NCBI GenBank assembly: GCA_947034895.1
Contig: OX344762.1
Coordinates: forward strand, 1,428,501-1,492,500
DNA: 64,000 nucleotides
Direction of reading: 5' to 3'
Source of the DNA: Rhytidiadelphus loreus
Lineage: Eukaryota > Streptophyta > Bryopsida > Hypnales > Hylocomiaceae
The position numbers and the translations under genes are program-made. The notes below the pieces were generated by a model. It was not told the DNA's origin. It saw only the letters and a program-made list of their open reading frames with translations, and made no database searches. Numbering within the stretch: position 1 is the first letter of the stretch; each line of letters opens with the position of its first letter. Of this stretch, positions 1-64,000 are shown one piece after another.

Positions 1-240
1 GAGATCCGTCGATGCTCATTTGGAAATTCAGCAATGGTCTTAGACAGATTTTAAAATCATTATGCGATTCCAAGATGCTCATTGGGAGATCTAATAGTCA
101 TTAGGAGATCTCAAAGTCATTGGGAGATCCCATGACGAATATATATAGACATGATTATGCGGTCTTATAATGTTATTATTCGGTGATCTACAATTGATTA
201 GTTTAAAATTCATTGGATAGTCTAGAAGTAGTTAAATGTA
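1..240. other. AT-rich DNA with short degenerate repeats
   Basis: No gene seen. A short phrase built on 'ttgggagatc' recurs several times between about 75 and 130, so this is probably the decayed edge of a repeat region that continues to the left of the window. Confidence 0.4.
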
Positions 241-962
241 GCATATTACACTAGTTCCGCTTGGCCTCGACATACACCATTATACTATCCTTTATAAAGA
301 ATTATACCAGTTCAACTTGGCCTCTACAAACACCATTACATTGACCTTCTACAAAGTGATACCAGTGTAGCTTAGCCTCTACAAACATCATTACACTAAC
401 CTTTTGCAAAGTTACACCAGTGTAGCTTGGCCTCTAAAAACATCATTACACTAACCTTTTGCAAAGTCACACCAGTGTAGCTTGGCCTCTAAAAACACCA
501 TTACACTAACCTTCTATAAAGTTACCCCAGTGTAGCCTGGCCTCTAAAAACACTGTTACACTGTCTTTTCTAAAAAGTTACACATGTACAGCCTTGCCTC
601 GAGGTACACCATAATGACACTTTCCTTCGTCAGGAATTACACTTGTGCAACGTGGCCTTGAAGTGCACCATCACACTTTCTTCTATAAAGACTTACACTA
701 GTGTAGCCCAACTTCTAAATACACCATTACACTGTCCTCTCTAAAAAAGCACACCAATGCAGCCCAGCCTTCAATACACCATCACACTATCCTTGAAAAT
801 AATTGCACCTTTGCAACTCAGTCTCCAAGTACAGCATCACACTTTCCTTCGTTAGGAATTACACTAGTGCAATGGGACCTCTAGGTACACCATTACACTG
901 TCCTTGCTAAAGATGTACACCAGCGTATGAGGGCCTCTAGCTAAATACACCATTACATTTTT
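240..962. repeat. Tandem repeat array, 55-bp period
   Basis: About 13 diverged units built around 'ggcctctacaaacaccatta' and 'acaccagtgtagcttggcct'. The 'cctct' landmark falls at 321, 376, 431, 486 and 541, an exact 55-bp period in the best-kept part, then drifts to 56 or more towards the right. The units do not keep an open frame. It is a minisatellite or a fragment of a longer satellite. Confidence 0.85.
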
Positions 963-982
963 TTAAGCTTTACAAATTGATT

Positions 983-1262
983 AGTAACAAGCAAGGTTCT
1001 ATGGCCATCAAGAGATCCCACGATGGAAATGATCTAAACCAAAGTCACGCGTGGAGAATATTCATCATGGGATCTCTGGACAAAAGAATAGAGGGTGCTC
1101 AGACAATGGTCAAACAATACCCCAACAGAGATGATCAAATAAAAAATGATACAGCCTAAGTGTTCATCGGGAGAGCTCCCGACACAAAGTGATCAGTAAC
1201 AAGCAAGGTTCTATGGCCATCAAGAGATCCCCCGATGGAAATGATCTAACCAAAAGTGACGC
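983..1262. repeat. Direct repeat of about 68 bp, two copies
   Basis: The stretch beginning 'agtaacaagcaaggttctat' at 983-1050 is repeated at 1195-1262 with only a few differences. The 144 bp between them is unrelated. The 60-codon ORF at 977-1159 overlaps the first copy and looks like chance. Confidence 0.8.
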
Positions 1263-2680
1263 AGGAAGTAAATTTGTAAACGTACTACATGGCAACATTT
1301 GATTTTTAATACTGAATAGTATATATTTTCATAATAGTCTTTGGGCATTGAACTACTATATTTAGGGTTAGAGTACTTCAATTATTATGCATTTGTGCGG
1401 AATACAACTTAGTCACCAAGATCTCCAAATGGATTCATGTTTGCTTTTACTGACAGTAAATTATTATCCAATACTCATACACATCATAATTTCATTTTTA
1501 TATATCATCTTTGAAAACATATATGTACAACCCTATACTTTTCTTCTACAAACAATATGTTCCTACCACTCCATCAAGCTTTACCACTAGAAGCTCCAAT
1601 TGCTCCAAAATTATATCACGCTAAAACTAAAAAACAAGTAAACACTAAAATCATAAATGTTTGGAAAATAGGAGATCGGGAAAAACCTTTCTATGTTGTC
1701 ACATGAGTGCACAACAAAAATATTCATGCTACAAACAAGTAATCTACAATGACATTGCATCCAATTCACTACTAAGCCAACAAGTACAAAATATACATGT
1801 TTGTTGATTTGGATGTGTTGACCTGGATATTGTTCAACAAAAACTTGTTGATTTCATTGTTCATTTTGACACTTCTATGTTGTTGATTAATATAAAAAGG
1901 TTCATTTCTTTATTAATTTCAACACGTATGTACATGTTGATTATTAACAAAAAAGTGTTGACAACATTGTTGATCACAACAATTTTTTGTTACTCATAAA
2001 TGGAGATTGGAGATGGAGATGGAGAACTATTGAAATAGCTTCATGAAGTCTTTCTAATCTCATATGCTAACATTAATCACAATGGCATAAGTCTTTGTCA
2101 AAGTTTAGACTAGCTTTCCATGATTTCAAATGCCAAGTATGCATGCAACTCTAAAAATCCTCCATTACCAACACTATCTAAAACAACGCAATTCCATTTT
2201 ACACAAGAGATGCATGCATGCTTTTGTAAATTTATTTTTCAACACGTTTTACATCACATAAAAATTCACATGCATTCCTACTTCGACCAACTTAGCTCCC
2301 ACTCCATGTACATTGCACTCTATTTAATTGTGCTACTACTGCATATAATCTCCATTTGTAATCTCCCTTCTAACAGAAAGGACCTAAAACAATTTTGAAA
2401 AACAATATAATTTACAAAACATAAAGACAGCCTCTAACTTTCACTCAATTTCCACCTACAATTCTACAATTTCCCATGCATGCATTAGAAAAATGTGAAT
2501 TGCATTACTAGCCCCTTACCTACACATACTTTACTCATAGTAGTGTCATTTCACAAATTATGTCCCTTTCTCAACTTCACCCTCATACATAATTGACATG
2601 CAAATCTTAGAAGATTTCAATTATTACAGATATCATAATTGGAAGATTCAGACGATTTCCAAACTTAATGAGGGCATGCC
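1263..2680. other. AT-rich intergenic DNA
   Basis: I see no gene. At 1800-1990 the word 'gttgat' recurs many times in loose array form. ORFs here are short and without recognisable domains. Confidence 0.4.
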
Positions 2681-2686
2681 GTACTC

Positions 2687-3208
2687 TTGTGGCAATGGTC
2701 AATAACATCAGAGGCAGTTTCCCTTCCACAAACCTCATTTATTTTTGCACAGTCTTCTAATGCTTCCGATATCCTTGTCGCAACTCAGTTTCTTCTTCGC
2801 ATCGTTTCATACGGAAACTTTGAACTAGGCAACATTCTTCTCATCGTTTCATACAAAAACTCCAAACTAGCATCCGGAGACTACTTCACAGGGAGCTCCA
2901 TACTTCCAATATGCCGACTTCAACCCTACTGGTCTACATCCACAAAGGTCGTTTGAGAAGAGCATCAAGAGCACTTCCTTTGTCTCCCTAGTGAGTGTTT
3001 GTATCCCAATTTTCAATGTTTTTATCATGTTTTCTACCTCCGCGCCCAATCTGACTTCTACCATCTACTTGTGCAGACAATTCTATACACATACAAAGAG
3101 AAGTTCAATCAATCAGTTTTTTTATGGTACGGTGGAAGGAGACCTTTGTACATTGTTGACCTGCATCAGACTTTTAGAAATGGATCACACCATGTTGCTT
3201 TTGGATCT
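2687..3208 (+). pseudogene. B3-domain-like gene remnant, left part
   Basis: This is the left part of a decayed plant gene broken twice by transposons. The frame open from 2687 and from 2999 is the same frame (one stop between); 'agtgagtg' near 2988 and 'tgtgcag' ending near 3077 could mark an intron. Its last codons before the CACTA insertion encode HHVAFGS. After the insertion the same frame continues at 5415 with GWSDFAYLYDVKKGD, which matches the C-terminal part of plant B3 DNA-binding domains (GW..F.....L..GD...F). The B3 call is by pattern only. In plants B3 proteins are nuclear transcription factors; this copy cannot make a full protein. Confidence 0.5.
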
Positions 3209-3459
3209 CACTACACCAAAAGCAGTGTTTTATGACTGCAAAAAACGACTGCAATTAGTCGTAAAATCAAAAAATATGACTGGAGTAGAAATCACTGTAA
3301 ATGACTTGGAATATGACTACAACAGTCGTTTAGAAGTAGTCGCTTTAGACATCAGTCATATTAGTAGTCATATAAGTTGAGGGGTATAAATATCCATAAT
3401 TAGCCATAGTATGCCAACAAGGCATATATTTTGACTTTCTTTGACTTTTTATTGAGTTG

Positions 3460-3905
3460 CCCAGGTAAATGAAAAAATCCTATGTGGAATATGATTGCGT
3501 TGAGTCATATTTTTTGATGACGTGGAATATAACTGGTTAGTCATATTTTGTGGAATATGACTACATTGTGTCATATTTTTTGATGACGTGGAATATGACT
3601 ACTCAATCATATTTTGTGGAATATGACTACGTTGAGTTATATTTTTTGATGACGTAGAATATGACTGCTCAGTCATATTTTGTGGAATATGACTGCGTTG
3701 AGTCATATTTTTTGATGACGTGAAATATGACTGTGGTCAATCATATTTTGTAGTCATGTGGAATATGACTGTGGTGAATCATATTTTGTAGTCATGTGGA
3801 ATATGACTACGATGAATCATATTTTGCAGTCATGTAAAATATGACTGCGGTGAGTCATTTTTTTTTATGATTTGTAAAACGACTCTTTTCAGTCATATTT
3901 TTCAA
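3460..3905. repeat. Subterminal repeat array of the CACTA element
   Basis: More than ten alternating units of 'gtggaatatgactgcgttga' and 'gtcatattttttgatgacgt' in both polarities. CACTA transposases (TNPA/TNPD type) bind subterminal repeats of this kind, so this is probably the transposase-binding zone. The right subterminal zone (about 5280-5390) has the same 'gcagtcatatt' words. Confidence 0.75.
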
Positions 3906-4439
3906 TCATATTGAGAGCACCTAGTCATTTTTTGGAAATTATTATAATCATTTTGTGACTCCAAGTAGTCATTTTTTTATTGATATGTATTTTGAACTAT
4001 GAATTGAACAAATCATACAACGGTTGTAGGATACCTAAGCATATTTGCAATCATACATTAAAATGATTTAACAATTGAATAAAAGATTTCATGTAGTTAA
4101 AAACAAATACATATGATTTTAAAGATATACAAGAAACATTTATATTAGAGAGGGAATATATAAGAAGGAATGTGACTCCTTTCAATGACATTTATAATTT
4201 ATTAGTCACAAATACAAAATATGTATATCACAATGAATTATTTACACAAGTCAATAGAGACTATATTTCTTACAATAATATGAAGTGAGTTGCAAGTAGC
4301 CTCCAACGACTTTGTTCCAATTTTGTTGCCTACATATACAATTAAAGAAATAGGAGGTTAATTTTTAATGAACATACAACAAAGCTCAATCTTCAATGGT
4401 TTACAACAATAGAAAATATGTAATACAAATTTAAGGTAA

Positions 4440-4990
4440 GAAGAAAAACAATGGTGATGCAAGGAACAAGAAGAAAAAAGGCAAAAAGTGCTAAAAGATA
4501 ACAACAAATACAAGTTAAGATGCACAAGAAACAATAAGGAACAACTACTAAGAAGTAACAAGAAACAACAAAAAAGAGTTAAGATGCAACAAAAAGAAAT
4601 AAGAAACAAAAAGAAAGAACAAAAAGTAAGAACAAAAAGTAAGAAAGAAGAAAGAAGAAGAAAAAATTAAGATGCAAGAAGAAAAAAACAAGAAGCAAGA
4701 GTAAAGATGCAACAAAAGACAACAACTCTAAGAAATAAAAGTAACTCAAGATGCAACAAAAGACAACAACTAAGAAGCAAAAGTGAATTCAAGATGCAAC
4801 AAAATACAACAACTAAAAAACAAGAGTGAACTCAAGATGCAACAAAACACAACAATTAAGAAACAAGAGTGAACTCAAAATGCAACAAAACACAACAACT
4901 AAGAAACAAGAGTGAACTCAAAGAAACAAGAGACAACAAAAGGTAAGGAAGAAGAGTAAAAAGAAATAGTGGCTAAGGTTTCAAAGCCTT
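4440..4990. repeat. Purine-rich tandem repeats in the CACTA interior
   Basis: Imperfect units around 'caacaactaagaaacaagag' and 'gtgaactcaagatgcaacaa' with long A/G runs. The 60-codon Lys/Arg-rich ORF at 4488-4670 comes from this composition and is not counted as a gene. Confidence 0.6.
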
Positions 4991-5414
4991 AAAAAAATTA
5001 CGGCTAAGGTTTCAAAACCCTAAAAAGTGATGGCTAGGGTTTCAAAACCCTTAAAAAGTGGTGATTAGGTTTCAAAATTTTAAACAATGGCTTGTCTATA
5101 TATTTTGGATTGCCCATGTTTTTTTTAGGTTGCCCGAAAACAAAAAAATGTTACTACCATGAAAATTTGACCAATAATATAACTCAATGTTTTCCAACGA
5201 GTTCCCTGTCGTTCCCTATGAAATACTTTGGTGTTCCCAACGGACGTATAATATACGCCCGTGAAGTACAAGACCTAAAAACGACTAGCAGTCATATTTT
5301 GCAGTCATATTTCTCCCCAAGGTATTGACCTCCAAGAATATGACTGCGAGTAGTCGCCAGTCATCCTCAATCATATTTTTGCAGTCATAAAACACTGCCG
5401 TTGTTGTAGTGTCT

Positions 5415-5499
5415 GGTTGGAGTGATTTTGCATACTTATACGACGTCAAAAAAGGGGATTGAGTAAAGTTCAACCTCGTTAGCACGGCCTGCTTCGATG
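5415..5499 (+). pseudogene. B3-domain-like gene remnant, middle part
   Basis: This 85-bp piece lies between the CACTA element and the giant hAT element. In the frame of the left part it encodes GWSDFAYLYDVKKGD, an in-frame TGA at 5460, then VKFNLVSTACFD. It ends inside the 8-bp target duplication CTTCGATG (5492-5499); the frame resumes at 49488. The stop falls between GD and VKF, where B3 domains often have a variable residue. Confidence 0.6.
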
Positions 5500-5518
5500 C
5501 AGGGTTGACGAATTGGAG

Positions 5519-5680
5519 CGTCCAGCCCAAAATCGCGTCCAAAAAGCGGATGTCCAGACGTGGCGGACGCGGAGGACGCTGGGTAAAACGGAGCCGTCCG
5601 TCTGATTTACCTCGGGGTAAATTCAGGCGTCGGAATTCAGACGCTGCCTTGGCCGTCCGAATTCCGACGCAGTCGCAACT
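5519..5680. repeat. CGTCC/GGACG array, left end of outer element
   Basis: GC-rich subterminal zone starting 19 bp inside the left end. It holds many copies of CGTCC, GGACG and CGTCGGAATTC-type words in both orientations, and the palindrome TTTACC-TCGG-GGTAAA at 5606-5621. ORFs across it are by-products of composition. Confidence 0.8.
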
Positions 5681-5699
5681 GTCCTCCTGAATTGCAACC

Positions 5700-6042
5700 C
5701 TAGTTGAAACATGATTAACAATCATATCATCATGATCCTCTAGCCTTTCAAAAGCATTTCAATTACCACAAGTATGAAGCCTAATTTTTTAATTTTTTTC
5801 ATCATCTTGCAATATATCATGCTTCATTGTAGAAAAGCAACATACAAATGACACAATCAATTGATATTTTGGATTGAAATCATCTTTGGTTAAGTGCCCC
5901 CTTCAAAAAATAATGGTATTACCACCATCAATAAGTTTAGGAGTATTACAATCAAAGTCTCTAACAATCAATTGTCAATGCGACAATCTGTGCTTTATGT
6001 AATATGAGCACATGAACATTTAAGCCTATGTCCTTTCTATTT
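5700..6042. other. AT-rich spacer inside outer element
   Basis: No gene seen. It lies just 3' of the minus-strand transposase gene and presumably holds its 3' untranslated end. Confidence 0.4.
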
Positions 6043-9000
6043 CTAAGGATTGTAATCAAAATCTCCTTTCACCTCTGCCCTACTACTCTCACACCCATTT
6101 CCCAATCTTGCGTCTTCATCGTCGGATGTGTCTTCCATATCATCTGATGAAGAGCCTAGACATGTCGTTCTTCCCTCTTGTACTTGCGTGGATGAAAGGC
6201 TTCTTCTTCGTTTGTCCTTTTTGAGTTCTTCTTTTACTCTTAATAAGGATTTCCCATTTTGTTCCTTAATGCCAACAACACTTTTCATTTTCCTCTTTGA
6301 AACATGTGGACGTGCATCAAGAGGGTTTCCAATGGCTCTTGTTTTTTTCAGCGGGGATATTGCAAAAGGTTGCATGACTCTCTTCTTATTGGCTCTAGGT
6401 GATCCCCCACCCTCTAATTTTATTGTTGAGGGCCCTCCATTGCCTCCATGAATGATTATCTTCGGTGAGATTGAAGACTGTGGTTTAGGCACTGACATTG
6501 TTGGGGGCCATCGTGGTGGTGCATTACGAGAATGCCGAATGAACATTGAAGCCAATGTCTCATCCTTGTCATCGTCCGTGGATGATAAAATACCTTGACT
6601 AGGCCGCCTTTCTTTTGAAATATTTGCAATCTGTTTTCCAAGCCCTAAGCTCCCAACGCCATCCGAAATTTGACTAGGGGTTTTCAATTGTGCACGTGGA
6701 GGGATGCTAGATGGTGGTACTTCAAAATCTTGCATGAGTTCCTTCTTGACTTCTCCATTGATGCACGAAATTGGACTTCTAAACCACACCACACATAGAT
6801 CAACATTCTTCTCCGCTTCATTTGCCTTAGGGTTTGGAATACTTGGGTGACCACTGTTCGCACTTGCCAATACAATGGTTGACTCAACACTCGTGTTGCC
6901 AACGTTCATTTTGACATTCACCTCCCAAGGCTCATGTCCTCCCTTGCCGATGTGTTTGTCATTTTCTTCCGCTCGCAACACTCCTCTAAACGGAGACTCA
7001 AGTGGAAAAAGATCTTCATCCATTCTTTGAGTCCCATCATTGGGAATCGTTCTCTCATTAGCCTCCACATAAGCGTCTTCTTTTTCCGATAGAACTTTTT
7101 CGCTACTCATGAACCCACTTCCATCCACAAATCTAGCTATGGAAGGTACATCTTCATCATACCCATCATTATCCTCATCTAATGGAAAGTCATAGATGTC
7201 TTGATCATTGGCTCGAAGATCTTCATTGGGCCGACTTGGGCTATCGAACATTTCATAATCAAAATTGTGCCCGTCGTAATTCATGGCATCTTCGTCATCC
7301 AATAGAGGCCCAACTGACCCACCATCCTCCTCGTCTTCCGAGATAAACCCCTCTGAATCTTCCGAATCCACGTTGTCATCGTACCACTTCTTCTCATCAT
7401 TTTCCTTTGATGCTGCCAAGACTTTGGAATTGGTGTATACATACACCAAGTCTGCCGCCCTTTGCGTTGTCAACTTGTTCCGAGATTTGTTGTAAACAAA
7501 AGAATAACTACTCCAATTTCGTTCACATGAAGACGAGGATACCGGTTGTGCCAAAATTCGCTTGGCTATTGGAGCAATTCGCTATTGGAGCAATGAGCTT
7601 CCCACATGCACCTTCAAAATCCCACCAAGCATGCGCCGACAATTGTTGCTCATCCGGGTTCAACATGTTGTGAAACGGAGGTTCCCTATGGCGGAAGGCT
7701 ACAAATTCTTTTACCACCGAGGCGTATTCTCCTTGTTTGCAAATTTTCATTAGAACACGCTTGCATGCGTCCATTGCATCTTGGTCGTCGGCTAGATCCT
7801 TATCATGTAGAAGGTATGGATTCAAAAGAGCTCCTGCATAATGTAAATCTGTCTCCCCCATTTCACAGTGCTTGAAAAAGGATCGCTCCAATGGTTCGGC
7901 GAGGTTTGTTGCCAAACAAAAAGGATGCCCTTCTAGGCTAAGGACATGTTTCTCTAAATTCCTCATAATATACAACACCTTACCCATACATGGCGTCTTT
8001 GCATCCAAATCACGTAGACCATATACAACGGGGGCTACTAATTCCCGCAAATTTGTCCACCGGTCCCAATAATGCTCCTCTAGAATGAACCTCTTCACAT
8101 TACGAGACTTCGTGCAAGATTTGGCTTTGTCATTGTCGTTTAGTGTATTCACATATGCCACCCACTGTGGATCCACCACACTTTGTTGCAATGCTCTTTT
8201 GACTTCCAACAAACGATCAATCATGATAAACACAGAGGCAAACCTTGTTTCCACCGGCTTCAACAAATTGTACTTTGTCTCATACTTCCGAAGTATAGCA
8301 AGTGGCATGTGTCTTTTCTTGAAGAAATTCACTACGGTTTGGGCTCTCTTTACCGACTCTTCAATCCATTTCTCCTTTCCCCAATCTTTGAGCAACAAAT
8401 TCAAGGCATGCACCACGCATCCTTGAAAAAAAATGTATGGATATTTGTTTGTTACCAAATTCCATGCTGCCGGATTCACTGGAGCATTGTCTGCGCTCAC
8501 TTGCACCACATTCGTAGGACCCACCTGCTCTATGAATTTTTCTAAAATTGTGGCCAAATATTGTGCTGTCTTTTCCACCCCACTAGTATCCACCGATCCA
8601 AGGAATTGCTCACCCGCTGAAGATACAAGCATGGCATTGATCAGTGGACGGTTTGTAATTGAGCTCCATCCATCAATGGACAATGTTGCTCCAAACTTCC
8701 TAACGCTGTCTTCGGTCCTTCTATGCACCTTCCCCACGACATCTACCTTAGTTTGATCAAGAAATTTATGCCGTAGATCATGATATGATGGCGGAGTGTA
8801 GGCCATACCATACTCGGAGGGTTTTTTCACCGCTTCTCTGAAAGCTACGTTTCAGGCCACTGAAAAGGGTATATTTGCCGCATAGAAGAAATTGGCCCAC
8901 ACGGCCACACTACATTCAAATTCTGTTTTTTTGTTTCTTGAAAGCCATCCAAAAGCCTACTTTGTGTTGGAGGCCTACTGCTTGAGGCCCTGCGAATGTC

Positions 9001-9398
9001 ACGTCCGCTACATGTTTGCATACTTGGAGTTACTTCGGAACCCCCTCCAAGGCTCCAATGACTTCTTCCGGTGTTGTACACGAATCTTCTTGCATAGAAC
9101 GTGGCATGCCCCTCCCATTTGACATATCGCTTTCAACCATAGGCAAGTTGTTGCCATCCACATTTCTGCGAACAGGTCTTCGTGGAAATGCCCCATTGCA
9201 TCGAAGAAATAGACTTCGAGTTTCCGATGACAATTTCGGACACAAACTCACTCCCCTATCACGAGAACCGGCAATCGATTAATATCCTAAGTGACTCAAC
9301 ATACGGCTTGTTTTCTTTGTAAACACGTTGTTGCAAGCCTTGCATTATATTTTACTCGCCGAAAGGACGACATACCAAGAGGCAAAATCCTTGCTCAT
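6043..9398 (-). pseudogene. hAT transposase of the outer element, decayed
   Basis: The gene reads leftwards from ATG at 9398. It starts with a BED-like finger (CKAC...SHLGY, about 9345-9285), then a region matching WANFFYAANIPF, then the RNase H-like core: SIDGWSS (first Asp), SADNAPVN (second Asp), GCVVHALNLLLKDW, and the dimerisation region SSSCERNWS...YVYTN. A charged tail of about 450 codons follows, unusual for hAT. Lesions: stops at 9345-9347, 9279-9281 and 8852-8854, a frameshift near 8890, and a 16-bp tandem duplication at 7564-7595 that breaks the frame just before the dimerisation region. The family cuts and pastes elements with 8-bp duplications in the nucleus. The enzyme cannot be made whole from this copy. 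It is closely related in plan to the transposase at 39676-42962. Confidence 0.88.
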
Positions 9399-9419
9399 GG
9401 TTACAAATTCCAAACTTGA

Positions 9420-9730
9420 ACTTCTTCAAATTCGCAAGTTTTTGAAAATGTAAACACAAGTGAACCAATGTTTAAAATTGGGTTTAGGGTCGTGCACAAA
9501 GCCTTGAAATTCAAGGCTCCCCTTCCACCAAACGATGCATTACCAAACAAAGGACACAAAATAAATTGCAGCTCCTAGCCCTTGGAAATCGTAGTATTCA
9601 GTGGATTTGGAGTGCCTTCATACGCCTTGTTTCTTCTACTTATACTTTGCAGCTGAATACAGGTGGCGCTGACCGTTATTCAAAAAGATGAATTTTAAAA
9701 ACAGTACCAACGGACTCATTCTCCCCGAAA
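9420..9730. other. Promoter-side spacer of the outer transposase
   Basis: Lies between the minus-strand transposase ATG and its upstream array. A minus-strand TATA-like word (tataagtag, near 9645) lies between the two, fitting an array-TATA-ATG order. No other gene seen. Confidence 0.4.
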
Positions 9731-9732
9731 TG

Positions 9733-9900
9733 GCCCGTCCGATTTGACCATCCCATCCGAACATTTCGTCGGATTGGGCCAGCTCGTTGGAACATGCCAG
9801 CCCGTCGGAACTGGCCGTCGGAAGAGGTCGTCCAATCTGACCAGGCCGTCGGATCTAGGCAGCCCGTCCGAATTGGCCGTCGGATCAGCCCGTCCGATCT
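9733..9900. promoter_or_regulatory. CGTCGGATC/CGTCCGAT array upstream of outer transposase
   Basis: Dense copies of 'ccgtcggatc', 'cccgtccgat' and 'cgtcggaa' in both orientations, about 340 bp upstream of the minus-strand transposase start. The same motif set occurs at both ends of the outer element and upstream of its other genes, but not in the nested element. It is probably a binding array for a regulatory protein or the transposase. Confidence 0.65.
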
Positions 9901-10000
9901 TTTTATGCGGATTCGGGACTTTTCGTAGTTCAGTTTCAAATAGAACTGTTTCACACTTTCAGCACAAGTGTCCAAGGCTTATCCAAACATTTGGACTTGC

Positions 10001-10046
10001 CTTCTTCTAATCGGGGAGGTCGCGGGTTCAAATCCCGGCTCTGATT
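10001..10046 (+). other. tRNA-like fragment (possible SINE head or tRNA relic)
   Basis: 'cttctaatcggggaggtcgc' followed by 'gggttcaaatcccggctctg' resembles the anticodon-loop to T-arm half of a tRNA, with a good pol III B-box (GGTTCAAATCC). I cannot pair a 5' acceptor half, so it is not called a tRNA gene. Confidence 0.3.
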
Positions 10047-10331
10047 AATACCTTCAAGCATGCGAGTGGTGCACAGCACTAGTTGTGCAAAGCAATACTA
10101 ACAAGTTTGTAGGAATTGATTAGAGCCTTTTGTGCCAAAAAAATTTGGAGTTCATATTTTTGCAATGAAATAATGTTACAATGGAAAAAATACTACATAT
10201 TCTATGAACAAATCATTATATCATAGTGAAAGAAGAAAAGGCGACATTTGACCAACCGATTCAACAAACTAGCATGCATTGAAAGATCCATACATATCAT
10301 GAACATTGAAATATAAATTAATTAATAAATT

Positions 10332-10337
10332 AAAAAA

Positions 10338-10402
<65 letters not shown>
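10332..10402. repeat. A-tract followed by (TA)n microsatellite
   Basis: About 24 A residues followed by about 23 TA dinucleotides. Such A-then-TA tracts can mark a retroposed 3' end; with the tRNA-like B-box about 290 bp upstream this could be a decayed SINE, but the body between is not recognisable. Confidence 0.9.
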
Positions 10403-10411
<9 letters not shown>

Positions 10412-10809
10412 AAAAAGACATACATACGTAGATATTAAAGGCAAAACAAGACATGCCGTGATTACAATTATTTACTACTATTTTCACCTCGTGACATTAA
10501 AACAAAAGTCTATCGAGTATAGAGTTCTATTTCTTCTATTGCAATAGACCTATTGGTCCATTTCTATTTAATTCTATCATTGTTGCCATCTCCCGAACCA
10601 CCAGACTGACCAGAGGACCCCTCTGGATTGCGTTGCGCCACTTGAGCGGCAATCCTTGGACTTTCGCGACGAGAAATTCCCCCAGGGCTTGTTGAGCTTA
10701 AGAACCGTTTTGATTTGGTTGCCCTGTCAACAACGACAAATTGTCGTATTGTTTCCGGAGAATAGTCATCGTCATCTTCAATCTTCCGCTTCTGTTTGCG
10801 CTTCGAAGT

Positions 10810-13800
10810 CTAATCCACATCTATCACCTTTAAGGCTCTCAGAGCAGCGTCCACTCGATTTACCAACACATTCACCATATGGTCATCACTAGGGTTGTTT
10901 ATCCTAAACCCTTCGGTGACTCCTTCCAATAGGAACGCCCTCCATTGACCTATGATGTCGGCCACCCTCCTATCAAATGCCCCTGCCACCTCCACGAACG
11001 AATCCCCTTTGTTTGATTCTCCATCCATTTCCACCTGAACACGAATTGATGCAGCTTCTTCCAGCTTAGATAAGAACAGTGCCCTGCCTATGGGAACGTG
11101 ATTGTATGCCTCGTACTGTTCACTGAAGCCAAGAGGATGCTTCACCTCTATCCAATTGCCATCTGGCCCTTTCTGTACTTCTTTTTCGGGAAACCGGAAA
11201 AATTTATGGTGTTGCATGCTCCAATGCCCTCCCATACTAAGACAAAACAATTCACGAGCCTCGCCATCATCAATGGCACGAGCCCACAACTCCACTTCCA
11301 TATTTTGGGTCATCCACATGAAGGAATCCACCGGTTGCATGAATGCATCATACAATTCATGCTTCTGTTCCTTTGGATCCCATATGAGGGGTTTCCCCCA
11401 ATGCGAATAATTCTGGAATTTGTATGGCCCTTGGTCAAGTGGAAGAGTCCATCTATTGTATTCGTGGCCGGGGGGCATACCTTCCAAGATGCCAAACATC
11501 TCATAGAACCTAGGACTCAAAGGAGAACAGTACTTGGCACAAGCGGATCGAAAAAGAGATGCTTGCACAACGCATTTGATATGAAAAATGTGGCGACAAT
11601 GGCCCATGGTGAAGGCTCCTTCAGGCCCAAAAGGACCTTGGCAAATGCTACAATGACCCTTCAACATTTCATTGCCTGGATTAGAACCATGCACAACTAT
11701 CTTCTCGTTCTTCTTGATGTGTGCTGAAAGCGTTGTGTAAGGAGTCCATCCTTCCTCTACTTCAAAAGTCCAATTGATGTCGCGATTGTGGGCTAGCGAT
11801 TCCTTCTTGGCGTGGTTCAACCGCTCGTACATGGCATCCATGGCATCCATGTCTCCCCAACATGTCATTGGCATAGACCCCCAAGAATGTTGTTCGACCG
11901 CACTTTTGAATTTCTTCAAAGCAGCCTCAACGACATTGCAATCTTCATCCGACTTCATTGCAAGGGTGCGAATCCTGATCATTGCCTGAGATGCTAAGAC
12001 GGTTTGTCTTGAAGTTGTTGTATCCATGTCAACCACCGAGACTCCGATCCGCTCGCCGGTAGACATTCATCCATGTTCTCCACTCGTTTCATCCGGTCCA
12101 ACCTCGATTGAAGAAAGGCATTTTCTTGGTTTACCTCATTCAATCTTCGATTCAACTCGCTCCAAGTTGGAACCTCATCCACCTTTCTGGTTTCAAGCTC
12201 CTCCACTGCTTTGGCCTTCTCAAATGGAAGAGAGAGTTGATCGCTTTCTTGAGTTTCTTGCGACCTTGGTAGTTGGGTCTCCGCTGTAGAGAGGCCCTTT
12301 TCTTCATTTCGTTCCTTCAAATATTTGTCGCTATACTTCCTCCTTGACGCCACCAATTGCCTTCCCAATGACTCACAATTTTCAACGACCCTTCTATACT
12401 TTTTATTCTACTCGTCATTCTTCTGCTCCAGCTCCACGATTGTCTTCAAGTAGTTGTACTTCTCATCAAGAAGTGTTAGCGCTCCACTAGCAAACTTGTG
12501 AAAAGTCAATCCACCCTTCAATAGTGGATGCGATAATGTGGATAAATTTTTGGCCAATTCCATAGTTAATGGGGCCATTTCCGCTACAGCTTCAGCAGAA
12601 CATGTTATTGCTTGAGCGGATGTCACAAAATCATAAAGCCCAAGTTTGTTTTCGGTTGCCGTAGAGCACTCGGCCTCGTTCACGGGTTCACCTTCTCTCG
12701 ATCCATCCATTTGAGATGGGTACTCAACTCCGCACCTAAGTATGATTTCAAGATGCTCTAGATTTGGAATTTGACCCACATATTGCAATCTTCTTGGAGT
12801 TAAAGTGCACAAGAGCGGATACTTACGCACAATCTCCTCGCCATCAATATTGGAGGTCGTTGCCACGTTTTGAAGTCGCTCTACGAACAGACCTGACGGT
12901 TGAACTTCACGGATCGGGCTCAATATTGGACTAGGCGGCGTTGGCGAGTCCACGTTTGGAGGAACGTACTTCAAACTATCGAGAGCATCGCTGTCTATAA
13001 GCCATTCAATTGTAGCATTTACTCTTGCAACTTTGTCTTCATCCATGTCTTCTCGCGACAAGGAAGAGGGGGCAACTTCTTTCACGAGGTCGTGCTTGTT
13101 TGGAGCAATGCTTTGCTCACCCGTGATTGGTACATGAACCGAGGTGGGTAAACAAGTCTCCGGATCCTTGAAATTGACCTTCCGAAATACACCTCTCGAA
13201 GAGGCATTGATGGCCTCCGCTCCTAGTTGTGTGGGGTCCAACTGTACTGCGTTGCCTACGCCCTGTGAAACCTTCATTGTAGGCGTTCTAGTATTTTTGA
13301 ATACTATTTTAGATTCAGCCGTTTGTGCCCCGTGGTTATATAAATCAGGAATATCCTTCTGATTTTTCGGAAGTTGAAGCGGCAATTGCGATGTCGTTGG
13401 AAACGTGCTCCAATCCACCTTCCGACCCAATATGAGTTCTGCATACACCATAGATGCCGTGCTGTAATTTATGTATCCTTTACTCCTTGCCTTGTTGCCG
13501 AAGAGGGCCTTCCACACCTCGTCTAATCGATGTACAAAATGACTATCCTTGCAAGTCCACGGCTTACAATTGAAATATCTTGTGTGGGCTGCGTGGCAAT
13601 CCCGAGGCCACAACTTGTCAATGTGGTACATTTTGACAAATTGTTTGCACATTTTAGAGCTCCAATATTCGGCCTCCACTTTCTCCCAGTCAGGCTCCGC
13701 TTTAATGTTCAGATCATCTAAAATGTCATACTGCAACGCATGTCCGGCCCCCCTTGTTTTAATTTTCTTCGGTGGAGGTTGTGTTGAAGTTGTCCCAATA

Positions 13801-13826
13801 GCCCCTCCATCACCTTCCGCGGCCAT
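10810..13826 (-). pseudogene. VDW-coiled coil-RING protein, outer element
   Basis: The gene reads leftwards from ATG at 13826. Residues about 55-145 carry the shared VDW domain: CKQFVKMYHIDKLW, then an E.W..L stretch, MVYAE and VDWSTF. A low-complexity acidic middle and a coiled coil (about 12400-11990) follow. Next comes a RING-like finger (about 11660-11520): CSIC, GHCRHIFHIKC, ACAKYC. A C-terminal part of about 240 residues is shared with the gene at 18683-21162. RING proteins are commonly ubiquitin ligases. Lesions are an in-frame TAG at 12408-12410 and a frameshift near 12000-12060; otherwise the frame holds for about 1,000 codons. I do not recognise the VDW domain as a named family. A CGTCGGATC array lies about 210 bp upstream. 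Confidence 0.72.
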
Positions 13827-14037
13827 GCTTGGTACTTTGAATTGAAGAGCAATTCAAAGTAAAAAATCCGGTCAATTGAAATATATGTGTAGGTAATTTA
13901 AATCTGCCAAAGTCACACCGTAATAAAATATGTTGGACCCCTTCTCTCCACCAAGTAAGAGCAACTAGCGCCAGAGGCAACAGCAACACATCTGACTTGG
14001 CAAGCTTGGAGAGAAGAAGTGAAAAGAAATGAAGGGC

Positions 14038-14336
14038 TCGTCCGATCATATAGCCGTTCGAAACCAACCCTAATACCGGTTCGATTCCGGACTGCGAACG
14101 GTCCGACTTTGGGCCGTCGGATGATCGGATCGGACCTGGTCGTCCGATCAGGCGGACCGAACAGGCCGTCGGATCGAACGCTATTGTTGGATCGAAGACG
14201 CCGGGGCCGTCGGATCAGGCCGTTGGATCGGGCCATCGGAAGACCAAGTTTCGGAGTCGCTTGCGACCGATTAGGCGGACCGAACAGGCTGTGGCCGTCG
14301 GATCAGGTTGTCGGATCAGGCCGTCGGATGGATTTT
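14038..14336. promoter_or_regulatory. CGTCGGATC array upstream of outer VDW-RING gene
   Basis: About 300 bp with many copies of 'gccgtcggatcaggc', 'cgtccgatca' and 'ggtcgtccg'. Repeat orientation is mixed, so the array can form hairpins. It lies about 210 bp upstream of the minus-strand gene starting at 13826. Confidence 0.65.
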
Positions 14337-14542
14337 AGGTCTTCAGGTCTCCGATCAGGCCATCGTCTCTTCTGCACGGACCTACTGAACTGTCATCCTC
14401 CAACTGTGTACGCACTGTTCAAACAACGAATCCTTGAAATAGTTAAATCATTGTAAAAAATAATCAATGAAATGTAGAAAGCATCCAATGTGTGAAAGCT
14501 TATTGTTCATTTCCTTCCCTACATTGTGAGACTGTTTTTAAT

Positions 14543-14575
14543 GCTAAACCCTAGACCCTAAACCCTAAACCCTAC
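14543..14575. repeat. Short telomere-like CCCTAAA run
   Basis: Three to four units of plant telomere-type CCCTAAA, one with a substitution. Short runs like this are common as telo-box elements, and also mark repaired breaks; here it lies between two divergent element genes. Not a telomere. Confidence 0.6.
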
Positions 14576-14579
14576 AAAT

Positions 14580-15674
14580 TATTAAATTTACATATAAAAT
14601 ATTCATGTGCTCAACAAAAAATTGGTGCAGCATGCAGCATCACTTTTACGATTTCACCGAGTATTCCCACCATCCCAATATCCACTAGTAGCAATTTTGG
14701 CTCGCCCTCTATACATGGTTACATGGATACATTATTACATTGCAATTTGAAGACATTTATTTTTTTGGATCCACAAAGTACATGACTTCTTTTATGATTT
14801 TAAGATATGATTTAAAAAGTCAATGTGGAAATGTTGGTTGAAATGTAATTTGAATGTAGAAACCATTGTGTAATTGATCCATTGAACTTGTAGTCTACAT
14901 GTGATAATTTAAATGTACTATACATGTGAACCTTGTCGACTAATTAGTTATTCATTTCTATGTTTCCGGGTATGAATTATTACATGGCACCGTGGAAATT
15001 GCAGAAGTGAAAGGTTGTCCCACAAAATTGACAATTGAATATGATGATCACTCATGTACAAGAATTAATAGAAGGAGAACGTCACATATGATCATTTGAA
15101 AGTTTTTTATTTACTTGTAAAATGTACTACTCATTCATGAATTCATGACATTGTAATATGGAAAATTTGAACCATATACCCTATATTGATATATTTTTTC
15201 ATTTCATTGAGAAGGGGGAGAGTGGGGCCAACTTTAAGGCCTTCACCAATTTTTCTAAACTTGAATTCATTAATCTATTAATTTTGGTTTCATTAATTAT
15301 ATGTATGACGAAATGTTAAGCTTTCATACCTTGCAATATTGCACAAAAATATATTATATTATAGAATTATGGATAATTTCTTTATTCAAAGTTCTAGCCT
15401 ATTAGAACATGTTCTTGAGTGTTGCCAAAATAAATCTATAAATCTTTAGAGTTCATTTTTGCATGCAATTGCTAGTGAAATTGATAACTATTAACTAGAA
15501 AAGAAGTTCTACAGGTTTTTGTGGAACTGAAAGAGAGTGGGCACATTTGAGCAAAAAATAAATATTTCTTCAAATAAATTCTTCTAGGTAGTTTTTCTAC
15601 TTTTACATGGTCAACAATTATGGAATCTCTCTTTCTTTACTCAAAAAATGCAGTTGTAAGTGCCCCACAAGGCC
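14580..15674. other. AT-rich spacer inside outer element
   Basis: No gene seen. It separates the two divergently oriented VDW genes of the outer element. Confidence 0.4.
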
Positions 15675-15682
15675 ATAACCGT

Positions 15683-16253
15683 CTCGGGGGGTGCACTTAG
15701 TTCTACTATAACAAATCACGTGTGAACAAGTGGTTTTTAATAAACTATAATTTCAACCTAAAATTTTGAACATTGTTTAATAATGACTATAGCTTTCTAT
15801 TGCCAAAATTTCCAACTCAAATAAAATATGAAATGATTTCTAGAAGAGGTTGAAACTTGAAAATGAACTAAAATGGCATGTTTTTCAACTGAAATAATTA
15901 TAGAGGACACATTTAGATGACCATTGAGTCAATATTCAATTCAAAATGAGCTTTCAATAATGAGTTATTTTTAGGAATTTTTTGTTCATTTTTTAGACAA
16001 TTTTTTCTTATATAATAGAGGGGTGTGAAAGTTATTTTTCAGTTCTACAGTGTATCTTTTTACTTCAAAAATTTGTAACTAATTATTATTAACAAATAAA
16101 AATATCAATAATTCAAAACATAAACTTTTAAAGTAGGAAAATCTATTCATATTTTTTTAATTTTGTTTTATTTAAAATTCAAAAAATATATAGGGGGTCC
16201 AAAGTTTTGTTCGCATGTGGTTTCTAATGGACACTCTAAATGACCCCCCCGAG
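15683..16253. mobile_element. Old copy of a hAT-type MITE (571 bp)
   Basis: Both ends read inwards CTCGGGGGGT, and the element is flanked by the 8-bp duplication ATAACCGT (15675-15682 and 16254-16261). The interior is clearly related to the two 583-bp MITEs at 52611 and 56351 (for example 'aactaaaatggcatgtt' and 'tacagtgtatctttt') but with many differences. No coding capacity. It is a diverged sister or older member of that family. Confidence 0.88.
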
Positions 16254-16261
16254 ATAACCGT

Positions 16262-16640
16262 AGTTCATGAATTTCTACAATTATTTCAAGAAAGCGAATT
16301 AGAGGATGTACATGATTTATTAAAAAAATTACGCATTTCGAAGCAATGGGATCCTAATTTTTCAAGGGCATAGCAAAACCCTTATGAATTTGGGAATTCA
16401 AAAATTCCATACTTCTTTCTTCTTCTTATTTTCCTTCTACATGTTATACAAGGGTTTAGTGTGTTACAAGTAACGTTTAAGATCCTACGGTTCAGTTCCA
16501 AATTTTTTTACGTGCTCACAGAGGGGGCCAAAAAAGGGTATGCTAAATTGCCTCCTTCATTGCCCCTGCTGCAGGGCAAAGCCTGCAATTTCGAAAGGGG
16601 CAAAACTTTCCTTGTTTCCCAAAATTCTCCTCGCCAGACG
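16262..16640. other. Spacer with gene-flanking AT-rich module
   Basis: No gene seen. 'aacgtttaagatcctacggt' near 16477 resembles words at 22530 and 48340, part of a recurring intergenic module of these elements (see findings). Confidence 0.35.
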
Positions 16641-16820
16641 GCCCCTCCACCCTTCCGACGCCCCGTCCGACTTTCCGACGCGCCATTCGACCTGTTCGTC
16701 CGCATGTCGGTGCGTCCGCACTTTCTCGGTGACCGTGTGATCCATCGTGCGACAATTTCGGGCCGCACGATGGGGGCGTCGGAAAACAAGCCATCCGATT
16801 CAGACGGACCCTAAAGCGCC
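16636..16820. promoter_or_regulatory. CGTCCGA/CGTCGGA array upstream of VDW-GlyTyr gene
   Basis: Outer-type motif cluster ('cgccccgtccgac', 'gggggcgtcggaaa', 'cgccgtcggaag') followed by a TATA-like 'ataaata' near 16832 and the gene start at 17139. This again gives the order array, TATA, ATG. Confidence 0.6.
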
Positions 16821-17138
16821 GTCGGAAGCCATAAATAGCGTTTCTGACGCCTCATTTTTCCACAGCCGTTTCCCTCCTGAAGTGGGTTTTCCAGTGCCCG
16901 ATGTGAATCTGTGGCTCTGTGCGCCCCTTTCGGTTTGGTGTGTGAACGGTTGTGCTTGGATACTTGATGGTTTTAAGTGATGTGGCTTGAATAATTTCTT
17001 GAATGCGAGGAACTGTGAATTAGAAAACCGTTTCACTCCATTGCATTTGAATTTTGAAGTGAGAAGCACTTGGTGCACTTGGTGCACTTTTTTGGGAAAA
17101 TTCGGACATCAATTATCTTCATTGTAATCAAGGTTATC

Positions 17139-17888
17139 ATGTCTCGCCCTAAACCATCAAGTAAGAGTAAGAAAGGGAAATCTCAAGATATGAATTGGGC
17201 TGACTGGAAAAACCCTAATTGCGTAGCTGAAGATGGATGGGAAGAAGAGCTAAAGAAAGTTTGGGATTGCACCACATGCAAGAAGTACGTCAAGATGACT
17301 CACCTCTCCAAAATGTGGTAACGAGAACGCGCTAAAGGCCAAGTTCGTCGATGGGAAGGACAAATGTCCACATGTACGAGCCAACACTTTCTTCACCGTT
17401 ACGAAGAAGTAACGCGTTCAGCGGGTTTACGTGACTCCAAACCTAATATAATGAACTATTCTAACATGGCTATGGTTTGGGCAGAGATTGTACTCCACAA
17501 AGATGTGGATTGGCGTACCATTTATGGGAAACATGTGCATAGTCTGAATCGGAATGATGCAATGATTTATACTAGCTGGACTGCTGTAAGTGATTGCCAG
17601 CCAGAGTGGTCCAATCGAGGGCAGTTTGGATTTCCTGTAGTTGTGGTGCCACATGGAGAAGATGAATGGTCGAGTGACGGTAATGAGGGTGGAGTTCCAA
17701 CACCAGTGACATTGGGAGAGGAGCACGAGCGTAAAAAAGATCGAGAAGACATTGAATACGAACAACAAATGCAAGAAGCGATGCGTAGAAGCGTAGAGGA
17801 CCGTGGTCGATAAGATGGGTATGATGGATTCTACCAACGTGACCGTGGTGCATATGACCCACCACATGGGTCCTATGCTTCACACTAT
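17139..17888 (+). pseudogene. VDW-GlyTyr gene, 5' part, split by nested element
   Basis: ATG at 17139 opens a basic N terminus (MSRPKPSSKSKKGK) and the VDW domain: CKKYVKMTHLSKMW, MVWAE, VDWRTI. An acidic stretch and a Gln/Glu-rich helix follow, then a Tyr/Gly-rich tail. The frame ends at codon TAT 17886-17888, exactly at the nested hAT insertion, and continues in phase at 43875 (GHDPQHGSQNVGG...) to a stop at 44129. The joined frame is 334 codons long with two internal stops (TAA 17319-17321 and 17811-17813) and no frameshift. It is shorter than the other VDW genes and has no RING. The function of the domain is unknown. Confidence 0.75.
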
Positions 17889-18060
17889 CAGGGTTGTCTA
17901 CCCGGACAACTCGACAACTCGACAAACTCGACGTCGAAGACGTCTAGTAGAGGGGCCCGTCCGTCTAATAGAGTCAACTTTACCCTTTGACTTTTCTGGA
18001 ATTTACCCCCCATTTACCTAGGCTTACCTGGCTGCCATGTGGCAGCCGCGTGGCAAATGT

Positions 18061-18475
18061 AGGGCGACCTCGGGTGAGGGCGACTTCGCGTAGGGGGCGA
18101 CTTTGGGTGGGGCGACCTCGAGTGAGGGCGACTTCGGGTGTGAGGCGACCGCGGGTCCGGGGCGACTTCGGGTAGGGACGACTGCGGGTATGGGGCGACT
18201 ACAGGTCTTAGGCGAACACGGGTACTAGGTCGCGGTCGCCAATACCTGCACCCGTCGGTGCACTTGCCCTCATCCAAGACCCGCACTCGCCCTTCGTCAC
18301 TTGCACGCGCCCCCCCAGGACCTACGGTCGCCCCCCAGGACCCGCGGTCGCCCCTCCAGGACCCGCAGTCGCCCCCCCCAGGACCCGCAGTCGCCCCCCA
18401 GGACCGCTGGTCGCCCCTCCAGAACCGTTGGTCGCCTACGTGACCCGCACGCGCCCATTTTGCATCCACACCCGG
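18061..18475. promoter_or_regulatory. GGGCGACTTCGGGT array, left end and first promoter of nested element
   Basis: Over 400 bp of GC-rich units. From 18061 to about 18235 the units read 'gggcgacttcgggt'; from about 18290 to 18475 they read in the opposite sense ('acccgcagtcgcccc'), giving a large inverted array. TATATAT at 18483-18489 follows immediately, then the gene start at 18683. ORFs across the array (Pro/Arg-rich) are by-products. Confidence 0.75.
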
Positions 18476-18482
18476 GTTCGCC

Positions 18483-18489
18483 TATATAT
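18483..18489 (+). promoter_or_regulatory. TATA box of nested VDW-RING gene
   Basis: 'cctatatatgaag' lies right after the motif array and 200 bp before the ATG at 18683. Position relative to both supports a core promoter. Confidence 0.5.
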
Positions 18490-18682
18490 GAAGTCATTGA
18501 ATCTTCATTCTCCCATGTTCATCACTAAGGCTTCTTGGCTTGTATCCCTTTCTGGCTACATGCATAAGCATTTGGTGTTGAAAATTTACTATTTGACTAC
18601 TTTCATCCAAGGTTCTTTTTCTAGTGGTTTGATTTCAACAATCCCTCTACATTTTTTAGGACCTTCATTTCAACAACCCACC

Positions 18683-21162
18683 ATGGCTAGTGGAGACAAT
18701 ACCACTGGAGAATTTCTTGCTGAAGCCCCTCCACCGGCTCCACGTCCACGTCGTGGTTTGGGATTGTGAAAGATTCAAAAAGACAAGGAACGGAAGCGTA
18801 GGGGTACTTGTCACCGAAAGCGATTGCATGTGTTGAATAGTGCTGACCACATTGCTTTCAAGGGGTGGAACGAGGAGCCTGAGCCATGGTCAATACAAAC
18901 TTGCGAAGATTACATTGAGTGGTGCCACATCAGCAAGTTCTTTCCAGCATGGCGTCATCATCATCATCGACACACCAACAAGGCAAACTTGAAGTTCTGT
19001 GAGAATGAAATATTCGTGAACAGGTGCATTGAATTGTGGCAAGCTCTCTACAATACGGCCTCTGTAGAAAGGAATGAGGCCCCTCTTTTCCTTGCTAGAG
19101 GAGCCTATGCTGAAGTGGCATTGAAGAAAGAAGTCGATTGGAGCACGATCAAATCTAGTCCTCACGTAAAACATCCAGAGGACGGGTGCATACCAAAAGG
19201 AATTCTCCTTTTTCCAGAGGGTGGATTGGGTCCTTTTCGAAGTGTTCCTAGGAATCAGGCCCAGGTTGAAATTGACACAGAGTCATCAGAAGAGGATGAC
19301 AATTCAGATGGTACGTGGGTGCTTCGGGTAGAACGAGCCACGGAACTACCTATCGGCCTTCCCCCAAATCAGAATGAAATTATCCACGGCGTCGGAACAT
19401 CACGGGAACGTAAATCGGGACAATCGTCAAGAGTGCGACGTTCCACTACACGAATTGGACCACAAGGGGCTTCTCCATCAGCTTCGAATCCACCATTGCC
19501 TGCATAGAATCCAAGTGATGTCTTCGAATTCAGTTGCAACGATGAAGGGCCCAGTGAAACAATTGTTGGTGCACCAGCTCTTCAATCCCGAGTGGATGTA
19601 GGACACAACACTCTGACCCTAGCAAAGGCTCAAAACCTCATACAGATCAAAGACAACAAGATTGCTTCATTGGAAAGTGACTTGAAGAAATTGCAAAGAC
19701 AGTGCCAACTGAAAGATGCTCTCATTGCACGACAATCTACCGAGCTTCAAGCCCTGCGAGAAAATCAGGCTGGCGCTTTCACTTTGTCAGATATGGATGA
19801 GGCTTTTGTTGACCATGATCCACATCATCTAGACAAAGTTGTGGGGGACCTTACCGACGATGTTCCTTGCCATCCACCACCTTCCAAGCGTGCTAAGGTT
19901 TTGCAAAATAATCGAAGTGCGTTCCTCACTACGATTGGCGGAGACACGACCACTGACACGAACGATATTCATGGGACCCAAGATTCACTCTCATTTCCAA
20001 CAGTTCAACAATCAAGGCAGAGTGACAAAGAAAGAGACCTTGAAAAGCAGAACGAAAAGCTTCAACAACGGTTGGATCAATTGGTTGCCACGTACTACCA
20101 TTGGAAGGTGGCGTGCATTCTCTCTGTGGACAGATCGCAACAAATAGCCAAGGAATTAGATAAGGTTTCAAAGAATTTTGTTGCAGCTTTACCTAAACGT
20201 GAGAATGGACTCACATCCTGGGCACTCTTAGATGACATGTTTCCTGAAAACATGCCGATGTTGGCAGACACAAATATTATAGATTGGGCACAACAGGGCT
20301 GGGACCATGCAAAGCAAATGTCTAGTCACATGGAGGTGAAGGACCAAAAGCTACTGTGGCCACAACCTGCAGCTTTCGTACTCGACCATACAAAATGCCC
20401 CATTTGTCAAGAGCAATTTGGCCCTGAGGTGGTTGGGCTCTCGGGTCATGTGCACATATGTACCATCCTCAATGCCTCCTTATGGGATGCCTCATTAGAC
20501 GACGTTGTGTACTTTGTTCAGCACCATTCCATGATCGCTTGTATGCCATGTTCAACTTGATGACGTACATGCCACCTTCTTGGGAACATAGCGTTGAAAC
20601 GACGACTAATACGACACTATGGGGTCGTGACCTCGTTTGGAGCTGGCGTCAAGGGCTACATGATGATGAAAAGGCACCTAGTAGCTCTCAATTGAACTGG
20701 GAAACTGACCCGGCGGAGATTGTCAAAGTGACACCGAAGTTGATGGGAAAAGGTCCACACAATGAAGGGAGAAGGGCATTCTTCTACCAATGCCTTGGTG
20801 GATACTTCGAGAAGAGCTCGGGAGAATTCAAATGGGGTCCTCATCCGGAAGGACACCGTTGGGATAATGAAGGTAAAAGGGGACCCGATCGCAATCAATT
20901 TGCCTCTCTTGAAGACATGACTAACATGGCTTGCATGGACTCTACGTATGGACCTTATTACCAAAGTCAAGCATTGGACTATCTTTTGGAAGCACATTCT
21001 CCACAAACCACAAGGACCCTACAAGCTCTCCAAGATTCCAACGTCCTGGAATTCATTTTGAATGCGGAAGGGCCAGCTTCACGAACTCGTGCAAAGAAGA
21101 AGATAGTCCTTCAAGAGGCACTTCAACCTTCACATGGTGAAGCAAGTTCTTCTAAGAAGTAA
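18683..21162 (+). pseudogene. VDW-coiled coil-RING protein, nested element
   Basis: From ATG 18683 the frame gives a Pro/Arg-rich start, then the VDW domain (CEDYIEWCHISKFF, FVNRCIELWQALY, EVDWSTI). Next are an acidic linker, a long coiled coil (about 19600-20200), and a RING finger (CPIC...GHVH, then YHPQC and CVLC, about 20390-20540). A C-terminal part of about 200 residues is shared with the gene at 10810-13826. Lesions: TGA at 18767-18769, TAG at 19505-19507, and a frameshift near 20455 inside the RING. The family plan suggests a ubiquitin-ligase-like role, by inference only. The inverted array and TATA upstream are specific to the nested element. Confidence 0.75.
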
Positions 21163-23123
21163 AAACAATCCAAATGGATTTGACGTCTGAGAATTTAATG
21201 ATGGACTTCATTTCTCCTTTGGTTACTTGGTTTACGTCCAAGGATATATAATGTCAAACCCCTAGTATATAGAAGCGTATTATATATGGTAGAAGCGTGT
21301 AGCTCTCAGTCTTTTTGTTTTGTTCCACATAGGCCAACTTCGAGCCTTCTATGATTGTATGCTACACATTTGTATTGCAATATTACCGAGAATATTACAG
21401 TGCCTTCATTTTTGAAACATATTCTACATTATTTTCTACTCCAAAGACTTCACTATGTTCGAACAAAATCAAATATGTGGTACAACTGATTGTATGAAGC
21501 TTATTATCAAAGAGCTATTAAAGTTGAAGTTCACTTTGACATTGTCATTTGCATTGACATTTAAGCTTCTAAAATTAATTCAACTGTAAACTTTAAATTT
21601 TATTACTTAGAATTCAAAATTGTATATCATTGTAAGCAATCTCATTATCTCAATTCATTTCATGGAAGATTGTAATTGTTATCATTTTAGTTCCATAAAC
21701 AGAAAAAGTGAACATGATGAACCCCTTAAGTCCCATTGTCCCCTCTAGAGACAATTTGGAATTTGGGCAAGTTTCTATGGGTTGAAATTGTACCCTAATT
21801 TTTTGAAATTTTTTGTGAAAAGAGAAAATCTGATAAGCTTTGAGGGAATATAATTTTTATTTCAATTGGTGTCCAGAAGCAAAAGTTACGCCACAAAATA
21901 CCTAGAACTAAACTCGGCAAGCAGTACAAAAAACATTGCAAAAATCCAAAATAGATTTAATTTTGTTCATGTTTTTGCTAACATTATGTTTTTGTCTACA
22001 TAAAAAGATTTGATTCATTCCATTTTCATTAGTGATGTGCAAGTTAAGAACCCTGTTCTTTTTAAGGCAATGTAAACAAATATTTCAAAAAATAACTTAT
22101 AGAATTCATTTGAAAATGCAATTTTCAAATTTTCTCTAATTAGTTTATTTTAAAGGAGAAGTTTGCTTCCTACAACAATCTCACCATTGGGACTAACGGA
22201 TTATTGTGTTCCAATCCCATGTAAGAGCTATTATCAATTTAGTTTTTCTTTTAACCTTGGATCTACTTCTACTTGACAATTTTTTGAAGTATGAAAAGGA
22301 AGTTATTATTTTTTGAATTTTTTTTCCTACACTCCCAACTCAATTCTTCAACACAATAAATTTTAAATTCAAATTCCATAGTGCACATTTTTGGAAGAAA
22401 TAGCAATCAAAGTCGTCTGAAAGTGTAGTCCAGTGTTGCAAAAAAATTGTTCTTCAACTTTGAATGCTCATATCTCTAAATCTGTACAGTCAAACATCGT
22501 ACAATTTTAACCACAAAATCTTAAACAAGTGAAGTTCAAGATCCTCAGCTTCAGTTCCACAAAAGTTTAGTTTTTTCTTTGGACAAACACAATAGAATTA
22601 TAGAAATGACAGTTTTGATTTTTTCTTCACCTAAAAATGGCCTTTGGACTTTATGGGTTTAGAAAAACACTGAAAATGGAAAAAACCTATTGGAATCATT
22701 TGAAAATTCACCAAGCCATGTAAATAGCGATGGAAATTAGCTAGAAAATGAAGCAATTGGTTATTTTAACTATAGAGGGTTAGGTCTTTAGGGCTATGTT
22801 TTCACCCAATAAATATCAAGATAAACATTTCTAGTACAAATCCAGAATAAAATGACATAACAAAACTGATTTGAGCAACATTAGGTCTTCTGTTCTTGTA
22901 CTACATTGGTTTCAAAAGCTGTGACTAAATATTTCGCGAATACACTAAGTTCAGAAATCTGCAATACACATTACAAAGTGTACAATAATTATTAAAAAAC
23001 CACGTGAACTTTGAATGCCAAAAAAATTGTAGAATATTCTTTACTAAATCACGAGAGAGCCGCAATATCCAAAATTGGGTCTTACTTACAAATTTACAAT
23101 ATTGTTCACCAAAATGCGGTACA
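21163..23123. other. Long AT-rich spacer in nested element
   Basis: No gene seen. It contains two words-rich modules that recur elsewhere in both giant elements: about 21715-22000 (related to 44990-45210, 48830-49060 and, inverted, 38800-39010) and about 22390-22690 (related to 48230-48460). It holds the convergent 3' ends of the genes at 18683 and 24617. Confidence 0.45.
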
Positions 23124-24617
23124 CTACTTTCTAAAAACCTCTTTTTGGTTTAGGAAGTCACTCATATTAGGAGGAGGACCCACTTTCTTGTATTCTTCAC
23201 CTCTCTTTCCCGTTGTATCCTTCATCCACTTCATCCATTGCGTATAATACTCGCTTTCGGCTCTCAGATCCACAAACTCGTCTTCCAACACTTGTACTCT
23301 AGTCTCATGGAACTTCACCAAATTCCGAAGCATTTCTAACTCCTCTGGTAGATTACCGTATGTCGAGGCCATTGCCAAAACGTCCACCTCCTTGACATGT
23401 TTTTTGGCCGCTTCGTAATATTTCTTTTCTTCTTCGGTAATTTGAACACGCAGTGCTCGCCGCTCATTCTGTGCTTTCCTACATCTGCGTTGCAGGGTTT
23501 CTAATTTTGATTCCCACAATAAACAATGGTCAACTTGGGACAATTTCCCGGTGCTCTGCTTAGTTAAATACTGGTCTCCATTCTTCTTAAAAGCAACAAA
23601 ATCGTCATCTCTCTCTTTGAGTATTTAGTTGAGAGACCTCAATTGTTGCTTCAAATAAGCTTCAGTGCGAGAAGACACTTCGCGTTCCTTCAAATTCTTC
23701 AGTTCCTCACTCTTTGTACTCAATGATAAACGTGCACTCTCGATTTTGGCAATCAAGGTCTCCTCATTGTCTGATGAATCACTATCACCTTCTAGCATCG
23801 CACACTCCTCTGTGGAAAAGTCCTCCACTTCCATGGGGTCAACTTTTTCCAAGACTTCTTCATGGCTGGTTGAGGTAATGGGCTCTTTTCCACAATCTTT
23901 CTTCTTCTGAAGGCCCACATCCAAAGACTTCTTGGACTCGGTGACAAAAACATCTTCATCATCGCTAGAGAAGGAATATCCGTTGTACTCATGGGTGTGC
24001 TCGTCCGAGGAAGAAGTGGAAGACCAAACTACTTCTTCATCAGCAACAAATGATGCTCCACGCTTAATCGGTGTCATCATCTTGCTTATATCAAGAGGAT
24101 ACTTTGCCCACAAGTTGGAGGCTTCCTTCCACTCTTTTTGGTCCGGACGGACCGCAATAGGCATTTCTGGGAGTGTTGTCCAATCGACTACCTTCTTCAA
24201 AACAACTTCGGCATACACCATTCGTACAAGAAAGAAACTGAAATTATCGTTTCTGTACACCTTGGTCTCCAAATATAGAAGGGTCCATACTTCGCAGCAT
24301 CTACGCATGAACCTTGTGTCCGTAGCATACGCAAGGTTAACCTTTTGGTTTTGAACGTACAAAGGGTGACGACACAACGGAAATAACTTGCTGATGTGGC
24401 ACCAATCCACATACTTCGCAACAGTCCGGTAACTCCAAGGCTCTGGTTCATCCCTCCAACCCTTAAAAGCCTTAATCTTCAGATGAAGTAATATGGCCAC
24501 GCGCTTCTTGTGCTTCTTGCCTGACTGTTTTCGACCCTTGTCCTTCATCGCCCTTTTCTCTTGCGGAGTCAATGGAGTAGGTATGGTAGGAAGAGATGGC
24601 AAGGTCATACGCTCCAT
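23124..24617 (-). pseudogene. VDW-coiled coil protein, nested element (minus strand)
   Basis: From ATG at 24617 the protein begins with a Lys-rich segment (KDKGRKQSGKKHKKR), then the VDW domain: VAKYVDWCHISKLF, FMRRCCEVWTLLY, MVYAE, VVDWTTL. An acidic Ser-rich middle and a long C-terminal coiled coil follow. No RING. One in-frame TAA at 23625-23627 separates the two parts; the frame then continues to a natural end at 23124, about 497 codons in total. A TATA-like AT run lies near 24645 and a nested-type array at 24961-25155. The VDW domain is unrecognised; the coil suggests a dimer or a partner protein. Confidence 0.72.
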
Positions 24618-24960
24618 GTTTTAACAACGTATGTATAACTAAGCAATATATACTATATAAAAGTCTCAATGCCAAAATACTTACTCTAACTAAGTGAAAC
24701 TAGTAATCATACGTGTGACACATTTACAAATATCGAAGCAGAAGTAGATGTTCAAGGTTCAAAGATCGTAGCAGATAGGGTCAAGTTTACGAAACACCGC
24801 GGTTTAGACATGCATGGAATGAGAAGAATGAAATTCCTTCATTCCCCAATCCCTGCCTCACGCACATGCAGTCAGCCACTTCAAGGTGGATGACAGCCTT
24901 TGCACAGAAGCAGGGGGACTGACGACCGCAAGTCCACCCCACCCCATTTGTACTGGGACT

Positions 24961-25155
24961 AGCGGTCGCGAGAGGGCGAGTGCGGGTCCCCCGACCGAAC
25001 AAGGGCGACTGCGGGTACCCAGGCGACCACGGGTCCACAAGGCGACCGCGGGTGCGGATCCCTGGGCGACTTCGGGTGCGGGTCCCTAGGCGACTTCGGG
25101 TGTGGGTCCCTGGGCAACTTCGGGTGCGGGTCCCTGGGCGACTTCGGGTGATTTT
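24961..25155. promoter_or_regulatory. GGGCGACTTCGGGT array upstream of minus-strand VDW gene
   Basis: Seven or so units reading 'ggcgacttcgggtg' and 'ggcgaccgcgggtg' separated by 'cgggtccctg'. It lies about 340 bp upstream of the gene starting at 24617. Confidence 0.65.
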
Positions 25156-26318
25156 TCAGATAAAGACAAATAAAAGAGGAATCTAACACAAGTGGTTTCA
25201 TATTTTTGGAAGTATTTTATAATTACTTATAAATTTCCAAAGGACTTCTGTCATAGGTCCCTATTTATGCCCCTAGGTCTTCTGCAAAATGTTCACTTGC
25301 AACTTCTAAACATAAATGGGAAAGTAAAGATAATGGATTGGCTCTTACAATTCATAATTTTTTTTTCTCGAATCATTTAATGATTATGGAGGTCAATTTA
25401 TGAACTACAGATTGTCCATTTCAAAGCCACTTATAGAGTCCATTATTAATGCCCACTCCATTTCAAAGTCTTCTACCTTATCTTTACTTTCACATCCACA
25501 CAAATGGAGAAAGGAACCCTCTTTAAAATCCAATGGACGTCGGATTTGGAGAAACTCCCAAACTAAAAAAATATTTACGATAGTGTTTCCTTGAGTGTCA
25601 AATGCTTCAATGCACACCCTTGCCTGAGCAAAAAAATTTATGTATCAATGAATAGGTGGTAGTGAAATCGTGGGCCACCAGAATTAAAAATATTCCCAAC
25701 CTGTAATGAGTTTAATAGCTATTCAAGTGATATTAAGTTTTGGAAGAGAACATTTTAGAATGCCAATATAATTTGTAGTTCTTCATTTCACCTTCAATCC
25801 CAATTTTCTTTTATAAGCAATACAATCAATAAAGAAAATGAAAATTTTCTTGGTTATCATCTCACAACTCTTATCCAATTTTGCACTCAAAGGAAACGTG
25901 CATACTAATACACAACTACACAAGCTAATTAAACATTCATACGGTTAGATTTTGGGGTTATAAAACTTGCTTCAATGGCAATTACTATAAGTCCATGCTC
26001 AATTTTCATAGGAAAAATACAAGAGGGAAAGGCTTAAGGCACTTAGGACTTTATTAGTAATGCACTCTAATTGTTAAGTTAAACTTATCTTTTGACCCTA
26101 CTTAGATTAAGCAAACACCCGTCTTGTAAAATCAAATTTCATTCAGAAGTATTTATTCGTCATTCTCCATAATGACGAACAAATCTAATTAAATAATGAT
26201 TTACCACAATTGAATTCTAAAATACTCTATATCATTACAAATTAGTTGCTTTAAAGTTTCAAAAAATCCCGTGAAGACCTCGGTATAGGCCACGCGACGT
26301 GCTTCGAGGATTGAGCCA

Positions 26319-26381
26319 AGGACCACTTTGAATTCTGCACCAAAATGTTTTTCATCTCAGTGCGCAATTCAAAGTGCCACT
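26319..26381. repeat. Hairpin in repeat arm A
   Basis: An imperfect inverted repeat of about 25 bp per arm around a 4-5 nt loop. The arms carry 'cactttgaatt' and its complement. The same position in arms B, C and D also forms a hairpin, but with different arm sequence. Confidence 0.7.
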
Positions 26382-26647
26382 TGACCAAACCTGTAAGATC
26401 CAACCATAACCTCCTATATCATGCACACGGAGTTGGGAATCGAACTGTAGACCTCCCAGACTCCACTTGAGTTCAAAGAAGTTGACCCTTGTGTGAGAAT
26501 CCCTTCCACTACTTCACCTTCCCGTTGGTCACATCGGGAATCACCTTTGATGCACCACTCCTTGTCCATTCCATCTTTATTCTTTTTTTTCTTTGATTCT
26601 ATTGGGCTTCAAAATACCATCAGCTGCCCAACACGAAATAGTCTCCC

Positions 26648-26880
26648 CGTTTGGACCCGAAGTCGCCCCACCCGAAGTCGCCCTACCCGCGGTCGCCCAA
26701 GTCCCAGAAAAGAGGAAAGCAAAAATGCGTGAGTTCTTCCCTCCTCTCTGGACTCGCGGTCGCCCTACCCGAAGTCGCCCTACCCGCAGTCGCCCCACCC
26801 GAGGTCGCCCCAGCACCGCAGAAAGAAGTCCCTAGTTTCCCCCTTTTCTGGACCCGCGGTCGCCTCACCCGCGGTCGCCC
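26648..26880. repeat. Nested-type GC array within arm A
   Basis: Units read 'cccgaagtcgccc' and 'cccgcggtcgcccc'. There is no gene within 2.7 kb to the right, so this array seems to travel with the repeat arm rather than serve a promoter. Confidence 0.7.
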
Positions 26881-27100
26881 CTACATTGGTATTTGAAAGA
26901 GTGACTTACAAAAGACTGCAGTCATGGTAGGTGAGATCATAGAATAATCTCTAGATAGCTTACAATTATATCACATGATCATTTTATTAAATGGTCCCTA
27001 ACAAGGCTTCAATATCCTCAAGCCCTACAATGATGAACCAAAACCCCTACAAAGCCCTCGCAAACTAGAACCATAAACGCAAACCTAAACCCTCAAATGC

Positions 27101-28019
27101 CCAACACATTTTAGGATGGTTTATGAATTTGCTTGAACCCCAAAATGACCCTGGAATTTGCTAAGCTTCTAGAATTTGCTCTAAATTGAACAAAAATCCA
27201 ACATTTTGATACGTTCTATCCATTCTTTTTGAATTGTAACCGTGTAAATTCAAACTAGACGTATTAGAGATCACATTAGAAAAGAAAACACAACAATACC
27301 TCTAATTTATTGAAAGATTATAATGTTTTATCATGAGGGTGTTAAATTTGTGAAAGTGATTTGAAGTATTTCAATCCTCTTTTCAAATGTGAAATCTAAA
27401 AAGTTCGTCACCTAAAAAATATGAGCTTAAAGGGCCTAAGGTGCATAAACCCAATCAATTTATAACTTCTCAAAATCTACTTTATCATTTTTTTTAATTT
27501 CATTTGTAATGTGATATTTTCTCAAAGATTTAGTGTGTTTGAGGCTCATTCCTAAGAGCCCTCAACACTACAAAAAGTCAAGATTGCAAGTGTACACCCA
27601 TGCACAAAATCTTAAATAGAAAAATCATAATCAATCATTTTCAAAATCAGATTTTTGAAGCTAAAACTAAACTTCAAAAAGAATTTTCCAAAAATATGAA
27701 TTACTACATATAGTAATTTGGTAAGGTTTTGTTTAACTTAGGAAACTGGTTGAGGACCCATCCTGTCCTCGGGGTCACTTAGGGGTTCACTTGAACAAGA
27801 AGCCAACATCTTGAATTATAGAATCAATTTCTGTATACTTCTTCATTTTTCCTCCAATCCCAAGAAACTTTTTTTCTGCAAACTTTAAAATTGTTGTGGA
27901 GAGGGGTAATACACTCGAAGTGAAGAATGTACATTTCTCTTGTTATAATCTTAAAACTCTTCCGCAATTTTGCACTCAAAATGAATGTGCATACTAACAA
28001 GCAAGTTGTTTAAACATTC
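27101..28019. other. AT-rich spacer in nested element
   Basis: No gene seen. Falls between repeat arms A and B. Confidence 0.4.
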
Positions 28020-28102
28020 ATACGTTTAGATTAAAAAATAAATAGGAAACTTGCTTCAATGGGAATAACTACAAGTCCATGCTCTTTTCAGAACAGAAAA
28101 AC

Positions 28103-28516
28103 TAAGGTAGGAGGCTGTGAAAGAGTGCGGGCATTAAGAATGGCTCCTATAAATGGTTGTGGAATGGTGCATCTAAAGTTCTGAAATTGACCAATACATT
28201 CATTGAATGAACCAAGGAAGAAAACATTATTAATTGGAAGAGCCAATCATTCTCTGTGTTTTCTCCATTTTTATTTAGAATTGCAAGTGAACCATTCATG
28301 AAAGATCTAGGGTCACAAATAGGGACCTATGACCCAACTTGTTTGAAAATTCATAAGTAATTCAAAAATCTTTGGAAAAATATGAAACCACTTGGGTTAG
28401 ATTCCTCATCAATTTCTCTTTGTCTGAAAAATGAGCTAAAAATATTCCCGTCCAAAGAAATACACGAAAAAGGCAGACCAGCCCTTAGGTGCACCATTTC
28501 TGAGCCTCCTACCTTA
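28103..28516. mobile_element. Small MITE, possibly Tc1/mariner-type
   Basis: It has perfect 14-bp inverted ends TAAGGTAGGAGGCT (28103-28116 and 28503-28516), with TA as the possible target duplication. No ORF. Related, partly broken copies have an end at 25467-25480 (arm A) and run from 35268 to about 35914 (arm D). Confidence 0.6.
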
Positions 28517-28812
28517 CACTTGGAAAGGCATAGGCTCTTAGGGGTTCATTAGTAATGCACTCTAATTGTTAAGTTAAACTTATCTTTTGACCCTACATAG
28601 ATTAAGCAAACACCCCGTATTGTAAAATCAAATTTCATTCACAAGTATTTATTCGTCATTGTCCCTAATGACGAACAATTCTAATTAAATAAAGATTTAG
28701 CACAATTGAATTCTAAAATACTCTATATCATTACGAATTAGATACTTTAAAGTTTCAAAAAATCCCGTGAAGACCTCGGTATAGGCCACGCGACGTGCTT
28801 CGAGGATTGAGC

Positions 28813-28879
28813 CAAGGGGCACTTCGAATTTCGCACTGAAATGTTTTTCATCTCAGTGCAAAATTCAAAGTGCCCCTTG
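28813..28879. repeat. Hairpin in repeat arm B
   Basis: Arms of about 28 bp around a 'ttttt' loop, with only a few mismatches. The stem base is 'caaggggcac' against its complement. Confidence 0.75.
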
Positions 28880-29111
28880 ACCAAACCCGTAAGACCCAAC
28901 TATAACCTCCTACATCATGCACACGGAGTTGGGAATCGAACCGCAGACCTCCCAGACTCCACTTGAGTTCGAAGAAGTTGACCCTTGTGTGAGAATCCCT
29001 TCCACTACTTCACCTTCCCGTTGGTCACATCGGAAATCACCTTTGATGCACCACTCCTTGTCCATCCCATTTTTATTCATTTTTTTCTTTGATTCTATTG
29101 GCTTCAAAATA

Positions 29112-29500
29112 CCCGAAGTCGCCCAACACAAAATAGTCTCCCAGTCGCCCCACGGCTCCATAGCCCCACCCGAAGTCGCCCTACCCGAAGTCGCCCCACC
29201 CGAAGTCGCCCAATCCCCCAAAGAGGATTACAAATGCGTGAATTTTCCACGACTTCTGGACCCGCGGTCGCCCCACCTGAAGTCGCCCACCCGAAGTCGC
29301 CCACCCGAAGTCGCCCACCCGAAGTCGCCTACCCGAAGTCGCCCCAGTCGAGGTCGCCCCAGGACCAAAAAAGCTGGAAGTCCCAAGTTCCAGGGCGACC
29401 TCGGGTTCAGGTTTCAGGACCGCTTTGGTACCCGCGGTCGCCCTTACCCGCACGCGCCCCTATGGCGACCGCGGGTACTTAAGCGGTCGCCCCACCCGCA
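29112..29500. promoter_or_regulatory. GC array upstream of nested kinase-like gene
   Basis: About 20 units reading 'acccgaagtcgccc', turning to the opposite sense ('ggcgacctcgggttc', 'ggcgaccgcgggta') between about 29390 and 29480. The gene start at 29660 lies 160 bp downstream. Confidence 0.7.
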
Positions 29501-29659
29501 TTCGCTAGTCTTGGTCCTGTGCTACGGCTTTCATCCACCTTGTAGTGGCTGAATGCGAGCTTGTGGGCCAAGGCGGTGATTGGGGGGTGGACTTGTTGCC
29601 CTTTTTTTCCACGACTCTATTTATTCATTGATTGTAGGTAACTTTGTGAAGGAAGAGCT

Positions 29660-31300
29660 ATGTCTAATCCAAGAGAAGGGAGTAGTACAATGCGTCCGTC
29701 TCTATGGGATATTAACCACGATGACCCCCGGGAATGGGAAAATGTTATAAGGAAATATGTAAGGGGCACCGACCTTGACAATCCCGCGGAGTTCCAAGTG
29801 ACTATTGACTCATACGAGTCAACGGGTGGAGAGTCATCATCAAAGTCGAAGAAGTCAAAGACGGCACATGATAAGGACCCAACTTATCCTCCACGTGATT
29901 ATTCAATATTTGCACAGCGAGTGTGTTTCGAATGGTACGAGGGACGCACTGTGGAATTCCTAGAGTCTACATACTTGAGGCATAAAGAATCAGGCATCAT
30001 TAAGTTGAAGAGAGATTTGAGCACTTTTATTCTAAAAAAGTGCAAAGAATCCCCGAAATATGCTGACGTGGATGAAACGTACTTTGGCAACTATGAGAAG
30101 TGGATGGAGAACGTGCTCATGGAAATCATTTTCAATACCAAAAAAATCATTGTAGAGCACCGACCTATAGTCCCTGGGTCTGAAAATAAGGAGACCATCG
30201 AATTCCACGCAAAAATGGCATGGTGGCAGAAAGCGGCGTCTAGACTATCGAAGACTGTATCTAGGGCGATGGGGTGGCAGTTGGACGCATTGACGGCTAC
30301 TCTTTCTCAAAACAGTGGATCGTCTCTCATGTGGATCAATTCTAGTGCAAAAGTGGTTCCGCTTAGTGGATATGACCAACAAGGGGGGTATGGAAAGGTG
30401 CGTAAGGTATACATTGATGGCATGTCTACAATACCCAAGCATGTACATTTTGCGGGGAAGGTGTCAAAGCAAACAAACACGCGTGATGCGAGATATGAAC
30501 GATCCATTGAGGCCTTGGTGTGTCCTTTAAATCACCCAGCCATTGTTAAATTTGTGGCTATCCACGCCAATACAATAGAGGCCTACACGTTGTGGTGGAA
30601 TGGTGGTAATTTGAACAAACTTGTTCGCTTGAATGAGAAGGTCGTGCCACATGCCGATTGGCACGAAATCAAGTTGGTGAAGGAACTTCAACAAGAGCAG
30701 GTGAAGCAAATTAGCCTCTTTCGAAGGCACAAGGCGAAGTTGGCATGGGCCCTTGTTTATGTGACAAGTCTTGTACACAATGAAGGTGTTCTACACAACG
30801 ATTTGTCTCCCAACAACATATTAATCCATTATCCGCCGTACTCGGATGATGTTATAAACATTGGGATTTGCGATTGGGGAATTGCCAGTCGTATACAAGA
30901 GGGAGCTCCCTCACATTTTGGATACAAAACCACGAAAGAGAGGGATGACATGTTGAAAGGCAGATGGTGGGTGGCTCCAGAGTTGTTCTATGTGTTTGGG
31001 CCAAAGGGTTCAGAAACGAGCCTTGACAAGATGCAAGCCAGGCACAAGTATACGGTTAAGTCTGATTCGTTTTCTATTGGTAAATTGATTTGGAACATGA
31101 AAATTGGTTATATGGGTGAATATGACAGGGAACTATTCAAAAACCCTGAGTCGGGAAAGTTCTTTACAATGAAGTTACGTGCGCTTATGGATCTTGACTT
31201 ACAGACGAGACTCACATGCTCTGAGGTGGTAGCTTCACTCATGCTTCCACCCTGGAATATGAAGCCTCCAGAATTAGTTTTTCGGGACTCCGTGTTGTAG
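29660..31300 (+). CDS. Kinase-like protein of the nested element
   Basis: This is an intact 546-codon frame. About 230 N-terminal residues are unrecognised; a protein-kinase fold follows. Visible motifs: Gly loop GGYGKV (about residue 241), Lys in AGKVSK (about 267), catalytic loop HNDLSPNN (about 378, HRD-like with Asp and Asn kept), DWG in place of DFG (about 404), and APEL. The key Lys, both Asp and Asn are present, so it could be active. The gene at 46059 in the outer element has the same plan. I place it in the kinase superfamily but in no known plant family. It lies between inverted repeat arms A/B and C/D. That an intact kinase-like gene is kept in a transposon suggests a role for the element, which is inference. 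Confidence 0.8.
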   Translation: MSNPREGSSTMRPSLWDINHDDPREWENVIRKYVRGTDLDNPAEFQVTIDSYESTGGESSSKSKKSKTAHDKDPTYPPRDYSIFAQRVCFEWYEGRTVEFLESTYLRHKESGIIKLKRDLSTFILKKCKESPKYADVDETYFGNYEKWMENVLMEIIFNTKKIIVEHRPIVPGSENKETIEFHAKMAWWQKAASRLSKTVSRAMGWQLDALTATLSQNSGSSLMWINSSAKVVPLSGYDQQGGYGKVRKVYIDGMSTIPKHVHFAGKVSKQTNTRDARYERSIEALVCPLNHPAIVKFVAIHANTIEAYTLWWNGGNLNKLVRLNEKVVPHADWHEIKLVKELQQEQVKQISLFRRHKAKLAWALVYVTSLVHNEGVLHNDLSPNNILIHYPPYSDDVINIGICDWGIASRIQEGAPSHFGYKTTKERDDMLKGRWWVAPELFYVFGPKGSETSLDKMQARHKYTVKSDSFSIGKLIWNMKIGYMGEYDRELFKNPESGKFFTMKLRALMDLDLQTRLTCSEVVASLMLPPWNMKPPELVFRDSVL

Positions 31301-31302
31301 TG

Positions 31303-32039
31303 TGATAGAAGAATACCATAGTATCATTTTGGAGTAGTACTTCTAGTACATGTAATCAAATTTTAATATGAAGTGCCATTTTCCCCAAATTGGCAATATT
31401 GTGGATCTATTCTTCATGGTATGTTGTATTGAATCTCTCATATCAATGTTTGTATTTTGCTGCAATGAATGAATTAAATAGGCTCAATGTTCTAGTAAGA
31501 TATCCTACAGTAAGATATATAGCCTTGGAATAATGGAGCCCATTTTCCTTCTAAAAAGCATTGACAATCGGCACTTGTATTGGTTCATCCGGCAAAAAAG
31601 GATGACTTTCTTGTAATCTTAATAGGTTTTTGGCAATAAAAACAACATTTCTCAATTGGTTTGAATGGGCCAGAAAAAATGGGAACATAAGGGTTAAATG
31701 CAATACACCATTTTTAGGTGAAATTAATTTCACCTTTATATGTAGAAATTACGTTTTCTCTCAACAAAACCATTTTGGTCTACAAATTAAAAATTAAATT
31801 TTGAATTTGCCTTTTAATGTTTCACAAAACATTTTTACAAAGAGTACCTTGAAGGCTTCTTCCAGGTTCATTACTTTTGAATACAAGGTCAAAATATTCT
31901 TGCAAGATCTATATGTTTGAGCCATAATCGAAAACTAATAAAAGTTTCTTTAGATGTGAATTTAACCCCTGAAGTTCGAAGGCCATTATAGGTTCAGAAC
32001 CACTAAAAACCGTCACTTTGGCTACTTTGAGAAAAAATC
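31303..32039. other. AT-rich spacer 3' of nested kinase-like gene
   Basis: No gene seen. It presumably contains the 3' untranslated region and terminator; 'aatgaatgaattaaata' near 31465 is a possible poly(A) signal area. Confidence 0.35.
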
Positions 32040-32507
32040 TTGAAGTGCATTACAATAAGAGTGCATTAATTATTAAGCCCTATGTGCCTAAGCCTTTCCC
32101 TCTTGTATTTTTCCTATGAAAAAAAAGCATGGACTTACAGTAATTGGGATTGAAGCAAGTTTCCTATTTATTTTTTAATCTAACCGTATGAATGTTTAAA
32201 CAACTTGCTTGTTAGTAGGCACATATAATGTTGACTTCTTGTACAATTTAAAGCAAATTCATAAAACATCCTAAAATGCATTGGGCATTTGAGGGTTACG
32301 GTTTGGATTCTAGGGTTCTACTTTGTGAGGGCTTTGTCGGGTTTTCGGTTCATGATTGTAGGGCTTCAAAATATTGAAGCCTTGTGAGGGACCATTTAAT
32401 AAAATGATCATGTGATATAATTGTAAGCTATGTAGAAAATATTCTATGATCTCACCTACCATGACAACAATGTTCTCTAAGTGACTCTTTCAAATATTGA
32501 TGTAGGG

Positions 32508-32795
32508 GCGACCGCGGGACCAGAGAAGGGGGAAATTGGGGACTTCCTTCAGTGGTGCTGGGGCGACTTCGTGTGGGGCGACCGCGGGTAGGGCGACTAC
32601 GGGTCCAGAGAAGGGGGAAATTGGGGACTTCTTTCTGCGGTGCTGGGGCAACCTCGGGTGGGGCGACCTCGGCTAGGGCGACTTCGGGTGGGGCGACCGC
32701 GGGTCCAGAGAGGAGGGAAAAACTCACACATTTGAAATTCCCTCTTTTCTGTGACTTGGGCGACTTTGGGTGGGGCGACTTCGGGTCCAAAACTG
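32508..32795. repeat. Nested-type GC array within arm C
   Basis: Units 'gggcgacttcgggtgg' and 'gggcgaccgcgggtcc', separated by a phrase containing 'agagaagggggaaa' repeated twice. The ORFs across it are by-products. Confidence 0.7.
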
Positions 32796-33063
32796 GGAGA
32801 TTAATTTGTGTTGGGCGGCTCATGTTGTTTTGAAGACCCATACAATCAAAGAAAAAAAAAGAATAAAAATGGGATGGACAAGAAGTGGTGCATCAAAGGT
32901 GATTCCCGGTGTGACCAACGGGAAGGTGAAGTAGTGGAAGGGATTCTCACACGAGGGTCGACTTCTTTGAATTCAAGTGGAGTCTGGGAGGTCTACGGTT
33001 CGATTCCCAACCCGGTGTACATGATGTACGAGGTTCTGGTTTGGGCTTATGGGTTCGGTCAAG

Positions 33064-33124
33064 GACCTCTTCGACCTCCACTGTGAGATAAGAAACAGCT
33101 CATAGTGGAGTTCGAAGCGGCCTT
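33064..33124. repeat. Hairpin in repeat arm C
   Basis: Arms of about 21 bp (ttcgacctccactgtgag and its near complement) around a short loop. Arm sequence differs from arms A and B while pairing is kept. Confidence 0.7.
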
Positions 33125-34004
33125 TGGTCAAACCTTCGAAGCATGTCACGTGGCGTATACCGAGGTCTTCACGGGATTTTCTGAAACTTAAAAGCAACTA
33201 ATTTGTAATGATATAGAGTATTTTAGAATTCAATTGTACTAAATCTTTCTTTAATTAGAACTGTTCGTCATTATGGACAATGACGAATAAATACTTGAAA
33301 ATGAAATTTGATTTTACAAGAGGGGTGTTTGCCTAATCCATTTAGAGTCAAAAGATAAATTTAACTTAACTATTAGAGTGCATTACTAATTAGGCCCTAC
33401 GTGCCTAAGCCTTTCCCTCTTGTATTTGTCCTATTAAAAAAAACCATGGACTTATAGTAATTCCCATTGAAGCAAGTTTCCTATTTATTTTTGAATCTAA
33501 CCGTATGAATGTATAAAGAACTTGCTTGTTAGTATGCACATTAATTTTGAGTGCAACATTGCGTAACTGTTGTAAGATTATAACAAGAGAATAAGAGAAA
33601 TGTACATTTTTTACTTCAAGTGTATTATCCCCCTCCACAACAATTTGATAATTTGCACAAATAAAGTTTTTTGGCATTGGAGGAAAAATGAAGAAGTACA
33701 AAGAAATTGATTCTATAATTCAAAATGTTGGCTTCTTGTTGATGTTAAAGCACATTCATAAAACATCCTAAAATGGGTTGGGCATTCAAGGGTTTAGGTT
33801 TGGGTATGGGTTCTAGTTTGCGAGGGCTTTGTAGGGTTTGGAGTTTATGACTGTAGGGCTTGAGGATATTGAAGCCTTGTTAGGGACCATTTAATAAAAT
33901 GATCATGTGTTATAATTGTAAGCTATGTAGAAAATATTCTATGATCTCACCTACCATTGATGACAGCAATGTTCTCTAAGTGATTCTTTCAAATACTGAT
34001 GTTG

Positions 34005-34218
34005 GGGCGACCGCGGGTGGGGCGACCGCGGGTCCAGAGAAGGGGGAAATTGGGACTTCCTTCAGCGGTGCTGGGGCGACCAAGGCTGGGGCGACTGCGG
34101 GTAGGGCGACCGCGGGTCCAGAGAGGAGGGAAAAACTCACGCATTTTTGCTTCCCTCTTTTCTGGGACTTGGGCGACCTCGGGTAAGGCGACTGTGGGTG
34201 GGGCAACTTCGGGTCCAA
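34005..34218. repeat. Nested-type GC array within arm D
   Basis: Units 'gggcgaccgcgggtgg' and 'gggcgactgcgggtag', with the same 'agagaagggggaaa' phrase as arm C. Confidence 0.7.
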
Positions 34219-34490
34219 AACGGGGAGACTAATTTTTGTTGGGCGGCTGATGGTATTTTGAAGCCCCGTAGAATCAAAGGAAAAAATGAATAAAGATGGG
34301 ATGGACAAGGAGTGGTGCATTGAAGGTGATTCCCGATGTGACCAACGAGAAGGTGAAGTAGTGGAAGGGATTCTCAGACAAGGGTCGACTTCTTTGAATT
34401 CAAGTGGAGTTTGGGAGGTCTATGGTTTGATTCCCAACCCGGTGTACATGATGTACGAGGTTCTGGTTTGGGCTTATGGGTTTGGTCAAG

Positions 34491-34549
34491 GACCTCTTCG
34501 ACCTCCGCAGTGAGATAGAAAACATCTCACTGCGGAGGTCGAGGAGGTC
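34491..34549. repeat. Near-perfect hairpin in repeat arm D
   Basis: 26-bp arms (34491-34516 and 34524-34549) around a 7-nt loop, with one mismatch. This is the best-paired of the four equivalent hairpins. Confidence 0.85.
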
Positions 34550-35600
34550 TTTGGTCAAACCTTCGAAGCACGACACCTGGCCTAGACCGAGGTCTTTACG
34601 GGAATTTTTGAAACTTTAAAGTAACTAATTTGTAATGATATACAGTATTTTAGAATTGACTTGTGCTAAATCATTATTTAATTAGAATTGTTCGTCATTA
34701 TGGACAATGACGAAGATGTACTTGCGAATGAAATTTGATTTTAGAAGAGGGGTGTTTGCATAATCTATTTAGAGTCAAAAGACAAGTTTAGCTTAACAAT
34801 TAGAATGCATTACTAATGAACCCCTAAGTGCCTATGCCTTTCCAACTGTATTTTTCCTTTATGAAAAGAGCATGGACTTATAGTTATTTCCATTGAAGCA
34901 AGTTTTATGAAACAAGAACCTAACCATAGGAATGTTTAATTAGCTTGTGTATTAGTATGCACGTTTCTTGAAGGTGCAATATTGGATAAGAGTTGTGAGA
35001 TGATAACCTACCAAATTTACTTTTTCATGGTTGAGTGTATTGCTTATAAAAATAAATTTGGGATTGGAGTTGAAATGAAGAACTACAAATTATATTGGCA
35101 CACTAAAATGTTCTCTTCCAAAACTTAATATCACTTGAAAAAGCTATTAAACTCATTACATGTTGGGAATATTTTTAATTGCGGTGGCCCACGATTTTAC
35201 TACCACCTATTCATTGATACATAAATTGTACTTCCTTTCTCCATTTGTGAGGATGTGAAAGTAAATATAAGGTAGAAGGCTCTAAAATGGAGTGGGCATT
35301 AAAAATGGACTCTATAAGTGGCTTTGAAATGGACAAACTGTAGTTCATAAATTGACCTCCATAATCATTAAATGATTCGAGAAAAAAAAATTATCAATTG
35401 TAAAAGCCAATTCATTCTCTTTACTTCCCCATTTTTCTTTAGAAGTTGCAAGTGAATGTTTTACGGGAGACCTAGGGGCATAAGTAGGGACCTATGACAC
35501 AAGTCCTTTGGAAATTTACAATTAATTAAAAAATACTTAAAAAAAATGAAATCACTTGTGTTAGATTCCTCTTTTATTTTTCATTGTCTGAAAAATGATC

Positions 35601-35925
35601 TAAAAATATTTTCATTGAAGTAAATACATGAAAAAGGGAGATCAGTCTTGAGATGAGCCATTTGTGAGGGCCAGGGTGAATTGACTCCCTCATTGCCCAT
35701 CCAGGGCTTGCCCTAGAATTTATTATTTGCACTGCTTAATTTTTTTGGGAATTCTGAAATCATATTTGCAATCAGAGGCCCCAAATTACTTCTAAGAGAT
35801 GCAAGAATTACCCAAAAATTGGCAGAATATAGGGGGCTTTTTTTTCAAATCTAAGTTGACGGGGGCAATGAGGGGGCCAATTCTCCCTGTGCATTTCCTG
35901 AGTCTGCTACCTTTCCCTGGACCCG
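35601..35925. other. AT-rich spacer and MITE remnant
   Basis: It holds the extended right part of the MITE copy that begins at 35268; 'gagtctgctacctt' at 35900-35913 resembles the other MITE end. No gene. Confidence 0.35.
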
Positions 35926-36112
35926 CGGTCGCCCTGAAGCCACACGTGCCCTTCCAAGACCCGCGGTCGCCCTGAAGCCGCACGCGCCCTTCCTGTACCC
36001 GCGGTCGCCCAGAATTCCCTGTACCCGCGGTCGCCCCACTTAACGCACTCGCCCCCCTAAACCCTGATCCCGCACGCGCCCAGGGCGACTTCGGGTACAA
36101 ATGCGGTCGCCA
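35926..36112. promoter_or_regulatory. GC array upstream of nested VDW-coil gene (+)
   Basis: Units 'acccgcggtcgccc' and 'cgcacgcgccc', with one unit of opposite sense at about 36080-36098 ('gggcgacttcgggtac'). The gene start at 36294 lies about 180 bp downstream. Confidence 0.65.
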
Positions 36113-36293
36113 CGGACGCGAGCTGCCACTTTCTTTTCCAGTGCTGTGCATCAGCTTCCATATGCTTTCAAGCGTCTGGATGCGTGTTCGTGCACTGGAA
36201 TCTTGTGTCTAGGACACTTTTTGTGTTGTCGTCGATTGTGGAAGACCATATTTTTTGAGCACTTGGAGGATACCAACACATCCTATATTCACC

Positions 36294-37871
36294 ATGGCCC
36301 CCCCCTTTAAGAAGGCAAAGAAGAAAGGAGAGCGCCATAGTCGGAATGTAGCCATCCTTTTGGACCCAATAGCAAGGGCATTTCCAAATTGGCAAAACGT
36401 GCAATCGGATTGGACGTTCAACACTTGCAAGGCCTACGTAGGGTGGTGCCATATCGATAAGCTATTCCCTTACTTCCGGCACGATGTCCATATCAGCCAA
36501 AACAATGCTAATCTTCACTACTGCAGAGATGATACATTTGTGCAACGGTGCATCGAAGTTTACCGGACATTATATCAAAAACCAACAGTGAAGGGGAGTC
36601 AAGTTTCATTGGGTATATGCCAAATGGTCTATGCAGAGCTACAATTGCGACGAACTGTGGATTGGAGGACCATTAAGAAAACCCCCAATAGCATAGTTCC
36701 CACTACCAAAGACATTCCAAGGGCGGATCCATCAAATAATCCGAGGGATGGATTAGGGCCCAAAAAACATTTCAAAGAAGAAGTGTCGGATGAAGACTAC
36801 GATTGGGGCCAGTCGTCCACCTCCACCGACTCGGATGAAGAAGACATTGTAGACCCTATGCCCCCAAATGAAGATCCAATACTTGAAGAAAATATGGCAA
36901 CGGTGGTACCTTTTGTTGGAGACTCAGAAGGGGCAGTAGTATTGCATGTCGCGCCTTTTAGATCGTTGGAGCCAATGCACTTCCGTCATCCTGAGGAAGA
37001 CGAAGTTCTTCAACATGTATATGCACGCATGCGAGAAATGGAGGAAGACAAGGAAGAGGGCGAGATCGGGTTGCAACGAGATGCTGAACAAGCATTGGTG
37101 ATTTTTGATTCATGTGAAGAACTACCTCTTCAAGAAGCAGGAAGGGAAGTATTATATCTTGAAGACACGAGGAGGCAAGGAAAATAAGCTTATAAAGCCT
37201 AGTTGAAGGCTATTCTTGGTAGACTGGTAGAAATAGGAATGGAATGTGAAAGGCAGCGTGAACGCACTGGTGGTGACATTGAGGACAACGATGAGCACAC
37301 CCTTGAAGCACTAATCATAAGCGGGAAAGTTCGTTTGTCAGTTCAACAAAAGGAAATGGACGAGCTGGAGTAATTTTATTTGAAATTCAATAAAGGCAAA
37401 GATGGAGGCTCTACCTCAAATTCCACCCCGTTCTTGGATAAACGAATGGCCAAAATAATGGAAGAGTGTTTGGCAGAAGAAAACCGATTGAATACCGAAA
37501 GGAAAGCTGTGGAAGAGGCGTAGTCAAGGTTGAATGACCTAAAAGAAACCACGGTTGTAGGCCCCATTGACCTTCCAATGGCTTTGGATGCATTATTAGT
37601 AGATGAAGAGCATTGTGTGCTGACATCAGAGGTAGCTTCCTTGAAGCAGAAGTTAGTTTCTTTGAAGAAGCTTGAACACCAGTTTCAGAAGCACATAGAT
37701 TTCCGGACTGCACACATTGGTTATGCGAGAACGTTCAAGAATTTTTGGATCAAAAACAAGATGTGGAACCATGACCTACCCCTTTTGAAGAGTGCTTATA
37801 GAATTGCAGCCCATGAGTTTGAAGTCATGAAGAAGAAAAGGGAAGAGGAGGCCAATATGGATGTTGTATGA
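36294..37871 (+). pseudogene. VDW-coiled coil protein, nested element (plus strand)
   Basis: ATG at 36294 opens MAPPFKKAKKKGERHSRN, a basic start, then the VDW domain: CKAYVGWCHIDKLF, FVQRCIEVYRTLY, MVYAE, TVDWRTI. An acidic middle and a long coiled-coil C terminus follow. There is no RING. The frame is kept without any indel over 1,578 bp but is broken by four stops (TAA near 37185, TAG near 37200, TAA near 37371, TAG near 37521). Intact it would be about 525 residues. Whether the first frame (298 codons, VDW domain included) is still made is unknown. Family and function are unrecognised. Confidence 0.72.
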
Positions 37872-37873
37872 TT

Positions 37874-39053
37874 TTGGGCTAGAGGTAGTCTTCTAGTAAA
37901 TAATAGACTAATAGGTAGTTGTTTTTCTAAACTTGTGTGTATCGGAAGGGTTGCTTTGACCTTTAGAACCACCTCATGTTGTACAATGGGGTCCATGTTT
38001 TGTTTCTTCAATAAAGATATATAAATATTCCTATATGAATTAGCCTTTATGTGTTTTGAAGATCTAATTCTTGATGATTAGACACATGTCAAATACATTT
38101 ATTGCATGTGTTGTAGGTCAGTTTTCTACGTAGACTTTTGTGGTTTCATTTCACAAAATACCAACAATGTAATAATACCATTGTCTTTTTCAGAAATTCA
38201 TACCGAACATCCAAACAATTATTTATATTTGAACAACTTCATACAATTTCTAGTTTGCCATGTACATCAATTGCAAGATCTTCCTACGATGTGAAAATAA
38301 ATAAAGTTTACTATAGATTTGAAGATATTCCTAAATCCTAAACCCGTAAGGAGTGAAATAGTTTGTTTTGGCATCATAGTGATATTTAGAAGGGAAACAT
38401 GAATAGAATTTGTAGTATCTCCTTTGGCACAACATTTTTTAAAGGATTAAATTCGAAGCCTACCAAATTTTAGAACTTCTCACTACGTGGTTCAAATGTT
38501 TTTGTATGATAAGTAGTTTTCAATACTTAGCATTCAGTTGGTCCCCCGAAAAATTAATGATATTCTTCACAAATGACAAGGAATTTCCAATAACAAAATT
38601 GATATTGAAATTGGTTCTTAATTTCTTATGATTTATATCTATGTGAAAAACTTTGAATCATTTCATTTTGATTGCTTGCCAAACAATATTGTTCATAACT
38701 TTCACATTACTAATCGAAATGGAATGAATCAAAGCTACACATGTAGACAAAAATATGACCTTTAAGAAGAAAAAAATTAAAAAATTAATTTCAAATTATT
38801 GTAGATTTCTTTTTCTGCCCTGAGACGTTCCTTACAAATTATGTTAAAGATGCCATAACTTTTGTTCCCGGAATCCCAGGTACCAATTGCAACAAAATTT
38901 ATATTCCCATAAAGGTAATAAGCTCTTGTATATTATGAGATAGTTTCCAAAAAATTCATTAAAAATTGAGATCATAGGAACCTGCCCAAAATCCATATTG
39001 TTCCTTGAAGGGACAATGGTCCTTTAGGGGTTAAGTTAATCTTTATGCACATG
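37874..39053. other. AT-rich spacer in nested element
   Basis: No gene seen. The stretch 38800-39010 is an inverted copy of the recurring module seen at 21715-22000 and 48830-49060. Confidence 0.4.
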
Positions 39054-39385
39054 AAGTCGCCCTTCTTTCCCCCGAGGTCGCCCATGGCACTCGAAGTCTC
39101 ACGTCTCCCATGAAACCCGAAGTCGCCCATGTGGGACCCGAAGTCGCCCATCTGAGACCCGAAGTCGCCCATCCGGGACCCGAAGTCGCCCTCTCTGGAC
39201 CCGAAGTCGCCCCCCTGGATCCGAAGTCGCCCTCCCTGGACCCGCGTTTGCCCTATTTCAGACCAGAAGTCGCCTGCCGGAACCCGCGTTCGCACCATGT
39301 GACCCAAAGTCGACTACTGCAAAGGCGTGTGCCTCCATATGTCTGGAGGTGGACCAGCGGTCGGGTAGGGCGACCTCGGGTGTAA
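39054..39385. promoter_or_regulatory. GC array upstream of nested transposase
   Basis: Units 'gacccgaagtcgccc' separated by short spacers, ending in 'gggcgacctcgggtgt' of opposite sense (39367-39382). A TATA-like 'ctataaatg' (39448-39456) follows, then the transposase start at 39676. Confidence 0.7.
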
Positions 39386-39447
39386 TACAGTTTGGTAGCG
39401 GCGCCCTAAAACCATCCTTGGAGCGTGTGGAGGGAAGACCGAAAGCA

Positions 39448-39456
39448 CTATAAATG
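39448..39456 (+). promoter_or_regulatory. TATA box of nested transposase
   Basis: 'cactataaatgtagag' sits between the GC array and the ATG at 39676, about 220 bp upstream. Confidence 0.55.
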
Positions 39457-39675
39457 TAGAGGAACAACATTGGATTTCCATTGCTTTGTTGATGAACATA
39501 TGGCTTGGATCCTCTCAAGAGGCTTCATGCAATGTTATATTCTTCAGAGGGCAACAACCTTGCTTTGAGTGGTTAGAAAACTACTCGAAGCGGTGGCTTT
39601 GTCATAATTTTTTTTTCCGAAGCACTTGGGTACATATACATTTCGGTTTGGAATAACGCATATCAGATAAACAAT

Positions 39676-42600
39676 ATGGCAAACCGAGGAGCGGGGAGGA
39701 GGACGAACATAAATGATACTTGAAGAGCCACAAAGGAGTGGGATCCCTGGTTGGCTATTGAAACAAACCCCGCTTGTTCCGCAAATACGAGGACTTGTAT
39801 TTTTTGTGGTTGGAACAAAGTTTTCGTGCGGAAGCGGGCATTTGGTCACTTTGGTTACCTCCGTACATCAACAGTGGAACGTTGTAAACGTATTCCATCC
39901 GTAGTCCTCGAATTATTCAGAAACTGTGAAGGGATTGTACCAAAAGAAATGAATTTGGAGGAGATGCATGGAGTAGATCTTGAGGTTGATGTTGTTGCTG
40001 AGTCCGTTGCAGGGTATACTGTGGATGCATCAGTGGAAGGGTCTGTGGACCCAAGCGACAGGACAGAAGCACCTAATGCACCGCCTCGTAATCCAGATTC
40101 AACGAATTCTACTCCTGTGACGGTGAGAAGGATGCGCTCAACCTCGATTTCTCGTCAACAAAGCATGGATGAATCATTCCGGGTCAATGAAAGACAAAAC
40201 TTGGACAGACTATGGGCTTCTTTCTTTTATGAGGCTAACATTGCATTCAATGTGGTGCGGCACCCAGCCTTTGTGAATGCTGTGAAAGCAACTTCGAAAT
40301 GTGGATTTCCATATTCCCCGCCATCGTACAATGCGGTGCGCACTAAACTACTTGCTGTGAAGAAGGAGGCTGTTACAAAAATGGTCAGTAGTCGAACAAA
40401 GAGTTCTATTACCCAATATGGAGCCACTATCTGTTCAGATGGATGGTCAGATACAAATCACCGTCCCTTGTTGAATATGATGCTCGTTTGCCCTGCGGGT
40501 GATGTCTTCCTGGGATCGGTTGACACCACAAGAGAGAGGAAAGACATGGCGTATACGGTGAATACAATGGCTACCTACATAGAGCAGGTGGGACCAGGAA
40601 ATATTGTCCAATTGTGTACAAACAATGCTTTCGTAATGACAGGGTCAATGCGCGAGTTGCAAGCAAGGTATCCCCACATGTATACGCAAGGATGTGCCGC
40701 ACATATATTGGACTTACTTTTGGAAGACTGGAGAAAGGAAAAAAGGATCAAAGATCTAGTGGATAAGGCCAGGGCAATTGTGAAGTTTATAAAGAAATAC
40801 CACTTGACTTTGGGTCTTTTCCGTAAGTACTCGCCGAAGAAGTCATTGAGACTTCCCGCGGCCACACGCTTCGCAGTGCATTTTCTCATGATAGACCGTT
40901 TGGTAGAGTGCAAACAAGCGCTTCAATTCGTGGTGGGGGACGAGACGTATATGCCATTTGAGAATAGTTTGGTCAGCAGAACAAACGGACTCATTACAAG
41001 AGAGCGGGCCCGTAAAGCGCGAGAGGACATAGTTTCGGAAGTGTTTTGGGTGGAATGCGGTAATTTCCAGCACATGGTTCTTCCAGTGATTCTTGCTCTG
41101 CGCCAGTTCGATGGCAAAATACCGGCGATGCCGAAAGCTTGGATAATAATGAGTAGCCTTCGTCAGCACATGTGCACTTTAAAGGAGGCTCGTTCTTTCT
41201 TGATGAGCAGACCGCGACGAAGTTCCTAAAACAATTTGATGCTCGTTGAAAGTTGATGCGCACGGACCTCCATTATGCAGGGGCATTGTTGAACCCGTAT
41301 TTGACAGATGTGGAAGAGCTTCATAACAATGGAGAGGCAAAGCGGGCATTGAATCGAGTCATCAGAAAATTGAGCGGACCATTGAATGTGGATGAAGATG
41401 AAGCAATTGCTGAGTTGACAGAATTTGAAGAGAAGTCGGGTCCCTTTGATCCATTACAAGAGGCTCCAGATGTTACTCGATGTAACTTGTTGCCTCATCA
41501 ATGGTGGAATCGTGTGGGTGGGAACGCTCTTCCAAAAATAGCAAGGAGAGTTTTGTCTCTGACATGCTCAGCATCATCTTGTGAAAGAAACTGGAGCATG
41601 TATTCGTTTGTACACGATAAAGTGCGTAATCGCCTAGCCACAAAGAAGGCTGAGATGTTGGTGTATATCTACACCAACAGCAAATTGGAACGTGAAAAAC
41701 AAGGACACAATCCAGCACTATTCTACGAAAAGTACCTTGTAGATGGAGATACAGATGAAGAGAATGAGGAACCATATTCTTCGGGGGACGAAGATGAAGT
41801 TAGGTTTAGAGATTTGAGAGAAGAACAGAGACGTGTGGTAGTAGAAGAACGCCTCCGTGGAAATAGGTGGGCTGGTATGGTGCCCTGTGTAGGTAGTCCT
41901 CCACGAGGACGATACCACAACACTTTCGTGGGTGATGATGATGGATTGAGCTCTCCAGAGGCGTCGCACCACCGCAGAGACGAAGCCCCTCATGTGTCGG
42001 CTTGGGATGCATTTCCGGTAATCAATGCAGACCCAACGAGGGAAAGAACTCCTGATGACAACAATGACGGTGTAGATATTCCAGTGGCAGATGAAGTGGA
42101 GCTTGTAAGGTCTCCAATTGCCACATGTCTGCCGCCTAGTATGCCAATGAACCTCCGAAGTGGTGCACAAGTTAATGTACAGGGTGAAAGGCAAGAAGAG
42201 GTGTCGCATATTGAAGAGGTACCTGCAGTTCGTCCAAGTTTAGCACCAACCAACAACACTGCAACAGAAACTAGGGTGTACGATTCAGATGCGCCATTGC
42301 AAGTGGTATTCAACGAGACCCGTACCCGTGGGTCCAATCGCCCTGCAACTGTAGACATTGCCACAACATCGAGGATACTACCAACTCCTCTAATAAGGTC
42401 GCCGACACATAATGATCTACGACAAATCGTTGATGAAGGAGTGCATGGCTCAACTCCACAACCTACTCCGGCCTCATTGATGTCAAGCCCTGGAGAATCA
42501 TCCAGGCGATCGCGTGAACACTCCAAATCAGGAAATAAACGAACCCGCAAGATGCAAGACAGACTGACACGGAACCCCAAGCGTCAAAACCATGCGATCC

Positions 42601-42962
42601 ATCCATTTGTCATTGGAGAACGAAATTCCACTCGTAATCCTTGGCCATCAAGCGCAGCAGCGAGAGCAGAGCGTCAACATGTTGGGCACCAGGTGCTTGA
42701 GCGACCGACAGGCCCTATTATCAATGGAACCACTGATGCATCGAGGCCGACAAAGCGATTAGTGCTAGCCAAAGTTGTTGGTGGTTTAGAAACGCAAGTG
42801 CGAAATTTGAACTCTGAGGTGGAACGTGAGGTGATCCTTCAACCTACAAGCAGAGAGGATGATGAAAACGAGGTCTCAGGAGCTAGTGACAGTAGTGGGC
42901 CACATGAAGACACCGACCCCAATGCAGATGAAGCGGAAAGCGATTCTACCTTCACAATGTAA
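39676..42962 (+). pseudogene. hAT transposase of the nested element, decayed
   Basis: ATG at 39676 starts MANRGAGRRTNIND, then TGA at 39721-39723. A BED-like finger follows (CIFCG...HFGYLRTSTVERC), then WASFFYEANIAF. The RNase H-like core shows SDGWSD (first Asp), GCAAHILDLLLEDW, and the dimerisation region SSCERNWSMYSF...VYIYTN. A Ser/Arg/acidic tail of about 400 codons follows, as in the outer transposase. Lesions: the TGA above, a frameshift near 41200-41225 with TGA at 41247-41249, and Asn at 40621-40623 (CTNNAF) where the outer copy has the catalytic second Asp (SADNAP). This copy therefore cannot be an active enzyme even if the frame were read through. Confidence 0.88.
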
Positions 42963-43487
42963 TGTGTTGCATTATAGATGTGGAGGCCTTCAAATAGTAC
43001 TATAAGGATTTAACATCAATGCCTTGTAGTGAAGATTTGTTGCCAAAGTTTGTAATGAAATAGGTAGATTTTGAATTTTGTGTAGTCCATCACTTAGCTT
43101 CACAAAGTCAGGAAGATTGTAAAAGGTACTTTGGTGTTGACGATGATGATTAATGAAGGTATTCGTATTTTTTGCAAATAAATGTGCAATTTCAAACAGG
43201 AGTGGTCTTGGTATTCAATTGTGAAGATCATCCCTATGTATGTACGCAGTTCCATTTAAATTAATATGATTATTGTCCAAGGTTTTTATTATTATTATTA
43301 TGTTTTAGGCTTATGAATTGATTGTCCCATGATATATCATTACATAATGCATGTTCATTTGCTTTGGTACGTACCGAGCATATAATTCAATGCTTATATA
43401 TTGCCGATTTGCCGTGGAATGTGTTGGTTGAAGAATAAATATTGGAAAAAAAATGTTGTGGGGGCCCCAGACTTGTAGCCCATGAAG
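42963..43487. other. 3' spacer of nested transposase
   Basis: No gene seen. AT-rich, with a (TTA)n run near 43290. Confidence 0.4.
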
Positions 43488-43685
43488 TAGGACCCGCGGT
43501 CGCCCTGGATTTCAGACCCGCAGTAGCCCTGGATTCGGACCCGCAGTCGCCCAGGATTTTGGACCCGAGGTCGCCCTACCCGTGGTCGCCCCCTACCCGT
43601 GGTCACCCCCCTACCCGCGGTCGCCCCTACCCGTGGTCGCCCCCTACCCGCGATCGCCCCCCTACCCGCGGTCGCCCTTCAGGAA
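43488..43685. repeat. GC array, right end of nested element
   Basis: Units 'acccgcggtcgcccc' and 'acccgtggtcgcccc' in tandem, mirroring the array at the left end (18061). The palindrome TTTACC-AAGG-GGTAAA follows at 43720-43735, then TCGACAACTCGACA words and the terminal CAGGGTTGTCT in reverse at 43856-43866. Confidence 0.75.
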
Positions 43686-43874
43686 GCACGCCACGTCACA
43701 GCCACGTAGGACAGTCCGTTTTACCAAGGGGTAAAAAAATTTGAAATCCGAAATCCGTACACGACAACAAAAACCGCCCTTACTCGACAACTCGACAATT
43801 CGACATGCGACATGCGACGTCTATTAGACACAAAAACTCGAAATTCTGTCAGACAAGACAACCCTGCACACTAT

Positions 43875-44129
43875 GGCCATGACCCCCAACATGGCTCTCA
43901 AAACGTTGGAGGCTCTTATTATGGCGATTCAACTCAAAGAGGATCACTCCATGGTGATTCAATTCCTCCTCCAACTTTTGGAGGTCCTTCCTCCGCAAAT
44001 TATGGACGAGGAAGTGGGCAAAGCGGATATGTTCCCGACTACTATGGCGGAGGACCATATCTCGGTGTTTATGGTGGTGGTCCTACAGGCCCAAGCCAGA
44101 GAGATGACACGGATTCAGATTCCGAATGA
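43875..44129 (+). pseudogene. VDW-GlyTyr gene, 3' part
   Basis: This is the continuation of the gene at 17139-17888, in the same phase, after the right copy of the CACACTAT duplication. It encodes a Gly/Tyr/Ser-rich tail (GHDPQHGSQNVGG, SYYGD, GQSGYVPDYYGG) with an acidic end (DDTDSDSE), and a stop at 44127-44129. The two halves share the same tail composition (YDPPHGSYASHY before, YYGD after). The Gly/Tyr-rich tail could be a low-complexity interaction segment; no domain is recognised. Confidence 0.75.
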
Positions 44130-45660
44130 AGCCGAATCAAACACTAATACACTATTGTATTGTTTGTCTTACAATATGGGCTCTAAATTTAGATTTAGTT
44201 GTTTTCCATACAATGATGCAATATAGAATGTAGCAAGCATAGTGTAATGGTGTCAATGAGTAGTCGTCAGTCGTCACGTACAATGCAAAACTGCTACAAT
44301 TGCGATGTATTGAAATATATTATTAGAATGATAGATTTCTCATGTTCATGGTATTATTGAATGCCATTGCTATGCAATGGATCAAGCCATGGTGTTTTGC
44401 AAGTTAAGTATAGCAATGGCCCAGCTTTTACCATTTTGTCATTCGAATGTGAAAATGTGAATGCACCATCGTAGATGGCATGTTTAATTGTTTATCCCAG
44501 ATGTCCATGGAAAATATTGAAGTGCTTCAAACTTATTGTTACCTAATTTTTATTTTTTAAAAAGCATAAGGTAGCATGTTATATTTTGTAGACCCTCCTA
44601 CATAAAGTAAATTGTCACTTATTAGTACACCTATATCCAACACACCTTGAGCCTTGTGAATTGTGATGGACAAAAATGTTTGGAGTCACGGTTTCAATAT
44701 TTGGTAATCTTCCTCTTCTTCCTATGAAAAACATAAAGAAAGAGTGCTTAAATTTAACTAATGTAAATGCATTCCTATTTTTTCTATTTCCAAAATTGCA
44801 TTCAAAATTTCATAACTAATTCCATGAAGCTTCATGTACATAATAGGAAAGGACTTGATTTACAAGTCAATTTTCTCAATATATCAATGAAATTTCCTTG
44901 AAAAATACTTGAAGTTGTTTCAATTCTTTGAAATTTAGTTGCGTCCCTTACATGGTGTAATTTTGTTTTGTGGACCTCCTCCTTTAACGAATTTCGTGAT
45001 TTTGTCAAGTAAAGGGGAACAAAATGAATTTTGGGTGGTCTCATTTTTTGTTGAAATTTTCAGGAATTTTTTCATAAGATAGATAAATTGATGAGTTTTT
45101 AGGGAATATATATTATGTTTTTGTTGGTGTCCGTGCGCAAAATTTTTTGCACCATAACCTATTAACTTCAAAATGGGTGAGACCGAGCAACCCAAAAAAT
45201 CCACTAGAAATTTGAATCAAAAATGAATTTTTTTTTCTTGTATATTATATTGGATTTTTCTAAATGGGATGCTTTGATTCATTCCAATTGGATTCATGAT
45301 GCGAAAGTTATGGATTTTCTTGTTTTGTGGGCTATCATAGGATTATCTTGAAAGAAATTCTTTTCTTCCACTTGGAATGCTAATTCTTGATTTTAAGTTA
45401 CAAACTTTGAATGTTCGTATCGTGGAAAGTATAATCTAAATGGAAAATTTCATTGTATCATTAGCTTGAGTGAAGAATATTGCATGCAAATTGTCCATTT
45501 GTTTCAAGCAAAAAATAAAAGAATATTGGATGCATTGGTTTAAAAGAAATATTTTTATTAAAATAAATAAAAATCTCCATATAAACTCTTCGAAATTGTT
45601 GCAAAAATGTGAGGCCGAAAATGGGCTTCTTAGGAACTAAAGGATTAAGGGGTGAAAATT
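44130..45660. other. AT-rich spacer in outer element
   Basis: No gene seen. It contains the recurring intergenic module at about 44990-45210. Confidence 0.4.
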
Positions 45661-45664
45661 GAAT

Positions 45665-45850
45665 TTATCGGAGCCGTCCAATCTGTCGAACTACCGCGCC
45701 GTCCGATCTGTCGCACGGCAGCCCGTCCGCCTCGCGGGGGCCGTCCGATCTGTCGGCCACATCGTGGGCGTCGGATTTCTGACGCGGACCGTGCGTCGGA
45801 AAAAGGGCGTCGGAAAGGTATAAGAGAGTCGGACGGGCCCGTCCGATCCT
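45665..45850. promoter_or_regulatory. CGTCCGATC array upstream of outer kinase-like gene
   Basis: Units 'gccgtccgatctgtcg', 'gggcgtcggat' and 'gggcccgtccgatcc'. A TATA-like 'ggtataagagag' lies inside it at 45817. The gene start at 46059 lies about 210 bp downstream. Confidence 0.65.
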
Positions 45851-46058
45851 CACTTTTGTTTTCCCCCTTGCATATTGCAAGAGTGAAGCGGAGAGCTTGG
45901 TGGTTCATGCCCCCATTGGTTCCTCTTCTTGGGAAAGCAAGAGTGCGATTTTGGGGGCCCCTTATTGCCATTTTTTTCAGTTTTGGTTCGAGTTTCACTT
46001 GAACTTGAAATTATCATTTCATTTTGCGAATATTCATTTGTACAAGAAGTTCATCACG

Positions 46059-47555
46059 ATGCCACGAACAAAGAAGGCTGCAAAGAGGAAACAAATGGAG
46101 CATGAAGGAGGTTCACACAATGAGGCAAGTAGGGACATTCCCTCTGATGCATACAAAAGATTTTTGATCAAGTTGATCGTCAATTTCTATGAGTCGGAAA
46201 CCACGATGTCACTACACAACAAATACGTTAGGTACAACGAGGAGTGCTTGCAAAAATTCAAGGCGGACATGTGGCAACTGATGATGAATGCGCTTAGCGT
46301 TCCGGAATGGCACCACGAGACGGAGAAGAAAGGCTTTCCAAAATTCTTGGAGAATAGGGTCCACGATGCATTGTGGAATGCATCAATGGTGCTAGCAAGG
46401 TATGGCTTTCAATATCGGGAAAATGATGAGGATTTTCGTGAAGTCATTCTGAAAGCTGACTTGTTTGTTGCACGATGCAAGCCGTTTGCAAAGAGCCGTA
46501 ACAGACGAGGATCTTTGGGTTGGTGGAATAGCACTGATGGAGTGGCTGAACTAGATCGGGGCAGACAACACCTCATAGCGCTTCCCGACACAGCACGAGT
46601 AATCGCTCAAGACCAAAAAACCATGAAGGGTGGATATGCAACAATTCGTAGGGTTCGAATTGAAGGGTGTCGAAAGATAGCTACATTTTGGGAGTTTGCA
46701 GCAAAGCTATCCAATCAACACCGCACACAACCTCATCTTGCGAGATTGGAACACCAGAACGAGTCAATGGCAGTGCGGATTCCACATCCTAGAGTTATAC
46801 GGTTTGCTGCAGTTCATGGAACAACAAATGAAGGGTATTCGTATTGGTGGAATGGCGGAATACTACGGTACATGATGCACTTGGATAATGATTATCCAGA
46901 CAACATTGCCATTCGGTTGCACTATTCGAGACTAACAAAGGTAGAGTTGATTGAAGCTTACCGTCTCGGACGATTTAGGAAGAAGCGCACGCAACTCGCA
47001 TGGGCATTATTGCATATCATGAATGCAGTGCACATTTCTGGACATCTTCACAATGACATCTCTTCAGACAACATAATGTTTCACTTTCCTGAAGACGAGT
47101 CACGCGTGTACATTGGAGTCTGCGATTGGGGCATGACTACCGTAGCTTCTGAACCAATGAAGTCTTTGTACACGTTTACATGTGCGAGTGACATGGAGGA
47201 GGCTTTGAGAAAGAGGTGGTGGGTGGACCCGAAGATTGCATATGTGCACAAAAGAGATGCAGATGGGTCAATCATTCTAAATCTATCACATGCATCAGAA
47301 GAATATGCGGTTTGTAAACTCGCTCAACGCATCAACAAGGATTGCATGTCTGAAGAATACTACAAGTTGCATCGGGAATCAGCTGAACTGACGAAATTGA
47401 GTCACCACGTTTTGGCCCTTATGTTTCACTCATACATGGAGCGGCCTTGCAGTGAAGGTTCGAATTACCGTGGCGATTTGTTTCACATCATCAATTTCTT
47501 TTCTGGTCAGTGCAATTGGCCTGTGCCGGATGAGCACTTCCGCCATTCATATTAG
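46059..47555 (+). CDS. Kinase-like protein of the outer element
   Basis: This is an intact 498-codon frame. I chose ATG 46059 (MPRTKKAAKRKQMEHEGG, a basic start like those of the VDW genes) over a start at 45897, which lies in the untranslated leader. After about 185 unrecognised residues come kinase motifs: Gly loop GGYATI, Lys in FAAKLSN, catalytic loop HNDISSDN (about residue 331), DWG (Asp at 356), and DPK where APE is usual. Lys, both Asp and Asn are kept, so catalysis is possible. It matches the nested gene at 29660 in plan and motifs (SYWWNGG here, TLWWNGG there). The role is unknown. It is one of two element genes without stops. Confidence 0.8.
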   Translation: MPRTKKAAKRKQMEHEGGSHNEASRDIPSDAYKRFLIKLIVNFYESETTMSLHNKYVRYNEECLQKFKADMWQLMMNALSVPEWHHETEKKGFPKFLENRVHDALWNASMVLARYGFQYRENDEDFREVILKADLFVARCKPFAKSRNRRGSLGWWNSTDGVAELDRGRQHLIALPDTARVIAQDQKTMKGGYATIRRVRIEGCRKIATFWEFAAKLSNQHRTQPHLARLEHQNESMAVRIPHPRVIRFAAVHGTTNEGYSYWWNGGILRYMMHLDNDYPDNIAIRLHYSRLTKVELIEAYRLGRFRKKRTQLAWALLHIMNAVHISGHLHNDISSDNIMFHFPEDESRVYIGVCDWGMTTVASEPMKSLYTFTCASDMEEALRKRWWVDPKIAYVHKRDADGSIILNLSHASEEYAVCKLAQRINKDCMSEEYYKLHRESAELTKLSHHVLALMFHSYMERPCSEGSNYRGDLFHIINFFSGQCNWPVPDEHFRHSY

Positions 47556-49133
47556 TAGTTCAACGTACTTTATAGTAGCATAGAACTATAGAGGTATGTA
47601 GTAAATATAGAATGAGGATGTACGCGTGCTCACTATATAGTGCCTAATTATGCAATATAGATGTATGACCATATATGTGGAATATGATAATTATACATTT
47701 TGAAAGTTCGGTATATTTGAGTAAGTACTGCTTATGATTTTTTGTCACATGAAACTATGAAAGATACATATGACTTGAATGAAAAGGGCACTACTTGTTG
47801 TTGTTGAATGCTGAGGTGACAATTAGCAAGGGTGTGTGGAGATTGTTCTCATTTTAAACTTTATAAACCCCATCGTCCAAGCAGCTTCAAACTTCAGAAG
47901 GTCATAGGAATCTCAGATTTTGAAATTTTTCCAAACAAAAATTTCTTGCTTGTCAAATATAAGTATGCCTTTGTATCCATCGTTCGGATTTTCAAAATCT
48001 CAAAGTATGTGGTGGGAAAACTGATTCAAAGATGACTTAGTGCATTGTCAATATCTGGGACATTGTGGCATAATGGCATTGCAAAAAAAATTTGGAGGTG
48101 TTAGGTGTGTTGGATTGCTTTGAAAATTGGTATGCATATGCCCAACTTCAATACCTACAGGAAAAAAATTTAATTTTATGGTGTGTAGTGCAAAAAAATT
48201 GAGCATGAGGTGGTCAAAGGCATCTGAAATTCTGGGGCATAGTGAAAAAAAAAAGAAAAAAAAGACTTTGAATGCAAATATCTCTTTATCCGTACGGTGA
48301 AAACTCCCAAAAAGTTTACCACACCCTCTCATATAAGTTCACTTCAAGATCTTATGGTTACATTTTCAAAGAAAACATTTTCACAACATCGTGAATGATC
48401 GCAGCAGGAATGGCAGTTTTCAGTGATTTTGGACCCAGAAAATGGCTCGGTCCTTTAGGGCTTAAGAAAGAAATGGTTAGAATAAAAATGTGTTGAATTC
48501 TACAGTTGGGAACGATACAGAATTTTTAAGAATTTTAATTTTTTTCGAAGTCAAATTACTTTCATGAGTTCAAATGGGGATTCTTTCAGTACTCCCTAAA
48601 GTACAAGAATGGGTTAATTTTTGGGCCTAAATCCTTGTTAATTAAAAAAATGGCATTTCTATAAAAGCCTAAAAAAATAGTACCATCGTGCATTTCGACG
48701 CTATTTAATATTTAGACCTTGTACCTTTTTCTTTTTCTTTTTGTTAGAATAATTTTCATGACCGTCAATAGGGACCTTAAACAAAACTTATTGTATACCA
48801 AAGTTCAACAATGGGTTCTATTTCTTTTCATAGCTCATTTGAACCCCTAAAGGACAAAGCGTCCCTTCCGTTGACAAATGGATTTCAGGTTGGTACCTAT
48901 GGGCTGAATTTGTCTCTTGATTTTCTTAAATTTTTTTTTAAGATAGAAAAATGGATTACCTTTGTGAAAATATAATTTTTTTCTCAATCGGTACCCCTCT
49001 ACAAAAGTTATGCCCATGTAACTCAAAACTTGGGAGACCGGGCAACACAAAGATTTTTTAGAATTAAAATTTTTTATTTCTAAATTTTTTTCACTCATAC
49101 ATTATACTTTTGTCAGGAAAAGGGCTTGATTAA
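47556..49133. other. AT-rich spacer in outer element
   Basis: No gene seen. It holds two recurring modules (48230-48460 and 48830-49060) shared with the spacers of the nested element. Confidence 0.4.
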
Positions 49134-49135
49134 AC

Positions 49136-49472
49136 CAGGCCGTCGGATCGGATGTGGCCATTCGATCAGACCGTCGGAAGAGGATATCCGATCAGACCGT
49201 CCGATAAGGCCGTCGGATCGGATGTGGCCATCTGATCAGACCGTCGGAAGAGCATACCCGATCGAACCGTTCGATTAGGCCGTTAGATCGAACGTGGCCG
49301 TCCGATCAGGCCGTCGGATCGGGAGTGGCCGTCCGATCGGCCAAGCCGTCGGAAGCCCCGGACAAACCGTCGGGCAAGATAACTTTTTATTTACCCTAGG
49401 TAAAAAAAAAAAAACTGGACATCCGGGGGGTTCCGGACGCAGACGTCCAGACGGACGTCCGAACGTCCGAAC
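49136..49472. repeat. CGTCGGATC array, right end of outer element
   Basis: Units of about 45 bp built on 'aggccgtcggatcggatgtg' and 'gccatctgatcagaccgtcg', then CGTCC words and the palindrome TTTACC-CTA-GGTAAA at 49390-49404. It runs up to the element end at 49487, matching the left-end array. Confidence 0.8.
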
Positions 49473-49495
49473 GTCTTGGCAACCCTGCTTCGATG

Positions 49496-49667
49496 TGTCA
49501 CATTTTGCCGGCAACGACACCACAAATTCTCATTCTCTTCGGGAGGTTGTCGGCAGCAACGAGACTTGACTGTCAAAGCAATCTTCTTTGAAAGCTCTGA
49601 TGCAGTTGCGACTGGAACTTCTGAAGTCATCTCGTTGATAATTGGAAGTGAAGACCTCTATACATAG
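49496..49667 (+). pseudogene. B3-domain-like gene remnant, right part
   Basis: After the right copy of CTTCGATG the frame reads on from the middle part: ...CFD then VSHFAGNDTTNSHSL. A stop at 49567-49569 ends it; shifting the frame opens a further 30 or so codons (LTVKAIFFESSDAVATG) to a stop near 49667, so a frameshift is likely. This completes the evidence that the giant element landed inside a coding exon. Confidence 0.5.
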
Positions 49668-50660
49668 ACGTAAGTCCGTGGTTAGCATAGCAACTTCTTC
49701 GACCTTTCGAGACAACTACTGAGCTACACTTTCAGCCTAACTTGTAAACTAAGGTGCATCGTTTACTTTTTCTTTTTTTCATTCGATGATGCCGCATAAT
49801 TGCAAGGACCTTTAGTTTCACGTAGCGCCTTCTCCAAGTGACCTCTTGTATGCAGACCACGTGCTAGTACTTCATAACATAAGTAGTTTCAACACTAGGT
49901 TCAGGTGCATCAATCTAATACTACATTATGAATGCAAAGAATAAGTGATTCATTGTTTTTTGTATCCTATACATAAATATTATATACTACTTGTTTGCAC
50001 AGTCTACCAAATGATTGTTGAATTACCGAATGTACCATTACAAATGCAATGACTTCAAAAATAACCACGTTATATGATTCCCATTTCCGTGATGTCTGAG
50101 GACTTCATTTCCTTCTTTGACATTCATTGCTGCCAAATTAACGATACACTGTGAAGGAAGCACGTCCTCTTGCTATGACTGTCCATGTCAATTCCTGCCT
50201 CTACAAACATGTGACAAATACAGTAGAACTTTGAAATTGTGAAACCCTCTCTGCTGTAACGACCAAGCGTCAAACTTGTGAACCCATCTCTGTTGTAATA
50301 TATTGATATCAATGACAACTTTTCTTCATTCTTTAAAGGCAATTCAATGTCCTCTTCTGTGCATTCCTTCTGTAGCTATGTCCTCTACATCCAACTTCAC
50401 CTATCTAATGCAAAAGGATTCACTCTGTTAAGTGCAATATTTTTTCATTCTAAAAATCATTGAGTAGGAAAGCACATCATGAAGGTATCAGTCCCACACT
50501 TCAGGTTCAAAGACGACATATTTTTCGTACATTTTTAATGGATTCAGAAAGATACTCTATGCCGAAGACTTCCTTTGATGACATTATATTTTGATGCAAA
50601 GCAGTAGCAGTTTACTACTTAATCATGTTTTTACTATTTAGTGAATTGTACCGTATGTAT
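49668..50660. other. Intergenic DNA right of the giant element
   Basis: No gene seen with confidence. Confidence 0.35.
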
Positions 50661-50666
50661 TGAAGA

Positions 50667-50930
50667 ATGGGAAGTACACAAAGCATTAGAAAATTGGTGG
50701 AGAAATATGTTCCTTGGAAAAAGCCTGGTGCTTCAGAGAGAGTAGAAGGAGATGCTCCTGCACCTAAATCCACGTCTGCTGGTAAGGGAAAAAATAAAGG
50801 AATGTTGTGGCCTTGGAGTTCTGGGCCTCTAAAGTTGCCCTGTATGTCTATTTCTAGACACATTTCGACAGGAACAAAAGGTGGAGATGTTCCAACACGA
50901 AGCTTCGTGTCGGAATCCATAATAGCTTAG
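50667..50930 (+). CDS. Small ORF, hypothetical
   Basis: An 87-codon frame from ATG (MGSTQSIRKLVEKYVPWKKP...). It begins MGS, a possible N-myristoylation context, and is Lys/Ser/Gly-rich. I do not recognise it. It could be an exon, a remnant or chance. Confidence 0.2.
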   Translation: MGSTQSIRKLVEKYVPWKKPGASERVEGDAPAPKSTSAGKGKNKGMLWPWSSGPLKLPCMSISRHISTGTKGGDVPTRSFVSESIIA

Positions 50931-51039
50931 TACGGACCTTAATAGACTAAGAAAAATTAAAATAGATCAAATTTGAAAAAAATTAGTTTAGGCATAGACT
51001 AGCGGAAACAAATAAATACTTAGAATTAGTTTAGACTTT

Positions 51040-51230
51040 GTTCCGGAACCAGTACGGAAGCATGACGGAACTTGACATCCGGGTGGACAGATTCAGGAGC
51101 CGGAACACAGGAACCCGGAACGCAGGCATTAAATTCAGTAGCTTGCAGCGGTAGACTAGGGATACGTTACGGCGTTCCGTAGCCTGCGTTCCCGTTACAG
51201 TGAACATTGGGCGCAGGATTTCTATATAAA
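51040..51230 (+). promoter_or_regulatory. CCGGAAC-rich promoter with TATA box
   Basis: GC-rich region with repeated 'ccggaac' and 'acggaa' words (a third motif type, unlike both giant elements), then TATATAAA at 51223-51230, about 110 bp before the ATG at 51337. Confidence 0.55.
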
Positions 51231-51336
51231 CCTAGTTCCTCCTCATTTCTCGCCCTCTTTCAGTTGCTCCGCATCTGGCTGATAGTGAGAGAAAGTGTGG
51301 TGAGTTAGGGTTACCGCGATAGGAGAGGTGAGACGG

Positions 51337-52610
51337 ATGGCAGGGGTTAGTACTTGGTATACAGTACCGGCCCGGAAGATTAGTCCGGTATATCCGGAAG
51401 ATCCGCTGCACTTGCGGCATTTACAGGACGATTTGGTTGTGTTAGGTTGTGCAGGTCTGCTGAAGAAACCCTGGAACATCCAAAGTGACCAGATGCTCCG
51501 GGAGTTGGCGGCAGGTGCTCCAAACCAGTACGACCAGACCGTACGTGGGCATCCGGACCAGTGGACGGAGGAGCTGTGGGCGGAAGTGTACGGGTTCTTC
51601 CAAACCGGAAGCGGATTCGCTGCCCGGACGGACCAGTACCACCAGCACAAGTTCGTGAACCCACCACACGCAAAGGAGGGCTACACGATCAAGGACTGCC
51701 GGGACGAGAGACACAGGCGGCTGCTTCGGTTTCTGCTACCGATCCTGTACCCGGATAAGAGTTCCCGAGTTACGGTAACCATGGCCAACACGATCTTCGG
51801 GGCATTTCAGGACCGGGTTGTGAACTGGGGCCGGATCGTGGCGAGCGTGGTGGGGCGCTGCACCGGGAACTTGGCGAAGAACAAGCCAAACCCGCTCAGC
51901 ACGTACTTGCTCCACCTGTACCAGCACCGGGAACTGTTGACGGAAGACGAGGCGACGGATTACGAGACCGGGCTCATCATGCTCCAATGCAACTGCTCTG
52001 ATGAGGAGGAGCAAGAGACGCAGGAGTCTGAGGATGAGGAGGAGGAAGCCAAGCCGGAAGTCAAGCCGGAGATCAAGGAAGAGAAGCCGAAACCGGAACC
52101 GAAGCAGACACAGAGGGAGAAGGAGGAACAAGAGCAGGCATCGGGAAGCAAAAGACGGAAGTCTACACTTCCGGCTGCCAGAGGTAAATTCCCGGGTCCC
52201 TTTCTCATCCAGGATAAACAAGAGTGGGAAGGACCCCGCTTCTTCGAGTGCAGAGAAGAGTGGATCTGGACCGCGAAGGATTACCACGACAGGCTCACGG
52301 AGATCGTACTCCGGTCCGCGGAAGTGATGAAGTGCGAACCGGAAAACCTGGTGGACGCGCTGAAGGCGTTACCGGCCGAGTCGGAATGGAACGAAATGAG
52401 GACGGAAATCCGGAACCTGAAGACGGAACGGGACACGCTCAAGGGGAAGCTGATCTGGACGGAAGAAGAGTTGCACCAGTCTCAAGGGGCGACGCAGAAG
52501 GCATACCAAGCGTTCCAGACCTTCCAGAAATGGATGGTCAGTCCGGCGGATCTCTACCACAAGGCGGCGCTGTATGACGAGATATAGAAGACGTCCGCGG
52601 CCCTCACCAA
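51337..52610 (+). pseudogene. Transposon-protein-like gene, 5' part, split by MITE
   Basis: ATG 51337 starts MAGVSTWYTVPARK. Residues about 120-190 (HRRLLRFLLPILYPD, VTMANTIFGAF, VVNWGRIVAS) resemble the putative plant transposon protein domain seen in plant retroelements; an acidic Lys/Glu-rich middle and a coiled coil follow. The VVNWGRI stretch is reminiscent of the VDW motif, but this may be chance. In-frame TAG at 52585-52587. The gene then meets a MITE with target duplication CTCACCAA (52603-52610) and continues in phase at 53202. Codon use is strongly CGG/CCG-biased, unlike the neighbours. No reverse transcriptase is seen, so it may belong to a non-autonomous element. Confidence 0.55.
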
Positions 52611-53193
52611 CTAGGGGAGGACACTCTCACTACATTTGGGGTACCTACGTGCGGCGGTGGAAAAAGTAATTCATGTAATTCACCTTGAATAAACTATAAT
52701 TTCATTCTAAAATTTTGAGCTTTGTTTAACAATGACTAAAGGTTTCTATTGACAAAAAATTCAATTCCAAATAACATAAGATATATTGTCTAGAAAGGGT
52801 TGAAAAATGAACTAAAATGGCATGTTCTCCAACTAAAATATTTATAGAGCTCACATGAAGATGACTATTGCATCAATATTCAACCAAAATAAACTTTCAA
52901 TAGAAAGCTATTCTATATAAATTTTTTTTCATTTTTTTCATTTTTTTTCTTATATAATATAGAGGTGTGAAAGTTATTTTCAGCTTTACAGTGTATCTTT
53001 TTTCTTCAAAAATTTATAACTAATTACTATTAGCACAAAAAAATACCAATAATTCAAAACATAAACTTATAAAGTAGTAAAATCTATCCATAATTTTTTT
53101 TTTGAAAAAGAAATTAAATTTTAAGGTGTATTACTTGTTTTACTTTTTCCGCCGCACATAGTTTGCTAAAACATAGGGAGTGTCCTCCCCGGG
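52611..53193. mobile_element. hAT-type MITE, copy 1 (583 bp)
   Basis: The ends read inwards CTAGGGGAGGACACTC and CCCGGGGAGGACACTC, flanked by the 8-bp duplication CTCACCAA (52603-52610 and 53194-53201). The interior is AT-rich without coding. It is the reverse complement of copy 2 at 56351-56933, which by eye is almost identical and of the same length, suggesting recent activity. Confidence 0.93.
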
Positions 53194-53201
53194 CTCACCA
53201 A

Positions 53202-53829
53202 CACGAAGATAGTCCGGGTGATGGTGGAGATGTCCGGAAGGATGGAGGCATCGTTGAAGGAGTTCCGGTCCATGATGACGAACATGGATCCGAACAAGCC
53301 ACTCGACTTCGGGGGATTTCCAGAGGTTCCGGATGTCATCGCAACTCCGGCAACTCAACCTCCCCCCTCGCCCATCAAACGGACAGGTCAGTTTGGGTCA
53401 CTGATCCACATTGTCACTCAAGGGGGGCCTTCATCCGGATTTCTGGGGCAGGATATGCCGGTCCGGAGCAGTTTGGATGCCCGGATCGACCTTGTCCAGA
53501 ATCCGGCACGGACGCATCCGGAGCAGTTCAAGGATATCGAACCTCCTCCACCGATGCCCTTACCTACACCGGATCCCATCGAGATATCGGAGGAGGCGGA
53601 AGCAGAGGAACCAGAAGCAGAAGAAGCAGAAGTGGTGGAAGATCCGAAGTCGTTGGAGAAGGCGGACCGGTCTCTCGTCCATACGGACGAGACGGATTCT
53701 GACAGTCCTCCGGTCCGGAAGACGTCGATCATCACCCGGGCGTCCCTCCGTACACCCCAAGGCAAGACTAGCACCCGGGAGCAGTTAGGATTTGACAGTA
53801 GTTCGAAGAAACAGCGGAAGGGAAAGTAG
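53202..53829 (+). pseudogene. Transposon-protein-like gene, 3' part
   Basis: It continues the frame from 52610 across the MITE. It encodes MVEMSGRMEASLKEFRSMM, a Pro-rich stretch, a Glu/Ala acidic run and a basic tail (SSKKQRKGK), ending at 53829. With the 5' part the frame is about 633 codons. No domain recognised in this half. Confidence 0.5.
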
Positions 53830-54900
53830 ATAGTTAGACTGATAGTGTTTTTAGTTATCTTTTTGTTAGACTTAGAGTTCCGGGTCTCAGTCAGAACCCA
53901 GATTCCGGATTTTCAGGGGTAAGTTTCAGTTAACTTATCCACCCGGACTTTTAGGGCAGTTTAGGATGGTGTTTAGTGGCACTTTCCGCGGGTTTTACGG
54001 CATGTTGTTTTGCTTATAAAAGGAAGGGACCGCTTGTGGTCTTGGATTCCTTTTCTTGCTATTCCTTATTTTGAGCAGTAAATATATGTGTGCATTTTTA
54101 TTGTCTTTTTATTCATTGCCTTAGTTTTCTTTGTGGGTCCTTGGTTTCCTGTTCTTTGGGAGTTTGAAGGTTGTTTGGGCACTTGCTTGAAGGTTTTGGC
54201 TACAGAGTAGAGAGGTGGTAAGGAGGAGTCCGGATTCAGAGTTTCCCGGGTCTGTGAACTGTGTGTTGTCTAGGGAAGCAGTTCTAGCGTGTGTAGGAAG
54301 TTGTGCGGAGTCCGGCGTTGGTGGTGTGGGTGCGAGTCCGGAAGGCCAGGGAGGGTTCCGTGCGGAGATAAGCAACCGTCTGTAGAAAAACCCCGCTCAC
54401 CCGGAAAGTTCCGTCCGTCTGCAAAACACAAGTTGGAGTACTAGTACCGGACCATGTCTCAGTTTCCGGGTAAGTCTTGTATTTGTCGTTGTAGCAAGGG
54501 GAGTCGGGTTGTATTCTGAGTGACCTGCTTCTGGAGAAATCCGAAGTTGTGAGGGTCAGCCAGTGTGTTCCTTGTTTGTGACAGAAAGATCTTTGGGTAC
54601 GTGTCATTAGGAAGTTAGAATTTGTCGGATACAAGGAGTGGTGTTGTCCTTACCCCTCCGGAAAAGTCAGTGAGGACCCTCTGAAGGTAAAACAGAGGTA
54701 TCGAAAACCGTGTGTTAAAGTTACGGATCTGGTGTTTGTAATAATCCGGATCCGGTAGAGAGTCCGGATAGAGATAGAATCCGGTTGGGGAGTGAAAATT
54801 GAAGTAGTTACAATAAACCGGATTAGACGGAATTTAGAACACCCTCTGGGGTTCCCTGGGACGATATTCCGTGTCATCTTGCCACGTTGTTGTGGTTAAG
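53830..54900. other. Region with CCGGA words and a TATA-like box, possible LTR
   Basis: It carries 'cttataaaaggaaggg' near 54014 followed by T-rich DNA, then more 'gtccgga' words to about 54800. This could be a terminal repeat or a promoter of the same element as 51040-53829, but I cannot find a matching copy on the left, so it stays unassigned. Confidence 0.3.
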
Positions 54901-56342
54901 AGCGCTTACTACAGTATTACGCGTACGACACTTCGGAAGACAAGGGCAATAGTTGCCTGCCTCACCACATACAACAGAAATGTATGGCCAAACACGTATT
55001 GCAAATCCCCAAGGTAAAAAATGAATGCATTCAGGAATATCTTTGCGTAAAGTCAATTAGTTTAGATTAAAAATAATAATAAAAATATTGGACGTACTGG
55101 TTCACTCCCTACTGTTGTAGTGGATTTGAATGACCAAAGGATGCACATGAACATCTTCTACAAGTAAGTGGAAGGAATGTATATAATCATAGAAGGCTGT
55201 CAAGTTCCTTTCATTCCTTAAACTTTTTACAGTAAATCATCTTGTATGCTATCGAAGTGAGAGGGATAGAACTGTTTTTTTAGTGCACATGTTGAAGGTT
55301 TGTAAGTGGCTTGAAGGGGCAGTTCCCCTTTTTGTATACTTTGAGGATTTGGTTCATCTGGGGATCTCCTGAACCTAGATGGGTATGGGTTGTTCTTTTT
55401 TCATTATGGGTTGTCCAGGGTTTAGGGTTTAGGATTCAGATGCTTTTAATACCAACGTTCCCAATTGGCCAGGTGCTCTATGAATGGCTGAATGGTACCC
55501 AAGTACATGAATAGAGTACACTCAAACCTCTCACTTTTATATTACTATCTTAAGTGGCAGGAGTCAGGAAGCTTGTGTAGAATCCTTCACAATTCTCAAG
55601 CTCTTTGTCATCACATTGGGATGCAAGTTCTTGGGATACGGTGGTCTGGGTTGAATAGCTTCGCCGATTTGATTTTGGTTGTTATGGTTTTCTTGTAAAT
55701 CTTGTGACTGAACTGAAAAAGTAAACAGATGCTGTACATTTTTGGATTTTGGGCCAGCTTTTGAATAAATTGGATTTTTATAAGAGACTTTTAAACCCTC
55801 CATGGCCAGAGTCTTCTCCAAAATTGACGATTTGGGAAAAATCATTATAAAGTACTGTTTGGAAGAATATTTGGAATTGGTTTATGAATAAAAGTTGTAG
55901 ATTTTGAGTTTTAGATTCTATACGTATGGTTAGATTCACCAATGTTATCACCTTTTTTTTTTATAAATTTTTTAAGTGAAACTTTAAAATTCCTTCTAAA
56001 TTCAATTACAAACAAAATATTATCACTTTTTGAGTAAAACTTGTTGGAATGGATTTGAAATGAGGCTCTCTTCATACGATATAGTCATATAATGTTCATA
56101 TTTATGTGTGCTTGGAAGCTATTGTTCTTGATGGATGAAGTAACCATAAGATCTAGAGCCTTAGCATACATACTCTTTGAACATGAAAAGAAATAGAAGG
56201 AAATACTAGTTGATGTGTGGAGATCATGTGGTTTGACTATAAAATCCATGTGAATGTATGTGTGTGAATCTATATGAATGTATGCATGTAAATCCATGTG
56301 AATTTGAGGAGTGTTGACTTTGTCAGGCAAGTAGTGAATTCT
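54901..56342. other. Intergenic DNA
   Basis: No gene seen. A short phrase 'ccatgtgaatgtatgtgtgtgaatct' is loosely repeated near 56250-56300. Confidence 0.35.
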
Positions 56343-56350
56343 GTGAATGT

Positions 56351-56933
56351 CCCGGGGAGGACACTCCCTATGTTTTAGCAAACTATGTGCGGCGGAAAAA
56401 GTAAAACAAGTAATACACCTTAAAATTTAATTTCTTTTTCAAAAAAAAAATTATGGATAGATTTTACTACTTTATAAGTTTATGTTTTGAATTATTGGTA
56501 TTTTTTTGTGCTAATAGTAATTAGTTATAAATTTTTGAAGAAAAAAGATACACTGTAAAGCTGAAAATAACTTTCACACCTCTATATTATATAAGAAAAA
56601 AAATGAAAAAAATGAAAAAAAATTTATATAGAATAGCTTTCTATTGAAAGTTTATTTTGGTTGAATATTGATGCAATAGTCATCTTCATGTGAGCTCTAT
56701 AAATATTTTAGTTGGAGAACATGCCATTTTAGTTCATTTTTCAACCCTTTCTAGACAATATATCTTATGTTATTTGGAATTGAATTTTTTGTCAATAGAA
56801 ACCTTTAGTCATTGTTAAACAAAGCTCAAAATTTTAGAATGAAATTATAGTTTATTCAAGGTGAATTACATGAATTACTTTTTCCACCGCCGCACGTAGG
56901 TACCCCAAATGTAGTGAGAGTGTCCTCCCCTAG
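56351..56933. mobile_element. hAT-type MITE, copy 2 (583 bp)
   Basis: The same element as 52611-53193 in opposite orientation, flanked by its own 8-bp duplication GTGAATGT (56343-56350 and 56934-56941). Equal length, and near identity by eye over the whole length, make the pair a useful age marker. Confidence 0.93.
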
Positions 56934-56941
56934 GTGAATGT

Positions 56942-57560
56942 AGACCTTGCAATGCACTCTTGCATTGCTAGGAAAAGGACCAAAATTTGTGGAAAAGGAC
57001 CAAAATTTGTGGGAGGTGTCCTAATTGCAATCATGCCTAATGCCAATTATTGTAGCATGCAAATTTCGAGATTATAATATTTGATGAACATGGTATTCCA
57101 CAAATCCTAGCTTCTTAGCGTCCAAAAAGCGTCTACTTTGATGTACAAGGGTTAAGTGTGAGTGGCCACAATAAGATCATGTATATTTTAGATGAAAAAA
57201 TAACAATGAACATGACCAATTAATTTATTGCTTGACATTGTGACCATTTTTGAAAAGTATTTTAGGTGAATAAGATGATCATTATAGATTCGATTTTTGT
57301 CAATTTTGAAAATGACCTAGTAGCACTTATATACGAAGAGCTTATCAACTCAAAATTTTCATAAGTATTCCATAATTGTTCAAAAATGTATGATTCTATT
57401 TCCAATTTGTTTTTACACTATTTTTCCACATATGAAAAGAATTAAAAAAAATTTAAACTAGAAAAATAAATAAAATTAACAAATGATTACTTACTCAACC
57501 TTTCCAACTGAAGGGTCACTTGTAACCACCGACAGTAAGAGATTTGAAAAAAATTGTGCT
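56942..57560. other. Intergenic DNA upstream of TPLATE
   Basis: No gene seen; AT-rich. A short tandem duplication 'ggaccaaaatttgtgga' lies at 56978-57012. Confidence 0.4.
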
Positions 57561-57796
57561 GGACACGGTCAACGCAACAGTGGGCCCGGCGGGGGAAGAT
57601 GATGCCTCTGTTTCGTCCTCTGGCTTGCTCGCGCGCGTTGCAGAGGAACTTGAGAGTTAGGGTTAGGGTTTCGCCATAGCCAGGGGAGCTTCGAGGCTTT
57701 CTGGAGCAGCGGGGGAGGGCAGGCTGGGTCCGGTTGTTCGAAGGTTGAATAATTTTGTGGTGGAGTAGGCGATGAGCGTGGACATTCACGGTAACG
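57561..57796 (+). promoter_or_regulatory. TPLATE leader with telo-box
   Basis: GC-rich region immediately before the TPLATE ATG. It contains 'gttagggttagggttt' (57656-57671), a telo-box type element often found in promoters and leaders of actively expressed plant genes. Confidence 0.45.
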
Positions 57797-60700
57797 ATGG
57801 ATCACGTGTTTGCGGGGATTCGGACGGAGCTCGCGTCCAATGATGGGGTGCGTCAAGCGAACGCGCTCCTGCTGTCGCTCCAGCACGCGGCGTCCGGGAA
57901 GGACATCTCCTCGATCGCGAGCTCCGCCTGCGACGAGATCATCGCCAGCCCCGCCAGCGCGGTGTGCAAGAAGCTGGCGTTCGACTTGGTGCGCACCACG
58001 CGCCTCACCGCCGAGCAGTGGGAGGTCGTGTGTCGCGGCATCAAGAACGACTTCGAGTTTCCGGACACCGACGTGACGGCCGCGGCCGTGTCCTTCATCT
58101 CCGCCATCCCATCGTGGCGCCTCGGAACCTTCATCATCGACTGCAGCCAGCAGATCTCCAACTGCATTGCAAGCGACAACCCCAACCTCCGCTACGCGAT
58201 CATCGAGACCCTGGGATGCTTGCTCGCCCGGGACGATGTGGTCAACCTCTGCGTCTCCAGCGCTCCGCTGCTGGAGAGAGTGTCCACATGGTGGCGACAG
58301 ATTGGCGAGAGCATGTTGCACCCTTACGACGCCGTGGCTAGAATTGCCTACGAAGGCGTCGGGCGTCTGTTTCTGGAGTTTAGTACCAAGCGGATGAGTC
58401 GGCTCGCGGGCGACAAACTGGTGCCCACGGAGGATGCCATTGCGATTCGCTCCGGCTGGGTCGCCGCCATGTGCCGCTTCGTGTGGGAGAAGGCCGATTT
58501 GCTCATGGCGCGGGCCAAGGTTCTGACGCTCGAGAATTTCCGATCGTCCGTCTATCCGCTTGTGTTTTCAGCGAAAGCCGTCGCCACAGGCATGGTCGAA
58601 GACATGGAGGCAAGTTTTGAACTTTCCTCCCTGTTTGTGATTTTGTGGATTTTGGCTATGGCTTTATATAGAGAGATTGGGATTGTAACGACGCACTAGA
58701 ATTGAAGCTGCAGTTGATGTCTAGATTGTGCAATCGCAATGTCGCAATGTGGACTCCAACTTCGCACTAGAATTGAAGCTGATGTTGAAATGTAGATTGT
58801 GCAATAGCGATATCACAATTGGGACTTTAACTGAGCTCTAAATCGAAGCTGGGGTTGAAATAAGGGTGTCATAGCGCATGACTTCAATTGCAAGATTCTC
58901 TTTTTTCTTTCCATATTTAGCCTTATGCAATTGTGATCTCAAATTTGTCACTAAAAATAGGGTTCCTAGCTCTCTTAATCTAGTGCGAGATTTGCCTGTT
59001 TCTTTCCATTTGGGGCCCCGCATCCCAGAATTACTACCCCATCGCAGAGTTTCAATTCACGTTTCAGAATCCGTTCTTATAGCGGAATACAGAGGTCTCA
59101 CTCTGACACCCCGTAAAAAAGATTAAAACTATCAGTGTCATCATGGGATGCAAGATAGGCATGATGCGATCATAGGAATACCTCTCGATGATTTATGAAG
59201 AGGTCTCCTTGGAACTTACTATCCCAAACCGGTATTTCACAGCCTCTTAAGACTTTTAATGAAGTGAATTGGGGATGGGGGTGTCTCGCTATGATCATAC
59301 TGCTGAATTGCCATCCCTCCATTGCACATTTGATGTCCAGAAATTACTGAATTTCCTGTAAAATTACTGGATGTGACTGAACCCCACCCGATTTCACAGC
59401 ACGTTGAAATGTTTTTTCTGACGATGGTGTGTTTTTGGTGCAGATGCTTACAGGGAACCGCGGAATAATGCCGCCGGCATTACACCAGAGGAGTAATGCT
59501 GAGAACATTCTTGGAATTTCGGATGTGGTTTCACACCTTTTGCCTTACCTATTCATCCTGGACCCAGCCTTAGTGTATGAGGTGAGCGTGAACCTCCTTT
59601 CCTTAGCAGATGTGCCCGGAGGAAAACCCGAGTGGGCATCAGCACCAATTACTGCACTTCTTACTTTGTGGGATCGACAAGAGTTCAGTGCAGGGCGAGA
59701 GAGTATCGTCCGTGCAGTCGTGAAGAGTCTTCAACTTTTGGATCTTCACTTGCAGGTTCGATATATTCAATATATCTCTTCAATGTTCCTGGTTTCCTTT
59801 CGTCTTCTATTGTGCTTTCATTCGCTTCAATGTAGTATCTCTGAGAGCACACTTCATCAAATGGCTTATCTTCTTTAATTGCAGGTGTCTCTTTTCAAAC
59901 GACTGCTTTTGATGGTCCGAAATCTGAGAGTGGAAGCGGATCGCATGCACGCTCTAGCTTGCATTTGCCGGACGGCACTCTGCGTGGATCTTTTTGCGAA
60001 GGAAAGCGTTAGAAGGGGTCAGAAACCGTTGCAAAACACTAACATAGCTTCGCTGTTTGAGGAGTCCAAAATAAGGGAGGACATGGGGAGCGCCCAGAGT
60101 GAGGGTATTTTCCGAGAAGAGCTCGTTGCATGTCTGGTTGAAAGCTGTTTCCAACTTTCTGTCCCTCTACCGCGCATTAAAGCCACGGGTACTGAGAGCC
60201 GGGTGATAGGAGCCTTAAGATACGGCACGGGGTCAGGAGCTATGAGCTGGACTCAATCAGCTCTGGAAGTGGTTGAGGTTTGCCGGCCTTGCATCAAGTG
60301 GGATTGCCAAGGTAGGTTACTCGTCTCTGAGTAGTGAAAATCTTTTTAGTGGGTGACTGTTATGTACTGTGAATTAGGCTTTCCGTTAACTGAAATACTC
60401 CGTAAGAAACAAAACGAGTCGTTGGTCATAATAACTAAGGATGGGATGTCTATTAGTGGTGAATTTTGATGTACCGCGATTCCAAATCGTACGTTGTTTT
60501 TCATTTTGGTGTTTGTACGCTGTATTGTATGAGGCGTCTTCAAGTATTAGCTTGCCATGGAAATACTCACATGAGTGAACATATATCTTTCTGATAGGTC
60601 GTACATATGCCATGGACTGCTACTTGAAGTTGCTAGTGCGGTTGTGCCATATCTACGATACTGTTGGGGGGGTGAAGAAAGCCAAGGATGGTGCATCTCC

Positions 60701-63700
60701 TGAGCAAATTTTGGCCGAGAAGCGACTACAGGCTCTTCAGCGAGGACTCGTCAAAGATCTTAGCGAGGTCAGTGCATCATGCCGTGGGGATACTCCTTGC
60801 CGACAAGTCTTTGTGCCAACGAGATTCTGAAGCTTGCGGGTAGTATAGCGAGAAATGAGAGTTCTAGTATGCTTCTTTCTTACTCTTGTTCTGCATAGTT
60901 GTCATACTTGGCTAGCTCGTTGAGCTCTTATTCTAGTTGGACCAATGAAAACATCGACTTCAAAAGATATGTTCTTAATCGACTTAGAATTTTCTTCGTA
61001 CGAGAGCTTCAATTGTCCCTTTCTCTATGCAGGTCACAACTTCAAGATTACGGGCCCGTATTATTTGGGCCTTGGCAGAGCACTTTGACCTTGAAGGCCT
61101 CGATCCATTGCTAGCTGATGATCCTGATGATCCGTTGAATGTTATCATTGATCACATACACAAAGTCCTCTTCAATCATGACTCCACGGCAACCTCCACC
61201 AACAGGTCATTTTCTTTCTCGTGTATGTTGACTTTCGTATGCCTACTTGGCTTACTTCCTCAAATAATCAGATATTGATGGCAGACATTTCTAGTCTTAT
61301 GTTATTCAAGATCCGCTCCTTCTGCAGGTTACAAGACGCACAGGCTTTGTTGCTTTGTGCTGAGCACTTGGGTTCAAGGAATTTGCGAGCAGGCCAGCTC
61401 TTGACGAGAGAGCTCGATGAATTTAGGAACAGCTCACTTGCGGACTCTGTGCTCAAGCACCAGTGCCGTCTGATTCTGCAGAAATTCAAATACATTGCCA
61501 AGCATCAGGACTCTAAGTAAGTAGTTTCAGATTGTGCTTTTTAGCACACATTTAAATGCCAGGAATCAAAGACGTGGGTGTTGGTTGTTACGTATTTGCG
61601 GCAGGACCATTTGTTCATGACCTTTCATTTCTTTCAAATAGGTACCCCTGTCTTTAGGCTGAAGCTCTCCTTGGGTTTATTGGTTTTGTGCGTTTCAGAG
61701 GTGTTGAAGGCAGTGGCAATACCCTGATGCATCCTAGTGCGTTGAAGCGATGTTTAAAATGACAGCATTGTTTGTTCTTGCAGATGGGTAGGAAATTCAG
61801 GTGCAACTGGCGATTATCCTTTCACACACCACAAGCTATCAGCCCAATACTTCGACCACTCAGCAGCTCAGGACCGTAAGGTAGAAGACCTTGTCCACAC
61901 TGCTGTTCAGGAGCTCTGGAGACCTGCACGGAGTGAGTTGAGCCTAGCGACGTCTGGATTTGCTTACTTGAAGACTCCCCCGACGCCTATAACTTTATCA
62001 GGCAGCAGTGATCCTTGCTTCGTGGAGGCTTACCACCTGATTGATGCTCATGAAAATCGACTTACCCTGCATCTGAAGGTAATATGAGTCCCAACAGGAA
62101 GTTTACCAGCTTTATTAATTTTGGGAGTTGGGGGATTTGGTTCTGTAGAGGATCATGTGCTGGAAGACTGGACATAGAAGCTAATTGTGGCCTTTTCCAG
62201 ATTGTCAATATGACAGAGCAAGAACTCAAACGAGTAGATGTGCGGGTTGGGCTAATTGGCGCCCTCCGATTCATGGATGGTTCCCCCCAGGGTGTCCGCC
62301 AACTTCACCACCTCCATTCCCAGGTATTTTACTTGATTATAAATTTTGACTTGGAATTTTACTAGAATTTTGGAGTCCCTAGAAATTCATGAAGGTGATA
62401 ATGTGCTGGGAAAGGTATTGGAATGCGTGGCTAAGCTGAAGGAGGCTTTTTTCCTCAATGTTCCACACCGAATATACGTTTGTCAAGGAATTATGGTTAT
62501 CTATGTTTTGATGGCGCATGCCTTGCCATGCCATTGTATAGTGTTGGCTGTACCATGATTGTTGAACTTGGGGCTCACCCTACTACATATTCTCTGAATT
62601 GTTCTCAAGAGCAGCTAAATTATGTAGTTCTTGCGATTCTGAACCATTGTTGTGTTCGCAGGAACCAGTTGCATGCAGTGTTACGGTTGGAATTTCACGG
62701 TTTGAGCGCTGTTCCTTGTGCGTACAGCTTCTCTACTACCCTTTCTTTGGAGGGGTAGGATTGGCCAATGGAGAGGAGGCAGATGCCCCAGTAGAGGAGG
62801 GAACTCATGGTAGACTGCGTAAAATGGCTCCAACAGAATACGGAGAACCTGTGGTGTTACGATGTGGCTCATACCGGCTACCACTTATTGAAATTTTACT
62901 TCCTCATGGTCTTTCACCTGTGGAATTCTTCAGGCTCTGGCCAAGCCTGCCTGCTATAGCTGAATTTACTGGGGGTTACGCCTATGAAGGGGAAGGAACG
63001 AAATCTGCAACCACTCTATCTGGGGGGTACCTCGAACCTGCAGTTTTGCCAATCCTTAGTGGACTTAAAGCTCTATCATCTAAACCGTTTCATAAAGTTT
63101 GCTCCCATGTTCTGCGCACCGTGGCAGGGTTCCAGGTAAGATTTCTACATGAATTTCGCAGTTGGATCCTTGAATCCTTTCAGGAGATTGGTCTGTAGCA
63201 AGAAAATTTGAGAGCTTGTATTACTAACGGTCGCGAGTCAAATTGTTTCCGCTCTTAAGTTTAGTAACCAAATATCAAAATATACCATGTGACTATTTCC
63301 GAATGGATCGAATGACATCATGCAAGCGACTTCCACCATTCCTGACTGGTTGATTATGTAACTTCTTGTTCAGATTTGCTATGCAGCCAAGACGTGGTAC
63401 GGTGACTTAATAGGCATGATGATATTCGGTGTAAGTGAAGTCAGTGGAAATGTGGACCTCGGGGAAGAGACGAGGACAATGGTGTGCAAATTCGTGATAC
63501 GCTCATCATCTGGCACACTGGTGGATGAAATTACTGCTGATGTGCAGAACTGGCTCGATGATTTGACAGATTGTGCTGTGAGAGTAGTCTCTGATGCTGA
63601 AGTACAGGTATGCAGGGTTTATACTGCCTTAAATGTTCTGCAGGCTTTGGGCGGCTTTTTTTTAGTTATGAGTTTATTAGTGCAAGCTCCTCTTTCGTTG

Positions 63701-64000
63701 CATCCATACTATTGATTCCTATGGCCTAAGCGCTCCGAAGTCCATACTCTCTGGATGATGAGCAGAGTGCTTCAGGTCGATGTTTTGTCCAATAACTTCT
63801 CAGTCATCCAAATTAATGCTTGAACTTTTGAAAACACACTTTCCTTTATGACAATGTTGATGAGACTATATAAGTAGTTAAGCAAACATATGCAATTATT
63901 CTACAAGGGATTTGGGCGTTAAAAGAGGTTAACTTCGCGTAGTTATTCTCTCGGACTTCAGTTCCTCAATAGAGTAAGCTTACCTTTCAAAGAATTTTCT
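57797..64000 (+). CDS. TPLATE: TPLATE, endocytic TPLATE-complex subunit (partial, runs off the window)
   Basis: A large adaptor-like protein of the TPLATE complex, which acts at the plasma membrane and cell plate in clathrin-mediated endocytosis. Exons read: 57797-58609, 59444-59755, 59885-60311, 60598-60767, 61033-61205, 61328-61516, 61784-62078, 62201-62323, 62662-63135, 63374-63607. All join in frame. Signature stretches: KKLAFDLVRTTRLT, RMSRLAGDKLV, ALEVVEVCRPCIKWDC, LADDPDDPLNVII, SGSSDPC, VEFFRLWPSLPA and KPFHKVCSHVLRTVAGFQ. The N-terminal half is the adaptin-like trunk and the part from about exon 7 the appendage-like region. Intron 1 starts with GC (58610) instead of GT. The last, Lys/Glu-rich exon of the family is not seen before 64000, so the 3' end is outside. 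No stops; codon use differs from the transposon genes. Recognition is from memory of the family. Confidence 0.93.

What the first reader, a model, noticed from the sequence alone, without database searches (positions are those of the whole stretch)
5500..49487. A conserved cargo set: transposase, kinase-like, VDW and VDW-RING proteins
Both elements carry each gene kind although they differ in array motif, gene order and extra VDW copies. A shared set implies that these proteins belong to the element's life cycle, for example helpers of transposition or modifiers of host silencing, rather than captured host genes. I know of no described plant hAT with this gene set.
Basis: inference. Interest (0 to 1): 0.96.

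Follow-up and report, generated by a model that had tools for sequence, protein, structure and literature searches.

The report
Jumping gene with four-gene toolkit
Three families of large hAT jumping genes in this genome each carry, besides the transposase, a protein kinase gene, a gene for an undescribed "VDW" protein and a gene for a VDW protein joined to a RING domain; selection has kept all of them between the two families compared, and together they likely help the element escape host silencing and move.

Summary
Two nested hAT elements with perfect 8-bp target duplications (E1 5500-49487; E2 17889-43866 inside it) each encode transposase, kinase, VDW and VDW-RING proteins. Seven of nine window genes are broken; both kinases are open. 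The 407-Mb host assembly holds many copies of E1 and E2 (78 to 150 scored hits per gene) and a third family, E3. All 79 scored E2 kinase hits have at least one partner gene in place (random mean below 0.4 per partner); E1 is similar, E3 weaker. One E3 copy carries the same four kinds in another order. Between E1 and E3 dN/dS is 0.19 (kinase), 0.23 (VDW), 0.35 (VDW-RING) and 0.21 (transposase). Family-specific motif sites lie within 800 bp upstream of 13 of 13 genes, as arrays at 12. The VDW domain models confidently (pLDDT 88.6) with no match found in the PDB. Sampled E2 copies decay mainly by C-to-T at CG and CHG sites, suggesting host methylation. I infer a toolkit acting through the arrays, most likely against silencing, as VANC does in VANDAL elements; this is untested. 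Other species could not be tested for co-occurrence.

The parts
5500..17888 (.). E1 hAT element, left part (18,010 bp in all with 43867-49487); TSD CTTCGATG at 5492-5499 and 49488-49495
43867..49487 (.). E1 hAT element, right part, ends CAACCCTG
17889..43866 (.). E2 hAT element (25,978 bp) inserted into E1's VDW gene; TSD CACACTAT at 17881-17888 and 43867-43874
6046..9398 (-). E1 transposase: zinc-finger-like N-terminus (by reading), DUF659, hAT dimerisation region; broken here; family copies with frames of 1116-1118 aa
10810..13826 (-). E1 VDW-RING gene; one in-frame TAG and one frame break here; family copies with frames of 1093 aa
17139..17888 (+). E1 VDW gene, 5' part (two in-frame stops), cut by E2; 3' end read at 43867-44126
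46059..47555 (+). E1 kinase-like gene, open frame (Pkinase E 1.2e-4, below Pfam's cut-off; the APE position reads DP in E1 and E3)
18683..21162 (+). E2 VDW-RING gene; stops and a frame break here; other copies with frames of up to 1027 aa without stop in the matched part
23625..24617 (-). E2 VDW2 gene up to its first stop; one other copy (L037) has a 498-aa frame
29660..31300 (+). E2 protein kinase gene, 546 aa, intact; Lys, Glu, HND, DWG and APE kinase signatures present
36294..37871 (+). E2 VDW3 gene, in-frame stops here; 552-aa stop-to-stop frames in many other copies
39676..42962 (+). E2 transposase; stop and frame break here; 20 of 86 scored hits have a 1128-aa frame without stop in the matched part
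9735..9899 (+). E1 motif array (8 sites) upstream of the transposase
14038..14330 (+). E1 motif array (8 sites) upstream of VDW-RING
45674..45848 (+). E1 motif array (4 sites) upstream of the kinase
49140..49472 (+). E1 right-end motif array (11 sites)
18063..18482 (.). E2 left-end array (10 + sites) joined to VDW-RING upstream array (5 - sites)
24975..25149 (+). E2 motif array upstream of VDW2 (8 sites)
29111..29476 (-). E2 motif array upstream of the kinase (13 sites, 11 on -)
35921..36096 (-). E2 motif array upstream of VDW3 (5 sites, 4 on -)
39070..39381 (-). E2 motif array upstream of the transposase (9 sites, 8 on -)
43492..43676 (-). E2 right-end motif array (10 sites)
26655..26879 (-). 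further E2 array in a duplicated kinase-upstream module (others at 32507-32786 and 34006-34214, +)

Best explanation
These are multi-gene hAT transposons that carry, in all three families examined, a transposase, a protein kinase, a VDW protein and a VDW-RING protein, which likely work together through the motif arrays at the element's ends and gene promoters to lift host silencing and allow transposition. Shown here: the shared set in three families, its co-occurrence in many copies of two of them, selection on the cargo genes between E1 and E3, family-specific motif sites upstream of every gene, and C-to-T decay in CG and CHG sites of E2 copies. Inferred: an element-encoded DNA-binding protein (a VDW protein, or the transposase's own zinc finger) recognises the arrays; VDW-RING, brought there by its VDW half, ubiquitylates local silencing or chromatin proteins; the kinase phosphorylates host or element proteins in the same step. 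Each family's motif would let its proteins act only on its own copies.
For: Same four kinds in E1 and E2 and in one complete 15.8-kb E3 copy in another order. Co-occurrence in families E2, E1 (117, 126) and, more weakly, E3 (117, 126). dN/dS E1-E3 with 95% bootstrap: kinase 0.19 (0.13-0.25), VDW 0.23 (0.16-0.35), VDW-RING 0.35 (0.29-0.42), transposase 0.21 (0.16-0.29). Divergence runs in parallel: E1-E3 protein identity is 67% kinase, 71% VDW, 59-61% RING half (37% for the first half of VDW-RING) and 71% transposase DUF659 part; E1-E2 is 23-28% kinase, 23-26% RING half, 41% transposase and 31-36% for E1's VDW-RING domain against E2's VDW domains. Motif sites lie within 800 bp upstream of 13 of 13 genes, arrays at 12; random placement of the interior arrays does as well in 542, 246 and 281 of 100,000 trials for E1 (3 of 4 genes), E2 (5 of 5) and E3 (4 of 4). 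Motifs differ: E1 CCGTCSGAWC, E3 GCCGTCCGC, E2 GGCGACNNCGGGT. Same-orientation tandem motifs in non-coding regions that diverge between families are what VANC proteins bind in VANDAL elements (PMC5735166, passages). C-to-T decay per site: CHG 0.030, CG 0.021, CHH 0.005 in 20 transposase copies. VDW-RING exists whole in other genomes: 8 of 27 relatives have the full VDW domain and a strict RING-H2 pattern.
Against: No binding, ubiquitylation, phosphorylation or demethylation was measured. The transposase could bind the arrays alone. The VDW domain has no fold match that would point to DNA binding. The array-placement test is modest; a site-level circular-shift test was weaker still (E2 426 and E1 551 of 20,000 shifts reach the observed count, run with three gene starts misplaced by up to 39 bases). 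E1's VDW has only two scattered sites and E1's left end one. 12 of 80 E1 kinase hits have neither VDW-RING nor transposase nearby; only 12 of 26 E3 VDW-RING hits and 2 of 6 E3 kinase hits found the partner looked for, partly because hit lists are capped. dN/dS rests on one copy per family, and within-family polymorphism gives only weak constraint: (N/S)/neutral 0.48-0.53 for VDW3 and 0.68-0.78 for transposase.
Confidence: 0.5

Rival explanations
1. The set belongs to the element, but it serves transposition rather than silencing. The transposase's zinc finger binds the arrays at ends and promoters, giving autoregulation; VDW, VDW-RING and kinase are cofactors that adjust transposase stability, excision or repair.
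For: hAT transposases such as Ac bind repeated subterminal motifs (recalled). The transposase has a zinc-finger-like N-terminus by reading, and arrays near the ends look like transposase sites.
Against: Sites upstream of every gene are more than ends need, and CG/CHG decay shows that silencing is a pressure these elements face. Neither excludes this rival.
Confidence: 0.33
2. Elements compete: kinase and VDW-RING act on rival elements' proteins or on element products, as a superinfection control or an addiction module, keyed by family-specific motifs.
For: One family's element sits inside another's and motifs differ by family.
Against: No sign of paired killer and immunity genes was seen; no direct evidence.
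Confidence: 0.09
3. The kinase, VDW and RING genes are captured host genes carried as passengers.
For: Plant DNA transposons often capture gene pieces (established knowledge).
Against: Selection comparable to the transposase, the same set in three families, long frames without stops in many copies, relatives of kinase, VDW and RING half each found elsewhere. A tree with host genes was not made.
Confidence: 0.04

Closest known systems
hAT superfamily (Ac/Tam3 type) DNA transposons
   Same: DUF659 and hAT dimerisation regions, 8-bp target duplications, short CAGGGTTG ends, subterminal repeats
   Different: 16-26 kb long with kinase, VDW and VDW-RING genes and motif sites at every promoter; a typical autonomous hAT encodes a transposase alone (recalled)
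VANDAL elements (MULE) with VANC anti-silencing proteins, Arabidopsis
   Same: several genes beside the transposase; same-orientation tandem motifs in non-coding regions; motif differs between families (PMC5735166, passages; PMC10398659, outline and abstract)
   Different: hAT not Mutator transposase; no DUF1985 match for VDW proteins (that VANC is the DUF1985 family is recalled); kinase and RING proteins are extra
En/Spm (TnpA and TnpD) and MuDR (MURA and MURB)
   Same: element-encoded accessory proteins, subterminal binding repeats (recalled)
   Different: other transposase superfamilies and no kinase or RING gene (recalled)
Starship and Teratorn giant elements
   Same: many genes inside one mobile element (search listing only)
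   Different: other recombinases or a piggyBac-virus fusion (Teratorn: abstract start; the rest recalled); not this gene set as far as I know

Membership tests
hAT superfamily | 8-bp target site duplication | tested here: met
   E1 and E2 8 of 8, E3 7 of 8
hAT superfamily | Transposase with hAT dimerisation region | tested here: met
   Dimer_Tnp_hAT 1.4e-7 and DUF659 4.1e-36 in copy L020
hAT superfamily | Short terminal inverted repeats CAGGGTTG / CAACCCTG | tested here: met
   E1, E2 exact; E3 left CAAGGTTG, right CAACCCTG
hAT superfamily | Catalytic DDE triad in its places | not tested
   no active-site alignment made
VANDAL / VANC system | VANC protein (DUF1985 region, recalled) | tested here: not met
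   no DUF1985 match for VDW proteins in Pfam at E 1 or 0.5
VANDAL / VANC system | Mutator-type transposase | tested here: not met
   transposase is hAT
VANDAL / VANC system | Same-orientation tandem motif arrays in non-coding regions, differing by family | tested here: met
   uniform in E1 and E3 arrays, three E2 arrays have stray opposite sites and the left-end one is in two halves
VANDAL / VANC system | Protein binds the motif and causes loss of DNA methylation | not testable with these tools
   needs EMSA, ChIP and methylation data
RING-H2 ubiquitin ligase | C3H2C3 zinc ligands | tested here: met
   strict pattern in 15 of 27 relatives of the RING half and, by reading, in E2 copy L037; the E1 window copy has one spacing off
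RING-H2 ubiquitin ligase | E2-dependent ubiquitin transfer | not testable with these tools
   biochemistry needed
Eukaryotic-type protein kinase | Pkinase profile and catalytic Lys, Glu, HxD, DxG | tested here: met
   E2: E 3.6e-15; K267, E284, D405 invariant and D381 nearly so in 20 aligned; E1 only 1.2e-4; Foldseek hits are kinases, best E 1.6e-8

The most novel reading that the evidence does not exclude
A transposon regulon: each hAT family marks its ends and its promoters with its own short-motif array, and encodes VDW-domain proteins of a new fold that read that motif; the VDW-RING ligase and the kinase then strip host silencing from copies bearing the mark, so the family runs its own sequence-keyed epigenetic switch.
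Probability: 0.3. Interest if true: 0.93.

Novelty: new variant of a known kind. Interest (0 to 1): 0.82.

Why it matters
DNA transposons are usually pictured as a transposase and little else. Here three families carry a kinase, a RING protein and an undescribed domain, kept by selection between the two families that could be compared, with motif sites at every promoter that tie the genes together. If the inference holds, it is a second, independently built anti-silencing system beside VANDAL/VANC, and it brings ubiquitin and phosphorylation into it, which makes the question of how transposons beat silencing testable with many near-identical copies in one genome.
Full report
What is there. The window lies at C2:1428501-1492500 of an unnamed 407-Mb assembly with 489 contigs. 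CAGGGTTG stands at 5500 and 17889 and its complement ends at 43866 and 49487. The flanks show perfect 8-bp duplications, CTTCGATG around 5500-49487 and CACACTAT around 17889-43866, so E2 (25,978 bp) sits inside E1 (18,010 bp without it). Pfam finds DUF659 and hAT dimerisation parts in both transposases, a protein kinase in both (weak in E1), and a weak RING in E1; the E2 RING is clear in another copy. VDW-containing frames are related to one another and match no Pfam family in the VDW part. By reading the frames, E2 lies within the tail of E1's separate VDW gene.

State of the window copies. Seven of nine genes have stops or frame breaks; only the two kinases are open. Other copies are better: 63 of 79 E2 kinase hits have no stop, 20 of 86 E2 transposase hits have a 1128-aa frame without stop in the matched part, VDW3 has 552-aa stop-to-stop frames in many copies, VDW-RING frames without stop in the matched part reach 1027 aa in E2, 1093 in E1 and 1124 in E3.

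Co-occurrence. Hit lists are capped by the tool, so these are lower bounds; the window's own copy is among the hits. E2: of 86 transposase hits 75 have VDW3 upstream on the same strand, 72 of them 3.4 to 4.2 kb away (random 1.8, any strand within 30 kb) and 85 have VDW3 and/or VDW-RING. Of 132 VDW3 hits 111 have VDW-RING. Of 79 kinase hits 74 have VDW-RING, 67 VDW3, 48 transposase, 39 all three, and each has at least one. VDW2 was not searched. E1: of 80 kinase hits 70 have VDW, 56 VDW-RING, 51 transposase, 39 both of the last two, 12 neither. E3: 12 of 26 VDW-RING hits have transposase, 2 of 6 kinase hits have VDW-RING, 23 of 45 transposase hits have VDW. Random placement gives means below 1 in every test except that.

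A third family. E1's kinase query found six hits at 67-68%. One copy (C5, 20 kb plus 3.5 kb) holds VDW(+), kinase(-), VDW-RING(+) and transposase(+) between CAAGGTTG and CAACCCTG, flanked by ATGAGGAG and ACGAGGAG (7 of 8 alike), 15,814 bp; its VDW-RING and transposase frames are interrupted too. E1 turned round reads kinase(-), VDW(-), VDW-RING(+), transposase(+), so VDW and kinase have changed places and VDW its strand.

Selection. Nei-Gojobori dN/dS between the E1 window copy and the E3 copy: kinase 0.19 over 494 codons, VDW 0.23 over 223, VDW-RING 0.35 over 974 in three parts, transposase 0.21 over 422. dS is 0.75 to 1.8, high but below saturation; decay after insertion should push the ratio up, not down (inference). 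E2 is too far for such an estimate and none was made. Among 10 VDW3 and 20 transposase copies of E2, those most like the window, the signal is weak. Kinase, VDW and RING-half relatives in a large protein collection number 64, 56 and 27, mostly on short contigs without an organism name; two kinase relatives carry one (a Bacilli MAG and a lichen-fungus MAG), which I take for contamination (inference). Of the 27, 10 show a VDW domain (9 in full) and 15 a strict RING-H2 pattern; 8 show the full domain and the pattern.

Arrays. With motif GGCGACNNCGGGT (one mismatch) E2 has 87 sites and the rest of the window none; with CCGTCSGAWC (one mismatch) E1 has 34 and the other 46 kb five. E3 has 39 exact GCCGTCCGC sites in its 15.8 kb, the window none. 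Sites lie within 800 bp upstream of all 13 gene starts, 196 to 378 bp at the nearest; arrays at 12 of 13 (E1's VDW has two scattered sites) and near the element ends (E1's left end has only a single site). Random placement of interior arrays does as well in 542, 246 and 281 of 100,000 trials; the circular-shift test is weaker (551 and 426 of 20,000 for E1 and E2). The two nearest families, E1 and E3, share the core CCGTCSG, while E2 has another motif. E2 also has three extra arrays in copies of the kinase-upstream module within large inverted repeats around the kinase.

VDW. A model of 172 residues on 46 sequences has mean pLDDT 88.6 and pTM 0.84, helices with short strands. No solved or viral structure was matched. 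A lysine-rich stretch precedes the domain in most of the members aligned. Whether it binds DNA is unknown.

Silencing. In 20 E2 transposase copies changes from C to T (or G to A) per site are 0.030 at CHG, 0.021 at CG and 0.005 at CHH; in 10 VDW3 copies 0.022, 0.027 and 0.002. This is what deamination of methylated CG and CHG would leave, and fits a plant host (inference).

Mechanism. The set, the selection on it and the array layout are shown. That the proteins act through the arrays is inferred from the layout and from VANC of VANDAL elements, where arrays of same-orientation motifs in non-coding regions are bound and lose methylation (PMC5735166, passages; PMC10398659, outline and abstract). 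A transposase-only reading of the arrays remains open.

Literature. Seven searches in an open-access library; apart from the two VANDAL papers only the listings were seen, and of long result lists only the top rows (20 of 14,295, 10 of 39, 12 of 33, 12 of 359). None of the rows seen describes a hAT with a kinase and a RING gene; subscription papers are not in the library.

Noticed in passing
window 25203-29097 and 32108-35545: Large inverted repeats (mostly 84-94%) flank E2's kinase; the roughly 0.8-kb kinase-upstream module with its array occurs four times, two direct and two inverted.
   Followed up: partly
window 52608-53193 and 56351-56936: A 586-nt perfectly complementary inverted repeat outside E1; the outer flanks show no obvious duplication.
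   Followed up: partly
window 51328-52587; C2:2495319-2497235 in the E2 copy of L041: An open frame of what looks like another repeat, similar by eye at its start to an open frame inserted inside one E2 copy.
   Followed up: no
L059:3267-4500: An array of ten 118-bp units just outside the E3 element.
   Followed up: no
E1 and E3 kinases: The usual APE of the kinase fold reads DP in E1 and E3, while E2 keeps APE.
   Followed up: no
window 14544-14574: A short interstitial CTAAACC repeat of plant telomere type (type recalled).
   Followed up: no
L001-L004: Short stretches like the kinase core in gut or rumen Bacteroidales/Bacteroidia MAGs.
   Followed up: no
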